Shown: piece after piece, positions 1-64,000 of the stretch | How the letters are laid out: the number at the start of each line of letters is the position of its first letter | How positions within the stretch are numbered: the first letter of the stretch is position 1 | From: Aurelia coerulea | Lineage: Eukaryota > Cnidaria > Scyphozoa > Semaeostomeae > Ulmaridae | DNA length: 64,000 nt | Assembly: GCA_039566865.1 (NCBI GenBank) | Contig: CM076958.1 | Location: forward strand, 1,674,001 to 1,738,000 | Direction: 5' to 3' | Translations under genes and position numbers: made by a program | The notes under the pieces: generated by a model | What the model was told of the DNA's origin: nothing | The model's input: the letters and a program-made list of their open reading frames with translations, nothing else | Database searches by the model: none

Positions 1-2
1 TC

Positions 3-574
3 CTTTAAAGGGAATGTAGGCATATAAAAGTGGCTCAAGCCATTTGCAGTCAAATTCTAGCCTATCAGAGACAAGTGTTTCCTGTTGACATAATCAGTTA
101 CCCAAATATGGTGCGGCACGTGTTACGGCCTATTGTATTGGTATGGTTATTTTTGGCAAAGGCTTATATGTGCTTAGACCTCGTTTACACTGTGCCGGTA
201 CGAAATGAATACGGTATGAAACTGTGCCGTATTGGCCTCCCGTTTACACTATGCCGGCATAGTTTTCACTTGAATACGGCACAAAATGAATACGGCATGC
301 TAACTGGCTTCGTCGCTCAACCGGCATAGTGTAAACGGTGAATACGGCATCATTTCATGTCGGATTCACATCGAGGCGATAATCTGGCAAATGAGAGCAT
401 GCGCCTTGACAAATCCTCGCTCTGAGCATGGTCAAAAACCTATCGTATTCTTTTTTGTGCCGGTATAGTGTAAACGGCGATTCCGTTTTGACAGAAAAAC
501 CAATACGGCACAGTTTCATGCCGTATTGATTTCGTACCGGCATAGTGTAAACGGGGTCTTAGATTCCCTTTAAC
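3..574 (+). repeat. TTTAAAGGGA-type repeat, interrupted copy
   Basis: A repeat starting TTTAAAGGGAATGTAGGCAT and ending AGATTCCCTTTAA, with the hallmark GGCTCAAGCCA near its left end. Two other copies lie at 20579-20772 and, inverted, at 29331-29514. This copy is split by a 382-bp insertion at 177-558. Confidence 0.8.
177..558. mobile_element. MITE with TTA target duplication (PIF/Harbinger-like)
   Basis: Terminal inverted repeats read GACCTCGTTTACACTGTGCC and its complement (...GTAAACGGGGTC), flanked on both sides by TTA. The related copy at 20755 keeps the uninterrupted site TGCTTAGATTCC, which shows the insertion and its 3-bp duplication directly. Sub-copies of the terminal repeat (near 240, 318 and 462) occur inside. 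There is no transposase ORF. A 3-bp TTA duplication is typical of PIF/Harbinger elements. Confidence 0.85.
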
Positions 575-1017
575 TGTTTGGCTGTTTCACTTTTTGATAG
601 GCTCTGTTTTTTCTATAATGATGCTTGAAGCCTTTGCTTTGCACATGATTTGTTCAGTAGCTTGTTGATGTCAAAGAAAAATACTTTGATTTATTTCTTT
701 TTTACCTTCAAAGGTGGATTCATACGGCCTCTTGAACAAAAATTAAAAGAAAGAAAACATTGCAATATACAAGATATTCTTTTTACGAGTACAAGAAAGC
801 TGATCTTTGGTTGTCGAAGAAGTGAGTTTTCTTCTTTTATGATATTTTCTTTGATAACTTCACCTTGCTCAACCAACAGAACAGTTCTGAAGAGACAGAC
901 AGCAAGATCTATCATTGTCGAAAGTTTAAAATGATATGAAAAATGGAACAATCTATTATGCGAAAGAAAAATTTCGAAGCGTGCCTCCTTTCTAAAATAT
1001 ATCAGTTGACACACAAA
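575..1017. other. AT-rich intergenic DNA, nothing recognised
   Basis: Short open frames on both strands here show no family motif, and no repeat pairing was seen. Confidence 0.5.
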
Positions 1018-1026
1018 TTTACTTGC

Positions 1027-1065
<39 letters not shown>

Positions 1066-3331
1066 TTCAATATAAAATTTTACAAGAACGAACTACTTAA
1101 GACACTACGTACAAGCTACTTTACTAAACTACGAGGACGATACCACGGAGTGCAAGAGACCGTGACAACTCCGCAGCCATTAACATAGAGAACATGTAAC
1201 TAAACTAGAATTAAATATACGGCTACGAAAAATACACATAAACGATTTTTACTGATAATTACTAAGGTTCGTTTCACTTTGCATGTCGGGCTAACTTTGG
1301 GCAGAGCAGGTCTTTTTACAAAATGGGTGAAATTGGAGATTCGATATCAGATTTGGATGGATTTGTGCCCAATGAGCCTAACATCCAATGTGAAACAAAC
1401 TTACAAGCAAAAGAAATAGAGGTAAGGGGACTTGGTGATTATTAAGTGTAAAACAAAGGTTTAGAATTTCCTTAGTCAAACCGACCAGTTTGGTGAATGA
1501 AATTTAGAGTCAGTTCGAGAACATGTTTATTTACGTCACTAGAAAGGTCTTTATCACCATACAATAAAAGTTGTACCAGAACGTTGTTCAAGAGGGTGTT
1601 GATTTGAACAAATGGTTGTAATACTACTGAAAGGCCAGCGAGAAGATCTCGTCGTTGGATGCTAAATGAAGGACAAAGCAGCAAAAAGTGCTCCGTATCC
1701 TCAATACCGTCATTTGTAGGGCACATTGGGTTTATGGTGTCCTTAAAGTTGTGCTTAAATTTGTGAAAATTTAATTTACTGAGACCGACTCTTATTTGGG
1801 AAAGATACGATAAACCTAATGGGTCATGAATCCCAAAGACAGGTTTTGCAGGGGGACGAATTATTGATAAAAGCTTTGACTTAAAGGCAGCAATGGACGG
1901 TGTAATCCTAATCTCAGGATCGAGTTTATTCCATTCAGTTATGCAGTTAGGATAGAAACTAGATTGATATTTTTCTGTTCTTGCCCTTAATCGCCCAATA
2001 ACATCCTGATTGCGAAGAGAGTATTGCGACTGATGAGGTGGTGGAATCGGCTCCTTTGTATACAAGGGAGTGAGATTATTCATTATCTTGTAGAACAAAG
2101 TCATGCGTCTACTCCACCTACGGGAACTTAGTGACTCCCAACCAAGCTCTGCATAGAGTTTTTCACGCGATGTTCCCCTCCATGTTCCTGTTACAGCTAG
2201 AGCAGCAGAATACTGGACAGCCTCAAGCTTTTCCATTAAACTTGGCAAAATGATGTTTTGGCTGAATTCACATACCTTTGCTGGGGTATGATAAATAACA
2301 TCCCCATAGTCTAAGTGGGGTCGCACATAAAGCTTGTACATTTCGTTTAGGGTATGTCTAGGCAAATATTTGGAGAGATATTTTAGCAAGCCAATGCCCT
2401 TTCTCGTTTTAGAGATAGCAGTTTTAATATGAGCTGAAAAAGAAAGCTTCGAGTCCAAGATAATACCTAGGTGTTTATGTTCATCTACTTTCTTCACGGG
2501 TATGTTATTAAAGAGTATAACAGGGTGATCTACTTCATGTTTTTTCTTAGAAAGCAGTAATTCGACGGCTTGTTTTTGCGGATCTGGATTAAATGACATC
2601 CTCCAATCATGGGCCCACAGGGTAATCAACTCAAGATCATGGTTCAGGTCCTCGGCAGCTGCATTAGGTTCTTGAACGACTGTAAACAAGGATGTATCAT
2701 CGGCAAAAAGCTTGACATTACATTTCAAGTCAACAGCGAGATCGTTGATATATACAAGAAAAAACAATGGTCCTAGTATAGAGCCCTGGGGCACTCCTGC
2801 CAAAATATCTCCCCAATTAGAACACTGCCCGTTCAAAACAGTTCGCTGTTTTCGATCCTTAAGAAAACTTTGTATGAGAGAAAGAAGCTGTCCTGAAACG
2901 CCACATCTTTTAAGCTTATAAATGAGACCATCATGCCATACCTTGTCAAATGCTTTAGAAATATCAAGATACACTGAGCGAACGTCGAGAGGGGGATTAC
3001 AATCAAACGCTTTAAAGATTGTGTGCGTTATGGAAATCAGTTGGTTGACTGTTGAGTCGCCGGGACGAAAACCTGATTGATTTGGGTTCAGTAGTTCATG
3101 AGAAACAAGATGTGAATATATAGAATCGTACATAAGTTTTTCGAGTATTTTCCCAAAAATTGGGAGAAGTGAAATCGGACGATAGTTTCCTTTCACATTT
3201 TTCTCATTTTTCTTATGAACTGGTACTACATTTGCATGTTTCCATATTGCGGGAAATATACCACGCCTCAGACAGTTCGTGAATATTATCTTTAGTGCAA
3301 GTGAATATTATCTTTATCTTTACTTGCAAGG
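1018..3331 (-). mobile_element. 5'-truncated LINE insertion with poly-A tail and 13-bp target duplication
   Basis: The duplicated target TTTACTTGCAAGG lies at 1018-1030 and 3319-3331. Between them, on the minus strand, are a partial reverse transcriptase ORF, a 3' UTR and a poly-A tail, seen as 32 T at 1031-1062. The 5' junction carries a short direct duplication (GTGAATATTATCTTTA at 3301 and about 22 bp earlier), a common scar at truncated LINE ends. Intact duplications and frame suggest a fairly recent insertion. Confidence 0.88.
1472..3300 (-). CDS. LINE reverse transcriptase, N-terminally truncated ORF2
   Basis: The frame reads from about 3300 (upstream residues such as GIFPAIWKHANVVPVHKK) without a stop to 1472, about 610 codons. 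Visible RT motifs in order are NYRPISLLPIFGKILEKL, LDISKAFDKVWHDGL, GVPQGSILGPLFFLVYINDL and the catalytic FADD in KLFADDTSLF. A C-terminal Cys/His segment with CPTNDGIEDTEHFLLLC follows. This is the jockey/CR1-like non-LTR class. The endonuclease domain and start are missing, so this copy cannot be autonomous although its RT is uninterrupted. Confidence 0.9.
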
Positions 3332-3335
3332 TTAA

Positions 3336-3790
3336 GGTGAAGTTCGGGTTTTTGGCACCAAGCGGGGGGACATTTGTCATGACTCTCCAGTCATGGGGCG
3401 TGTACTTGGCTCTAACCCTATCCACTTAACTGGTCTGGCTACGCCACAACACCTTCATGACATGATGCAGGAAGGCAGCTACAGAATAATGCCAAGTGTT
3501 AACACTAGGCAACTTTGCACCACTCGGGTGGTACCATTCTTGTATCAGGAATTGTGTACCACAGAACCCACATTTTTCCAGGCGTTGACTAAACGAATTA
3601 CCTCACAGGAAATTCATGTAAAATCAGATTTGTGCAAGGTATTATTTTGATACCTGGAAATCGAAACCAGATGCATCAAAACATGGGATCAGATCACTGG
3701 TATCAAATATTTGACATGACAGCACGGATGGCTTTTTCATCTGTCATTTGTTATATTTGCTTGAAAGGTGCTTTAGGTACTTTTCATTAT
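3336..3790 (-). repeat. Composite repeat with tRNA-derived SINE part, antisense copy
   Basis: The reverse complement of 3336-3443 matches the SINE at 16121-16305 (shared GCCAGACCAGT, AGTACACGC and a GCTTGGTGC-type tail). 3443-3790 matches the non-SINE part at 15778-16110 (GGAATTGTGTACCACAGAA and neighbours). Order and orientation of the two parts are the same in both copies. Confidence 0.8.
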
Positions 3791-3794
3791 GTCA

Positions 3795-4110
3795 TTTTTC
3801 GGGGTGTCTTTTTCAGGCTGAAAATAAATTTTAGGGTGTCATTTTTGGTAACATCACAAATTAACATAAATTTTGGGGTGTCATTTTGGAAGAAAAACGC
3901 TTCAGGGTATTGAATTTGATCTAATTTCAGATACTTGGTTAGAATTTCGAATTTTTGTCACAATTTTAGGGTATCTATTTTGAATGGCCCGTAAATTTTG
4001 GGGTATGGATTTTGAAAAATTCATAAATTTTAGGGTATGATTTTACAATTCAAAATGGCACACCCCCGTCATCCGCCTATTGAAGTTACCCCCCCCCCCC
4101 CGCCCGGGTA
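3795..4110. repeat. Degenerate minisatellite AAATTTTRGGGTRT and C-run
   Basis: At least six imperfect copies of AAATTTTAGGGTGTCATTTT occur at irregular spacing, ending in a run of about 13 C near 4090. It probably belongs to an inverted-repeat element, but I cannot place its ends. Confidence 0.55.
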
Positions 4111-4719
4111 TTCATGACATCTGACCAAATATCAAAAGCAATATATTTGTCTGCAAGGGAAACTTAGATCAAATAAAACGAACAGTTTGGTCCGCAAACT
4201 CATAATCATTTCCAAGGACATTACTTTAATATGATTTGATAACATAATCCTAACAATGCAATCCCGGCAAAGATTAATCCTAAATGAGATTCCCAGTAAT
4301 CCAAGCTAAGATGACTTAAACAGGAAGCTCCAAACAGTTCATCCCCGAAATTACGAGGTCAACATTGCCCTGTTTGTCCCCCATAGACAAAATCTAATTT
4401 TATTAATGATGATTTTTTTAGTGCCACAATGAATTACGTAATGCATGTCAAGACTGAGTAAACTTTGCAGTTCTTATGGTGATCATCTAAAAATATATTT
4501 GCTGAGATAATGATTGTCTGTATGAAATCCTTTTAGTGAAATTGGATTTTAAATATGATTTTAAAAAGTCTAGTTAATATATTCCCTTGTTTACTGTTTT
4601 TAACCATATGATGATATTTTTGGCGCTGAGATGTAGACCTAAAAGGGCTTGCAAAGTCTACAGTGACATAGAAATTGAAGCATGATGAAATGACAGATAC
4701 CGGGTCGGGTCTCCGAGAA
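4111..4719. other. AT-rich intergenic DNA, nothing recognised
   Basis: No open frame of note and no pairing with other parts of the window. Confidence 0.45.
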
Positions 4720-5300
4720 AATAGTATGCAGATTTGGTTGGGTCCAGCGATGTGAATGTAGCTCTCCTCGATAGTTAACTTGAATGTAGATGAAAAATTA
4801 TACAGATTTGGTTTGGTTTAGCGATGTGAATTTAGCTTTAATCATTGGCTAATCAATTTCAAATTGTTCCTCCATAGTTAATTTGAACATACATAAAAAA
4901 GTATGCATGTTTGGTTGGGCTCAGCGACGAGAATATAGCATTGATCATTGGCTAATCAATTTCAAATTGTTCCTCCGTAGTTAACTTGAACATAAATTGA
5001 AAAGTATACAGGTTTGCTTGGGCCCAGCGATATGAATTTAGCTTTAATCAATGGCTAATCACTCTCAAAATGCTCCTCGATAGTTAATTTGAATGTAGAT
5101 AAAAAGTATACAGGTTTGGTTGGGCCCAGCGATGTGAATGTAGCTTTAATCAATGGCTAATCACTCTCATAATGTTCCTCGATAGTTAACTTGAATGTAG
5201 ATAAAAAAGTGTACGGATTTGGTTGGGTCCAGCGATGTGAATGTAGCTTTAATCAATGGCTAATCATGCTCCAATGTTCATCGATAGTTAACTTGAAGAT
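4720..5300. repeat. 103-bp tandem repeat, about 5.5 units
   Basis: GGTTGGG-type starts lie at 4810, 4913, 5016, 5118 and 5221, a period of 102-103 bp. A shortened first unit starts at 4736. Each unit carries CAGCGATGTGAATGTAGCTT, AATCAATGGCTAATCA and TCGATAGTTAACTTGAATG. A single inverted unit lies at about 5660-5770. Confidence 0.9.
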
Positions 5301-5659
5301 ATACACCTTGTTTGTTGATATTGCTGCTTTGAAAGCAGAAATGTTATTCTTTAAAGCTCAAATTCGCGTCCACCTCCAAACCAAAACTTTAGCCTTTTAG
5401 CTGAGCAAAATTCTTGAAGCACATCGAAATTAGAAAATTGAAATCAGAGAAAAATTAAGAAACTGCCCAATGTGTGACTTTTGGCAAACAGGATATATTA
5501 TGATCTAACATTGTCAAATTTTATCAAGCCTATCGTTGATTTATTTGGTGTGCCCCAAAGAATTGTTTAGGTAAAAGGGCCAAAGCTCTTGTTTAGACAT
5601 GGACACAAATTTCAGCTTTCAAGATTATTATCTCTGCTCTTAAAGTACCATTACTGACA

Positions 5660-5775
5660 AATAAAGTATCTATGTTCAAATTAAGTATCGAGGAACATTC
5701 AAAAGAGATTAGCCATTGATTAAAGCTAAGTTCACATCGCTCCATCAAACCAAGTCTGTATACTTTTTCTGGGAC
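5660..5775. repeat. Inverted unit of the 103-bp repeat
   Basis: GAGGAACATTCAAAAGAGATTAGCCATTGATTAAAGC..CACATCGC reads as the reverse complement of the 4720-5300 unit. This turns the locus into a large inverted-repeat structure, perhaps one element with subterminal repeats. Confidence 0.75.
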
Positions 5776-5800
5776 AGCCAGTAGCTCAAATCTTTAAATG

Positions 5801-5838
5801 GTTCAGTTCATATGGTTCAGTTCATATGGTTCAGTTCT
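5801..5838. repeat. Short tandem GGTTCAGTTCATAT, 3 copies
   Basis: Three near-identical 14-bp units in a row, seen directly. Confidence 0.85.
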
Positions 5839-6095
5839 ATGATGTTAACCAATCAGAATGCCCAAAGACTAATAGTACAGATTTCAAATAGTTGACAATC
5901 CTACATTTTTACTTCCAAAAGTCCTTCATGAGATAATTACATTTTGCTGCTCTTGGCGTAAAATTAACTCATTTTTGTTAGAATGGCTTCCAGGCTACCT
6001 TGTAGGATCCAGAAACAAGTACACGTAGATTTATTGATAAAATTCTCATTCACATTTATAAGCGCTACACAGATAGTAAGCATTACATAACTAGT

Positions 6096-6425
6096 CGTTA
6101 GAGACGTAGGAAGCAACTCAAATTGGGGGGGGGGGGGCACAACACTTCAAGGGTACTTTTTTCATCAAGCGAAAGTTCAGGTCAGTTCAGTCCAGTTCAG
6201 TTTAATTTTAAAATTCCACTACTTACAAAAATCTCTTTAAAACATAGAATTTTGTATGGGGAGGAATTTCTTAAGAAGGAGCTCTGTCAGTGGGTAGACT
6301 AATCGCAGAGAGAGCACCCCCTAAAAGGGGCACTTCCTAAGAACAAAAAGGGTACTTTTTTGTTTAATGCAAAATCTTGGGGGCACGTGCCCCCAGTACC
6401 CCCGGTTCCTACGTCTCTGCTAGTT
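6096..6425. mobile_element. GAGACGTAGGAA-type MITE, copy A
   Basis: Ends GAGACGTAGGAA and TTCCTACGTCTC are inverted. Flanks CTAGT occur on both sides. The interior has GGGCAC/GTGCCC blocks shared with copies at 12321-12510 and 36965-37550. A run of about 13 G lies near 6125. Its right end (GGTTCCTACGTCTCTG) is an empty-site reference for the insertion at 37263. Confidence 0.75.
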
Positions 6426-6559
6426 GTAAGCGCGAGAGATGGTGCCATGCCACCCCTTAAACTTTGCTTCACAACTCCTTCGCTTGTAACGAGCATAGAA
6501 TCGTTTGAAAACTTGTCAACAACATCCTGCAGCAATTTGCTCGTTTTTATATGGTTGTT

Positions 6560-7316
6560 TAACCCTATCTGTACTGGGCGATTTTTTAGGTATTTTGTAC
6601 TGGGGGGGGGGGGGCGTTTTTCGCCCCCCTTCTTTTTCTTCAAAACTACAAAAGATACAACGATAAGACTTACCTCTATTGTTCTTTAGACAATTGGCTA
6701 TTCAAATATAACAATGAAAATTAATAAGTCACGTGATTCGTTGCTAGGCAACCGAAAAACCGACGAAAATTGGCAAATTTATACCTTCTTAACCAGAAAA
6801 ATTCTATTTAATCAACCACTCAACCGATTTTCTCCAAATTTGTTTCAAATAGTAGGAAACATGTTATAGTTTAAAAATACATACTTTGCAAAATTTTTTA
6901 GTTTCTATTTTTAGCACAATTAGCCTTAAATTAGCCTTTTGTTGCATGCATTTACTTTAATCGCAGGTTTTTGCCAGTCCTGCCCTTTTATCTGGTAAAT
7001 ATAGACTCAAAATGAATCAAATTAATAAGATGAAGCAAATTAGACCAAAAAAATTTATATTTGACACTTCTTTATTAGGTAAATGACGTCATAAATGTGA
7101 ATGACGTCATAGATATTAAATTTTGCTGACATCAGCAAATATGAAAAATTTATATATCAAATGAAAGTACTCATCAAATGCAATCGATTGGTGCATGTTT
7201 GAGATCGATCAAGCAAACGAGTCGAAATCTACGGACATTTTAAGCTTTTTTTTGTTGACTACTCGCGAGGGGGGGGGGCGATTTCGCCCCCCCCCCCCAG
7301 TACAAATAGGGTTAAC
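6560..7316. mobile_element. Inverted-repeat DNA element with G-run ends
   Basis: Left end AACCCTATCTGTACTGGG and right end CCCAGTACAAATAGGGTT are inverted repeats. Each is followed inward by a G-run or C-run (6601-6614; about 7270-7299). The interior of about 750 bp is AT-rich with no transposase frame. Confidence 0.75.
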
Positions 7317-7499
7317 AGGAATACAATGCTTTTTGGGCAAGCTCTCAAATATTCATCAAGAATTTTTCTGTTTTTAGCAACCCTTCTCCAAAAATTTTTT
7401 AAGTCCACTGCAAGAGTGCCCAAAACACCGTTCAAAGTTCTTTTCATTTCGAAGAAAATCTTGGGTTTTTCTTCGTCTTTTCGACAAGTTAAGTCTTAT

Positions 7500-7605
7500 G
7501 AACATTTTGTAAACACTGTCAGCTGCGAGCTACACACTGTAAACACTGTCACACACTGTAGACACACTGTAAAAACTGTAAATACTGTCCGCTACACTGT
7601 GGCTA
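7500..7605. repeat. Degenerate ACACTGTAAA short tandem cluster
   Basis: About nine imperfect copies of CACTGTAAACACTGTC-like words in 100 bp. Confidence 0.7.
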
Positions 7606-8367
7606 CGAGCAGTCCATTGAAAACTTCCATGGCGAGTTTTTATTATCAAAACAGTAACACGCTTGTGTACTCTGCAGCACAATTGCCTGCTTGTAAAATA
7701 ACCCATATTTTAATAACAATTTATTGCCTTTTTAATGCTAACGTATGAGAGACCAGTCATTCACAGAGCGTAAGAATTAACAAGACAAATCTCAAATTCA
7801 TTTGTATGGCACAGTTAGTGTGCGCAGCTATCAACTCAAGCCTCTATCGAAGAAACGGATTTCGTCTCTAAGCACGAGCGGAGCCGTCTGAACTTCACGA
7901 GGATTCCCAGACTATAATCTTCAAGAAACTTAAAACAAATTCGGTATCTTTACGACTCTAAGCCTTCACTTCAACTTGTAATTCTTGGCTTATGATCTAG
8001 TAACTTTTGTTCACTATTGCCTTTTATTGCCTTATCTTTGATGAGAGGAATAATGTTTTGGGATATGCAACATTTGTGTCAGATTTCTACAGATAGTGTC
8101 CGAAGAAACAAGCTGAAAGTATCCAATTATTTTGAAATCAGCCAATGAGAAAGCGTCCTTAAGTTTTTTCACACGGTGTTATGTTATTAACAAGACTATT
8201 TTCTACACACCCCTGTTTGTGACAGTGCTGTATTTTTGGAAAATTGTGAGACAGGGTCTGAAAGAGTGAACTGAGAAAGTTGTAGTTACGTTACTGGAGG
8301 GCTGTTGCAATTTTGTCAAGTTTATGTGAATTGTTTAAGTAGGTCTCTTGATTTGCCATTTCGAATG
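7606..8367. other. Intergenic DNA, nothing recognised
   Basis: No coding motif or repeat partner seen. Confidence 0.4.
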
Positions 8368-8732
8368 CACGTATTTTTTATAAGAAACTAAGAATTTGGG
8401 CCAGTACTGGAAGTTTCTTAAAATTATCAGATTTTGAGTACTCAGAGTTTCTTACGAGTTTCTTAGAGGTTCCATAACAATCTTCATGTTCACTACCTGT
8501 GCCCTCGTGAACATTTCAAAACAAGTTTTTTAAAGCCTTTCCAATGTTTAGACTTTACCCAAGTACCTTACGAGTAATGATACAGGAAACAAGTGAAAGA
8601 CATGTCTGGATTTCCTTTATCAAAATAAAAAGTTTCTTAGCTTATATTTTCCCAGTACTGGAGTTTCTTAATTTTTTGCGATCTGAGAGTTGAGTTTCTT
8701 ATAAGCAGTTTCTTATAAGAAAAAATACGTGT
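8368..8732. mobile_element. AAGAAACT-type MITE, copy a
   Basis: Starts CACGTATTTTTTATAAGAAAC and ends with its inverse (...AAAAAATACGTG). The interior is dotted with TAAGAAACT or its complement AGTTTCTTA, plus constant words CAGTACTGG and GTTCACGAGGGCAC (or complements). Other copies: 11616, 17588, 18405, 18625, 19559, 23095, 23465, 28374, 32115 and 33545. Copies at 17588 and 32115 are flanked by TA on both sides, so a Tc1/mariner-like mobiliser is likely. Confidence 0.85.
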
Positions 8733-9138
8733 AAACAATGTACACTTCCTATATTCAGATAAGATGCTTACTGTGTTTAGGAGAATGACTTTAAAATGTG
8801 GTTAATAAACAAATTCACTTTCCTTCACTCAAGAGAGCAGTTGTTGGATAGAAATTGCTAGTCCTATCTTTATATCTTTATATCTCAAACGTAATGCGTC
8901 CATTTAAGTACAGCGGCTTTGCGTGGTATTTCATGTGATCACTTTGGTAAAGGAGCCCGCTAGGTGGCAAGGAGTAATCGAAGCAGACTGATGACTTATT
9001 TTCGGAGCTGGAATTTTAGTTTGCATGTGATCAGTTAAATAATGCCAATCACTGCGCGCTCTTCGAGGCTCTTCGTCAGCATCGTGTCAGCATATTTGGA
9101 CATAATGTATACGCAGCTGTACTTACGTGGACACATTG

Positions 9139-9286
9139 CCTTTAAAGGGAGTACAAAGACCAGCATGCTTTGCGAGAAATCAGCGACTTGCTCTGCACAG
9201 CTTCCAGAATAACTGACTGTACGAAATTCACAAAAACAAAAACAAACGACGGCAAAGGCTGCTGGTCTTTGTACTCCCTTTAAAGT
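9139..9286. mobile_element. Small hairpin MITE with TTTAAAGGGAGTAC ends
   Basis: TTTAAAGGGAGTACAAAGAC plus CAGCA at the left is matched by the exact inverse at 9261-9285. The first ten bases are shared with the TTTAAAGGGAAT repeat at 3-574, so the two may use the same mobiliser. Confidence 0.85.
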
Positions 9287-10090
9287 GAATGAATGGAACC
9301 AAGTGGAGGTAATCTATAAATAGGACAAAGAAAACGCCTACACATGCCATTGTTCTTCTAGCTAAACAATATCCACGCACGTGTCAACATCATCAAATAC
9401 AATAGGCTAATTTTAGAACTGCTCTTGTGTTAGCTATTTGTCTTTGTCAATGAACTTTATAATGCTCCTTTTTTGTTTAAACTTTTACTTAATCAGAGAG
9501 TGTTTGCTTCTGAGAGAAGCATCTCTAGCTTGTTTGTTAATAGCTTGTTTTGCTAAAAATAAATCCGAAGTACTCAAAAGTATCAACAAAACGCTACAAA
9601 ATTTCTACAAATAAGGATTGGCTAAAAAAATATTAGCACCAGCTTGTGTACCCAGTTGTTGGGTAACTGCTCCGAAATGGAGAATTAGCTTCAAATTATT
9701 ATTAATTATTATTATTATCTCTGGCATCAACTTGGTTTTCTCCTAACCGTCACACACTGAACCACATTCTCACGTTATAGCTCAATCTTGAAGATTTACA
9801 TACGGAGATCAGTGAAATTTCCGTTAGGAGAAGGGAGGCTTGTTTCAATTTTTCCACTCTCGTTCTAGTCACATGCTTAGGATTACAAGTGTTTACCAGA
9901 GAAACTGTTATTTGCTTCATGGATATTTGGTCTTGTTTACAAATTTGCTTAGTCGTTCTTCCTTTATCAATAACCTCAATATGTGACAAAATGATGACAT
10001 TGTCGAAAAATACAAAAAGCATTGAAAAGAGTGTGAGTCACAATTTGAAAACTTTTTGGCCACAATTTGGCACACTTTAATGGACTTTGT
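9287..10090. other. Intergenic DNA, only an ATT-rich microsatellite near 9695-9720
   Basis: ATTATTATTAATTATTATT is visible; otherwise nothing recognised. Confidence 0.45.
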
Positions 10091-11615
10091 GGTTCTGTTT
10101 ACATATCGTGAACAAACAGAAAAAATGCAAAACGAGGCTGGCCGCGAGGCTTCCATCCATGGAAAGTTATGGCGGGCCGGGTTGGAGCCGCCTGTAGGCC
10201 CCAAGGTTCCTGGCCGCCGATCAGCGCGTGCATGCCAAAATTTATGCCAGATCTGGATCTAAACAGTCACATGGGAGGACGACGAAGCTGCCAGTGCGAA
10301 AATCCTTCAAAAATTGGCTGCTGCAGGCTCGGAAAACGCTTTGATTGCTGTTACCAATTGCTGTAACAATTGCCTGAAAATAGCAATTTTTTGAATTAAT
10401 ATTACGAGAAAACTGGTCCTGGCCTCTCGATCAAACTTTGTTGAAAGCACCTTCAAGATATGGCCAAGATGGTGGCACAGGTGAGTTATCTGGGAAAATT
10501 TGCCCAGTTTGGATTTAATTGCCGTGCTTACTGGAGGTCACGGCATCCAAATTTCTTGTGTTCGAAACGGCATTTCTTTAGCCTATGATTATTTCACAAC
10601 CATTGCGAATTTCTGTTTGATATATTGGCCCTAGAAAGTAAAAGTCATCCCTTTTCTTGTAAATCTAGTACCACAACCCTGGCTCTTCAGGATAGGAAAA
10701 TATTTAAAGTTTTTGCAGAGGACCTATTTTGATGCCTTCTCATGAAGCTCAAAGTAACCGCTCTTTTGGTCTGTACCAACAAAAATTTCCACCTGGCCTC
10801 TCAACGAAACTTTGTAATCTTAAAGTAAACATGTCATTCTTTGCTGCTCTGGTGTCCGATTATGTGGGAAAATTTGCCTGCTCCCGATATTTACATTTTT
10901 ATAAATTGAAAATCTAGGCCTATTTTCTCCATTGTCGACCAGAAGTGATTGCATTCTTTACTAGGCCTAACTAAAGCCTACCAAGCTTGCACCTGTCCAC
11001 AACAACTCAAGTTCAAACAGAAATGAGGATTGACTGCAGAAAAACAACGTTGATGAAGGACTGAGTAATGATCATCAAGCCTGTTCCTTTTTAAGAATAT
11101 TGATACATATAAAATAGCCTTTTCTATCAAATTTTTGAAGAATCAACAATTAGGCCTGAGTCCATCTATGTACCTAATAAATTTTAAAGTTTTGAATTTC
11201 CAAACATTTCTTAATACTTTGATGTTAGATGAATTATGAAATCAACCCTGCATACAGCTGACAAGTACTGTAATTCTGCATGTATCAATGCTATGATTTC
11301 TAAACTGTGCCATGTGCAAAGTCGAATTTTTCGTCAATTCTTTGCAGGTTTATCATCATCAGGATAATGGGCTCTGGCAACCAAATAGATTTGACAAGAA
11401 AAGTAAAGATAGCTCTTTGAACCATTTTGACATTATTGTGATTGAGGTTGAAAGATGAACTCTGGACTTCTCCAAAGAAGAAGTAAACAGGAAAGTCTAT
11501 GATTCAACTATACACAAGATATGTTTGTTTTGTTGGGTTATTATTATCAAATGCATAGGAAATGCCTGTTGATAAAAATTTCATGTTCTCTTTTTATTAT
11601 CTTGAAGTTTGCAGT
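10091..11615. other. Intergenic DNA with a GC-rich block at 10137-10260
   Basis: A short G+C-rich, CpG-containing block follows the word GAACAAACAGAAAAAATGCA, which recurs inverted near 13890. No coding frame with recognisable motifs follows. It could be a decayed promoter or an element end. Confidence 0.4.
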
Positions 11616-12004
11616 ACATGTATTTTTTATAAGAGACAGCTTTCTATAAGAAACAGTAGGCTTAATATTTCAAAAGTTAAGAAACAACCCTGCCAGAATT
11701 TAAAAAGCGAAGGCACTCTTTAGTAATTTGCAGTTTTAATTGTCTCAGTACACTCAAAAATGTTTTGACACTGTACTGTGTCGCAACTGTTTGGACATTA
11801 TTTTGAGTGTGAATTGTGTTTAATTATTTTGAGATCTTACCAAGTAATTTGGGAGCCCTCTTGAAAAAACTAAATTAACTCTTTACTTCTGGTGTTAAAA
11901 ATATAAGAAACACACAAGAAACTTTTGGTAGCAAAATGGCCCAAAAATTTAAGAAACTGCCTACCAGCCCAGGGTCTTAATTTCTTGTGAAAAACACATG
12001 TATG
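11616..12004. mobile_element. AAGAAACT-type MITE, diverged copy b
   Basis: Ends TACATGTATTTTTTATAAGA and GAAAAACACATGTA are inverted. Interior words AAGAAACA and TTAAGAAACTGCC match the family loosely. Confidence 0.55.
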
Positions 12005-12320
12005 TGATATTATACAATAAACTGATTTATTTAATTTTGATAAGATGTTGTTTTTATGAAATGTATAGCTAATTGATGCAAAAAAAAGTGGAGCTCCTAA
12101 GAAAAATATATCTTGTCTGTTGCTTTTGTTGTTTACTTTGAACTTGAAACAATGTTGGAAATTGTACAGCATGAATTTTGTGAAGGGTGATACTCATAAT
12201 GGATAAAGTATAGATACACATCAAAGGCATGGTTTAAAATGTCTCAAATTATGCCTTTAATTTTATTTCTCAACTTTTTGCAACTTCAAAATTCAGCATT
12301 GAATTGAACATTTTTGGATC

Positions 12321-12510
12321 CAGAGACGTAGGAACTGGGAGGCACTGAGGGCACAAGATTTTGCAATAAACAAAGAAGTGCCCTCCTTATTTTCAGGTAG
12401 TGCCCCCTTAGTTTAGTGCCCTTGTTCCTAGCTTAGTGCCCCCTTAGCTTATGAAAAAATACCCTTGAGGTGTTGTGCCCCCCAAGTTTGAGATCCTTCC
12501 TACGTCCCTG
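12321..12510. mobile_element. GAGACGTAGGAA-type MITE, copy B
   Basis: CAGAGACGTAGGAACTGGG at the left and CCTTCCTACGTCCCTG at the right. Interior GTGCCC-rich blocks and CTTGAGGTGTTGTGCCCCCC match the inverse of copy A. Confidence 0.8.
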
Positions 12511-14549
12511 TTTAGTTTGGATCACAAGTGGAATTCAGGTGCACATATAGAGCTGAATTCATGCTTGCACTGTAACTTTCAATGCTTCCTGGATAAGTTT
12601 TCATGTGTCACATTACTGAGCCAAACACAAGTCTTACTGTGCGAAGGGCAATAAGAAGGGTGCGTCAGGTGCCAATTCAGCTTTTTAGGGCAAAAATGGG
12701 GATGGCTGCTGGGTCTGCAAAATTTACTACCCACTTCAGGAAGATTGTGCCCCACCACAGCTAATAATTTGTTTTGCTAGCTTTTTTCATAAATTCCTTT
12801 TGGAAGTCCCACTTCTTTTGCAGCTATTTGAACAAATGTCACCCTGCATATGGGTACTCTGATCAGGAAGAGAAAAGTCAATGGGTTTTTTTGAGATAGG
12901 TTAGATCTGATAAAGTTATCAGATCAACCCAAAAATATGCTTTTCACTGTGCTTTCATTTCAATAAAGATCTATGGTGGCAATACTAAAAACAACAAGAA
13001 ATTCCAGTGCTGGTCTTTTTAAATGTCTTTCTCACATATAGATATAAATTACTAATTCAGCCTTTTGTAAAATGTTCCCAAATTCAACTAAATTGTTTAG
13101 CTTTCTCATGGTTCAATTTTTTGATAGAAGTCCTTGTTCCATCAACAGATCCCAACTGCTAACTTTGTCAAGTGAACACAGAAATTTTCCTTTCCAAATG
13201 ATTAACATGTTGTGCACAAACAAGTTTTTAAAGTATTTGGTGATTTGTTTGTAAACACTTAATATTTGCAGATTTTCAAATCTTTATGCATGAACTCTTG
13301 ATTGTTAGTTCTCTTGAAAATTTAAAGGGTGCTTGGGATCTCTTCTATGCAGAAGACAAAGTTAGTAGTTTTAAAACAGATTGGAGCAAATGTTCTCTGA
13401 AATTCTGGAGGTGCTGGACTTTCATGGCAGTTCTTGACATATCCAGTCCAGATTAGGATAATCCCCTGCAAGAAGGCCTGTTCCAACATGTCTGCTTTAT
13501 TGTGGCTTTAAACTTGACAAAGCTGCAGAAAGATTAGGCAATTCGGGATAATAAAATGTCTGCTGTCTTCAAAAAAAAATTTTCAGTTGAATTCTTTCCA
13601 ATGTTCTTTGTTAATATTCTGGGTAAAAATCATATCACCAGTCACCACCGGCCTAAAAAGGGATAGATTGTTCTGCTTGCAAGTATTCTTGTGATCAGGA
13701 CATAGGAAAGAAGTGCCAGCATCTCTAACAAAGAATAGTTTCCACGATTTCCAAAAATGCATTTGAAGTGCTCCCGAATTTGTAAAGGTCATCCGCTTCT
13801 CGCAGCTTTTTAGGCCATAGCCCTCCAGCCGGAAATTTGATCGATTGCAAACGTGGCCTCGTTTTCGTTTTGCATTTTTTGTGTTTGTTCATATCGTGTA
13901 TTATGAGCCGGCAAAGTTGCCCACAACTGATAAACAGATAAGTTATTGTTTACCGAAACATTTTTGATGAAAATGTTATTTTGCTTGAAATATTTATCCG
14001 GATGTTTAATGTTCGTTGTTGCTTCCCCATGCCTTTGGTTTGTTGAATGTCATTGAAATAATCGTGATTCGAGAAATCTTTAACCAATTTCTGCGAGGCT
14101 TGTGTCCAAAGGTAAGCAAGGGTACAGTTGAACACTGGTGATGAGCTTCTATGGAGGAGTGCTGTAACTAGTATATCCCTGCGGAAGAATAATTTCTATA
14201 GTTCTGCGGAGGAGATAAAGGCTAGCTCCTCCGTAGTAGTAAGTAATGTTCTCCTCCGCAAAGCAACAAAGCTTTGGGAATTAAGCACAAATTTGGCGTC
14301 TAACCATCCATGTAGTAAGTTAACGTCTCTGGATCAGAATTGTCTGAACAGTACCCAAATACCTTTGCACTTTTATTGTTCATTAAAAGCAAAGTTGCTG
14401 CTCTTTGGGAAGTCTAGATAAACATATTTAATGAAGCTTATTTTGCTTCAAACAAATTCTTTTTTTATATCAGTGTTATGATTGTTGTTTCTTTCATTCT
14501 TTTATTCTTTTGTTCTTTTGTTTGTAAGTAGCTTTTCGTAACACACCCT
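12511..14549. other. Intergenic DNA, no supported gene
   Basis: A minus-strand frame at 13583-13792 (69 codons) has no recognised motif. The word GAACAAACACAAAAAATGCA occurs on the minus strand near 13890. A cluster of CTCCTCCGC/GCGGAGGAG words lies at 14145-14265. Confidence 0.4.
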
Positions 14550-14707
14550 TTAGCTATTCTACAAAAGAGCCTGAATTGAGCGTCTTTCTTATACATTTCA
14601 AATGCGACTTTCGATTGAGTGGCGATAAAGCTTCTATCACTATTGCGTACATTCGAAAATTCCATTTGCAAAATATCGTTCAATCCTAATTCTTTTCTGA
14701 ATAGCTA
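14550..14707. mobile_element. TAGCTATTCT-type MITE, copy a
   Basis: The left end TTTAGCTATTCTACAAAAGAG is matched by right end TTCTTTTCTGAATAGCTA. The interior GATAAAGCTTCTATCACTAT and CGTACATTCGAAAATTC recur at 20944, 32083, 46895 and 49653. Confidence 0.75.
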
Positions 14708-15777
14708 GGGGGCTTCTTATATATTTAGTTGTATTTTAGTTTATCTCCTTCATGTGATGGCCCTGGGGTAGTCATGATCTTTTGCTCCCCTTGGTATCGT
14801 TTTTGTAGTATTGTATGGTAGCTCGTTTGTAATCTTAGGTAATTCGTAAATTGTAAATTTTTAACATTGAATTTATAGAAAAAAAATTGTTGTTATGTAA
14901 ATACTTGCAGTAAGCGCCTATCAACATTTTTAGTTTGAGTAATAGAGCTTAAGAATTGTTCTGCAAATGCAAAGATTTGAAATGAATTTGTTACTTTTTG
15001 AAGCAAGTGTGGTAGAAACTTGCTGTCACTGTCGCTTTGTAGACATCAAATGTTGCAATTTTTTGGAGCCTCTTATTTTGACTCGTTGGTTCTTCTGTAT
15101 TTTTCATCTGCAGAATAAAAGAGCTCTTTATATCTAAACGTGGGAAATCTTTAATAAAAGGCTATCTGTTTAACTTATAGCTGATTTTTTAGTAGGCCAC
15201 TCTTATTCAAATGACCAAAAATTCCTTGTTCAGTGACTTCCTTTTTTATTTATTTTTCCAATGCTTTTCTTTCGTTGTCTAATTGTTCTTATTGTAATTT
15301 AGAAGTTGTGGGTACTTATCGTGGGAAAATCTTAACTCTTTGTTGAAATGTAGCATTTTATTGTATCTTTTGCTCTCTTTCTTTTTGGTTTCCTTAATGC
15401 CATGCAAACAAAGATATCGGCGGTGTAAAGTGATTTTGTAACGGTATGAGAATATCCAATTTATAGATAGTGTCGTTTTGTAGATAAGGAGACGAAAAGT
15501 GGTGCCACATTCAGAGCTGAAGACTTTTCTAGTGTTTTGAATTTCCGCAAGACTGCATTTTATAAATTCTCATATCTTTTCAACTAACACTGGTCACAGC
15601 AAGTCGTGAGAGAGAATCTGAGAATAAGGAGGGGATCTTTAAACATAAAAAGTGGTGAGGAAATTCCCCACCAGCCCCTTCCATGTCCCCCATGTTCATA
15701 CCAGTCATGCCCATTTCCACGAGAAGTTAAAGATTTCCAATGAGCAACATAATATTCGCCAATCCTCTGACTTTGCC
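14708..15777. other. AT-rich intergenic DNA, nothing recognised
   Basis: No coding motifs or repeat partners. Confidence 0.45.
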
Positions 15778-16305
15778 AATGAACAGTACCTAAAGTTCCT
15801 TTGAAGCAATCATATCAATGGCAGATGAAAAGCCATCCGTGCAATCATGTTAAATATTTGATACCAGTGATCTGATCCCATGTTTTTATGCATCTGATTT
15901 CGATTTCCAGGTATCAAAATAATACCTTGCCAAAATCTGACTTTACTTGAATTTCCTGTGAGATAATTCGTTGAGGCAACGCCTGGAAAAATGTGGGTTC
16001 TGTGGTACACAATTCCTGATACAAGAATGGTACCACCCAGAGTGGTGCAAAGTTGCCTAGGGTTAACACTTGGCATTATTCTGTAGCTGCCTTCCTGCAT
16101 CATGCCATGACGGTGTCATGGCGTGGCGCAGTGGTGTAATTATCTGACTTTGCAGCCAGACCAGTCAGGCGGACAGGGTTTCAGCCCAGTACACGCATCA
16201 TCATTTGAGCGTCATTGCAAGAGGTTGCGGACTCGATTAGGTCTTCTCTTCTTCTGCGATCCCAGTGCTTGGTGCTAAAAACCGCAACTTCACTTCATAC
16301 TCATT
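15778..16305 (+). repeat. Composite repeat with tRNA-derived SINE, sense copy
   Basis: 15778-16110 is shared with 3443-3790 in reverse. 16121-16305 is the SINE: a tRNA-like head of about 76 nt whose ends (GCGTG at 16121, CACGC at 16196) can pair, an exact A-box-like TGGCGCAGTGG, a weak B-box region (GGGTTTCAGCCC) and a body with TTGAGCGTCATTGCAAGAGG. It is not a functional tRNA, since the arms and anticodon loop do not fit a canonical tRNA. Confidence 0.75.
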
Positions 16306-17587
16306 TTCTATTTTAAAGGGGCATTATCACCCAGGGTTCCTTGCGGGCACTTACAATGTCTGACTGTCTGAAGATCAAATTTGGCCTAAACAGAACAAGA
16401 GGTCCACAATGCAGTAATTGAGCTGATAGCACAGAAGGAAAGTAACGAAACTAAGACAACGACAGTAAGATTTTTCTGTCAGTTTGACGCTGCGAAGGAG
16501 TAACGTAAGCGTTTCTCCTCCGCAGCGTCACCTTAGTAGCTAACCCCCCCCCCCGCAGAAGTAATTTTATTCTTTTAATGCTGACAGTTTTCTGAATAGA
16601 CTTGGAGCAAGTCTAGGAGAGAGTTTTGTAGGTAACCCGAGTCAGCCTTTATGTGCCAGACTTCCAGCTTGGAGTTGATAATCTGGGACGCAGGTTAACT
16701 TGTTTGATTTGAACCGAAACTGTGTTCGATTTTGAAAAGTTGATCTGTTCCATATGGTCAGTTATTTTAAGAAGATAACATATTTTAATTTGAAACGACG
16801 CTACATGATTTAGTTCGTGTTTAGTAAGCACTACTTTCAAGACTTTTGTCTGCTTCCTACAAACATCTGTTGTCTTTGTAAGGGTGAAGGTATGACAAAA
16901 GAAAAGTGACCCTCTTGACACACCCAGCCTTTTTGCTTATCAGCGTTCGTCTTGGACAATTACCCGAGTTTCTTGAATCTGTGCACGGCTCTGTCAATTT
17001 TATATGTGAAAATCCACCAGGTCCAGTTCAGCAAACAATGTAGTTCAATAAAAAAGGGAAAATAGCGTTGTTGTTATTATTATTATTGTTGTTGTTGCGA
17101 TAACTGGGCCTATGCAATGAGTCCATCCCTTCAGTAAATTTTCCTAAATAGGAACTCATAATGAAAGAGATGGTCGTATTTTCTGCATGCATCGATCAAA
17201 TCATTGCCTGAACCTATTTTTAATTGAATTTTCACGCGATGCCAACCTTCATGGGTTCCTTGAGCTGTAATCTCTCTCCCCTGTGCGTCCGTACACAGAG
17301 AAACCTGTTATTAGTTTTCTGAAGTCTTTCCTGTAGAATTTCTACCAATTAACTGCTTGATTTTTGTAGTTTCCCAGTAATGCTGCAACAAATGTAGAGG
17401 GGCGTCGCCAGGCGCTCAGCTGAAAATCCTCATAATATCCTCTTGAAATCAGTACTAATGGTTCGTAAAAGATAAACATTTTTAAAACCCCTTTTATTAA
17501 GTCTTAAAGGATAAAAACTTTTCAAGGGGAAATAGCCTGATGTTAACTACCTTCTGTGTAACCCTATAACCGAATTTTCATCGAAAT
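16306..17587. other. Intergenic DNA with a small hairpin and shared motif block
   Basis: 16485-16529 pairs TGACGCTGCGAAGGAGTAACG with CGTTTCTCCTCCGCAGCGTCA. 16517-16617 (CGCAGCGTCACCTTAGTAGC to GACTTGGAGCAAGTCTA) recurs at 31096-31189. No gene is seen. Confidence 0.6.
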
Positions 17588-17867
17588 ACACGTATTTTTG
17601 TGTAAGAAACTGGTAACCGGTTATAAGAAACTAAACTCTCAAATCACGAAATATTTAAGAAACTCCAGCATATTACTCGGAAGGCACTTGAGTAATTTCT
17701 AAACATTAATGTTTTGAAACTTTAATGAGGGCACAGGTAGTAAGCATGAAGATTGTTATGGAACCGTTAAGAAGCTCGTAAGAAACTCCGAGTACTCAAA
17801 GTCCCATAACTTTAAGAAACTTTCCGTACTGGCTCAAATTCTTAGTTTCTTATAAAGGAATACGTGT
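17588..17867. mobile_element. AAGAAACT-type MITE, copy c
   Basis: TA-flanked element with CACGTATTTTTG at the left and GAATACGTG at the right, and family interior words. About 280 bp. Confidence 0.85.
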
Positions 17868-18404
17868 ATGACTCTTCCAAGTAGCTTGTCAGAACGAAGG
17901 TAGAGAGGCGTCGCCAAAGGCTCGGCTGAAATGCATCATAAAAAGAATCTAAGATGAAGTGGTTAAAACGGTGAAATAGCTCAGATATGAAACGGTGAAA
18001 TAGCCTAATACTAATTCATCCTGTCTGAGCCATATGAGAAGATTTTCCACGTAAAGGGTATCCCCTCCTTCGATTCGTAGGGCAGACCGACGCCCTGATT
18101 GCGAGTCATGCTTGTTCGAAATTCAGAATAACCATAAAAGGATGAGTGGTTTTAAATCTCCTGCGAAATGTTGATGGAATCATCTTTAATATTCCACATG
18201 AAAAGACAACGCTTATTATTGCTCTCCAAATTTTTCTGACTCTTAATAAACAAACTTTTTAGTGGGGAAAATGTTCATTCTAAGGTAGGTTAATAAGGGG
18301 ACATTCCAAAATCATATTTCTATTATCGACTTTTTGTTAACTTTACATTGATGATAACCTATTTTACTCTTCTCAGATCTTAGATAAGAATTGATCTAGA
18401 CATA

Positions 18405-18622
18405 CTCGTTTTCTTTTTTATAAGAAACTAAGAATTTGGGCCAGTATTGAAAGTTTCTTAAATTATCAGATCTTTTCAATGTTTAGACATTACTCAAGTT
18501 TTCCGAGTAATATGATGCTGGAAACAAGTGAGAATAAAGGAAAACATGCTAGAGTTTCTTATTTTTTAGCGATCTGAGAGTCTGAGTTTCTTATTAGCGG
18601 TTTCTTTTAAAAAAATATGTGT
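18405..18622. mobile_element. AAGAAACT-type MITE, copy d (short)
   Basis: Starts TTTTATAAGAAACTAAGAAT and ends AAAAAAATATGTGTA. The middle is deleted relative to other copies. Confidence 0.75.
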
Positions 18623-18624
18623 AT

Positions 18625-18975
18625 GCACGCATTTTCTTTTTTAGGAAACTGCACCGCTTATGAGAAACTCTCAGATCGTAAGAAACTCAAATATAACTTG
18701 ATTAAGAAAGGATTTATTTTAATAAAGGAAATCCTCAATAAGTTTTTACTTATTTTTCACTTGTTTCGTGTATCATTGCTCGAAGACTTGAGTAATGGAA
18801 AGGCTTAAAAACACCTTGTTTCGCAATTGCGCAGGTAGCAAACATGTAGACTGTTATAGAACCTTTAAGAAACTTCTAAGAAAAAACGCTAAGAATTCAA
18901 AATTAGATGATTTAAAAAAAACTGTTAGTACTGGTTCAAATTCTTACTTTCTTATAAAAGAATACTTGTGTACGT
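18625..18975. mobile_element. AAGAAACT-type MITE, copy e
   Basis: Lies directly beside copy d with only a few bases between. Family interior words are present; ends degraded. Confidence 0.7.
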
Positions 18976-19558
18976 AGATTTCTTCACAGGAAACTCTTTA
19001 CTAGAAACCAAAGCGTCATTTCACCAGAAAATTACGAAACTTTGACCATTTGAAAATTTTACTTGGAAACGGTGTTACGTTTTATAAGACCTTTCAATTC
19101 ATACTGTGAACAGTGTCTGCTGAAAAGCTCTCAGTATGCTTAATCGTAGGTCCTAACTTTGCGCATCGTTGAGTTTTTTAAATTGCAAGAAGCTGAGCTA
19201 AAAGCATCACCGTTCAATAAATTTAAATGCAATTGTATCTATAAGTTCATAACATGATTTACTGTTTTAATGGGACTCGCTGCCTTTCTTGTGTTATACC
19301 ATAGCGTTGTTAAAATATTTTTGTCATTTAGAGGGCTTTTGACCGAAGAAAGTTCTTACGTTAGGAAACGGTGATCGCAAAAACATTGCTCTGTCTTTTA
19401 AATCGACTCTTTGTCCGGGTCTTCCTGGTTCTTTTGCGGGCAAGCTAAGGTACAATTTCCCACTGTCTGAAAATCGATTTGGCCTAAACGGAAACATTTC
19501 ATCCAAAATACAGAAGTTGAGCCGAAGAGCAGTTTAACGATAGTAAAACTTTTCCATC

Positions 19559-20098
19559 AACACGTATTTTTTATGAGAAACTGCCCATAACTCTCAGATC
19601 GCCAAATAATTAAGAAACTCCAGTACTGGGAGAATTTAAGTTAAGAAACTATTTAGTTTGATAAAAGAACTTTATTTTCACTTGTTTCCTGTATCACAGT
19701 ACTCGAGTAATGTCTAAACACTGGAAAAACTTAAAAAACATTGTTTTGAAATATGTTCGTTGCGTGTGGTACTATGTAATTGAACAGTAATATAATATAT
19801 AAATGATTTAAGTACCAAAAATAGCTAAGATGTTTAAAACACGATGTTTCGAGCATCAAGTCAACGAGTACATGCTCGAAACGTCGTGTTTTAAACATCT
19901 TAGCTATTTTTGGTACTTAAATCATTTATATATTATATTATTGTTTTGAAATGTTCACGAGGGCACAAGTAGTGAACATGAAAATTGTTATGGAAACTCT
20001 AAGAAACTCGTAAGAAACTCTGAGTACTCAAATCTGATAATTTTAAGAAACTTTCAGTACTGACCCAAATTCTTCGTTTCTCATAAAAAAATATGTGC
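19559..20098. mobile_element. AAGAAACT-type MITE, copy f, carrying a hairpin insertion
   Basis: The family element is interrupted after ATTGTTTTGAAAT and resumes at 19941 with a second TTGTTTTGAAATG. The inserted part is described separately. Confidence 0.85.
19755..19940. mobile_element. Inserted near-perfect hairpin (69-bp arms) with long target repeat
   Basis: Left arm 19788-19856 and right arm 19872-19940 are reverse complements with one visible mismatch, separated by a 15-nt loop. About 30 nt of unpaired sequence (GTTGCGTGTGGTACTATG...) precedes the left arm. The host words ATTGTTTTGAAAT flank both sides. No ORF. Confidence 0.88.
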
Positions 20099-20578
20099 AC
20101 TGCAACCGACCGCAACATGGATTCATGGATTCCGTTTAGGCCAAATTTACTTTTCAGACAGTCTGAAATTTCAGCGTGCCTGCAAAAACAATGGCTCTAA
20201 AGGTGCCTCCTCCTAACAGCCACAAAAATCATCAACTTCATTATTCAATCAAAAGTTCTCAGAGTTAATTGAAACTGAATGAAAAATGAAGACAAAATAA
20301 AATAGGAAGGTAGGGAACGAGAAATCCGAGAGAGAGCAAATCGCCTTAGGCCCGTCCATGCTTCTTTGTTTGCATCAATGTACAGTGATGATCTTGTTAA
20401 CGTTGTCTGAGAAAGCCTTGAAATGCACTGCAGGGGAAGCATCACGAATGGTCTTAATTTTGCCGTTACTTTGGTAATCTTATTTCCATGTAAGCACCAC
20501 AGTTGTTCGTTTCCTTTTAGAGATACTGCTAACAGAGGATTACATAATCATTACATTTCAAATCGATTCAGCAGATGT

Positions 20579-20772
20579 TTACAGGGAATGTAGGCAACTA
20601 GGCATATAAAAGTGGCTCAAGCCACTTGCAGTCAAACTTTAGCCTATCAGATATCAGGATTTCCTGCTGACGTAGATCAGTTACCCAAATATGGTGCGGC
20701 ACGTGTATCGGCCTATTGTTTTCGTAAGGTTATCTTTATCAAAGGCTGATACATGCTTAGATTCCCTTTAAC
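20579..20772 (+). repeat. TTTAAAGGGA-type repeat, uninterrupted copy
   Basis: Matches the 3-574 copy outside its insertion, including GGCTCAAGCCACTTGCAGTC and GATACATGCTTAGATTCCC. It provides the empty site for the TTA-duplicating MITE. Confidence 0.85.
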
Positions 20773-20943
20773 TTTGCATTCTATGATAAGCATATCAAGT
20801 TGTGCAGTACAAGTGTGCCAAATCTCATGCTTTTACCTCAAAGCCCACAATTATTACACCATTCTGCTGGACTTTGATGAATCCATACAACATCTTCCAC
20901 TTTTCGGACAATTCTTTTGAGACCAAAGCCCCGGAATAAACCT

Positions 20944-21122
20944 TTCAGCTATTCTGAAAAAAGAGTCTGGATCGAGTAATATTTGGTTAGATTTTTTTAT
21001 TTGAAAGGTTTGATTGAGCGGCGTTAAAGCTTCTATCGTTATTGTGCACGTTCCAAAATTCGTCTGTTTGTATAAAAATGCATAAAGATGTCGCTCGATC
21101 CAGACCCTTTCCCGAAAAGATC
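20944..21122. mobile_element. TAGCTATTCT-type MITE, copy b
   Basis: CAGCTATTCTGAAAAAAGAG and the interior AAAGCTTCTATCGTTATTGT match copy a. The right end (CTCGATCCAGACCC) abuts the element at 21123. Confidence 0.7.
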
Positions 21123-21497
21123 TACCGTAAAACTCTATTAAGCCCCCAACCTCATCCCCAGGGCCTTTTGTCATATTGGGCGTCCCAATATGAAAAAAGG
21201 CCCTGGGGACGAGGTTGTAAGCTCCCTTTCTATCAAGCCCCCCCCCACTTACATCAAATTCAAGAGTTTAAAGATTCTCCATTTATTGAGCCTTATAAGT
21301 TTACATGTTAATTTTAATGTGTTTTGATATAAAACTTTGTCGAATTCATGTATTTAATTCGTAAAATTGTCTGTTTAAATCACAAAATGTGGTGCAAAAA
21401 GGACTAAAAAGTCAACCTCGCCCCCAGGGCCTTTTGTAAGTGTCCAAAATTAAATAAGCTCCCCCCCCCTCCTGGGCTTAATAGAGCTTTTACGGTA
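21123..21497. mobile_element. TACCGTAAAAGCTCTATTA-type MITE, copy A
   Basis: The left end TACCGTAAAACTCTATTAAG and right end CTTAATAGAGCTTTTACGGTA are inverted repeats ending in TA. An inner hairpin (21148-21180 with 21183-21217) has arms containing CCCCAGGGCCTTTT. Other copies: 36045-36343, 47604-47876 and 48131-48545. Confidence 0.85.
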
Positions 21498-22424
21498 TTT
21501 GGAGATATTTCAGACAATATAGCACACATTGCTGATGGCTCCATAAATCTTATCTGGCTACAAGGAAGGATGCTTGTAACTTTGTAAAGAAGATTAATGG
21601 TTTGTTTCCTTGCATCCGCCTCCTCCATAATATATCATTTTTAGTAACCACATTTTGTATCAACTTTTTTTTGTAAGCTAAATATGTACTAAAGTTTTTC
21701 AAAGGGTTTGAGTGTATGAAAATAGTGTATGTAGAAAAGGATAAAAGGATATGAAAGCATTTGTCTGTATTTACATGATCAAAATGCCAGACAGAAAAAT
21801 CGAGAGCTCCAAATTAGCTCCCGAAGTAATGAAAACATTTTTCAAAGTAGCCACCTGAGTTTTATGAAAGAAAACAATAATTGAAAACGGTTTCGCAGCA
21901 ATATCTTTGGGAATTTCTTTCCGTCTGAAAGGGCACCATTTGGATTGCTCATCCAGAGTTTGATTGTTCTGAATATAATTTATGTATCCTGCTTTCAAGA
22001 ATTGAAGAATGAGTTTATTGTCATCGTTGGCTTTGAGGAAGCTAAGCTATGGATCATTGGGGGGGATTCCTCGGGTGTTTTATTTAAATTCAACTTGCTG
22101 AACAATCCTAAAGAAGTGACCAAGAAGACGAAGGGAAGCAAATTAAAATAATGCTCAAACTGAACGATTTTCTGTCAAATTGAACATGGATCTTGACGAA
22201 TTAAGAGCTGATCATATCTTTTAATCTCTTAACCACAGACAGTAAAAGGCCAGGACCGAACATTGTTTTGGTCACGTTGAATTATTTCGAGGTCACAGTA
22301 CAGGTACAGACAGCTAAGTGCGAGAATGGAGTTGTTCAAAGACAGGCTGTATTCTCTCTTCTTGATAACTACTCGGAGAGCATAATATGGTGTAATCAAG
22401 TTTGATTGTTTGTAACAGTAAGCA
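21498..22424. promoter_or_regulatory. Upstream region of the collagen gene, no defined promoter element
   Basis: This region should hold the proximal promoter or a 5' UTR intron. I see no convincing TATA box or initiator. A putative acceptor TTTGTAACAG at 22408-22417 before the ATG hints that the transcript starts further upstream. Confidence 0.3.
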
Positions 22425-23030
22425 ATGTTGTATGAATTGCTTTTCTTAACAGTGATCAATTTTATTTCTGCTTCAGAACGACCAACCGATGTCAATTTAC
22501 TTATCGCTGTTGGGACACCGTTACCCAGAGATGTCGCTCCAGTCACTGGACCATTCGGACATCGAGGCCGTCCGGCTATTGAATTCTCTCCAAATAGCTA
22601 TATCGGACGGTATGCAAGAGACATGTTACCACGGCCGTTCCCAAAGAATTTTGCTATCAAGGTGACAACTTATTTATATACAATGAAAGGAGGTGTGTTA
22701 TTTAGCGTTGTATCGAAAGATCAACACAGAGACTTCCTCATTTTAGAGGTGAAACAAAAAGGAACTAAAAATCAAACTATCCTACTCACATACAAGAACT
22801 CGTATCCTTCAAAAACATATGTTGCAAGATTTGACGTACCGAAGTTCTCCCGACGATGGACGGTCTTTTCGATAGTCGTACGCGACCAAGAAGTTTGGTT
22901 GTACATGAATGGATGCAACGTCGTGAGAGGATTAGCACTGATGATGAGACGTGAGCCATTGCAGATTGAGGAGGATGCTGTGGTTTATGTTGGCAGGGCT
23001 GGATGGTATTCAAGGAAAAGACCATTTTTT
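22425..23030 (+). CDS. Exon 1: signal peptide and most of the TSPN/LamG-like domain
   Basis: The ATG at 22425 opens a hydrophobic leader ([13 protein letters not shown]), with likely cleavage near residue 17 before ERPTDVN. An in-frame stop lies shortly upstream, so this is the first usable ATG. The body has TSPN hallmarks: a DVNLLIAVG start strand, a [11 protein letters not shown] strand, [20 protein letters not shown] carrying the first conserved Cys (residue 164), and a VYVGRAGW strand near the end. One N-glycosylation sequon lies at residue 116 (NQT). The donor GTAAGT follows TTT at 23030, phase 0. A possible acceptor TAACAG at 22417 just before the ATG suggests a spliced 5' UTR. An alternative acceptor at 22476 would remove the leader and is less likely. 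Confidence 0.85.
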
Positions 23031-26000
23031 GTAAGTACCCTTATTTATCTCTCCTTCTATCCGACGTGAATTGTTCTTTTTAATTTCAAGTGACGTACAC
23101 GTATTTTTTATGAGAAACTGCCCATAAGAAACTGCCCATAAGAAACTCAACTCTCAGATTTCCAAAAGATTAACTCCAGTGCTGGGAATATTTAAGTTAA
23201 GAAACTATTTATTTTGATAAAGGAAATCCTTGACCATATTTTTACTTTACTCTCACTTGTTGCCTGTTTCATATGTACTCGTAAGGTACTTGAGTAATGT
23301 CTAAACATCGGAAAAGCTTAAAAAGCCTTGTTTTGAAACGTTCACGAGGGCACAGGTAGGGAAGAAACTCGTAAGAAACTCTGAGTACTAAAATATGATA
23401 ATTTAAAGAAACTTTCATCAGTGCTGGCCCAAATTCTTAGTTTCTTATAAGAAATAACTGTAGGTACACGTAATTTTTATGAGCTGAGAAACTAAAAATT
23501 TGAGCCAGTGCTGAAAGTTCCTTAAAAGTCTGAATTTGAGTACTCAGAGCTTCTGACGAGTTTCTTAAAGGCTCCGTAGCAATCTTCTTGTTCACTACCT
23601 GGGCCTTCCTGAACATTTGAAAATATTTGTTCATGTTTGTTAAGCCTCCCCGATGTTCAGACTCTACTCCAGTACCTTCTGAGTAACGTGATACAGAAAA
23701 CGAGTGAAAATAAAGTCAAAATATACCAAGGATTTCCTTCATTAAAATAATTAGTTTCGTCAGTTATATTGTCCCACTCATCCCACTACTGGAGTTTCTA
23801 ATTTTTTGTCGATCTGAGGGTTGAGTTTCTTATAAGCGGTTTCTTATGAAAAAATAATTGCAAACAGAAGTGATTTTTCCAGCAAAAAACTTTTGGCACA
23901 TTTTCTGGGAATACCCGTCTTTATGAAGCAAGTCTTTGCAAAGGAATTGCTTTTCAATCTATTCATTATTTTGCAAAAGCATTGTTCGTGTGGTTTTGTA
24001 TTCTAGACACAACACCACTTATAAACAGACATTATTGTTTTTATTAAAAGCCATGTTACGATTTTCTATGTGGCTTTTAAAAGATTTTAAACAGCCTCAT
24101 AGCATGGTTGTGTGAATTTGTTTAGTTAATTCATAAAGATTCATTCGGGTTTGTAGAAATGCACTTCTATGTCACTGCTGCTGCACCCTACACCCGCCCT
24201 ACAAGTCATTGCCTTTGTTGAGGACAAATAATCATCATCATCATCATAATAGCATAAAAGCTCTACCTTATTACAGGTATGGCAGCTATAAAACAAACTA
24301 AACTAACGCATAATATTAAATACAACCCGATAAAAGAAAAAAAGAAAACTTGAACAAGAGACTGAGCTAAATAAAAAAAAGAAATGAACTAAAAAGTATC
24401 AAATAAAGCTACGTGAAATGTAATAGTGAAATAATGAAGTTGATACAAACCCATGGGGAGGGGCTGCATGTGACCAAATGAGTCAGTTATTTCTATGCAG
24501 TCAGTTAAAAGTCTTCATTTTCTAAAGCTAGCACATTTTGGAAGATGAAATTCACTGCCTTATGGCTTGCAATATAAATAGGGAAATCCGGGAACAACTA
24601 TTTGGACAAATAGAGCAACAGCATTCTTTCTTTAGACATATGAATGTGAAAGATCGTTTCATTTATTTAATGCAGAATGATGACCATAATCTATGTCCAC
24701 TGATACAAAGCTTTATCGTGAATTGCGTAACAGCTTCATATGAACTGAAACGTTCGCTGAACACAGACCCAAATGTTCAACCTTTATGATTTGTTTCGCT
24801 TTATTTGTAATTCATAATCACGTTATTTTAGACCCACGTTACTGTTCATTCGTTATTGTTGTCATTTAGTTTAGTTAGTTCCTTAGTAGCTGCTTAAGTA
24901 TACAAGTTCTCTTGTACTAGGCTATTGATGGAAAAATGAAAATCTGAAAATCTGAAATATATCAATAGTCAGCGAGTGCTGCGTACTGGATTTAGGATTT
25001 AGCGCCTGATTTTAGGCGAGATGGCTCGGTAAAATGGCTGGCCCGGCAGACGAGCCAGCTCAGTTTCCTGGTCTATTCCACATAAAATGTCAGTTGCTAT
25101 TACATGGAAGTGAGCCAGCCTGGTAAGCGAGTGGCCTCACTTCGATGCAAGCCGGCTGGCTCGCTATACGGGCTGGCTCGTCTCCATGTAATCGCACCAA
25201 ATCGAGCCAGCCCATCAAATGCCATGCCAGTTGATAATACATGGAAGTGAGCCAGCCCGGTAAGCGACCTGCCTCAATTCGATGCAAGCGGGCTGGCTCG
25301 CGGGTTGAAAATGCACAATTGAGCATGCACATTCCTTCAACAGAGCGTTGTGTCTCTTTTCCCGTCTACCGGGCCAGCCCGCTTCCATATAATCAGGCCC
25401 TAAGCAAATGAGCCAGCCCCTGAGCATTAAAGAGGACCGCCATTATGTTTCCCTTTTCGTTCTAAATTCATTTTTCAAATTAATGTTTGCTTTGAAATAT
25501 AATAAGTTTGCTGGACGAGTAAATGAACGAATCTGGAATCATGAATTGATTAGAATTGTGAAATTATGATATGAATGAAATAAGCTGAATAGTACTCCAT
25601 TCACACTTGCAAGGGAAACCAAGCTTAAAGTAAACCACGTTATTGAATAGGGCCTCGTAATTGGCCAAGCCAACAAATCGAAATCATTTGATTGGTTCAA
25701 ATTTAACCTAATTTAGATAGAGCTGGTTTATCTGTGTCTGTGTAAATGCGGTACGAGCCAATTTGTCTTTTAGGCCAGGCCCTTGTGGAGATTTTTTATC
25801 TTTATCAATATGCAAAACAGCGCCATCATAGAAATAGAATTTGTCCATAGATAGAACAGAGGTTTTCTAAAAATCGCTACGTTAAAAAACCCTGATAAGT
25901 CTCTGAAAAGTCATTATGATGTGTTCATCTGACACTGGTCACATGAAATGGCAAACTTGAATTTCAGACAGTCTGAAATTGTAGCATGGTCGCTAAGGAC

Positions 26001-29000
26001 AGAATTGTCGAGGAAAATTATGCCGAATATATCAACGTTTTGTTATTGTTACTACACGAAGAACAGGTGTTTTAAAAAAAAATTCCAGTTGCTCAAAGAT
26101 TACTGACAAGCGAAGTTGTCCAAATCTTTAAATTACTGAATGCTACCTTTGCCACAAGTGCAACCACCAGTCTCTGTAGGAAGACGTCTAAAGACTTAGC
26201 TTCGACCAAGGGTGTCCAAAAATGCTCAAATTATTTTTGCCAAGAGACATGACAACGAGATACAAAAGTTTGGGAGACTTTATTGCAGTGTTGGGTGCAT
26301 TAATGACACAAACATATTCGTAGAAATTGTTTTACATTGTTAGTTCTGTTATGTTTGAAATGTTTGCTGTGCTTTCATTTTAGGCCCTTCCCTTAATCCA
26401 AAGATTCCCCTTATACCCTGAACCATCGCAATCAAACAAAATTTGCAATACTGTACATTGCATTCATGATGCTTTTATAGCGATTTAATGATTGGATATG
26501 CTGCCACTGAACGTCTTCTCCTTGGCATTGCCAGGTATGAAAAGTGCGTTGGTTGCATTTATCCCCCACACCCCCAAACGTTTCCAATTGCTTTCCAGCC
26601 CCCTCAGTCCATAATATGCTTTGCTGTCCCTGTTTCAAAGCGAACAATTTCATAAATTTTCTGGACTTAACGTTCCAAGTTGATCGCCCTCCATGCGTTC
26701 TTTCACGGAGTAGTTTCCAATTGTCGGTTTTAGTACACTGGTTACCAGACTCTCTACCATTTTATGTTAGAGAGTCTGGTTCCAAGGATACAGTTCTTGA
26801 AGAAGTTACTGTATTCCCGAGAGGTGTTCCTGAGAGGCCTTTCATTCTTGTTGTTTATAGTACACGTAGATCATTTTAAACGACTAGACGTATGAAAATC
26901 AACAAACATATAGACGATATTTGTTTCAATTGAATGCAATGTTTGCACGGATGTTTTACGCCCTTGTTTGGCTTAGCATTGCCCAGTGAAAATGTTTCTG
27001 CTTTCTGTTTCTATTTTTCTCATTTTACAATTCATTTGATAATGAGTTTGCTCAAGCAAAATGAAATGTAAATTTATTTGCACTACAATGCTTCTTCGGA
27101 AAGTATGCATTTTCAAAATGCTATGTCAATTTATTTGCTATAAAATGCTTTGTCAAATAAGCATAAAAAAGCCTTTGGTTGCAATGTGAAGTCTGACCCG
27201 CCCATGGAGTAGTCTTGATAGGTTCCAGGTCCCATGCATAGGGCTGTATCGGGGTGAGTTTGACCGCCCACGACGGAGTGGTCTTGTCTTGATAGTTTCC
27301 AGTTCAGACTCATTTAAATAGGAAAGTTCTTGTTGGTCTATCCGCTATGACAAGATTCCTTGGTTCAAACAGGGCGTATTCGTCAAGCAAGAGCAAAAGG
27401 GGGCAAATGATTTTAGGCATAGATTTCAAGTCTTTGAATTGGTGTAAATAGGCGAGGTGGGTGTAAAATTCTATGGCCTATTTCTTTTAATGAACTTGAC
27501 ACTAAATTTTGTTACTAAAAAGTATATACTATAGCGGAGACGGACGAAAAGAAACAGACAAATTTTTGGCACACTTAGGCCTTTCGAGCCTGCATTCTCA
27601 TCAGAGTGTGACTTTTACGATTTAAAGTTAGAGTTCATTTTTCTGTTTTATACAAGGCTTTTAAATGAATGGCTTGAAGGAAAGTTTAGCTACTTTGCTA
27701 CAATTTTACTGTTTGACTTTTCAGAAATCTTCAATATTTGTTGAAATTACAGCGTATTTCATATGTCACTTCATTTGAAGATATGACGTCACCAAATCTC
27801 TAAATCGTAAACCAGAAGAGAGAAAGAATTTTGCTTGATACCATATCGTAGACTTTCATAAGCTAAGAATTCCTTGAAAATTATTTTGTGATTCCTCCAA
27901 AAATTTAGAAGTTACTATTGCGATTTTTCAAATGTTCCTTTAATTCTTAAGAAAGAAGAAAACCATTAATTCGGAAAAGATTCAAGATTTCAGAAAAAAT
28001 CAACAGGAGAATTATAACGAAGCACCAGAGCTAAAGGTTCTTTGTGTTCAAAGCACCAGAGCTAAAGTTTCTTTGTGTTCAAAGGAATTGGTCATAGAAT
28101 TTTTTGCCAACCTTTTTCGAAAATTTGGAACCAATGCTTGGATTTTAAGGCCAGTGGTAGTGGATTGTGTTAGTCATTCTAGTTACGCCCGATACCAACC
28201 TAGATGAGTAATCGAATTGTGACAAGGAAGCTACAGAAACATTCACCGGTCTGCCTTGGCTTGTTTTGTTTGTCCATTTGCGGCCACTAAAAAGTAACGA
28301 ACGATTTAGCCGTACAAAGAGGTCTATTGAGTATTTGATAGCTGAAGAAATACCAGGATGAAGCCTGCACATATCTTTTGTAAGAAAGTAAGAATTTGAG
28401 CTAGTACTGACAGTTTCTTAAAATCATCATATTTTCAAAACTAACAGTTTCTCAAACATCATTGTCTGTAATAACATTTTCATGTTCACTACCCGTGGCT
28501 TCGTGAACATTTCAAAACAGAGCAAGTTCACGGCCTAGATATCGGCAGTTAAATGTGAAACATTTGGCTGACTTTTATGCCGAAAATATGATCTGCCGAA
28601 TGCTTCCACCAGACATCCAGAAAAATTGGATCTTTTTAGCCGATATCCGGCTGTCCCTAGCCTGCATGCAAAGATGTCCCTCGCTGAACAGGGAATTTGC
28701 TTACAAAAATAGCTGATTTCCAACTGTGATAGATCAAATTTACTTTCGGCAGAATTCGGCTGAAAACAGCCGATCAAATGGGGGCGATCCCCTCTAGACT
28801 TATGACGGGATTCCTAGTATTCGTTCAACGTTTTAAATCGATTTTTTATTGTCTCTCATAACCATCCAATTCTATAAGCCATGCTGATGAGACTTATATG
28901 TAATGAGTCTAGATCCCTTCAACGAGAATACATTCCTGTGAATCTGATTGCAGAAAAATAACGACAAAATTCAAATTAAGGCCAATTCTTTTTATTGATT

Positions 29001-32000
29001 CCATATCATTCCATAGCATTACACCGTTACAGGTTGTTTCTTTTGCATCCCTTTCCTTATTTTCCCATTAAATTTATTCCAATCCGTATTATTCCATCCT
29101 CTGCATTCCATTCCATATTTTCCAATTTTGAATCTGTTTCATTCCATGTTTTACCATTCCCTTGTATAGGTCTATGAGCATGGTTCTTTGCCTCAGGCAC
29201 TAAAACGACACATTTCATATATATCTCCGGCACATTTTAGCTATTTAGCAACTGATTTCGAAGGCTGCAACGTTGGATTGCCAAGAAAGAAACTCAGGAA
29301 ACATTTCCAGTATCTCCGAAATGTGATAATTTTAAAGGGAATCTAAGCATATATAAGCAACTTGATAGAAATGGACATGCAAAGACAATAGGCTACGAGA
29401 CGTGCCACACCATATTTGGGTAACTGATCTGCGTCAACAGGAAATACTGATATCTGATAGGAAAATTTGACCGCAAGTGGCTTGAGCCACTTTTATTGCG
29501 CGCGATTTTCTTTAAGAAACCTGTCAGAACTGACTCGAATTCTCATTTTCTAAGAGAAAAGAATATGTGGATTGCAATTGGGGGAATCCTCCCAAATTGA
29601 AGAGAGCTTTGTTTTAAGAAGATTTATGAGGTATTTAGTTTGATGGAAAGGCATTGAAAAGGGAAGATAAGCATCATGATGTATGATCATCTGGGATTAA
29701 CATCAACTTTAATTAAATTTCAAAATACTTATCCTTACAAAGTCCTCAAATTGAATTAGCCAGCATGCACACCCATCAAAATTTAGTCCCGATTTCACAA
29801 GAATTCGGATTTAAATTCCTTCTCAGACAACTTTATGTCATTTTACATACCTTTTATGCAATTAAGGAGCCTTTTCAACCAATATCAAAACAAGACGAAA
29901 TATAACACTTGGGGAGGCGGAGGGCAGCATAGGTTTCAAATTTCCTTCTCGGCTTGAAAAGGTGGGTGTAAAATTCAATTACCTATTTCTTCTGTTTTAA
30001 TGACTAGAAAGAAACTTTAGATACTTATCTACCATTGGACTTTCCAGAAATTTTGAATATTTTTCGTAATTACAGCGTATCTTACATTTCAACTCATTTG
30101 AGGATGTGACGTCATCAAATTTCTAAATCACAAACCAGATGAGTGACAGACTTTTGCTTGATACCATATTGTAGGCATTCATAAACAATCGTGTTCTTCG
30201 AAATTACGTCATGTTACGTCTAACGGTTTAGAAATTACGATGGTTTTAAGTTTTTTTGAAAATTTTTCTTGAATTCTTGAAAGAGAAGAAAATCACTCTA
30301 AATCTGAAAATATCGAAGATTTCCGAAAAGTCCAATGGTAGAATTATAGAGATATAGCTAAAGTTTCTTTGAAGTCATTCAGTTCAAAGAAATAGTTCAC
30401 TCAATTTTACACCAGCCTTTTTAAAGATTTGGAACCTATGCTGCGGAGGGCTATATGTAAAACATGGAACATTGATGGGTTGGAATTTTGAAATGAGATG
30501 CTGGAATCGAACGACGCAGTGGAATGATGAGGTGAATTGATTCTAATTCTATTCAAGCATCCTATTTCTTACATTTCATGTAAATTTTTCTGAAGGCCAG
30601 CTTCCAGTCAGTGAAATTTTCCGAGCGGGCGGAATCCTATTGCTTAAGGCTAATTTCCAGTCGGTGGAATTCTCCGAGTGGGCGGAATTTTAGACAATAA
30701 AAGGTCGCTCAGCCGTAACTTTCTATTCAATGCCAGAGCGACATTTTCTGTCAAATACAAAAGAAATTCCGCCCGCTCGGAAAATTCCACTGACTGGAAA
30801 TCAGCCTTTACGAAAGAAAACATCGCATAGCGGGAGGTCTGTAAAACATGGATTATGGTATGTGGAATGTGGAATAGTATGACTGAATTATGGAATAGAT
30901 GGAATATTGGAATGGAATGATGGAATTGTGGAATCGAAACGTTGACTGATAAAACGGAAGGATAGTATGGAATATTGGGGGCGGGGAGGGGGCAGTGTCT
31001 GGGGTACGTTACTATTTTTATCTAAGAGAGGGGAGATTGCGTCTGAGGTTTGTAAAAGAGCAGTCTAATAGATCACGATCATGTATTGGTAGACACTCTT
31101 TCGCAGCGTCACCTTAGTAGCTTACGCCCCCGCAGGAGTAATTATATTCTTTTAATGCTGATTGTCCACTTGGAGCAAGTCTATGTATTGGAGACGAACC
31201 ACTACAGAACTTGCCAAGCTTTCAACGGCTCGTGAGAGGTTTCTTCGCTCAGTAATCATCAATGGTTCCAGAAGTGTGAACTCATCTAATCCATCAGCAG
31301 ATAAATCTGAGGTAGTTGGCTGGAGGCTATGTCATCAGAGACAGATATCTGTTTTCATCACGGGGGGGGGGGGGGGGTTCTTGGCCAAATTTTGGGTAGG
31401 GGTCTGCCGCGAGCATATTCAAAATGGTACCGTTGGCTAGACTAATTTTTACGAAAATGGTACCCTTGGCTAGACCAATTCGACCATTCTCTGGACCAAT
31501 TTTTACGAAAATGGTACCCTTGGCTAGACCAATTTTGACGATTTTCTGAACGAATATTTCAAATTTGTACCAAATATGATATCATGACCGTTCGCTAGAC
31601 CAATATTGTCAAAAGTGATACCCTTGGCTAGACTGTTGTAGGCCAAATTTGCAAAAAAGTATTCCCTTGGCTAGACTAGAAGTCCGAAAAAGTATACCCT
31701 TGCTCGCGGCACATCCCCAGGTACCTTTACTATGGAAGACCCCCCCCCCCCGTGGTTTTCATTAGCCAAACTGAAACTGACTCCACCGAATCATTCTACG
31801 CAGAAAAGCTGCATAAATGGAACCCCCCAGAAACCCCCAGGTACCTCTGCCCCCCCTCTGTCTCTCGCACCTCCTAATGATATAGAAAACGTTTAGAATA
31901 CGACGAGGTCGTCACCTCATGAAGTCGTCACGTTATGTGTTGTGCTGTCGCTAGATAAATCAATTCCCACGGTGGATTTAGTATTACTACAGATCATGCA

Positions 32001-35000
32001 GTTTTTTATTTTAATTTCCCAGGCTCTCACAGAATCAAATTTTTGATAGCTTTGAGTAATCACCCCATACATAATCCACAGACCATTTAACTATTCTGAA
32101 AAAGAATATGAGATACACGTATTTTTTTATAAGAAACTGCCTATAAGAAACTCAACTCTCAGATCGCCAAAAAATTAAGAAACTCCAGTACTGGGAGAAT
32201 ATAAGTTAAGAAACTATTTACTTTGATAAAGAAAATCCTTGACATATTTTTACTTTACTTTCGCTTGTTTCCTGTATCATATTACTCGTAAGGTGCTTGA
32301 GTAATGTCTAAACATTGGAAATGCTTAAAAATCATAGGAGTTGAGTCTGCACGCAGGCTAAAAAAACATTGTTTTGAAATGTTCACGAGGGCACATGAAG
32401 ATTGTTATGGAACCTCAAAGAAACTCATAAGAAACTCCGAGTACTCAAAATCTGATAATTTTAAGAAACTTTCAGTACTGGCCCAAATTCTTAGTTTCTT
32501 ATAAAAAAAATACGTGTAATCGAAGGACATTTTGATACATTTTGAAAATTGTCAAATGTTCACAATAGTGCTAGAAGCTCTAAAGCCACCCAATCGAACT
32601 CAATCGAGCATCTCGCATCTCAGAGCATCGAAGACACATTTATTATGAATAAAATGTTTATTCCGATACCACTACCTTATAGTCTTTATTCGAGGCTAGA
32701 GGCTGAGACTACAATCTCTTAGAAAAGTGTTGGACCCCCTATTGAAAAAATCGAATTTTGCCCCCCCCCCTCCCCCCGTTTCAATGTTGATTGCATTGAA
32801 AAGAGGTATTTTTCATACAGATCCTTCAAAAGAATTATTCGCCAAAGCAAACAACATTGATATGGGGGGGGGGGGGGGGGCAATATTTCCGAAAAACGTA
32901 GCACTTTTGTAAGAGATTGTAGGTAACTTGCTGCACTCACCGTTAAGGTAATAGCCTCGAATAGAATTTAAGGTAGTAGTATCGAATAAATATTTCGTTC
33001 AAAGTTCAAAGTAAAGGTGTCCTCAATGCTCCATGCTGGCATAAAAATTTTATAAAAATACCGCTCGATCCAGGCTTTTTCGTAGAACAGTTATAAGATA
33101 TCCTGAGATATCGCGATGTCTCTGTTTATGGACTTGCTACTTTTTCTTTTTGGATACCCCAAAACCATCCACAAGGAGTCAAATTCGCGTTCAGAATCAT
33201 GGACCACTTGTTGAATGTATTTTGAGGATGTTCAGGGAATTTCTCAAATGTCTAGATTTTCTTTATTTATCCCTCATTCCTGGTAAAGAATCTCTGAGGC
33301 AAATAGTCGAAAATGTTCTTCTGTCGATGACGTTTTTAGGCTTCTTTCCGCCCTCCATGCTGACAAAATACTCCACCTTTCCAGGAGTCTCTGTTTTTAA
33401 AATATTGTTATGCAGCGAACGGAAAGCCAAAAATAGTTTTAAATATTGGTAGAGTTCTCAGCGTGTTACGTGTGTGAAACTGATTGATGGGTGTGTCATT
33501 ATTTCAAGAAAAGAACACTCCTTCGCGAAAATGTTGAGACTGCACGCGGGCTATTGCTTCTCATCCAAGGGCATTGGTAGTTTGAACGAAGGTTGCTATG
33601 GAACCTTTAAAGAAACTCTTGAGTTCTCAAAACCTGATAATTCTAAGAAACTTCCAGTCCGGGATCAAATTCTTATTTTCTTATAAAAAAGATACGTGCA
33701 GTCGAAATGTGTGAACGGAGGCGAAATAATCTGAAATAATCTCATTACTTCAACACTTTTTAAACCTTGAACTGAGAAGTATCGCGCATTTCGAAGTAAA
33801 GAAACTTTCGTAAATATAACTTTGCCTATAATTTAGACCCCGTTTATACGGTGCCGGACTAGTTTTTATCCGAACAAGTTTTTATGATATATGTTGTATT
33901 TTATGTTTAGTTTATTGCTGTATTTCTGTTACTACATACTGCCATTAGTCCTTTCGTTGCTGTTATAATTCCCTTCTTTTATTTTAAAGTATGACGACGC
34001 TCCTGTCAAGTGTAGCAAGTTAACATCATGAAAATTGAAATTGTATCGATAGGGCTTTCGTTTACACGGTACCTCCTTATCCGCACAAATATTTGATCGT
34101 TTATCAGGACAAGAACTTGTACTGCGAAAGCATACAAGTTGTCAACTTGTACGGACAAAAACGTGTCCGGTACCGCGTAAACGGGGTCTTACAATGCTCA
34201 GAAACGACAGAAGAAAAATAAAAAAGTTACTTCAGAATTTCGGCTATCATTTAAACTTTGATTCATTCCGATACTTTAAGCAACATTGCAAATTCTAAAA
34301 CAGTTGAAGTTCTTTTTGGTCCACTTAGTATGTTTGTATATACCCTCTAGAGAGTCTGGTTCCCAGGGTAGTTTGTGCACACTGCACATCTGAATGAAGG
34401 GTTCCATTCCACCCTGACTGTCATGGGCGATGGTTGAAGCCAAAAATTGAGTTGTCTTTGAAAACAGGGGCAAAATATAAAAAAAATGGAAACAGGACGG
34501 AGACAGTAGTCTGAATGGTAAATAAGCACCGCAAGCAGTTAGATTAAATGATTTAATTTCTGGTCAGCAGTCCGGAAGGGCTCGGAGATTTGAGGAAGCA
34601 GACCTCTTTGGCGGGAACTTAGATAATAGGCCTGCAATGTGCAATAATTTGTTATAAGATGACTAATGAGCAAATACAAGGTGTCATCTCTCGAAATTGG
34701 ATATCGTACCACAGTCATATCCTACAGACAATATATCAAACCGCATTCACAAGGCAGGCATTTCGCATTAGATGCTCGCACGTTACGAAGCGTACATATA
34801 CAGCGTGCTCAGAATAAACAACTGAGCTGTTGGCTTTTGCTGAGCAGAGTATATTCAGAATATTAGTGACCTCAGATTGCAGGCCTGCTAGACAGCGAAA
34901 GACCGTATCTGGTTCTCTGCCGTTGCAAGACTCGATAGGATGGGTGCTAGGCCAGTGTTTACAACTTTACTCATACGATGTTTGCTGTTTCAGGGACTTC

Positions 35001-38000
35001 TCTACGATTTGGAGCTTTTATCAGATCCAGATAAAGGAGTTCCAAGATGTATGGGGGCAAAGCTGGTAAGACATTTTTTGTTTGTTTTTGCTTCTATTTT
35101 GTTCGTAAATTTCTAATTAGATTATCTTAGTCGCTTTGTGTTCTGCACCAAGGGGTGTATCCTTTACTCCCACAAGAGAATTTGCAACATATCTATGAGA
35201 AAAACAATGATTTCTAGATAATTTCCAAGGGTGGTTACGTGGTAGACAAGATCAAGAAAACAAATGTATTTCCACGAGATGCTTACGAGATTTCTAGCTA
35301 CTGATATACCTGACGAAATGCAAAATTTTCTGCACTAACAGAGCAAACGTTTGGAACTGATGCGGCAACCGAGGGGTGTATCACTCTCTAAAAATCTCGT
35401 ACACCTTTGGCAAAAATCCTTTTATTTTCAAGAACAATCCGTAAAAATCCCTGAAAACCCTATTGTTTCAAATAAATCTCGTACCCTTTCTTGGAAGAGT
35501 GATACACCCCTCGGCGGCAACTGGGTGCTCGTGCCCCTCAAGATTTTGCGATAATCAAATGAAAATAGTGCTATCGGTGAGGATAATTCTGGCTGACAAC
35601 AGAGCGAAGGGCAATAGATAGAGGGTTGCTTGTTTTACCGTTGGAAAGTAAAATTTGAGTTCTTGCTGATACGATTCTCGTCTCACTTAAAACGGTTGAT
35701 CCTGCAAACTTGATATTTAAAACATGTTGACTTCGGAAATCTTAATTCATTCACTCTGCTTGGAATAGACTAGAGAGGAGTGTTATAGGAAACACTTAAA
35801 TTAAATTAAAATTGGGATTAATCTTCAGAGCAAACCAGGTTTTTATAAACCAAATTTTATGGACCCTGTCGTCCAACAGTGCATGGTTCACAGACTATAA
35901 TAAGCTATAATATGATATGTTACAGGTTACAGAACTAATGCAGAAATCATTATCTTAGGGGGCTCTGTGTATCCCAATGTACAAAGGATGAAAAGTGTGA
36001 TTTACCGTGCCCCTCCCTTCAAAGAAAAAAATTTAGTAACCTCTCCTCTCTAGTAAACCCTACTACTTATATCAAATGCAAATACCAAATATTTGCTATT
36101 TTAACTATTTAGCTAAGCAAGTTTGCATGTTAATTTTGATATGGCTTGAGATAAAACCTGTGTCAAATTTGTGTATTTAACTGGTAAAATTGTATGTTTA
36201 TTCCACAAAATATGGGGTAACAGAACCAACAGCTATCCTTTCTATCAAGCCCCTTTTCTAATAAGACCTTCTCTAGAGTAGAGTCTCTGAAATTAAGAGA
36301 AATTAAGTAAGCCCCCTATGGGCCTAACAAAGCTTTTACGGTATAATATGATAGCTTATGGGCTTTACAGGCATTATCTTTTGGGGAGGAGGAAGGGGTT
36401 TTGTATGCCCATGTATGAAGAATGTCAAATCTGATTTATTTCTATTTCATTGACATAAATTTTCTCGCAGCTTTGAGCTAGGCCAATTAAGGGACCAGAG
36501 CCAGACAGTTTTTTCCGTTCATGATGTGATATTGGGAAACCTGACATCATTACTTCATATTCCATGACAAACTAGATTCCCACCTAAAACTCATCAAAAA
36601 TTCTCAGCCGTTTTAATCCCTAAATACAATTCCTTGATTTGTCTCCCCCTTTGTGACAGTGGCCATATTAGTTCACAATTTGTTGTTGTGGTTGCTTTAC
36701 AGCACCGCTAAACCTATATGCACGCTACGGGGTTGTTTATTCAAGGTCTCTGCTGCTATTATTGCACCATGTTATTTAATAAAGAGCTTTGAAAACTTAC
36801 TGTCACGCGATGATATAACTCTTCACGTGTCACGTGTCATATTTTGAGAAAAAGAAGGGAGTCAATCTGTTCTTTGCCTGAGGGTCGAGGTGCCCAAAAA
36901 TTTACGGCAGGTATGTGTGAAGCTGTGAAGGTACAAACAAAATATTGCCCCACAGCTGGATGGATCATCTAGGGAGGGACAGCACTTCAAGGGCACTGTT
37001 TCATAAGGAGGGCAGGTTAATATGCATCAGATTTAAACATGAATAATGTGATAGACAGCAACAAATAGTGTGAATCCTGAAAGATGTTTGATTTCTTTGC
37101 TCTCCACATCAAAACAAAACGAGAAGTACAGATACCCGAATCTAACATAATAACGAATCTAAACAACATTTTAGCCACATCTCAGTCGTAAAAGGGCACC
37201 TCTTAAACAAAACGGGCACTTTTTGATTTATTGCAAATTCCCCTCTCATGCCGGTTCCTACGTAGCCTACGCGTAGACCCATTATCCCAAAGGAGGAAAG
37301 GGTCTACGAAACAAAGAACAAAGGCTTGCTACGGCCGCCCAATTAATCATTCTAATCCCCTTTTCAGATTATTTGTGAAACGCGTTGAAACCATAGAAAT
37401 AGAATATTTCTATGGCTGAAACAAAGGCTGCATAAATTAAGTTTCCAGAAATCTAGAAACCTCAGTAGCAAGCTTTTGCTCTTTGTTTCGTAGACCCTTT
37501 CCTCCTTTGGGATAATGGGTCTACGCGTAGGCTAGTTCCTACGTCTCTGCGTAGAGGTACTGCTATTAGAGGTACTGCTGTACCTGAGAAGGCGTTATCT
37601 CACAATAAATCAGACTAAGATGGCCTAGATTAGTATACAAACCGCCATTAGAGGGCGTCAGCTTGCACACAAGACAGGCTAAGGAGGCGTTAACCAATGA
37701 ACAAAATCAGTAGACTTTGATCCCTTTGCTGCTGTCATGATACACGGCCCACCGAGAGGCTTTTTGTAGCCTGATCTGGTTATCAGGCTAGGCTTTTTGA
37801 GACTAGTGCAAAAAACTGAACTGGGGGCCCGTAGAAATATTAAATTGATCGAAAAATTGCTATTTAGTGGAAAAATTTGATGGAAAAACCCTAACTCTAA
37901 CGGATGTCTCAAAAAGTACTCCTTTTTGAAAAGTCACCAAAATTTGATTACAGGGCTGATCTTTAAATTTCTTTTTTTGGCGAGTAGATCAAGGACTAAA

Positions 38001-41000
38001 TTGTTTTCTCAAGCATTGCTGATTTGTGATTTGTTTTAAAATTGGCAAATTTAGATCTTTTTAAGGCTGCCTTGGCTTTGAAGCATACTGAAAAAAGCAC
38101 CGATGATTATAAGATCAATTTCTCTTCGTATTTTAAGGGAGCTCCGTCTCCAATATTCGGTGGAATTGGTGATTTTGCAATGTTTTGATGGGCAGTATCA
38201 CATGGACGTTTACCTGTTTTTTTGAAAATGAAAGCGTCATTTTGAAGATAAATCTTTGTACTTAACAGAGGACAAAACCAAACATTCATATTTTTTACGA
38301 TTGCTCGGATATTAGTGGATTTTTAACGAGCATTTTTTGGTGGCCTGGGTGAAGCCGCTAAACAAACTGCATAAAACAATGTAGAACAATGGACATTTTC
38401 ATTTTCATTTTTTTTCATTTTAACTTTTTTATCCATGGTAATCCACTCAATATTTACATACTGCTTTACAGGGAGCCATGCTAAAGTAATATTAAAAATT
38501 AGATAATAAATAAATGTATAATACACTCCTATTTACAATAAATCGTTGACAAAAAAAAGAAAGAAAAACGAGAAGAGTCATAGTTTGGCTTTATATTTTT
38601 TTCGAAAATGTGGAGCGATGAGGACGCCTTGACACCACTATCTAGGTCACTCCAGACCTTTGCCCCTCTGTAAGCAAACGATTTCTGACCAGTTGATGTT
38701 CTTAGTAATGGTAATCTAAGGCCCGTTTTAGAGTTCCTCAGCTGACGGTTAGTAGCTTCGGATACACTTTGAAATATGTTACTCAAGTAATCAGGGCGTT
38801 AAGAGATTTATAGACCATCTTGCTAGTCTCAAAATCGATAAGTTCTCTAATTAAACGATAATACATCATTTTGGGACATCCTGGCGGCCGATTTTGAAGT
38901 ACTTAACAGAGGACAAAACCAAACATTCATATTTTTTACGATTGCTCGGATATTAGTGGATTTTTAACGAGCATTTTTTGGTGGCCTGGGTGAAGCCGCT
39001 AAACAAACTGCATAAAACAATGTAGAACAATGGACACGTGCGGTCTTTACAGATTTGTTTACAGTTTGGCGACGGAGCCCCTTTTAGCAAGATTTTCATC
39101 CTGTCATTTTATACCCTTTAAGTTATGAAAATAAACATTTTATCGTTTTGTTTTGATCATCAACAAAGAATTAGTAGACTCCCTGGATTCGTGGGTACCT
39201 ACTGCTTTGCTGGAAATGATTTTTCTCCCATTTCGGTGGTAACAGACTTGGTTCCAGTTCCTTCATTGTGATAACTTGATGGGCTATTGTTTTATAAGTC
39301 AAAGAGTCAGCTGATTCACATGCTTTCTTGTACTTACATAGAACTCTGCATGCAAAAGAAAATGCCACCCATGAAAACTGAAAGAAGCTATGCCTTACGG
39401 CGTTGTGGTACTTTTATGTATGGATCATATTGCCCATGCCCTCAAGGTTCAGATTTAACTGCCTCTATGAGACTTAGCATTTTAAAACCACAACTGTAGT
39501 TTCCATCTGTCATCTCCTGCGAAGGCGCTTTTCTTGTTGTCAGCCTCTGTCCCTGATTGACGCTATCAATTGTGCCACTCATGCGGATGTAATTTCCTTT
39601 GTCTGTACGAACAATATACAATAGTGCCTTCGCATAAGAGTTTGGCAGCCAGAAAATAGCGTTAAATATTCAATTCTTTCTCTAAATTGTAACCAAATCT
39701 GTAAAGAGCATTGTTTTAGGTACGTGTCTATTGTTTTCTGCAGTTTGTTTGGTGGCTTCCTTTACCGAAGCCACCAAAAAGCAATCAATCAAAATCCATT
39801 CATATCGAGCAATCGCAAGAGATATGATTGTTTGGTTTGTCCTTCTGTGAGGTACAAGGTTTATCTTCAAACTAACGCTCTCATTTTGAAAAAATGATGA
39901 AAAGTTTGTGATATTGCCTTAAAAAAATGAAAAATCACCGTTTCAACAAACTTTGGAGAAGGAGCCACATTAAATGTGTCCATGAATGCAGTTGGAGGCT
40001 TGATAATACAGGTATGGGCAACAGGATCCATGAGGATTACGATAAAATCCGATCTCTCTTAGCACTATTCCCACATAAACCACAATTGTCAATTTTCATA
40101 GCAATGCAGTGCTGACAAATGTTCTTAAACGGACTCGAATTTCAAGATTGTAATGCGTTTAAATCTAATGCAATAAATCTTCAAGTGAAATTAAAGCCGA
40201 ATTCATTAGATGCCCATGGCCATTACAGAAGACAGTGCATGGTCTCAAAGGAGGATGGGATGCGCTTACTTTAAAGGATGAAGTTCGTTTAGGGCATTCT
40301 AAGTTGCCCCCCAAAGGGCCATATGAAGGTGATATGGCGCAGTGGTATAATCCTCTGACATTGCAGCCAAAACAGTCAGGCGGACAGGGCTCGATACCCG
40401 GTAAAGCCCCATCACTTGAGCGTCATTATAAGAGGTCGCGGACTCGGATATGGCCTATTCTACTTCTGCGATCCCAACGCCTCGCGCTAAAATCCGCAAC
40501 TTCACCTTCGCCATAGCACCCCTCACGTTTTCAAGAATCTTGCCTATTTTAGGAAGCTTGTGAAGCAAGAGATTACTGTAATCGCTCGTGGTTGTAAAAA
40601 ACGGACAGAGTGATTTCGACAAAATGAATTTTCTTATCTGAGTTGATATTTTTCCTGCGCAATGAATCCTGAAAAAACCAATTTGTGAAATGAACTGCAT
40701 CAAACTCCCCACTTTTTTGTTCATCACCAGGTTGTGCAACTGAAGTCTAAAATTTTGTTTATTTTCTGTCAACAGCCAAAAACGGACCCACCCACAAATT
40801 CACCGACAACTACCCAAGGTAACGAAATAAAAGCAGTGAACCTTCCAAGCAAGTCCAGAATATTTGGCTCAACTAATAATGGTGTTTACAAATCAGCTGT
40901 CTTGGCTAACGGCAGTGCAGCGACAACTACGAACAAATCGAGGGAATTGTCAAAGAGTGTAAAAACAGTATTGCCTACCGAAATTGAAAATACAACAGCA

Positions 41001-44000
41001 ACAACAATGACACGGAGGAAGGCAGTGAAGTCAAGCGTGAAACCAACTACAGCAACAACTACCAAAGCAACAACTACAACAGAAGTGACATCGTTGCCAC
41101 AAGGAACTGAAAAGAACTCAGAAAAGGATCGTAAAACGATTAAACCAACGGAAAACATGAAAGAAGCCACAGAAACAACCGATAGGCCTGTCATTGACAG
41201 TACTGAAGCAAAGCCTACAACTGCTGCCAGACTGCTTACAACTGTTGCCCAGCAACCCACTGATAAAATCACCAATGAAACGATAGAAGTTACCAAAGCT
41301 CCGGCACGGACAACGCGTAGGAAATTGAGACTCACCACCACTGCAAGACCTACTTCGATGTATACTTATGAAGATATCTTGAAAAAATACACACAGGTTG
41401 CATCAGGAAGAGTCTCTAGTGGTGCTATTCTCATCACCAGTAAAAAGAAAAGACGAACAATATGGCCGGCAGGATTTTTCGCTACCACTCCGAGATCTAA
41501 AATTAGTACCACAAATTTGCCACAGCTTTCACCTACAGCTGGGAAAGTTGAACCAAAGCAAACTACTGCTCCACCAAAAGTTACTACTAAAGCAGAACTG
41601 CCAACTACCAAACAGGAGCTTGAACTGCCAACTACCAAAGATGCAGTAACCACCTCTAAACCAGAAATACCTGCTTCTAAGGAATTAGCAACTACCCCCA
41701 AACCTGAAGTGCCCACTAGAAAAGAAGCAAAAACTACCCCCAAACCTGATGTAGCCACTACGAAAGAAGCAAAAACTACCTCCAAACCTGAAGTACCAAC
41801 TGCCAAAGTAGAACAAACTACCTCCAAACCTGAACTAACAACAACAAAAGAAGCAAAAACTACCTCCAAACCTGAAGTAACTTCTACCAAAGAAGCAAAA
41901 ACTACATCCAAACCTGAAGTAATTTCTACCAAAGAAGCAAAAACTACCTCCAAACCTGAAGTACCAACTGCCAAAGTAGAACAAACTACCTCCAAACCTG
42001 AAGTTACAACAACAAAAGAAGCAAAAACTACCTCCAAACCTGAAGTACCAACTGCCAAAGTAGAACAAACTACCTCCAAACCTGAAGTAACCTCTACCAA
42101 AGAAGCAAAAACTACCTCAAAACCGGAAGTACCAACTGCCAAAGTAGAACAAACTACCTCCAAACCTGAAGTAATCTCTACTAAAGAAGCAAAAACTACC
42201 TCCAGACCTGAAGTACCCACTACGACAGAAGCAAAAACTACCTCCAGACCTGAAGTACCCACTACGACAGAAGCAAAAACTACCTCCAGACCTGAAGTAA
42301 CCTCTACCAAAGAAGCAAAAACTACCTCCAAACCTGAAGTACCCACTACCAAAGAAGCAAAAACTACCTCCAGACCTGAAGTACCCACTACGACAGAAGC
42401 AAAAACTACCTCCAGACCTGAAGTACCCACTACCAAAGTAGAACAAACTACCTCCAGACCTGAAGTACCCACTGCGACAGAAGCAAAAACTACTTCCAGA
42501 CCTGAAGTACCCACTACGACAGAAGCAAAAACTACCTCCAGACCTGAAGTACCCACTACGACAGAAGCAAAAACTACCTCCAGACCTGAAGTACCCACTA
42601 CCAAAGTAGAACAAACTACCTCCAGACCTGAAGTACCCACTACGACAGAAGCAAAAACTACCTCCAGAACTGAAGTACCCACTACGACAGAAGCAAAAAC
42701 TACCTCCAAACCTGAAGTACCCACAACGACAGAAGCAAAAACTACCTCCAAACCTGAAGTAACCTCTACCAAAGAAGCAAAAACTACCTCAAAACCGGAA
42801 GTACCAACTGCCAAAGTAGAACAAACTACCTCCAAACCTGAAGTACCCACTACGACAGAAGCAAAAACTACTTCCAGACCTGAAGTACCCACTACGACAG
42901 AAGCAAAAACTACCTCCAAACCTGAAGTACCCACTACCAAAGAAGCAAAAACTACCTCCAAACCTGAAGTAATCTCTACCAAAGAAGCAAAAACTACCTC
43001 AAAACCGGAAGTACCAACTGCCAAAGTAGAACAAACTACCTCCAAACCTGAAGTACCCACTACGACAGAAGCAAAAACTACTTCCAGACCTGAAGTACCC
43101 ACTACGACAGAAGCAAAAACTACCTCCAAACCTGAAGTACCCACTACGACAGAAGCAAAAACTACCTCCAAACCTGAAGTAACCACTACGACAGAAGCAA
43201 AAACTACCTCTAAACCTGAAGTAACCTCTACCAAAGAAGCAAAAACTACCTCCAAACCTGAAGTACCCACTACCAAAGAAGCAAAAACTACCTCCAAACC
43301 TGAAGTAATCTCTACCAAAGAAGCAAAAACTACCTCAAAACCGGAAGTACCAACTGCCAAAGTAGAACAAACTACCTCCAAACCTGAAGTACCCACTACG
43401 ACAGAAGCAAAAACTACTTCCAGACCTGAAGTACCCACTACGACAGAAGCAAAAACTACCTCCAAACCTGAAGTACCCACTACGACAGAAGCAAAAACTA
43501 CCTCCAAACCTGAAGTAACCTCTACCAAAGAAGCAAAAACTACCTCCAAACCTGAAGTACCCACTACCAAAGAAGCAAAAACTACCTCCAAACCTGAAGT
43601 AATCTCTACCAAAGAAGCAAAAACTACCTCAAAACCGGAAGTACCAACTGCCAAAGTAGAACAAACTACCTCCAAACCTGAAGTACCCACTACGACAGAA
43701 GCAAAAACTACCTCCAAACCTGAAGTACCCACTACGACAGAAGCAAAAACTACCTCCAAACCTGACGTACCCACTACGACAGAAGCAAAAACTACTTCCA
43801 GACCTGAAGTACCCACTACGACAGAAGCAAAAACTACCTCCAAACCTGAAGTACCCACTACGACAGAAGCAAAAACTACCTCCAAACCTGAAGTAACCTC
43901 TACCAAAGAAGCAAAAACTACCTCCAAACCTGAAGTACCCACTACCAAAGAAGCAAAAACTACCTCCAAACCTGAAGTAATCTCTACCAAAGAAGCAAAA

Positions 44001-47000
44001 ACTACCTCAAAACCGGAAGTACCAACTGCCAAAGTAGAACAAACTACCTCCAAACCTGACGTACCCACTACGACAGAAGCAAAAACTACCTCCAAACCTG
44101 AAGTACCCACTACGACAGAAACAAAAACTACCTCCAAACCTGAACTATCCACAACCAAGAGAACTGAAACTACCACCAAACCTGAACTAGCTACTACCAA
44201 AAAAGCACCAACTACCATCACACCTGAACTACCCACGACCCAGGAAGCTGAAACTACCACCAATCCTGAGATACCCACAACCAAGGAAATTGAAACTACG
44301 ACCAAACCTGAACCAGCTACTACCGAAGAAGCACTAACTACTGCCAAACCTGTGATACCCACAACCAAGGAAGCTCAAACTACCACGAAACCTGAACCAG
44401 CTACTTCCAAAGAAGCATCAACTACCACCAAACCTGTGATACCCACCACCAAGGAAGCTCAAACTACCACCAAAGTTGAACCAGCTACTACCGAAGAAGC
44501 ACCAACTACCGCCAAAACTGTGATACCCGCAACCAAGGAAGCGCAAACTACCACCGAAGTTGAACCAGCTACTACCGAAGAAGCACCAACTACTGCCAAA
44601 CCTGTGATACCCACAACGAAGGAAGCACAAACTACCACCAAAGTTAAACCAGCTACTACCGAAGAAGCACTAACTACCGCCAAACCTGTGATACCCACAA
44701 CCAAGGAAGCACAAACTACCACCAAAGTTGAACCAGCTACTACCAAAGAAGCACCAACTACCGCCAAACCTGTGATACCCACAACGAAGGAAGCTCAAAC
44801 TACCACCAAAGTTGAACCAGCTACTACCGAAGAAGCACCAACTACCGCCAAAACTGTGATACCCGCAACCAAGGAAGCGCAAACTACCACCGAAGTTGAA
44901 CCAGCTACTACCGAAGAAGCACCAACTACTGCCAAACCTGTGATACCCACAACGAAGGAAGCTCAAACTACCACCAAAGTTGAACAACCCACTACTGCAG
45001 TAGAACCAACTACCGCTGAAAATGAGCTACTCACAACGAAGGAAGCTCAGACTACCATCAAACCTGAACCAACTTCTACCAAACATGAGCCAACCGTTGC
45101 TACTGAGAAATTAACTACCACTGTACCACAACCTGCTACAACACAACCAATTGCTATTCCAGTGACAACATATGCGACACCTGAGATACCAGACTGGCTA
45201 CTGAGCACTGGTGCCACAAATGACCGGGATTTTAGTACCATTCCACCAAAGGTGACAACGGTAGCCACCAAAGAGAAACAAGAAACTACTGAGAGCGTAC
45301 TTCCAGCAACTGACAACCCGGAATACTTTACAGAGTACTCGACCGTAGCACCAACTACTTACGCAGAGTCTACCTTAGAAGTACACACAGACCCGAATTT
45401 GACTACTACTCTTGAGGATGCACTAGGAGACGCAACAGTCAAACCAATTACGACTCCTGTTAGGGGTGTTAGTAACATAAAGACAACAGACTGGCCTTTT
45501 GTTGATACAACAACCAAAGCCATTGAGCCTGAGTACAGCACTCGAGAAGCAGTAACTGTGGAGCACATTACAACAGCTGCCTCATCAGATAGAGAATCTA
45601 CGAGAGCAATCAAATCATCAACCAGTAAGGCTTCAACACAGGCTGTTACGACCGGGAAACCAAGCCCGCTTTCAACCAAGGCTTTGCCCGCTGCAAAGAC
45701 AGTGACAACATCTAATTCGGCTACGGCAAAACGCGTTCCGGTCACAATGAAACCTGGTCTTTCATCCACTAAAACACACGTTCCAGATACGACTAAACCT
45801 CACCTTAAAGTCACTAAAAGACTGAACACTGGGAGATCCACTTCAAAGGAATCACAGCAAAGTACAACACAAACTCCAGTGACCAAGGATTTAGATTTAT
45901 CCACCCATGCCACAGCCAAAGATGACAAATCAAAAACCACTGAAGTTCCAATAGGAGATCGTACACCGGTTTCTGTGAAGACACAAAGACAAGCAAGTTC
46001 AACGGTGGAACCTGCAACGCTTGCAGGGAAAGAGGAGACTACTGCAAGGCCTACTCAGGTAATTACCGTTTCCTTAACTTTATAATTGCTTTAGCATTTG
46101 TTAGCTATTCGTTTGACACTGGTCGCAGTGTATTGTCAGGTAAGATCCATAAGAGTGGAGAATACAAACAGTGCTATCGTTTGAAATACGCCAATTTGAA
46201 AGTCTGTGCTTTTATTTGTTTGAACGAGGAAAACAAGAAGATCGTATGAAAAAAACTCTTGTTACTGACTTTGCTTGGGTGTTGCATGCTTTTTAAAGGG
46301 TTGTTCATCCGACACCGTTCACTACATAAAACGTTTGGTCTGGTCACAAAACAAAAGACACTACTCAGAATAATCTTTTGCTTGTGGATGATGGTCATTT
46401 TATGATTTTATGGGACACTCATACAGTAAAAGCCAGTCAGCAAAAACTTATTCCGGTTGAAACGGTGCGTCGAAATTACTTTCAGAAGTTTCGTTCAGGC
46501 ATGCAATTTGTGCAAAACAATTTCCTTTTAAGGAGCCTATACCAGGTTAGTCAGAAAAAGTTAACTCGTTTGATGAGCTGTGAAATAAAAAGTATGTGGC
46601 CGATATTCAAACCAAAAATATTAATCTATCAGTCAATGGTTAACTTAGATGTGAAACCATAGTTAATAGCACTATGGTGAAACTTTATTTGGTAAAATCA
46701 CTCATCGTTAAGACGTAGAAACTACGAAAATGCTGGTCAGGAGTTTGTATGGTAACTAGGATTCCATGTTCTATTCTGGTCCATGATTTACTTACCTTTG
46801 AAATTTAAACTCCAAACTCCATTGCTAAAACAGACAATTGTATTGAATTCATATTTCAAGTAAATCATGGACCAGGATCGATTGTGGAAAAGACCTTTTA
46901 GCTATTATTCTGAAAAGAATCAAAATCGAATGATATTTTGCAACATTTTGTAGAATTTTCGAATGTGCACAATAGTGATAGAAGCTTTAACACCACTCGA

Positions 47001-50000
47001 TCGAACTTCACGTATAAAAATGTATAAAAATAACGCTCGATCCGGGCTCTTTAGTAGAATAGCAAAAATAACTGATTACTCGTCAAAAATAATACATCTA
47101 TCGCCATAGAAAAACGAAACTAATTCTTTAGTAGAATAGCTAAAAGATCTATTCTCGATTCCCATACAAACCCCTTACAGGATTTTCCTAGTTTCTAAGT
47201 CTTAAAGATGAGTGATTTTACCAAGTAAATTTTCCCGTCTAAGTTAGCTATTGACTGATAGATTAACATTTTGTTTTGAATATCGGCCACATACATTTTA
47301 TCCCACAGCCAACCAAACGTTCTAACTTTTTCTGATTCACACGCTACATTTTCATATTCTGTCATTTCTAGACGTCGTCAACTACAAGACCGCATTTGAG
47401 CTTCAAAGGACAAAAGGGGGAACCAGGAGTTGCTGGGAAACCGGGCACAGCTTGTCCACATGCAAAATCCACAGATGAGGCTGCAGAAAATGTAACCAAG
47501 GTAATTATGCTTGCTAGACGTCCTTTTATGGAATGACGTTTTATCAGAAACATTTGCTGAATGTGTAATTGGTCATACCATATCGCAAGATAAGATGTGA
47601 ATGATGGAAGGTGGGGGCCTATTTAATTTTGGAGACTCCAGAGGGGGGCTTAAGAGAGAGTGGGACCTATAAGAGAGGGGGATGATTTACGAAGTCAAAT
47701 GACAAGGACATAAATGATAGCTTTGTAGTTCTTTTACCCCATATTTTGCGGGGTCAACATGCCGTTTTACGAGTCAAATACGACAAAGTTTTCATCCTTA
47801 ACCATATACAAAGTAACATGGAAATTTGTTTAGGGGACTTGATAGAGAGGGGGGCTAAATAGAGCTTTTACAGTAGCCTGCTAATTTCTACATTTTGACT
47901 TTTGCTTTGACCAGTGTCAGATTAAAGTATCCAGCGAATATGTTATGTTTACTTTCTAATACCCCATGCACGTTGACACACTCTAGTTACACTAGCTTTA
48001 TCTAAACCAGGTTTAATTTCAACCAATCAAATGCACGGGAGTTGTTGATTGACCAGTTAGAACGTAACAATCGATAACCTGGTTTAACTTGACAATTTGA
48101 ATGGGGTGTAAAATTCAGTAAATGTTTAGATACCGTAAAAGCTCTATTACGCCCTCCCTCTCTGTTAAGCCCCCCTCTCTAATAAGCCACTCCTCTCTGA
48201 GCTAAAATTTTTATTATGCCCCCCTCTCTATTAAGACCCCCCCATTTATATGAAATGCCAGAGGTTACCAAAGATTTGCTATTTATTGAGTTAAATAAAT
48301 TTGCATGTAAATTTTGATATGGTTTGACATAGAACTGTGCCGAATTTATGTATTTGACTCGTAAAATTGCATATTCAATCTGCAAAATATGGTGTAAAAG
48401 AACTGAAAAGCTATCATATATATCCTTGTCACTTGATTTTGTGAATAGGCCCCCCTCTCTAATGAGCGCCCCTCTGTATTAAGGCCCCTCTGTAGTGTCC
48501 GAAATTATATAAGCCCCCCGTGGGCTTGATAGAGCTTTTACGGTATGCCAAATATCACAGATGAAATTCATATCAAATGTGCTATGGGGCTAACTGTACG
48601 AACTGTAACGAAAAGAAACCAGCTGCCACTTTCAACGAGTTTAAATTGCTACTTTCTAACGTGTCTGATGAAAAAATATATGACCGTGTGGTAAACACTC
48701 AAAAATGAACATGTGAAAACCCAGATACTACTTAACAACTCTAGTGTGGGAAATAAAGCCTGATATGAAAATATCTTCTCTCGTTCAGGCATCTATGGAG
48801 AAAATATCAACGACAGCACCAAAAGGCTCAAAGTGTGGCAACGAGAAAGGATTAAAGGTACGCCCTGTTTTTATTTAATTCCACCTGCAAATTCGTTTCT
48901 TGAACTAGAATTAAGAATTTTTGATGCCAAAAAAGTGCATTGTGCCTATCAAACTTGAAGACACTTATTGCACAGGTGCGAAGGACATGGTTGTAGATAT
49001 GTTTTTGGACGTTCTCTCGGCTGAGCCAGCTTTAAACTGACCCAGTCCCCTAGCTAAGTTGCTTTTAACTTCGTTGATTTACTTTGAGGAACCTGGGTGA
49101 CAGAGGCTTTTTAAGTAAGCAATATGCCAAAGATATATGGACTCACAAGATGAATCTTCGTCTAGCCACAACTAAAAGTGCGACTATAATGCCTTTGATC
49201 TTCATTAATCAATACATAAAACTCCCCGTTAATTGCAAAATCTTAGGTATAATAACTTAAGGCTGATTGATTTTGCAAAGAATTCCACATTTCTAGACTG
49301 TATAATTGGCTCTTAAATGGTTTAAGAGAGAAGAGTTAACTTAAACCCTTAAATCTACTCCGTATATAGGAATAACTGAATGAACTACATGGTTTAGACC
49401 CCGTTTTAACTCATTCCACAAGTCGCGAAAGTTAGAGGGACTTATGTAATGAGTCTACTACAGTGTGTTCCAGAAGCTATCAATCCTCAATGTTCATAAC
49501 ATCAATGACTTTTATTGTTGAGATCTTAGCTAAATTGGTCAAGAATTTATATGAAGGTTGTTGGGAATATTTATGAATTGTGAGTTCTGACAGTTTTTCT
49601 CGATTTAATGGGCAAGTGTTGGCCTATATGGTTGAGCTGAAACGCTTCAATGAACCTTTTAGCTATTCTAAATCTTAATCGAACGATATTTCAATAGATT
49701 CTTGAAGAATTTTCGAATGTGCATAATAGGAGAATTGAGAATATAAACATTAACAGCTAATTTCAAGTAAGCTCGCCGTTTGCTTCGTTTTTGTTGTGAC
49801 AAGCGTGCAACGAAAAGGTTAAGCAAATAGTCTTGTACGTCAAAGCTGTCTTCAACTTTTTGTGCCATGCAGTCTCTGCGACAAATGTTTGGAGCACCCC
49901 GTATAGCATCTGAGACCATTTCTATGTCAGACTGAGACCACAAGCCACTGTTATGCAATTGTGCTGATCTAAATACTAAAAGCCTATGTTCTTAGGATTT

Positions 50001-53000
50001 CAGATATCTAAAATCCATCTATCAACTTCTCCATAATCCGCAGCTTGAAAACTGTCTAAAAATGTGAGTGATACCCATTTGAGGTCCACTTGAGATGTAT
50101 TGATGCGTGTTAATGCCATCAAAGGAGGGCGAATATCTTTTGAGATCTAATAGTCTTAAAGAGCACACCTCTGTAGGTTTGGGTAGGCATTCTTGAGTAT
50201 TACTGAATTGGCTACTTTGTATCTGATGATGCCACGATTACATGCCGTTATTTTCTGCATTCTTTTGCTGCAATATGCTGAGGTAAATGTTTTGCATTTT
50301 TGGCAGTTTTACTGGAGACATATGTAGCGTTGTCAAAACTAAATCTAAGTCTGTTATGCTGGGGTTGAAATTAATAAGACTGTCAAAGTCAAACAACCTA
50401 TATATTCAAACTACATTTTAAGGACGTTTACGCTAGAGTTTTGGACGAAATGTTTTCTAATTATGCATGCAACGATTTTAGCAAAGCTGGATCGGTAGAT
50501 ATAAAGACTGCCAATTTTACTGTTGCTTTTTTCTGTTTTTTTTTACAATGATCGGTTTGATAATGATCGTTTTTATGTTTGAAGAATTGAAACGTTATGG
50601 AGGGGCTTTTGCTCCAACCAGAAGGAATACACCTATATAGACATATAGGTACATAGGAATCAGGAATGTTGTAATAATTGGCATTATTTTTTGATGATGA
50701 ATAAAAGTTCTACAAAGTGCTCCAAGCTTTTGGTTAGCATTTAGCCTTTTTATTGCACTATTTTTAAATCTTATATCCAAGAAATATGGACTTTCAGAAC
50801 AATGGATTACTGTCATTTTGATACTATATGTTTAATTTTATCGTGAGTTGTTTAGGAGCACTTGGAGCAAGCTTTGTTTGGCAGGGGGGGGCATGTTTGG
50901 TACGGCAAAGTAGAATAGAGCTCAGAACAGCCCATTTTTTAGGGTTACAGAGTATAATGAATTCTTCAGTATTGTATATCCTAGAACAGAATATCTTATA
51001 CCAAGACCGACACCCACAACAACAGGAAGGACACTTTAGACCCAGGGCACCGAATAGTTTTCGTACTGCAATTTTTATGAGCTATGTCTCCATTTCGGAG
51101 CAGTTACCCGACAACTGGGTGTCACAAGCTGCTGCTAAAATTTTAGCCAACCATGTTTATAGAAATTTTAGCCAACCATGTTTATAGAAATTTTTGTAGG
51201 GCTTCGTTGATACTTTTTGTACTTCGGACTTATTCTTAGCTAAACAAGTCTTTTTCATCTTGGGTTTTTGAGAGAAATTTGGACAATCCGATACATAAGT
51301 GTTCAATGTATTCCTCATGCGACCCACATCTCCTGCAAAGAGAATCAGTGTACTTTCCTTTGTAGTTTGCTCTTAGGTCAACCATGTTTAATTTTAATTT
51401 CAGGAGGGATTTTAATTTCTGCTTATACTGCTCTGCTGTCATTTTTATTGTACAATTTTCATGAGTGCAGTCAGGATAATCCTCCTATCTGCTGGTACAA
51501 GACTCCTTTGAAAACCTGACTTATAAACTGGCATTGTTTTGAAATTTATCATCTGGTTATGTGTACTATATCATGTTGAACTGCTCATGCTACTGTCACG
51601 TTGACAGAGAGAGTGCTATTAGTGAAAGCATGCCCCTCTGAGCAGGAGGGAGTGACCCTGTTAAGACTTTTCCCGGAGAGAGCAATCATGCGAAGACATT
51701 CCCTACTAAGCTGGCGTATGCTAGCGTCTGCCAAAATGGAATGGTGCCATGGTACACAAAGTGCTTAATAAGATTGCTGTTAAAGGAATTGTCAAGTGCC
51801 GTTCATAGCTAGAACCAGATGACGTCATGTCTATTTCTGCTATGGACGGCACAGAATATTGTGTTTGTATATTGTTGAGTTTTAACTTTGATATAAAAAA
51901 AAAAAAAAAACATTCCCTGAACTTTTAAGCTTCTTTTGCTATGATTAAAGTTCTAGATCACAGTTAAAGTGTAAAAGATTTGGGAAGACTAGCTTGGAAA
52001 GTGGCGCTTGCCATGGCGAAAAACAAAGGCTGGAAAACCATGCATTTGTTAAGTGGCACAGAACAAAATACCTTTAATTACGGAAGCTTTTTCGATTTGC
52101 CCAACTACCTTGGTGGGTCAGAAAGAGTTCCCACTTTCGAACATTCATGGACCAAGGTTACTTGATTGATTTTAATGATTCAAATTCTAGTTAAATGAGC
52201 ACTGAAAATATGGATAATTTCGGCTTCACGATAGTTTCTTGGTTTCCAAATGCCTGAAGATGGGACTAAACAACTTTATCAAATCTCAAGGAGGCTCGTC
52301 ACACACAGAACAATCAAGAAGATGCTATGACACGTGCAGTCAATATGATCTCTATTGTTCTCTTTTGGGTATTATTTACTCAATTCAATTCAATTTTATT
52401 TGCAGAATACAACAGCCTAATACGGTGTAAGATAAATTAAAGTTTTGCTGTTAGATGTGCAAGTTAAAATGTGCACTGATTCCAAAAGCATAAGAGTGGG
52501 AATGCACATTCTAGCCACACCCATTCCCATAATAACCCTCCCTTCCCTCGTGGTAATTCGTGACGGTAAAAAGCATTCACGTCGCTTCTTTAAGATCCTG
52601 TGGATAGTTGACTCCACATTTGAAGGTGACACCCAGTTCCTCTTCTGAGTTCGCCCTAGATGATGGAGTACATGTGAGATATCTCCTGGTGACTTCAGAA
52701 GAGCGACTCGTCTACCGCTATGCTCTTGTGAATAACTAAGACTATTTTAAGTGTATGAGATTAAGAGAAGGTAGGAGCTCGCATACAGTAGAAACCCGCA
52801 TAAAAGAACCTGTTTTTATAAGAACCTAGAGGCTGAAATTCAATCTTTAAAACCCCCTAAATAAGAACCCCTAAGAGGCTCAAACTGGGAAAGGTTCTTA
52901 TATAATAGCTTTAATGTAAATTATTAAAATGACAAGAATGTTTAGAATTCTTCACATCCTGATCAGACTTCCTCATTGGTACAAAAGATTTGTTCTCAAG

Positions 53001-56000
53001 AATTCTCAAGAAATCTAAAAAATCTCAAGAATTCTTGGGCTGGAAAACAGTGTTAATGTGTGCAAGGCCTGCTCGTATATAAGAACCTTTTTAAGAACCT
53101 GAGAGGCTGGAATTTAGAATAGCAGCCATTTAATTAAGAACCAATTCAGGCTGCCCAGAAAAAACCTAGGTTCTTTTATGCGGGTTTCTACTGTATTTGA
53201 AATTTAAACATTCTGTTTCAAGTACCTAGACTTGCTCCAAGTCTTGTTCGTTATCTTTTATTCGGGCCTACTCGGTTGGCCCGAAAGTCCACTTTCGCAG
53301 CTCACTGCCAAACGAGTAGGCCCGAATAAGATAACGAATGAGACTTGGAGCAAGTCTATCAAGTACCTTAAAGGGGCATTCCGCAGAAAAAAACCGGATA
53401 TCGGTGAACTGCGTTGTTTGCTTTCAAAACGAATATGCTTATCATTATAAACATTTTCCAATGTTTCTCCAACTTGAATAAAATTCAAACGGGCCAAAAA
53501 CGAAACAGATATTTTTCAAAATAGAGACCGAGAACTCAGCCATATCCTGGAATTTGAATCCGAGACAGAAAACGAGAATTCTCGGTAAAGCCGATCAATT
53601 CTCTTGAGCGTAGTCGACCGTGGACACATGAATGAACGAATACAACAGGACATTCAAACTCAATTTAACGAGCGACGCGCAACTAGCCTATCAAGATTCG
53701 TCGATAACCGACCTACGGACAATAACGAGAATATGCTACCTTTGTTCGCCGAGAACGATGCATAAAAATGATAGGGTATTGAAATTGATATTCTTCTATA
53801 TGTTTTCTTCCATATCTCACGTTTGAGAAGTGCGATCGAGGAAAGGAAAACGATTTCCGAGGGCTGACATAATCTGTTTCTCGATCGGTATGACAGTATC
53901 AATATCTGCATGCATTTAGTTTTCGAGGAATGCCCCTTTAATCAAACTTTAATAGTGTTGTGCTATGAAGTAACTACACTTTCAACCCTTTTATTAAGGA
54001 GATAGATCATAAGACAAAGTGAATTTCTGTTTCTTCAGAGAATGTGAAAGGAAGCAATGAAAGTAGACATACCTTTTGATTTATTCGAGATCTCTGTTTT
54101 TCTCAACTTTACACACCTGTTTCTTTCTAGGGTGAACCGGGACCAATGGGAGTTGAAGGCCCTGCTGGACCAAAGGTAAATTCTTTTTATGAACGTTCAA
54201 ATTTCGTAACTGAAGTGCCACGGACTGCGAAGGAAAAGGATTTTGAAAATTACGAACTTTTGCATTGAAATTTCACGTTTGGCCACACCGCAAACATTTT
54301 TTCTTAAGCTGGATTCGATTTGTTTGGCATTATTAGTTGCGAGATGTTCGGCATTGTTTTGAAAAAGTTCAAAATATCTTTATCACTCACGAGCAAATGT
54401 TCTTTGGCAAGCGATGTTTTGTGAAACAGACAAACGTTTTGCTGGGAAAGCGCATCTTAGAATTTAGGCAAACGATATTTGGTTTTGAGGGTGGGAGGGC
54501 GGGAGGCTGTGAGGCACAATGAATCTTTTCTCATCCCAGGGGTTTTGCTTATCTAATTGTCATATGTTGGAAGCAAAAGGCCCATTAAGAATGCTACCTT
54601 TTGGAAAATCTTGCAACGCAAAATCGCAAATAGTTTCTGCAAACTAAAATTCTTATAATTAGTTTAGTCTTTCTCTTAAATTATGTAGCTTCAATCAAAA
54701 AGTTGTCGGATCAAAATAAAACCTCGCAAGACTCACCCACCCCCCTTGTTTTTCTGATTTTACTTACCATAAAGAGGGCAACAATTATCTTATTGATTTC
54801 ACAGCAATGATAATTCTTTGTTTACCTCTGCAGGGAGAGAATGGCTTCCAGGGCATGAAAGGTCAGAAAGGTATCGAAGGACTTGAAGGAAAACGCGGAC
54901 TGACAGGCCCGACTGGACCACAGGGACCTCGAGGAATCCAGGTTTGCATATATTGTTGACTGCCAATTGGCATGAAAATATTAATTTGGATCAGTCTCCC
55001 TTGAGATAATCTTCCATGCTCGATACAGTTCACTGTGAGGAAGGCACTGTTATTTGTTGTTTTGGTGACTTGTTGTTTTCCCTTTTGTTGAGAAAAGCTG
55101 CTAGCCCTTAGACAACAATCTGTTTGGTTTAGAGGTAAACGGAGCACAGATTTTGGATACAGCTTAATTTGAGGGTCTTAGTCATACGTATTTTCACATC
55201 AGTGACTGCGTAGGCCAAGAGTTGCCTTTTTAAAAGCTTCATTTCACCTCCCGTTTAGAAGTTTACATTTCGAAAACGTTTCATGAAAATATTATGCTAC
55301 TTTCCCTCTTTCGAAGGAGATCTTAGCTTTTACCGTAAAGCAAATATAGCCAAAACGGCATGGAAAAACAGTTTTACTCTACATAGTTTGTGTTCGTACT
55401 TTAGTTAGAAAGATTGATGGTGTCGTTTTCAAGTTGCAAGAAATGTTTGGAAACCTTGTTACCTTATGATCCTTCAATAAGTAGGCTTCAATCCCATCCT
55501 TTAATCATTTCTAGGAACAAGGGCAGATTTTGCAATACAATAGCATGAGTTGCTTTTGTTGACACCTCAATTCAAAGCGATTAGCGATCACTGACAAAGG
55601 AGATTCTCTCAACCAGTAATTCAAAACAAACAAAGCCGCAAAATTTTCTCTGAAACCCAGGTAGCTAGCTCGCTCGCTGTGCATTCCAGAAATTATTTTT
55701 AAGGGCAAACATGAGCATAGATAGAAAGAAGAAGGATATATCTACACATCTGCCGCGGGCATTTAATTTCTTTGGCCCAGAAGCTGAGCAGTAAATGTTT
55801 TGATAACACGCAAAAAAATGAGAGAATTGAATCGCCTCCTAAACGGCTTTTGAACCAAACAAATAAAATGCCCGCGGCAGATGTGTAGATGCATCCTTCT
55901 TTCGATCTATCCTCGTGTTTGCCCTTAAAACAGTTTCTGGAATGCACAACGAGCGAGCTAGCTACCTGGTTTTCAAAGAAACTTTTGCGGCTTTGTTTGT

Positions 56001-59000
56001 TTTCAATTGCTGGTTGAGAGAATTTCCTTTGTCTGCAATCGCTAATCGCTTTGAATTGAGGTGTGAACAAATGCAACTCATGCTGTTGTATTACAAAATC
56101 TGCCCTTGTTTATTTCTAGGCTATTCTGAAATGGTAGCTCCAAATAATAGAAAGCTCCTAACCCGTAAATTGTTAAGGGGTCTGCTTCAACCAGCATGCC
56201 TTGCACTAGACTTATGACGATGAGTCCCTCGTATCCCTGTGCTTTTAGACTTCAAAATGGCGCTTCGGTCAACAGACCCTGTTGGGCAAGGTTTACTGTA
56301 GGGATACAAGGGACTCATCATCATAAGTCTAAAGCCTGCCTCCTTGTTAATAAACCATTTTTTGGTGCGCGATATTTTAACTATGATGTGACTTATTAAC
56401 TATTGCTGTCTCGCAGGGATATCCAGGAACCAGAGGTACTCCAGGAATGAAGGTACATATTTAACTCTGCTATTTGGTTATTTGGATATTTACTTTCACC
56501 CCGAGATAGACCATCTGGATCAATTTTATTGTTTATTATATGAATTATGTATATGTATGTATCTATTTGCCATTAAAAATGATTCTAAAAAGCTAGAAAT
56601 GGATACAATACAATTTTGACACAATTTCAGTAAATACGTGTAAAATTGGCAGGGATAGCATCAAAAGGTCAAATGTTCCCTTATTTCCAAAATGGATGGT
56701 TAAGATTCTCTATTTGGATTCATTATAAACTTGATTCATAACTTTTCTATTTTCAAACGGACTTTTATGGCCCTAAACGTCGGGATGCATACGGAATTTA
56801 ACGTTGAAACTATGGTGGCCACAGATTTAGGGAGTAGGAAATTGAGAAGATTGTTATTAATAGCTGCCATTCAAATCATTTTTCCTGAGCAGAAAACATT
56901 TCAAGCAGCTTCTCTAAGTTTTCCAATATTTATCGAGGATGAATTGTAAGTCAACTACAATTAAAGTAAGTTCAATTTGTACCTTGTATAAATACTTCTT
57001 GATATTCGGTAACTATAAGTACCAAATTGACAATGTTTAATGATATATTGATTTGTAGCAACAAACTCTTGAAGCCAAGTTTCATTTTTGCAGGGAGGTA
57101 GAGGTGATGAGGGGAAGCAAGGTGTTACAGGTCTGCCCGGAACAAGAGGAGCAAAGGTAAAAGAGCCTATGTATTTGTATAGATGTCTGCATAATTATGT
57201 TAGCTCTCAAAACATAACATGAAGAAGCGAGATACACCAGTTTCCTCTAGCCTGAGGCTTTATTTATACTTATTGCTTTCATGGGCTAAAAAATAGATTT
57301 GTTAAAACATATTTATCACTGATGTAATGTATAAATCAGTTGTTGTATCAAGACAAAAATGCGCCTGTATGAATTTATTTGACAGCACGTAGCATTGCCG
57401 TTTCATGAAGCAAAGAAGTTTCAGGAAACATTTCTGAGAGAAGCTAAACATGGAGTGTAGCAGATTTCCACTTGTTTCCTCCCTCAAGTTTCAGTTGACA
57501 ATAAATTGTAGTTTGCTTGGCATTTCATTATATCAACTACATTTCTGCAATCACATTTGGTCGGTGAAATACTAAAAAGAATTAGTGAGAAGATGAAGGC
57601 AAAGAAACAAGACTTTAAATCAGCACACTAAGGCCTTTCGAACTTATGTTGTTAGTCACACTCTGAAGAGAACATAAGTTCGAAAGGCCTTGGTGTGCTG
57701 ATTTAAAGTATTCGTTCTTTGCCTCCATCTTTTTACTAATTTCTGCAATTACATAGTCAGAGAGGTGATTGTTTCTACCCAGCATCCGAAAACAGATTTC
57801 AGAGCCACTGAGAAGCTTAGCTTATCGAAGCTGTCGTATTCTCCTTCCTTTTGGTGTGACTGTGCCTCGTGATTTCTCAAAGTAGAAGTTTTAGTCCCAA
57901 AAGTTGAAAATGTCTACTATGCTATATTTTTTAACGTTTTGTTACCTTTTTAACAAGTTCCCTGCATTATATTTCACCCACGTTTGCCCCTAACCATGCT
58001 GTTAATTCATTTCGTTACAGGGAGAGCCTGGTGATTACAAGATCATTGAAATCACAGGACCAATGGTAGGCATCTCTGTTTTTGTTTTTATGAAATTATT
58101 TGACCAGATTACATTCATTAGGAAATCTGAAAAAAATCTACTGAAACTTTCTATTATTTGCAATTTTCATTTTTGCCAGCAACTAAGACTTTAGAAAGTT
58201 TTATTACATCTTTAAAATTCTCTTTATTTTCAATATACTGAGGATTAATGGCTCTTGATTTCTCATCACAAGAGTATATGCTATTCCTATATTTATGAAA
58301 GTGTATCCTATATCTATGCTCTTTAGTTATACTCTCTATCACCTCCCCATCCCAGTGTGATACTAATAGTCATTTTCTGTCAACAAATTCCCGATATGAT
58401 AAGATAGCATTTCTTCTATTTCACAGGGACCGAGTGGCAAAAAGGGAGACAGGGTTCAAAAAGTTGAGATTGAAGAAGCAATTATAAAGGTAAATATCTT
58501 CCATGATTTTTAAATTGATTGATTTATTTGTTCATTTATTTGTTCACTTGCTCGCTCGCTCACTCATTCATTTATTCTCTCGCTCATTCATTCATTCATT
58601 CATTCATTCATTCATTCATGCATTCATTCATTAATCGTTTGATCCCCTTGCTGTGACGAAACATCAATTTGTGAGGCTCGAACCACTTTTAAAGTAGTCC
58701 ATTGCCTTTCTCCTGCAAAGAGAATTGATCCCAAGTAAATATGGCTCCGGACTCTCTCGTTTAGTGTCTGTTTTCGATCTTTTAACACACCTCATATGAT
58801 GGTCGATTTTCTTTTAGTTATAAACTACATCCTGGAACTATCTATATCCTCTGCAAGTAGACTAATTTGTACGTTACTCATTCATTGTCTTATTCCTTAG
58901 GTATTATCAACACAAGTCGATGGATGCTCGAGTATCAATGGAAATGCCAGTGACAGCACTGTAAGCCTATTGACAATTATTTTCATCTTTCCCATTTTTT

Positions 59001-62000
59001 ATAAACTTCATTAGGAAAGGTTAGGGAGTAGGCAGCAAGGTTTACTAACTTCTGCAACGAGTCTAAACATAGCTGACTGCACTTGAGGATCTATTTGTGT
59101 ACATAAACGAAGCATAAACAAAGTATAGACTATCACAATAGTGACTGTCAAGAGGCCGATAAAGTGTTTTCTTTCTGGGAACTGTAAAAATTTGGTCAAT
59201 AATTTCTCTGACAATTCTTTGTATTATTCGACTACTTATAGAGCATTCCAGAATTGTAGAATTTGACAGAAAATTTGCAAAATTAATTGCGTAGAAAAGC
59301 TCATGAATCGGAGGCTCAAGCTTGTGTTGCTGCGTTCTCTTGATCTTATAGCTAGAATTTCATTTTTCATATTTTATCATAGTAGCCTTTTATTTTTGTT
59401 GCAGTTAAGAGTGCATTCTGTTAAAAAGTATCACCAATTTGAGCTCTACCTTTTTTGAAAGAGCATCAAAGATATGAAGTAAATTAGAATCGAAATTTCA
59501 ATTCAGATTGTCTTTATACATTCAAAGTAACTTTTATTTTTTGCTCCAGGATGACCCATCTTCAAGAAAATTAGCTGTTTGTGGAAACTCACAAATTGTT
59601 TCTCAAGTCCTTGCAGTAAATGGAAGCAAAGGTGAACCAGGGATTGCTGGTCCATTGGGGCCTCAAGGAGAGCCTGGGACGGATGGTAAACATGGCCAAA
59701 AAGGTGAAAAGGGTGCTCGAGGAGACAACGGAGAGTTTGGTACACAAGGATTTCCTGGCGCGCAAGGCCCACCTGGACGCATGGGTATTCGAGGGCATAA
59801 GGGACAAAAAGGGGCAAATGGTACGATTGGACCTGAGGGATTAAAGGGAGAGACTGGTCAAAAGGGAGACAATGGAATTGGAAGTAAGGTAATGATGATT
59901 GTAACTGATTAATTAATTGATTGATTACTAAACTTGATTAGTTAATTGTTTAATTTACACCAAAAATATACAAGAATTGTAATGTTTATATTTCAGCCAG
60001 TGGCGAACAGTTGGGGTGCCAGGGGGTGCGATCGCCCCCCAATGTTGGCAGAACAATGATCTTTTGTTTGAAAACAATAGAAATAAATAATTCTTTTCAG
60101 CTGAAACCATAGCTTCGCCCCTCCTAGAATTTGGCAAAGTGTCCGCCACTGATTTCAGCTTCTGAGTTGGGTGTCTGAAGATGTCTGAAGCTGAAGTTTA
60201 GATTCATCCTTATTCTTTCGACAAATATGAGTGTGTTCATTACTTCTCATAAAAACCCCTTTTTGCAAGCAGAGCAAGATAGCCACAACTTTGTTTCATG
60301 TGACATTTTGAACCTGAAAAATGTGTAGCATTTAAAAGCCAACTTTCAAGCAAAATAGAGCGACCTGAATGATTCATTTCAGAACTTTTTGCTGTTCATC
60401 TAAATTTATGATACATCCTTGTCACCCCTCGTTAGTTCCTTGTCAGAATGCCATGCTCAAATGCAGGACTGTTAAAAGCTAAGTTTTCAGTGAACAAATC
60501 TTCTGATTTTTTGTAGGGTGAGAAAGGAGATGTAGGACCTCCTGGACAAGTGGTAAGACATGTTCTATTCTTTAAGCTTTGACGGAATTAGTATTCTTTA
60601 AAGACCCATTGTACACCAACAGACTCCATTATGAATAGGCCATTTGTTTGAAGATTGGTTTGTGGCGTCCAGTCATGCATCCAATCTGTTCTCTTAAGAA
60701 ATTGGTATTGCCCTTATAGTTTCTGAAACATAGATTCTGCGAAGACGCCGTAGTCCCATCCCACGGCATCGTTGGAGCCGCCAATGTCCTAACTAAGGTT
60801 TTGTGCTGACGTAGCATATACAGCTCGCGAGATTATTCGAAAGAAGTTTCCAAAGTTTCTTAATTTTTCAGTGGGTAGAAGAAGGATTGTGCTAGATTGT
60901 GTCCCGGAAAAGCTATGGTTCTTTGAAGGGAGCTTATTCTTTATGCATACAACTCCGTTTAATTGTGGTCCGCTTTTGCTTCTGAACATAAAGCATTTTT
61001 GTAGTTCAACGTTTACACTACCCTATTTTCGCAAGCGAAAGCACTGTCTGTTCCCACTACTCCATTTTCTTTTAAGAACGAAACTTTCGAATCACAAACC
61101 AAGAGAACCAAAACATTTTGTTTCTGTGATTTAATAATTTCTGACGTTTGAAGTTTCAGATCTGGTCAAGGGCCTATAAAAGCAACGATTTTTTATTCTG
61201 TTTAATTTCAATGCTTTGAAAATGTTCTCGTGTGTTTCCTTTGTTGACAAAAACGGCGAAATCATTGGCTGATTAGCATGATATTTGACGATTTAGGCAT
61301 GTCCCTCTGCAGCCAATAAGGATTTGATCTCTATGCTGCTCATTTATTGTATTGCAGCGAATCGAAAACATAAGAGGGAGAAAAGGATCTCGTGGAACTT
61401 CTGGAACGCCTGGTGCTCCTGGCTTCGATGGTGCAAAAGGCTGGAAAGGGGAGAAAGGAGACAAAGGAAGTGTTGGACCACAAGGGCCAATTGGCTACAC
61501 AGGGTTGCCTGGTTTGAAAGGGGTTCCTGGTGTAAGAGGCCCTGTTGGACTCGTTGGACCGCGAGGACCTGCGGGAGATCAAGGAGCACGTGGCAAAGAC
61601 GTAAGTTTGTTTTAGTTGTCTCGAAAATAATGTTATATAAACTGCATTACTTCAGTTCAGTTTAGAAAGATGGTCTGTAATAACATACAATCCTGCCAAA
61701 AGTCCTTGGAACACATAGGCCATTTCTTGATAATCCGGATTTCTGTCAATAGAGAATAATTTAAGCACCCTCTCACCCCCGAAACAATGTTGATTTCAAG
61801 TTTATTGTCCCAGCATTCCACCAAGAGTCTCGAATCGTCCTGCCATCTCCATTTTATCATCACAGAACAACATTGTTCTGAGAAGAAGAGGGAGAAATCG
61901 TAAACAATGCAAAATTTGCAAAGATGTTTTTGCAGGCATTGTAGTGCAATGATATTAGGATGGCTAAAACAAAAGGGACATTGCATTACAAAGACTTTTA

Positions 62001-63772
62001 TACACCATTGGCAATTTTTTTCAAAAAAGATTCATCAAAAATCCTCAAAAATTCATTTTTTCCGATAGGAGTTGGTACACTTTTCACAGTAGTCAAACGA
62101 TTTTTAATTTATCACTGATCAAATAAACGAAACCTTTGTTTTTTTCATCTGTTTGAGTTGCTTATCAAGTAGCGATATCCACATAGCATGATTCTATTTA
62201 GAACTGATTTTCGTTTTTGATCTTCATTTGTTTTTTCTTTGTCTTTTGCTTTGTGTTTTAAGCTTATATTATTGTTGCAGGGTGGACCAGGAAAAGATGG
62301 AAGCAAAGGAGATAAAGGAGACGGTGGGATGAAAGGCAACAAGGTGCGTTTTTATTACGAAATAATTTTCTTTGATTAATTTTAAACTTTGCAACATAAA
62401 GGGGCTCTGTCGCCAAATTGTAAACAAATCTGTAAACACCATTGTTTGAGGCACATGTCCATTGTCTTCTACAGTTTCACAATACATATATACTTAATTA
62501 CTATACTTATAAGCTACTCTACTCTACTACAAGGACAAGACCATGGGGAGCATCTACCCACAACAATAATTATGTCTACGGTTTATTTGGTGGCTTCACC
62601 CAAGACACAAAAAGTAGCTGTGAAAAATCCACTTATATCTGAGCGGTCGTAAGAGATAGGAGTGTTTGGTTTGTTACTTTGTAAAGTACAAAGGTTTATC
62701 TTCAAAATGACGCTTTCATTTTGCAAAGGGATGAACTCTCTGTGTGATATCGTCTTTCAAAAAGCTGCGGAATCTGGAGATTTTGAGACGGAGCGCCCTC
62801 AAGTGTTATGATGAACTGATACAAAATATTTCCTATTTGTTTTGTGTCGTGTTTTTTTCCTTTTCTTTCTTTTGTCGTTCCATATTGCTGAGGTAGATTA
62901 CCAGGAACAAGGACTAAAATTTTTTCCCGTTTTAACCCTACGAGTTTAAAAGTTCAAATTTTCTTTTTTGACCAGTAATCTGCCTTAGCTGTGTTGTTTT
63001 GTTTTCTGTTTTGTGTAATGTATCTTTGATTTTGTCGTTTTTTGTTCTTTGTTTTGTGTATTGAAAATTAATTTGAATTGTAAGTGCCATCCATAGTGAA
63101 GACCCGGTGACTTTATGTCTTTTTTATCATGGATGGTACAGTGTAATGTAAGTATAAATATTGTAGTTTTTAATCTTGATAGAAACAAAAACAAAAAATA
63201 CAAATATTTTCTTCGATGTTCTTCGTTTTTTGCCTTCAAAACTATCAAAGTTAACATGCACTGTTTCTACTATTGCTTACCAGATTTTCTTTTTCACAGG
63301 GTGAAGTAGGAGATGATGGCCGCGATGGCCCCATTGGACCGAAAGGACTTAAGGTATATTTTCTTATCTGTTCTATGCGACCTTGAACTTAAGTAATTCT
63401 CCTGTTGTAGCTGAAATAGTTTCATATCGTACAGGTGCCAATATCAAAGCTTCTGGATGCTTACTTGTTTCCTGGCTTTTGGGGAGGAGGTAGACGGAGT
63501 ACCTTTGTCTGTTATTTCCATCGTTCCCCAGAGGCCAATTGTTTTTACATATGATATGTTTACAACTAAAACCAACCAATTTCACATCTGAAATTTTCCT
63601 TTTATGATTCACTTTTCAGGGTGAACCAGGAACTCCTGGAGAGACAAGATTCGTAAAAGGGATTCTGGGACCACGAGGAATTCAAGGCACAAGAGGACCT
63701 ATTGGTCCCATTGGCCCTGTTGGACCAACTGGCCCTCCTGGCCCACCTGGAATCTCACCTACGCTACCTCCG
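22425..63772 (+). CDS. Large secreted collagen gene: TSPN + mucin-like repeat + interrupted Gly-X-Y (multiplexin-like), 18 exons, 3' end outside window
   Basis: Joining 18 exons with GT/AG borders gives 2,489 open codons, and every intron is phase 0. Domain order is signal peptide (about 1-17), TSPN/LamG-like domain (about 18-226), Thr-rich mucin-like region (227-1987), then interrupted collagen triplets (from about 2000). The product should be exported and trimerise as an extracellular matrix collagen. TSPN plus mucin plus many short helix interruptions is the arrangement of collagens XV/XVIII. Fibrillar collagens instead carry one long unbroken helix, which is not what is seen here. The endostatin domain that would prove the class is not in the window, so a FACIT-like or cnidarian-specific collagen remains possible. 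The exon chain is my model from splice signals and frame; a 5' UTR exon and small missed exons are possible. Introns 1 (12.0 kb), 2 (5.7 kb) and 5 (5.3 kb) are inflated by mobile elements. Confidence 0.85.
23095..23856. mobile_element. Two head-to-tail AAGAAACT-type MITEs (copies g and h) in intron 1
   Basis: Copy g (23095-23456) opens TACACGTATTTTTTATGAG and has the family order of words. Copy h (23465-23856) starts TACACGTAATTTTTATGAG and is in the opposite interior orientation. Both are 360-390 bp. Confidence 0.82.
24229..24310 (-). mobile_element. LINE 3' tail fragment with ATC microsatellite
   Basis: ATCATCATCATCATC is followed by AATAGCATAAAAGCTCTACC. On the minus strand this looks like a LINE 3' UTR ending in an (ATG)n tail. 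No coding part is left. Confidence 0.45.
24520..24962 (+). mobile_element. LINE 3' end with RT C-terminal remnant
   Basis: 24538-24789 encodes [20 protein letters not shown] and further residues, the C-terminal Cys/His segment typical after LINE reverse transcriptases. A 3' UTR follows, ending in the simple tail GAAAATCTGAAAATCTGAAA. The RT core is absent, a strong 5' truncation. Confidence 0.7.
25016..25425. repeat. GC-rich cluster of GGCTGGCTCG / CGAGCCAGCC motifs
   Basis: At least ten copies of GAGCCAGC or its complement. Two longer direct blocks (TACATGGAAGTGAGCCAGCC...GGCTGGCTCG) start near 25103 and 25242. The block contrasts sharply with AT-rich flanks and resembles an inverted/direct-repeat mobile element. 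Confidence 0.75.
27458..28120. repeat. Diverged dispersed repeat, copy 1
   Basis: Shares GGTGGGTGTAAAATTC, ATTACAGCGTAT, GACGTCA and TTTTGCTTGATACCATAT in the same order with 29952-30440. It contains a foreign piece at 27525-27610 (AGGCCTTTCGAGCCT) related to 57630-57690, and a 31-bp tandem duplication at 28021-28083. Confidence 0.7.
28374..28515. mobile_element. AAGAAACT-type MITE, partial copy i
   Basis: AAGTAAGAATTTGAGCTAGTACTG and CGTGAACATTTCAAAACA match one half of the family; the other half is missing. Confidence 0.65.
28990..29165. repeat. ATTCC-rich degenerate satellite
   Basis: Repeated ATTCCAT words over 170 bp. The complementary TGGAAT-rich DNA lies at about 30460-30990. Confidence 0.6.
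29331..29514 (-). repeat. TTTAAAGGGA-type repeat, inverted copy
   Basis: Reverse complement of the 20579-20772 copy (TTTAAAGGGAATCTAAGCAT at the left, GTGGCTTGAGCCAC at the right). Confidence 0.82.
29952..30440. repeat. Diverged dispersed repeat, copy 2
   Basis: Same word order as 27458-28120, diverged by many substitutions. Confidence 0.7.
30640..30812. mobile_element. Small inverted-repeat element
   Basis: AAGGCTAATTTCCAGTCGGT at the left is answered by ACTGACTGGAAATCAGCCTT at the right, with GAGTGGGCGGAATT against AATTCCGCCCGCTC inside. A second left-end copy lies just upstream (30597-30640). Confidence 0.8.
31357..31756. mobile_element. G-run-ended inverted element with TACCCTTGGCTAGAC subrepeats
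   Basis: CACGGGGG (16 G at 31362-31377) and CCCCCGTG (12 C at 31740-31751) are inverted ends. Inside are six or more copies of AATGGTACCCTTGGCTAGAC at 40-60 bp spacing. Confidence 0.75.
32115..32519. mobile_element. AAGAAACT-type MITE, copy j, TA-flanked
   Basis: CACGTATTTTTTTATAAGAA at the left and AAAAAAAATACGTG at the right, with TA on each side. It splits the surrounding repeat between GAGA and ATCGAA. Confidence 0.88.
32645..33000. mobile_element. Palindromic element with an inner G-run MITE
   Basis: The outer arms (32645-32696; 32950-33000) pair through TTCGAGGCT/AGCCTCGAA and ACTACCTTA/TAAGGTAGT. An inner element (32708-32924) pairs CTACAATCTCTTA with TAAGAGATTGTAG. It carries C10 at 32761-32770 and G17 at 32864-32880. 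Confidence 0.75.
33545..33697. mobile_element. AAGAAACT-type MITE, partial copy k
   Basis: Right half only, ending TTATAAAAAAGATACGTGCA. Confidence 0.65.
33834..34191. mobile_element. TTA-flanked MITE, second copy of the 177-558 type
   Basis: GACCCCGTTTATACGGTGCCGG and CCGGTACCGCGTAAACGGGGTC are inverted ends, bordered by TTA on both sides, as for the copy at 177. The interior differs (TTTTTATCCG/CGGACAAAAA-type words), so it is a relative with a different filling. Confidence 0.85.
34994..35065 (+). CDS. Exon 2: C-terminal strand of the TSPN domain
   Basis: A 72-bp exon (residues 203-226) lies between a good acceptor (TTTGCTGTTTCAG) and donor (GTAAGA). It encodes [19 protein letters not shown] followed by MGAKL. 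This is the closing motif of TSPN domains: a G-x-L-x-D-L strand, an S-D-P turn and the second conserved Cys (residue 221), expected to pair with Cys164 in exon 1. It completes the domain exactly where exon 1 stops (KRPFF | GLLYDL), which supports both exons although 12 kb of intron separates them. Confidence 0.88.
35368..35516. mobile_element. 148-bp hairpin element
   Basis: CCGAGGGGTGTATCACTCT pairs with AGAGTGATACACCCCTCGG, and inside AATCTCGTAC recurs on both sides. Confidence 0.82.
36045..36343. mobile_element. TACCGTAAAAGCTC-type MITE, copy C (left end lost)
   Basis: The interior (TTTGCATGTTAATTTTGATA, TTTAACTGGTAAAATTG) matches copies A and B. The right end AAAGCTTTTACGGTA is intact. 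Confidence 0.75.
36965..37550. mobile_element. GAGACGTAGGAA-type MITE, copy C, interrupted
   Basis: Interior GCACTTCAAGGGCACTG and GGGCACTTTTTGATTTATTG match copy A. The right end GGTTCCTACGTCTCTGC is split by the 37263-37534 insertion. Confidence 0.75.
37263..37534. mobile_element. Long-TIR element with 9-bp target duplication (MULE-like)
   Basis: TIRs of about 70 bp (TAGCCTACGCGTAGACCCAT at the left, its inverse at the right). GTTCCTACG is duplicated at 37254-37262 and 37535-37543. The intact site GGTTCCTACGTCTCTG exists at 6404. Nine-base duplications and long TIRs are typical of Mutator-like elements. No transposase. Confidence 0.88.
38136..39085 (-). repeat. GGGGCTCCGTCGCC-type repeat, split by a LINE
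   Basis: The ends GGAGCTCCGTCTCCAA (left) and GGCGACGGAGCCCC (right) are inverted. The body matches 39680-39925 and 62400-62805 in reverse (TGGTGGCCTGGGTGAAGCC and others). Confidence 0.72.
38259..39036 (-). mobile_element. 5'-truncated LINE with a 137-bp target duplication
   Basis: 38259-38395 and 38900-39036 are identical direct repeats of 137 bp. Between them (38396-38899) on the minus strand is a LINE 3' end. It has an ORF remnant (38786-38529) with [15 protein letters not shown], a motif usual near LINE ORF2 C-termini, and a 3' UTR ending in a TGAAAATGAAAATG-like tail. The tail sits exactly at the duplication border. Confidence 0.85.
39680..39925 (+). repeat. GGGGCTCCGTCGCC-type repeat, diverged copy
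   Basis: AAATTGTAACCAAATCTGTA, TTTGGTGGCTTCC and AAGGTTTATCTTCAAA follow the same order as at 62400-62805. A short hairpin GGTGGCTTC..GAAGCCACC is inside. Confidence 0.7.
40332..40512 (+). repeat. tRNA-derived SINE, separate copy
   Basis: ATATGGCGCAGTGGTATAAT with the A-box-like TGGCGCAGTGG, a B-box-like GGCTCGATACC at 40388, and the family body TTGAGCGTCATTATAAGAGG and CTGCGATCCCAACGC. Its left flank differs from the two composite copies, so the SINE moved on its own. It lies 260 bp before exon 3. Confidence 0.78.
40776..46058 (+). CDS. Exon 3: giant Thr-rich mucin-like repeat exon (1,761 codons)
   Basis: A single open exon runs from acceptor TCTGTCAACAG to donor GTAATT, phase 0 at both ends, and encodes residues 227-1987. 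Composition is dominated by Thr, Lys, Glu, Pro and Ser, with very few aromatics and no Cys that I can find. About 290 irregular Thr-rich residues come first, with basic patches such as KKKRR and RRK. Then come about 60 units of a 14-residue repeat of the type [14 protein letters not shown], then eight 28-residue units, then about 340 non-repetitive Thr/Ser-rich residues. Dense Thr/Ser-Pro suggests heavy O-glycosylation and an extended rod. Vertebrate collagen XVIII has a mucin-like segment in the same place but far shorter. The next exon continues in frame. Confidence 0.9.
41650..44150 (+). repeat. 42-bp coding minisatellite (14-residue units), about 60 copies
   Basis: The period is 42 bp (example: GAAGCAAAAACTACCTCCAA plus 22 further bases), counted directly from line spacing. 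It alternates a constant half (TTSKPEV or TTSRPEV) with a variable half ([35 protein letters not shown]). Units carrying PTAKVEQ recur at roughly 42803, 43013, 43349, 43643 and 44021. These are intervals of 5, 8, 7 and 9 units, so a higher-order block of variants has itself been duplicated. Length is a multiple of three throughout, so copy-number change keeps the frame. Confidence 0.95.
44313..44984 (+). repeat. 84-bp coding repeat (28-residue units), 8 copies
   Basis: CCAGCTACT starts recur every 84 bp from 44313 to 44901, giving eight units that read [20 protein letters not shown] plus AQTTTKVE with variants. Each is a pair of diverged 42-bp units, so this array grew from the same ancestor but expanded with a doubled period. 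The stretch at 44481-44648 (variant [11 protein letters not shown], then [11 protein letters not shown]) is repeated nearly verbatim at 44817-44984, a 168-bp superunit. Confidence 0.92.
46549..47345. mobile_element. Foldback element with about 200-bp inverted arms in intron 3
   Basis: Left arm 46549-46770 and right arm about 47155-47345 pair through GTATGTGGCCGATATTC, TTGGTAAAATCACTCATC and AGAAACTACGAAAAT-like words, with moderate divergence. Between them are a smaller hairpin (CTGGTCCATGATTTACTT at 46775, inverse at 46877) and a TAGCTATTCT MITE (46895-47063). The right arm ends about 25 bp before exon 4. Confidence 0.78.
46895..47063. mobile_element. TAGCTATTCT-type MITE, copy d
   Basis: TTTTAGCTATTATTCTGAAAAG at the left, CTCTTTAGTAGAATAGC at the right, family interior TTCGAATGTGCACAATAGTG. 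Confidence 0.78.
47372..47500 (+). CDS. Exon 4: first Gly-X-Y triplets plus Cys-bearing spacer
   Basis: A 129-bp exon (residues 1988-2030) with acceptor TCATTTCTAG and donor GTAATT. Thr-rich text continues for 12 residues, followed by five collagen triplets ([15 protein letters not shown]). A spacer then carries Cys2015 and an N-glycosylation sequon at 2027 (NVT). It marks the change from mucin to collagen. The Cys could link chains. Confidence 0.85.
47604..47876. mobile_element. TACCGTAAAAGCTC-type MITE, copy D
   Basis: Interior TTTTACCCCATATTTTGCGG and AATAGAGCTTTTACAGTA match the family in reverse; the left end is worn. Confidence 0.7.
48131..48545. mobile_element. TACCGTAAAAGCTC-type MITE, copy B (complete)
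   Basis: TACCGTAAAAGCTCTATTAC at the left and TGATAGAGCTTTTACGGTA at the right. The interior is rich in CCCCCTCTCTAATAAG words. It lies in intron 4. Confidence 0.85.
48789..48857 (+). CDS. Exon 5: non-collagenous spacer ending at the helix start
   Basis: A 69-bp exon (2031-2053) with acceptor TCTCGTTCAG and donor GTACGC. It encodes a Thr/Lys spacer with Cys2046 in [12 protein letters not shown]. The last triplet GLK runs straight into the first long collagen run of exon 6. Confidence 0.8.
49653..49735. repeat. TAGCTATTCT-type MITE, partial copy e
   Basis: TTTTAGCTATTCTAAATCTT and TTTTCGAATGTGCATAATAG match; the right half is absent. Confidence 0.6.
50590..51530 (-). pseudogene. Decayed LINE ORF2 C-terminus
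   Basis: 51442-51236 (minus) encodes [20 protein letters not shown] and EEYIEHLC, the Cys/His segment at the end of LINE ORF2. Upstream frame is broken by stops and the rest is unrecognisable. A 26-bp direct duplication (TTTTAGCCAACCATGTTTAT) lies at 51140-51188. The left boundary is uncertain. Confidence 0.55.
52790..53194. mobile_element. TA-flanked MITE with CAGTAGAAACCC ends
   Basis: CAGTAGAAACCCGCATAAAA at the left and its exact inverse at 53167-53192, with TA on both sides. AAGAACC words recur inside. CAGT-starting TIRs with TA duplications suggest a pogo/Tc1-mariner mobiliser. Confidence 0.85.
53227..53358. mobile_element. Hairpin element with 9-bp target duplication
   Basis: Arms TAGACTTGCTCCAAGTCTTG and inverse, about 50 bp each, holding TTCGGGCCTACTCG. 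TCAAGTACC is duplicated exactly at 53218-53226 and 53359-53367. MULE-like by duplication size. Confidence 0.88.
54131..54175 (+). CDS. Exon 6: collagen, 5 triplets
   Basis: A 45-bp exon ([15 protein letters not shown]) with acceptor TTCTTTCTAG and donor GTAAAT. It starts with a full Gly codon and ends after Y, and its length is a multiple of nine as in classical collagen exons. Confidence 0.88.
54834..54941 (+). CDS. Exon 7: collagen, 12 triplets
   Basis: A 108-bp exon, acceptor ACCTCTGCAG, donor GTTTGC. Twelve perfect triplets run from [12 protein letters not shown] to GPRGIQ. Its length equals the 108-bp unit common among fibrillar collagen exons. Confidence 0.9.
55516..56111. mobile_element. 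Foldback element with about 250-bp TIRs and 9-bp target duplication
   Basis: Left arm about 55516-55772 pairs with right arm about 55864-56111 (for example ATGCCCGCGGCAGATGTGTA on one side, TACACATCTGCCGCGGGCAT on the other). ATTTCTAGG is duplicated at 55507-55515 and 56112-56120. Mutator-like. It sits in intron 7 and contains no transposase. Confidence 0.88.
56207..56331. mobile_element. Small hairpin element starting TAGACTTATGA
   Basis: TAGACTTATGACGATGAGTC pairs with GACTCATCATCATAAGTCTA, and CGTATCCCT with AGGGATACA. The first seven bases match the 53227 element, so they may be kin. It lies 86 bp before exon 8. Confidence 0.82.
56417..56452 (+). CDS. Exon 8: collagen, 4 triplets
   Basis: A 36-bp exon [12 protein letters not shown] between TGTCTCGCAG and GTACAT. 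It is too short for ORF scanning but is placed firmly by the frame, the triplets and both splice sites. Confidence 0.85.
57094..57156 (+). CDS. Exon 9: collagen, 7 triplets with RGD
   Basis: A 63-bp exon between CATTTTTGCAG and GTAAAA encoding [19 protein letters not shown] plus AK. It contains an Arg-Gly-Asp tripeptide at 2119-2121, a possible integrin motif, although RGD inside a triple helix is often cryptic. Confidence 0.88.
57590..57740. mobile_element. Hairpin repeat with AGGCCTTTCGAACTTATG
   Basis: AAATCAGCACACTAAGGCCT and its inverse AGGCCTTGGTGTGCTGATTT flank a short centre. A related single arm lies at 27545-27610. Confidence 0.8.
58021..58065 (+). CDS. Exon 10: collagen with a 6-residue interruption
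   Basis: A 45-bp exon between TTCGTTACAG and GTAGGC reading GEPGDY, then KIIEIT without glycine, then GPM. This is the first break in a run of about 31 triplets (GLK of exon 5 through exon 10). Confidence 0.85.
58427..58489 (+). CDS. Exon 11: end of helix and start of non-collagenous spacer
   Basis: A 63-bp exon between CTATTTCACAG and GTAAAT. It has three triplets (GPS GKK GDR) followed by [12 protein letters not shown], an amphipathic heptad-like stretch that could form a short coiled coil between helices. Confidence 0.82.
58548..58635. repeat. ATTC tetranucleotide microsatellite
   Basis: About a dozen ATTC units with GCTC variants at the left, in intron 11. Confidence 0.9.
58901..58960 (+). 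CDS. Exon 12: Cys-containing non-collagenous spacer
   Basis: A 60-bp exon between TATTCCTTAG and GTAAGC. It encodes [20 protein letters not shown] with Cys2182 and an N-glycosylation sequon NAS at 2188. It is the only exon here without a collagen triplet downstream of exon 3. I place it by splice sites, phase 0 and continuity with exons 11 and 13. Confidence 0.72.
59550..59888 (+). CDS. Exon 13: spacer then long collagen run
   Basis: A 339-bp exon (2194-2306) with acceptor TTTTGCTCCAG and donor GTAATG. The first 27 residues are spacer with Cys2204 and a sequon NGS at 2217. These are followed by 27 uninterrupted triplets starting [12 protein letters not shown] and including a second RGD (2250-2252). 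The end has a one-residue slip (GI then GSK). With exons 11-12 it makes a spacer of about 59 residues with two Cys. Confidence 0.9.
60517..60552 (+). CDS. Exon 14: collagen, 4 triplets
   Basis: A 36-bp exon [12 protein letters not shown] between GATTTTTTGTAG and GTAAGA. Identified by triplet pattern and phase-0 splice sites. Confidence 0.85.
61358..61600 (+). CDS. Exon 15: short interruption then 25 collagen triplets
   Basis: A 243-bp exon (2319-2399) between TTGTATTGCAG and GTAAGT. Six non-collagen residues (RIENIR) are followed by 25 perfect triplets beginning [12 protein letters not shown] and ending GARGKD. Length is 27 x 9 bp. Confidence 0.92.
62281..62343 (+). CDS. Exon 16: collagen, 7 triplets
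   Basis: A 63-bp exon between TTATTGTTGCAG and GTGCGT encoding [20 protein letters not shown] plus K, a strongly charged helix segment. Confidence 0.88.
62400..62805 (+). repeat. GGGGCTCCGTCGCC-type repeat, copy with insertion
   Basis: GGGGCTCTGTCGCCAAATTG at the left, GAGACGGAGCGCCCTC at the right. The middle holds a foreign piece (62486-62575) resembling the LINE 3' region at 1075-1190. Confidence 0.72.
63300..63353 (+). CDS. Exon 17: collagen, 6 triplets
   Basis: A 54-bp exon between TTTTTCACAG and GTATAT encoding [18 protein letters not shown]. 54 bp is the classical collagen exon unit. Confidence 0.88.
63620..63772 (+). CDS. Exon 18: collagen with a 4-residue break, entering a new spacer; last exon in window
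   Basis: A 153-bp exon (2439-2489) between CACTTTTCAG and GTAAAT. Three triplets, a break (RFVK), then 11 triplets ending GPPGPPGIS and PTLPP, which starts the next non-collagenous spacer. The donor is intact, so the gene continues past the right edge. Confidence 0.9.
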
Positions 63773-63812
63773 GTAAATACATTTCCAAAACTTTTACATT
63801 TTTTCGTGCTTG

Positions 63813-64000
63813 GATGATAACGAAATACAAAGAATAGGAGAATTGAATGGCTACTGATCCTAATGACTTTCTACGACTGTAAAAAGTGATAACGATCAGC
63901 CCTCCTTTGTTTCAAGGCAGTCTGTTGTGCATCTGATTGGATGATAATGACAATACAAAGAATATGAGAATTGAATGGCTACTGATCCTAATGACTTTCT
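63813..64000. repeat. Direct repeat, two copies of about 60 bp, period about 129 bp
   Basis: TTGGATGATAACGAAATACA...GAATGGCTACTGATCCTAAT recurs from about 63938 to the window end. It may continue beyond. Confidence 0.8.

Follow-up and report, generated by a model that had tools for sequence, protein, structure and literature searches.

A probable collagen gene of multiplexin-like layout in Aurelia coerulea with a giant Thr-rich arm predicted in a single exon

A 64,000-nt stretch of the Aurelia coerulea genome (contig CM076958.1; the whole stretch is called the window here) probably carries one gene, encoding a secreted matrix collagen that would assemble into trimers and has a multiplexin (XV/XVIII-like) layout, consisting of a signal peptide, a TSPN head, a Thr/Lys/Glu/Pro repeat arm, an interrupted triple helix, and a C-terminal part that would lie beyond the window. 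The multiplexin class is read from the layout of head and helix, the C-terminus (endostatin, FACIT-type or fibrillar) lying outside the window. The layout as such is already known; what is new here is mainly the size of the arm, its repeat make-up, and the 1,761-codon exon that encodes it.

Gene model and splice-site controls

The gene was modelled on the + strand with 16 exons, all of them in phase 0 and each a multiple of three in length. The joined frame, 2,446 codons with no in-frame stop, opens with the ATG at 22425 and extends as far as the donor site directly after 63772, where the modelled part stops; the gene continues past the window edge at 64000. An earlier note on this DNA had placed the start of a long TSPN-like open reading frame at this ATG and had followed Gly-X-Y exons up to 63772, both of which the reading frame bears out, while its count of 18 exons was not reproduced: the model has 16, and 48789-48857 is a candidate for one more. 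That the 16 exons would form one mRNA is suggested by their order, strand and phase and by the logic of the domains. The features are as follows.

22425..23030, + strand: exon 1, 202 codons, donor gtaagt; likely signal peptide (assigned by eye) and most of the TSPN/laminin-G-type domain
34994..35065, + strand: exon 2, end of the TSPN-type domain, carrying its second Cys
40776..46058, + strand: exon 3, giant Thr/Lys/Glu/Pro-rich linker, 1,761 codons
40731-46058, + strand: exon 3 with the alternative acceptor, 1,776 codons
41631..44995, + strand: 42-bp (14-residue) tandem repeat array within exon 3, 80 copies
47372..47500, + strand: exon 4, 12-residue linker, first 5 Gly-X-Y triplets, and a 16-residue non-collagenous stretch with Cys
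54131..54175, + strand: exon 5, Gly-X-Y
54834..54941, + strand: exon 6, Gly-X-Y
56417..56452, + strand: exon 7, Gly-X-Y
57094..57156, + strand: exon 8, Gly-X-Y, includes RGD
58021..58065, + strand: exon 9, Gly-X-Y with a 6-residue interruption
58427..58489, + strand: exon 10, end of a Gly-X-Y stretch, then the beginning of a non-collagenous stretch
59550..59888, + strand: exon 11, remainder of that non-collagenous stretch with Cys, 29 Gly-X-Y triplets, and 2 more residues; RGD
60517..60552, + strand: exon 12, Gly-X-Y
61358..61600, + strand: exon 13, 6-residue interruption followed by Gly-X-Y
62281..62343, + strand: exon 14, Gly-X-Y
63300..63353, + strand: exon 15, Gly-X-Y
63620..63772, + strand: exon 16, Gly-X-Y with a 4-residue interruption; last residues PTLPP

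Scanning for splice sites after exon 3 returned 12 phase-0 candidates on the + strand versus 2 on the - strand, and since the matrix behind the scan was derived from the sites of these same exons (15 acceptors and 16 donors), re-finding them is partly circular and the strand contrast alone counts. The - strand count refers to the scan with 40701-46100 left out; with the repeat array included it was 48. The 12 + strand candidates comprised 11 of the 13 modelled exons from 4 to 16 plus 48789-48857, while exon 4 (acceptor 6.6) and exon 6 (donor 5.1) fell below the scan thresholds and were not re-found. The additional candidate has splice scores of 10.3 and 9.2 and contains no Gly-X-Y; it is possibly one of the two extra exons of the 18. 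Exon 2 was the top-ranked phase-0 candidate between exons 1 and 3, and in a second scan, covering 23031-40700, it was the sole phase-0 candidate on the + strand, with none on the - strand.

Chance controls were run for the collagen part and for exon 3. Between 46059 and 64000, the + strand holds 115 Gly-X-Y triplets in runs of at least 4 versus 6 on the - strand, and 200 mononucleotide shuffles of the same region gave a mean of 0.02 such triplets (maximum 4). Within exon 3, the two unique stretches that flank the repeats (855 and 1,068 nt) are free of stops in the coding frame, whereas each of the remaining two forward frames has 11-26; none of 2,000 mononucleotide shuffles was stop-free for either flank. 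Two acceptors are available to exon 3, both in frame: the one at 40731 scores 11.5 versus 8.0 for the one at 40776, and its use would add 15 residues, including one Cys.

Head and interrupted collagen part

Exons 1 and 2 encode a laminin-G/TSPN-type domain that is barely visible to sequence profiles and was recognised by predicted structure. Searching the PDB by sequence with exon 1 or with exons 1 and 2 together gave no match with E of 1 or below. A medium-confidence predicted structure of exon 1, in contrast, matched TSPN domains in the fold search, among them collagen IX NC4; a single-sequence model of poor quality (pLDDT 41) was kept out of the fold searches. Relatives of exon 1 numbered 15 among the matches listed, 14 of which were aligned, at 48-68% identity. 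The domain has a Cys pair, C164 and C221, separated by 57 residues, with the second contributed by exon 2. Exon 1 is thus predicted to adopt a laminin-G/TSPN-type fold, and the TSPN-type head proposed in the earlier note gains support from these fold matches, at the confidence of the model behind them.

Exons 4-16 hold, within the window, 124 Gly-X-Y triplets in seven stretches, which are separated by six interruptions of 2-36 residues, two of them containing Cys. The interrupted collagen that had been proposed is therefore confirmed, and running the translation against Pfam, a check that had also been suggested, matched Collagen at an E value of 1e-52. RGD occurs at two sites within Gly-X-Y, in exons 8 and 11. 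A clade B fibrillar collagen (V/XI type, NvCol7) was considered and rejected because six interruptions fall within 124 triplets, so that the long, near-uninterrupted main triple helix of this class is absent; the NvCol7 triple helix has a single interruption according to the passages available from PMC12549020.

The Thr-rich arm of exon 3

With 1,761 codons and 28% Thr, exon 3 agrees with the giant Thr-rich exon, and the linker of about 1,760 residues in one exon, that had been read from the letters. The remaining composition is dominated by Lys (12%), Glu (11%), Pro (11%), Ala (9%), Ser (7%) and Val (7%); there are no Cys, five N-glycosylation sequons, and two Ser-Gly pairs, at residues 210 and 215 of the exon, which are candidate sites for the glycosaminoglycan attachment typical of multiplexins (the count covers exon 3). 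Mucin-type PTS domains are defined by at least 40% Ser+Thr and more than 5% Pro. Ser+Thr in exon 3 amounts to 35% overall and reaches at least 40% in 6 of 34 windows of 100 residues, and 28% of the residues are charged and near-balanced (261 Lys+Arg versus 226 Asp+Glu). The linker is Thr-rich, and by composition its mucin-like character is marginal. Judged by its chemistry, the arm appears to resemble a lubricin-like repeat rich in Lys and Glu more closely than a classical mucin; it may be O-glycosylated, as the rods proposed in the earlier note would be.

The 42-bp array runs through 3.36 kb as 80 in-frame units without indels, 48 of which are distinct. About 60 units are of one kind and show higher-order duplication (10 of 72 unit pairs are identical at a lag of 8 units); they are followed by about 20 more diverged units in which a 28-residue alternation is apparent by eye. 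Thr-Thr is present at unit positions 7-8 in all 80 units, with varying codons. Across all unit sites pN/pS is 0.67-0.79, which is only a hint of constraint because the array copies are not independent. The arm is probably length-variable. A long open reading frame on the - strand (41366-44374) was rejected as a gene: it mirrors the stop-poor repeat, and it is in the forward coding frame that the flanks are open and the Thr-Thr constraint is seen.

Pfam and NCBIfam showed no family on exon 3 at E values up to 1. Two protein searches covered entries whose length was 0.55-1.75 times that of the query. The first, using exon 3 residues 1-300, yielded 6,735 candidates, none of them at E of 1 or below; the second, using a shortened composite chain in which the TSPN part was scored, yielded 277 candidates, none at E of 10 or below. 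Neither gives support for a common layout, and relatives outside this length range would be missed.

Relatives, proposed working and surrounding sequence

The domain order had been likened to that of multiplexins, and this resemblance holds for the TSPN head and the interrupted helix. The mucin-like domain of collagen XVIII lies before the TSPN domain and is far shorter than the exon 3 arm. According to PMC10381214, a multiplexin begins with an N-terminal domain of thrombospondin type, has 9-11 triple-helix sites, and ends in an endostatin domain; fewer collagenous domains are given for the fly and worm XV/XVIII orthologues (PMC7852327). Collagens XV/XVIII have a TSPN domain followed by interrupted collagen, and Cys in both the TSPN and collagen regions (PMC7852327, PMC10702473), features that the present chain shares. 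The closest described chain is the 'collagen XVIII-like' of Nematostella vectensis, for which a 2025 matrisome paper reports a discontinuous collagen region, a motif of laminin-G/TSPN type and, in its own words, an 'unrelated Mucin-like insertion' (PMC12549020). The comparison covers layout, in which both chains have the motif at the N-terminus, the insertion and the discontinuous collagen in common. The structural novelty claimed by the earlier note is weakened because a TSPN, mucin-like insertion and collagen layout is already in print (PMC12549020), and a mucin-like domain is likewise described for collagen XVIII (PMC10702473). No published arm of the size of exon 3 was found in the open-licence literature, supplements being outside the scope; the terms collagen XVIII, multiplexin, endostatin and TSPN are all absent from the main text of a Sci Adv 2026 mesoglea paper (PMC13089338), and the passages available from PMC6626399 concern other proteins. 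For lubricin/PRG4, a preprint describes, in the passages available, the repeat KEPAPTTP with polyproline-II structure and O-glycans (PMC12262190). The arm is like its mucin domain in having Lys/Glu/Pro/Thr tandem repeats, which in lubricin form an extended, O-glycosylated chain, but lubricin is not a collagen and its mucin domain contains ~31% Pro versus 11% in exon 3 (PMC12262190). The lubricin repeat is the nearest known counterpart in chemistry, and the resemblance is a chemical one.

The main rivals to a single multiplexin-like gene are skipping of exon 3 and a FACIT-like C-terminus. FACIT collagens (IX and its relatives) share the TSPN-type head, including the NC4 fold match, and have an interrupted helix and a Cys motif at the last collagenous/NC1 junction, but are not known to carry a giant Thr-rich arm. 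The collagen IX fold match does not discriminate here because no TSPN structure is known to have been solved for collagens XV and XVIII. A FACIT-like, fibril-associated collagen with the same Thr-rich insertion is nevertheless unlikely, given that the nearest counterpart in print to have an insertion of this sort was named collagen XVIII-like by its authors (PMC12549020). The possibility that exon 3 is alternatively spliced or part of another transcript, leaving most or all collagen chains without the giant arm, is a minority view to be taken seriously: exons 2, 3 and 4 are all in phase 0, so skipping would preserve the frame, exons 3 (8.0) and 4 (6.6) have the weakest two of the 15 modelled acceptors, a second acceptor is present at 40731, and vertebrate collagen XVIII occurs, in the passages available, as longer N-terminal isoforms that carry the mucin-like domain and others that do not (PMC10702473). 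The stop-free unique flanks and the invariant Thr-Thr, however, argue that exon 3 is translated in some form.

An exon 3 whose length was inflated or altered in assembling the tandem array is quite unlikely; near-identical copies and the higher-order repeats at lag 8 would favour such an artefact, but the frame is unbroken across the array, most units are distinct, and the later 20 units are more diverged. Two neighbouring genes, one with exons 1-2 and the other with exons 3-16, would explain the large introns between exons 1 and 2 (12.0 kb) and exons 2 and 3 (5.7 kb), but are highly improbable in view of a good donor (9.0) at the end of exon 2 and of exons that are all in phase 0, on one strand, and in the order of the Nematostella chain as far as it is described (PMC12549020).

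If the gene works as a multiplexin-like collagen with the arm included, three chains would join via the C-terminus and the Gly-X-Y parts, and the trimers may sit in basement membrane or mesoglea. Extended, hydrated polyampholyte arms would then put a long distance between the TSPN heads and the helix, which is anchored. Mucins extend by roughly 0.25 nm per residue; should this value hold, the arm would reach ~0.4 micrometres, so the heads could contact glycosaminoglycans, other matrix proteins or further partners while the arms space and lubricate the matrix layer. The 42-bp array probably changes its copy number through unequal exchange, and arm length should therefore differ among alleles. 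A bolder reading, less likely than not, is that a collagen has gained, between TSPN head and helix, a polyampholyte brush that is lubricin-like, variable in length and ~1,760 residues long in each chain; in the mesoglea it would act as a tether of long reach or as a spacer that lubricates, differing among individuals by repeat number. If expressed, the arm would give a basement-membrane-type collagen a linker of very great length, and would naturally test whether a repeat-expanding, lubricin-like brush can tune matrix spacing in animals without cartilage. The locus adds a defined repeat unit and exon layout to the Nematostella report, and length variation and glycosylation are directly testable.

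Scans of the window for tRNAs and against Rfam gave no matches. Upstream of the gene, a 611-residue open frame on the - strand (1475-3307) matches the reverse transcriptase family RVT_1 of Pfam (E 1.4e-28) and is a retrotransposon remnant, of the non-LTR type by eye. A tandem array with a 103-bp period and ~5 copies is located at 4765-5297, with inverted arms nearby (5204-5428 and 5544-5768). Inverted pairs of 211 and 91 nt (94% and 92% complementary) involve 3438-3736 and 15828-16127, ~12 kb apart, which are probably two copies of one dispersed element. Within the intron between exons 6 and 7, an inverted repeat at 55516-56110 has 189-nt arms that are 90% complementary, with 217 nt between them.
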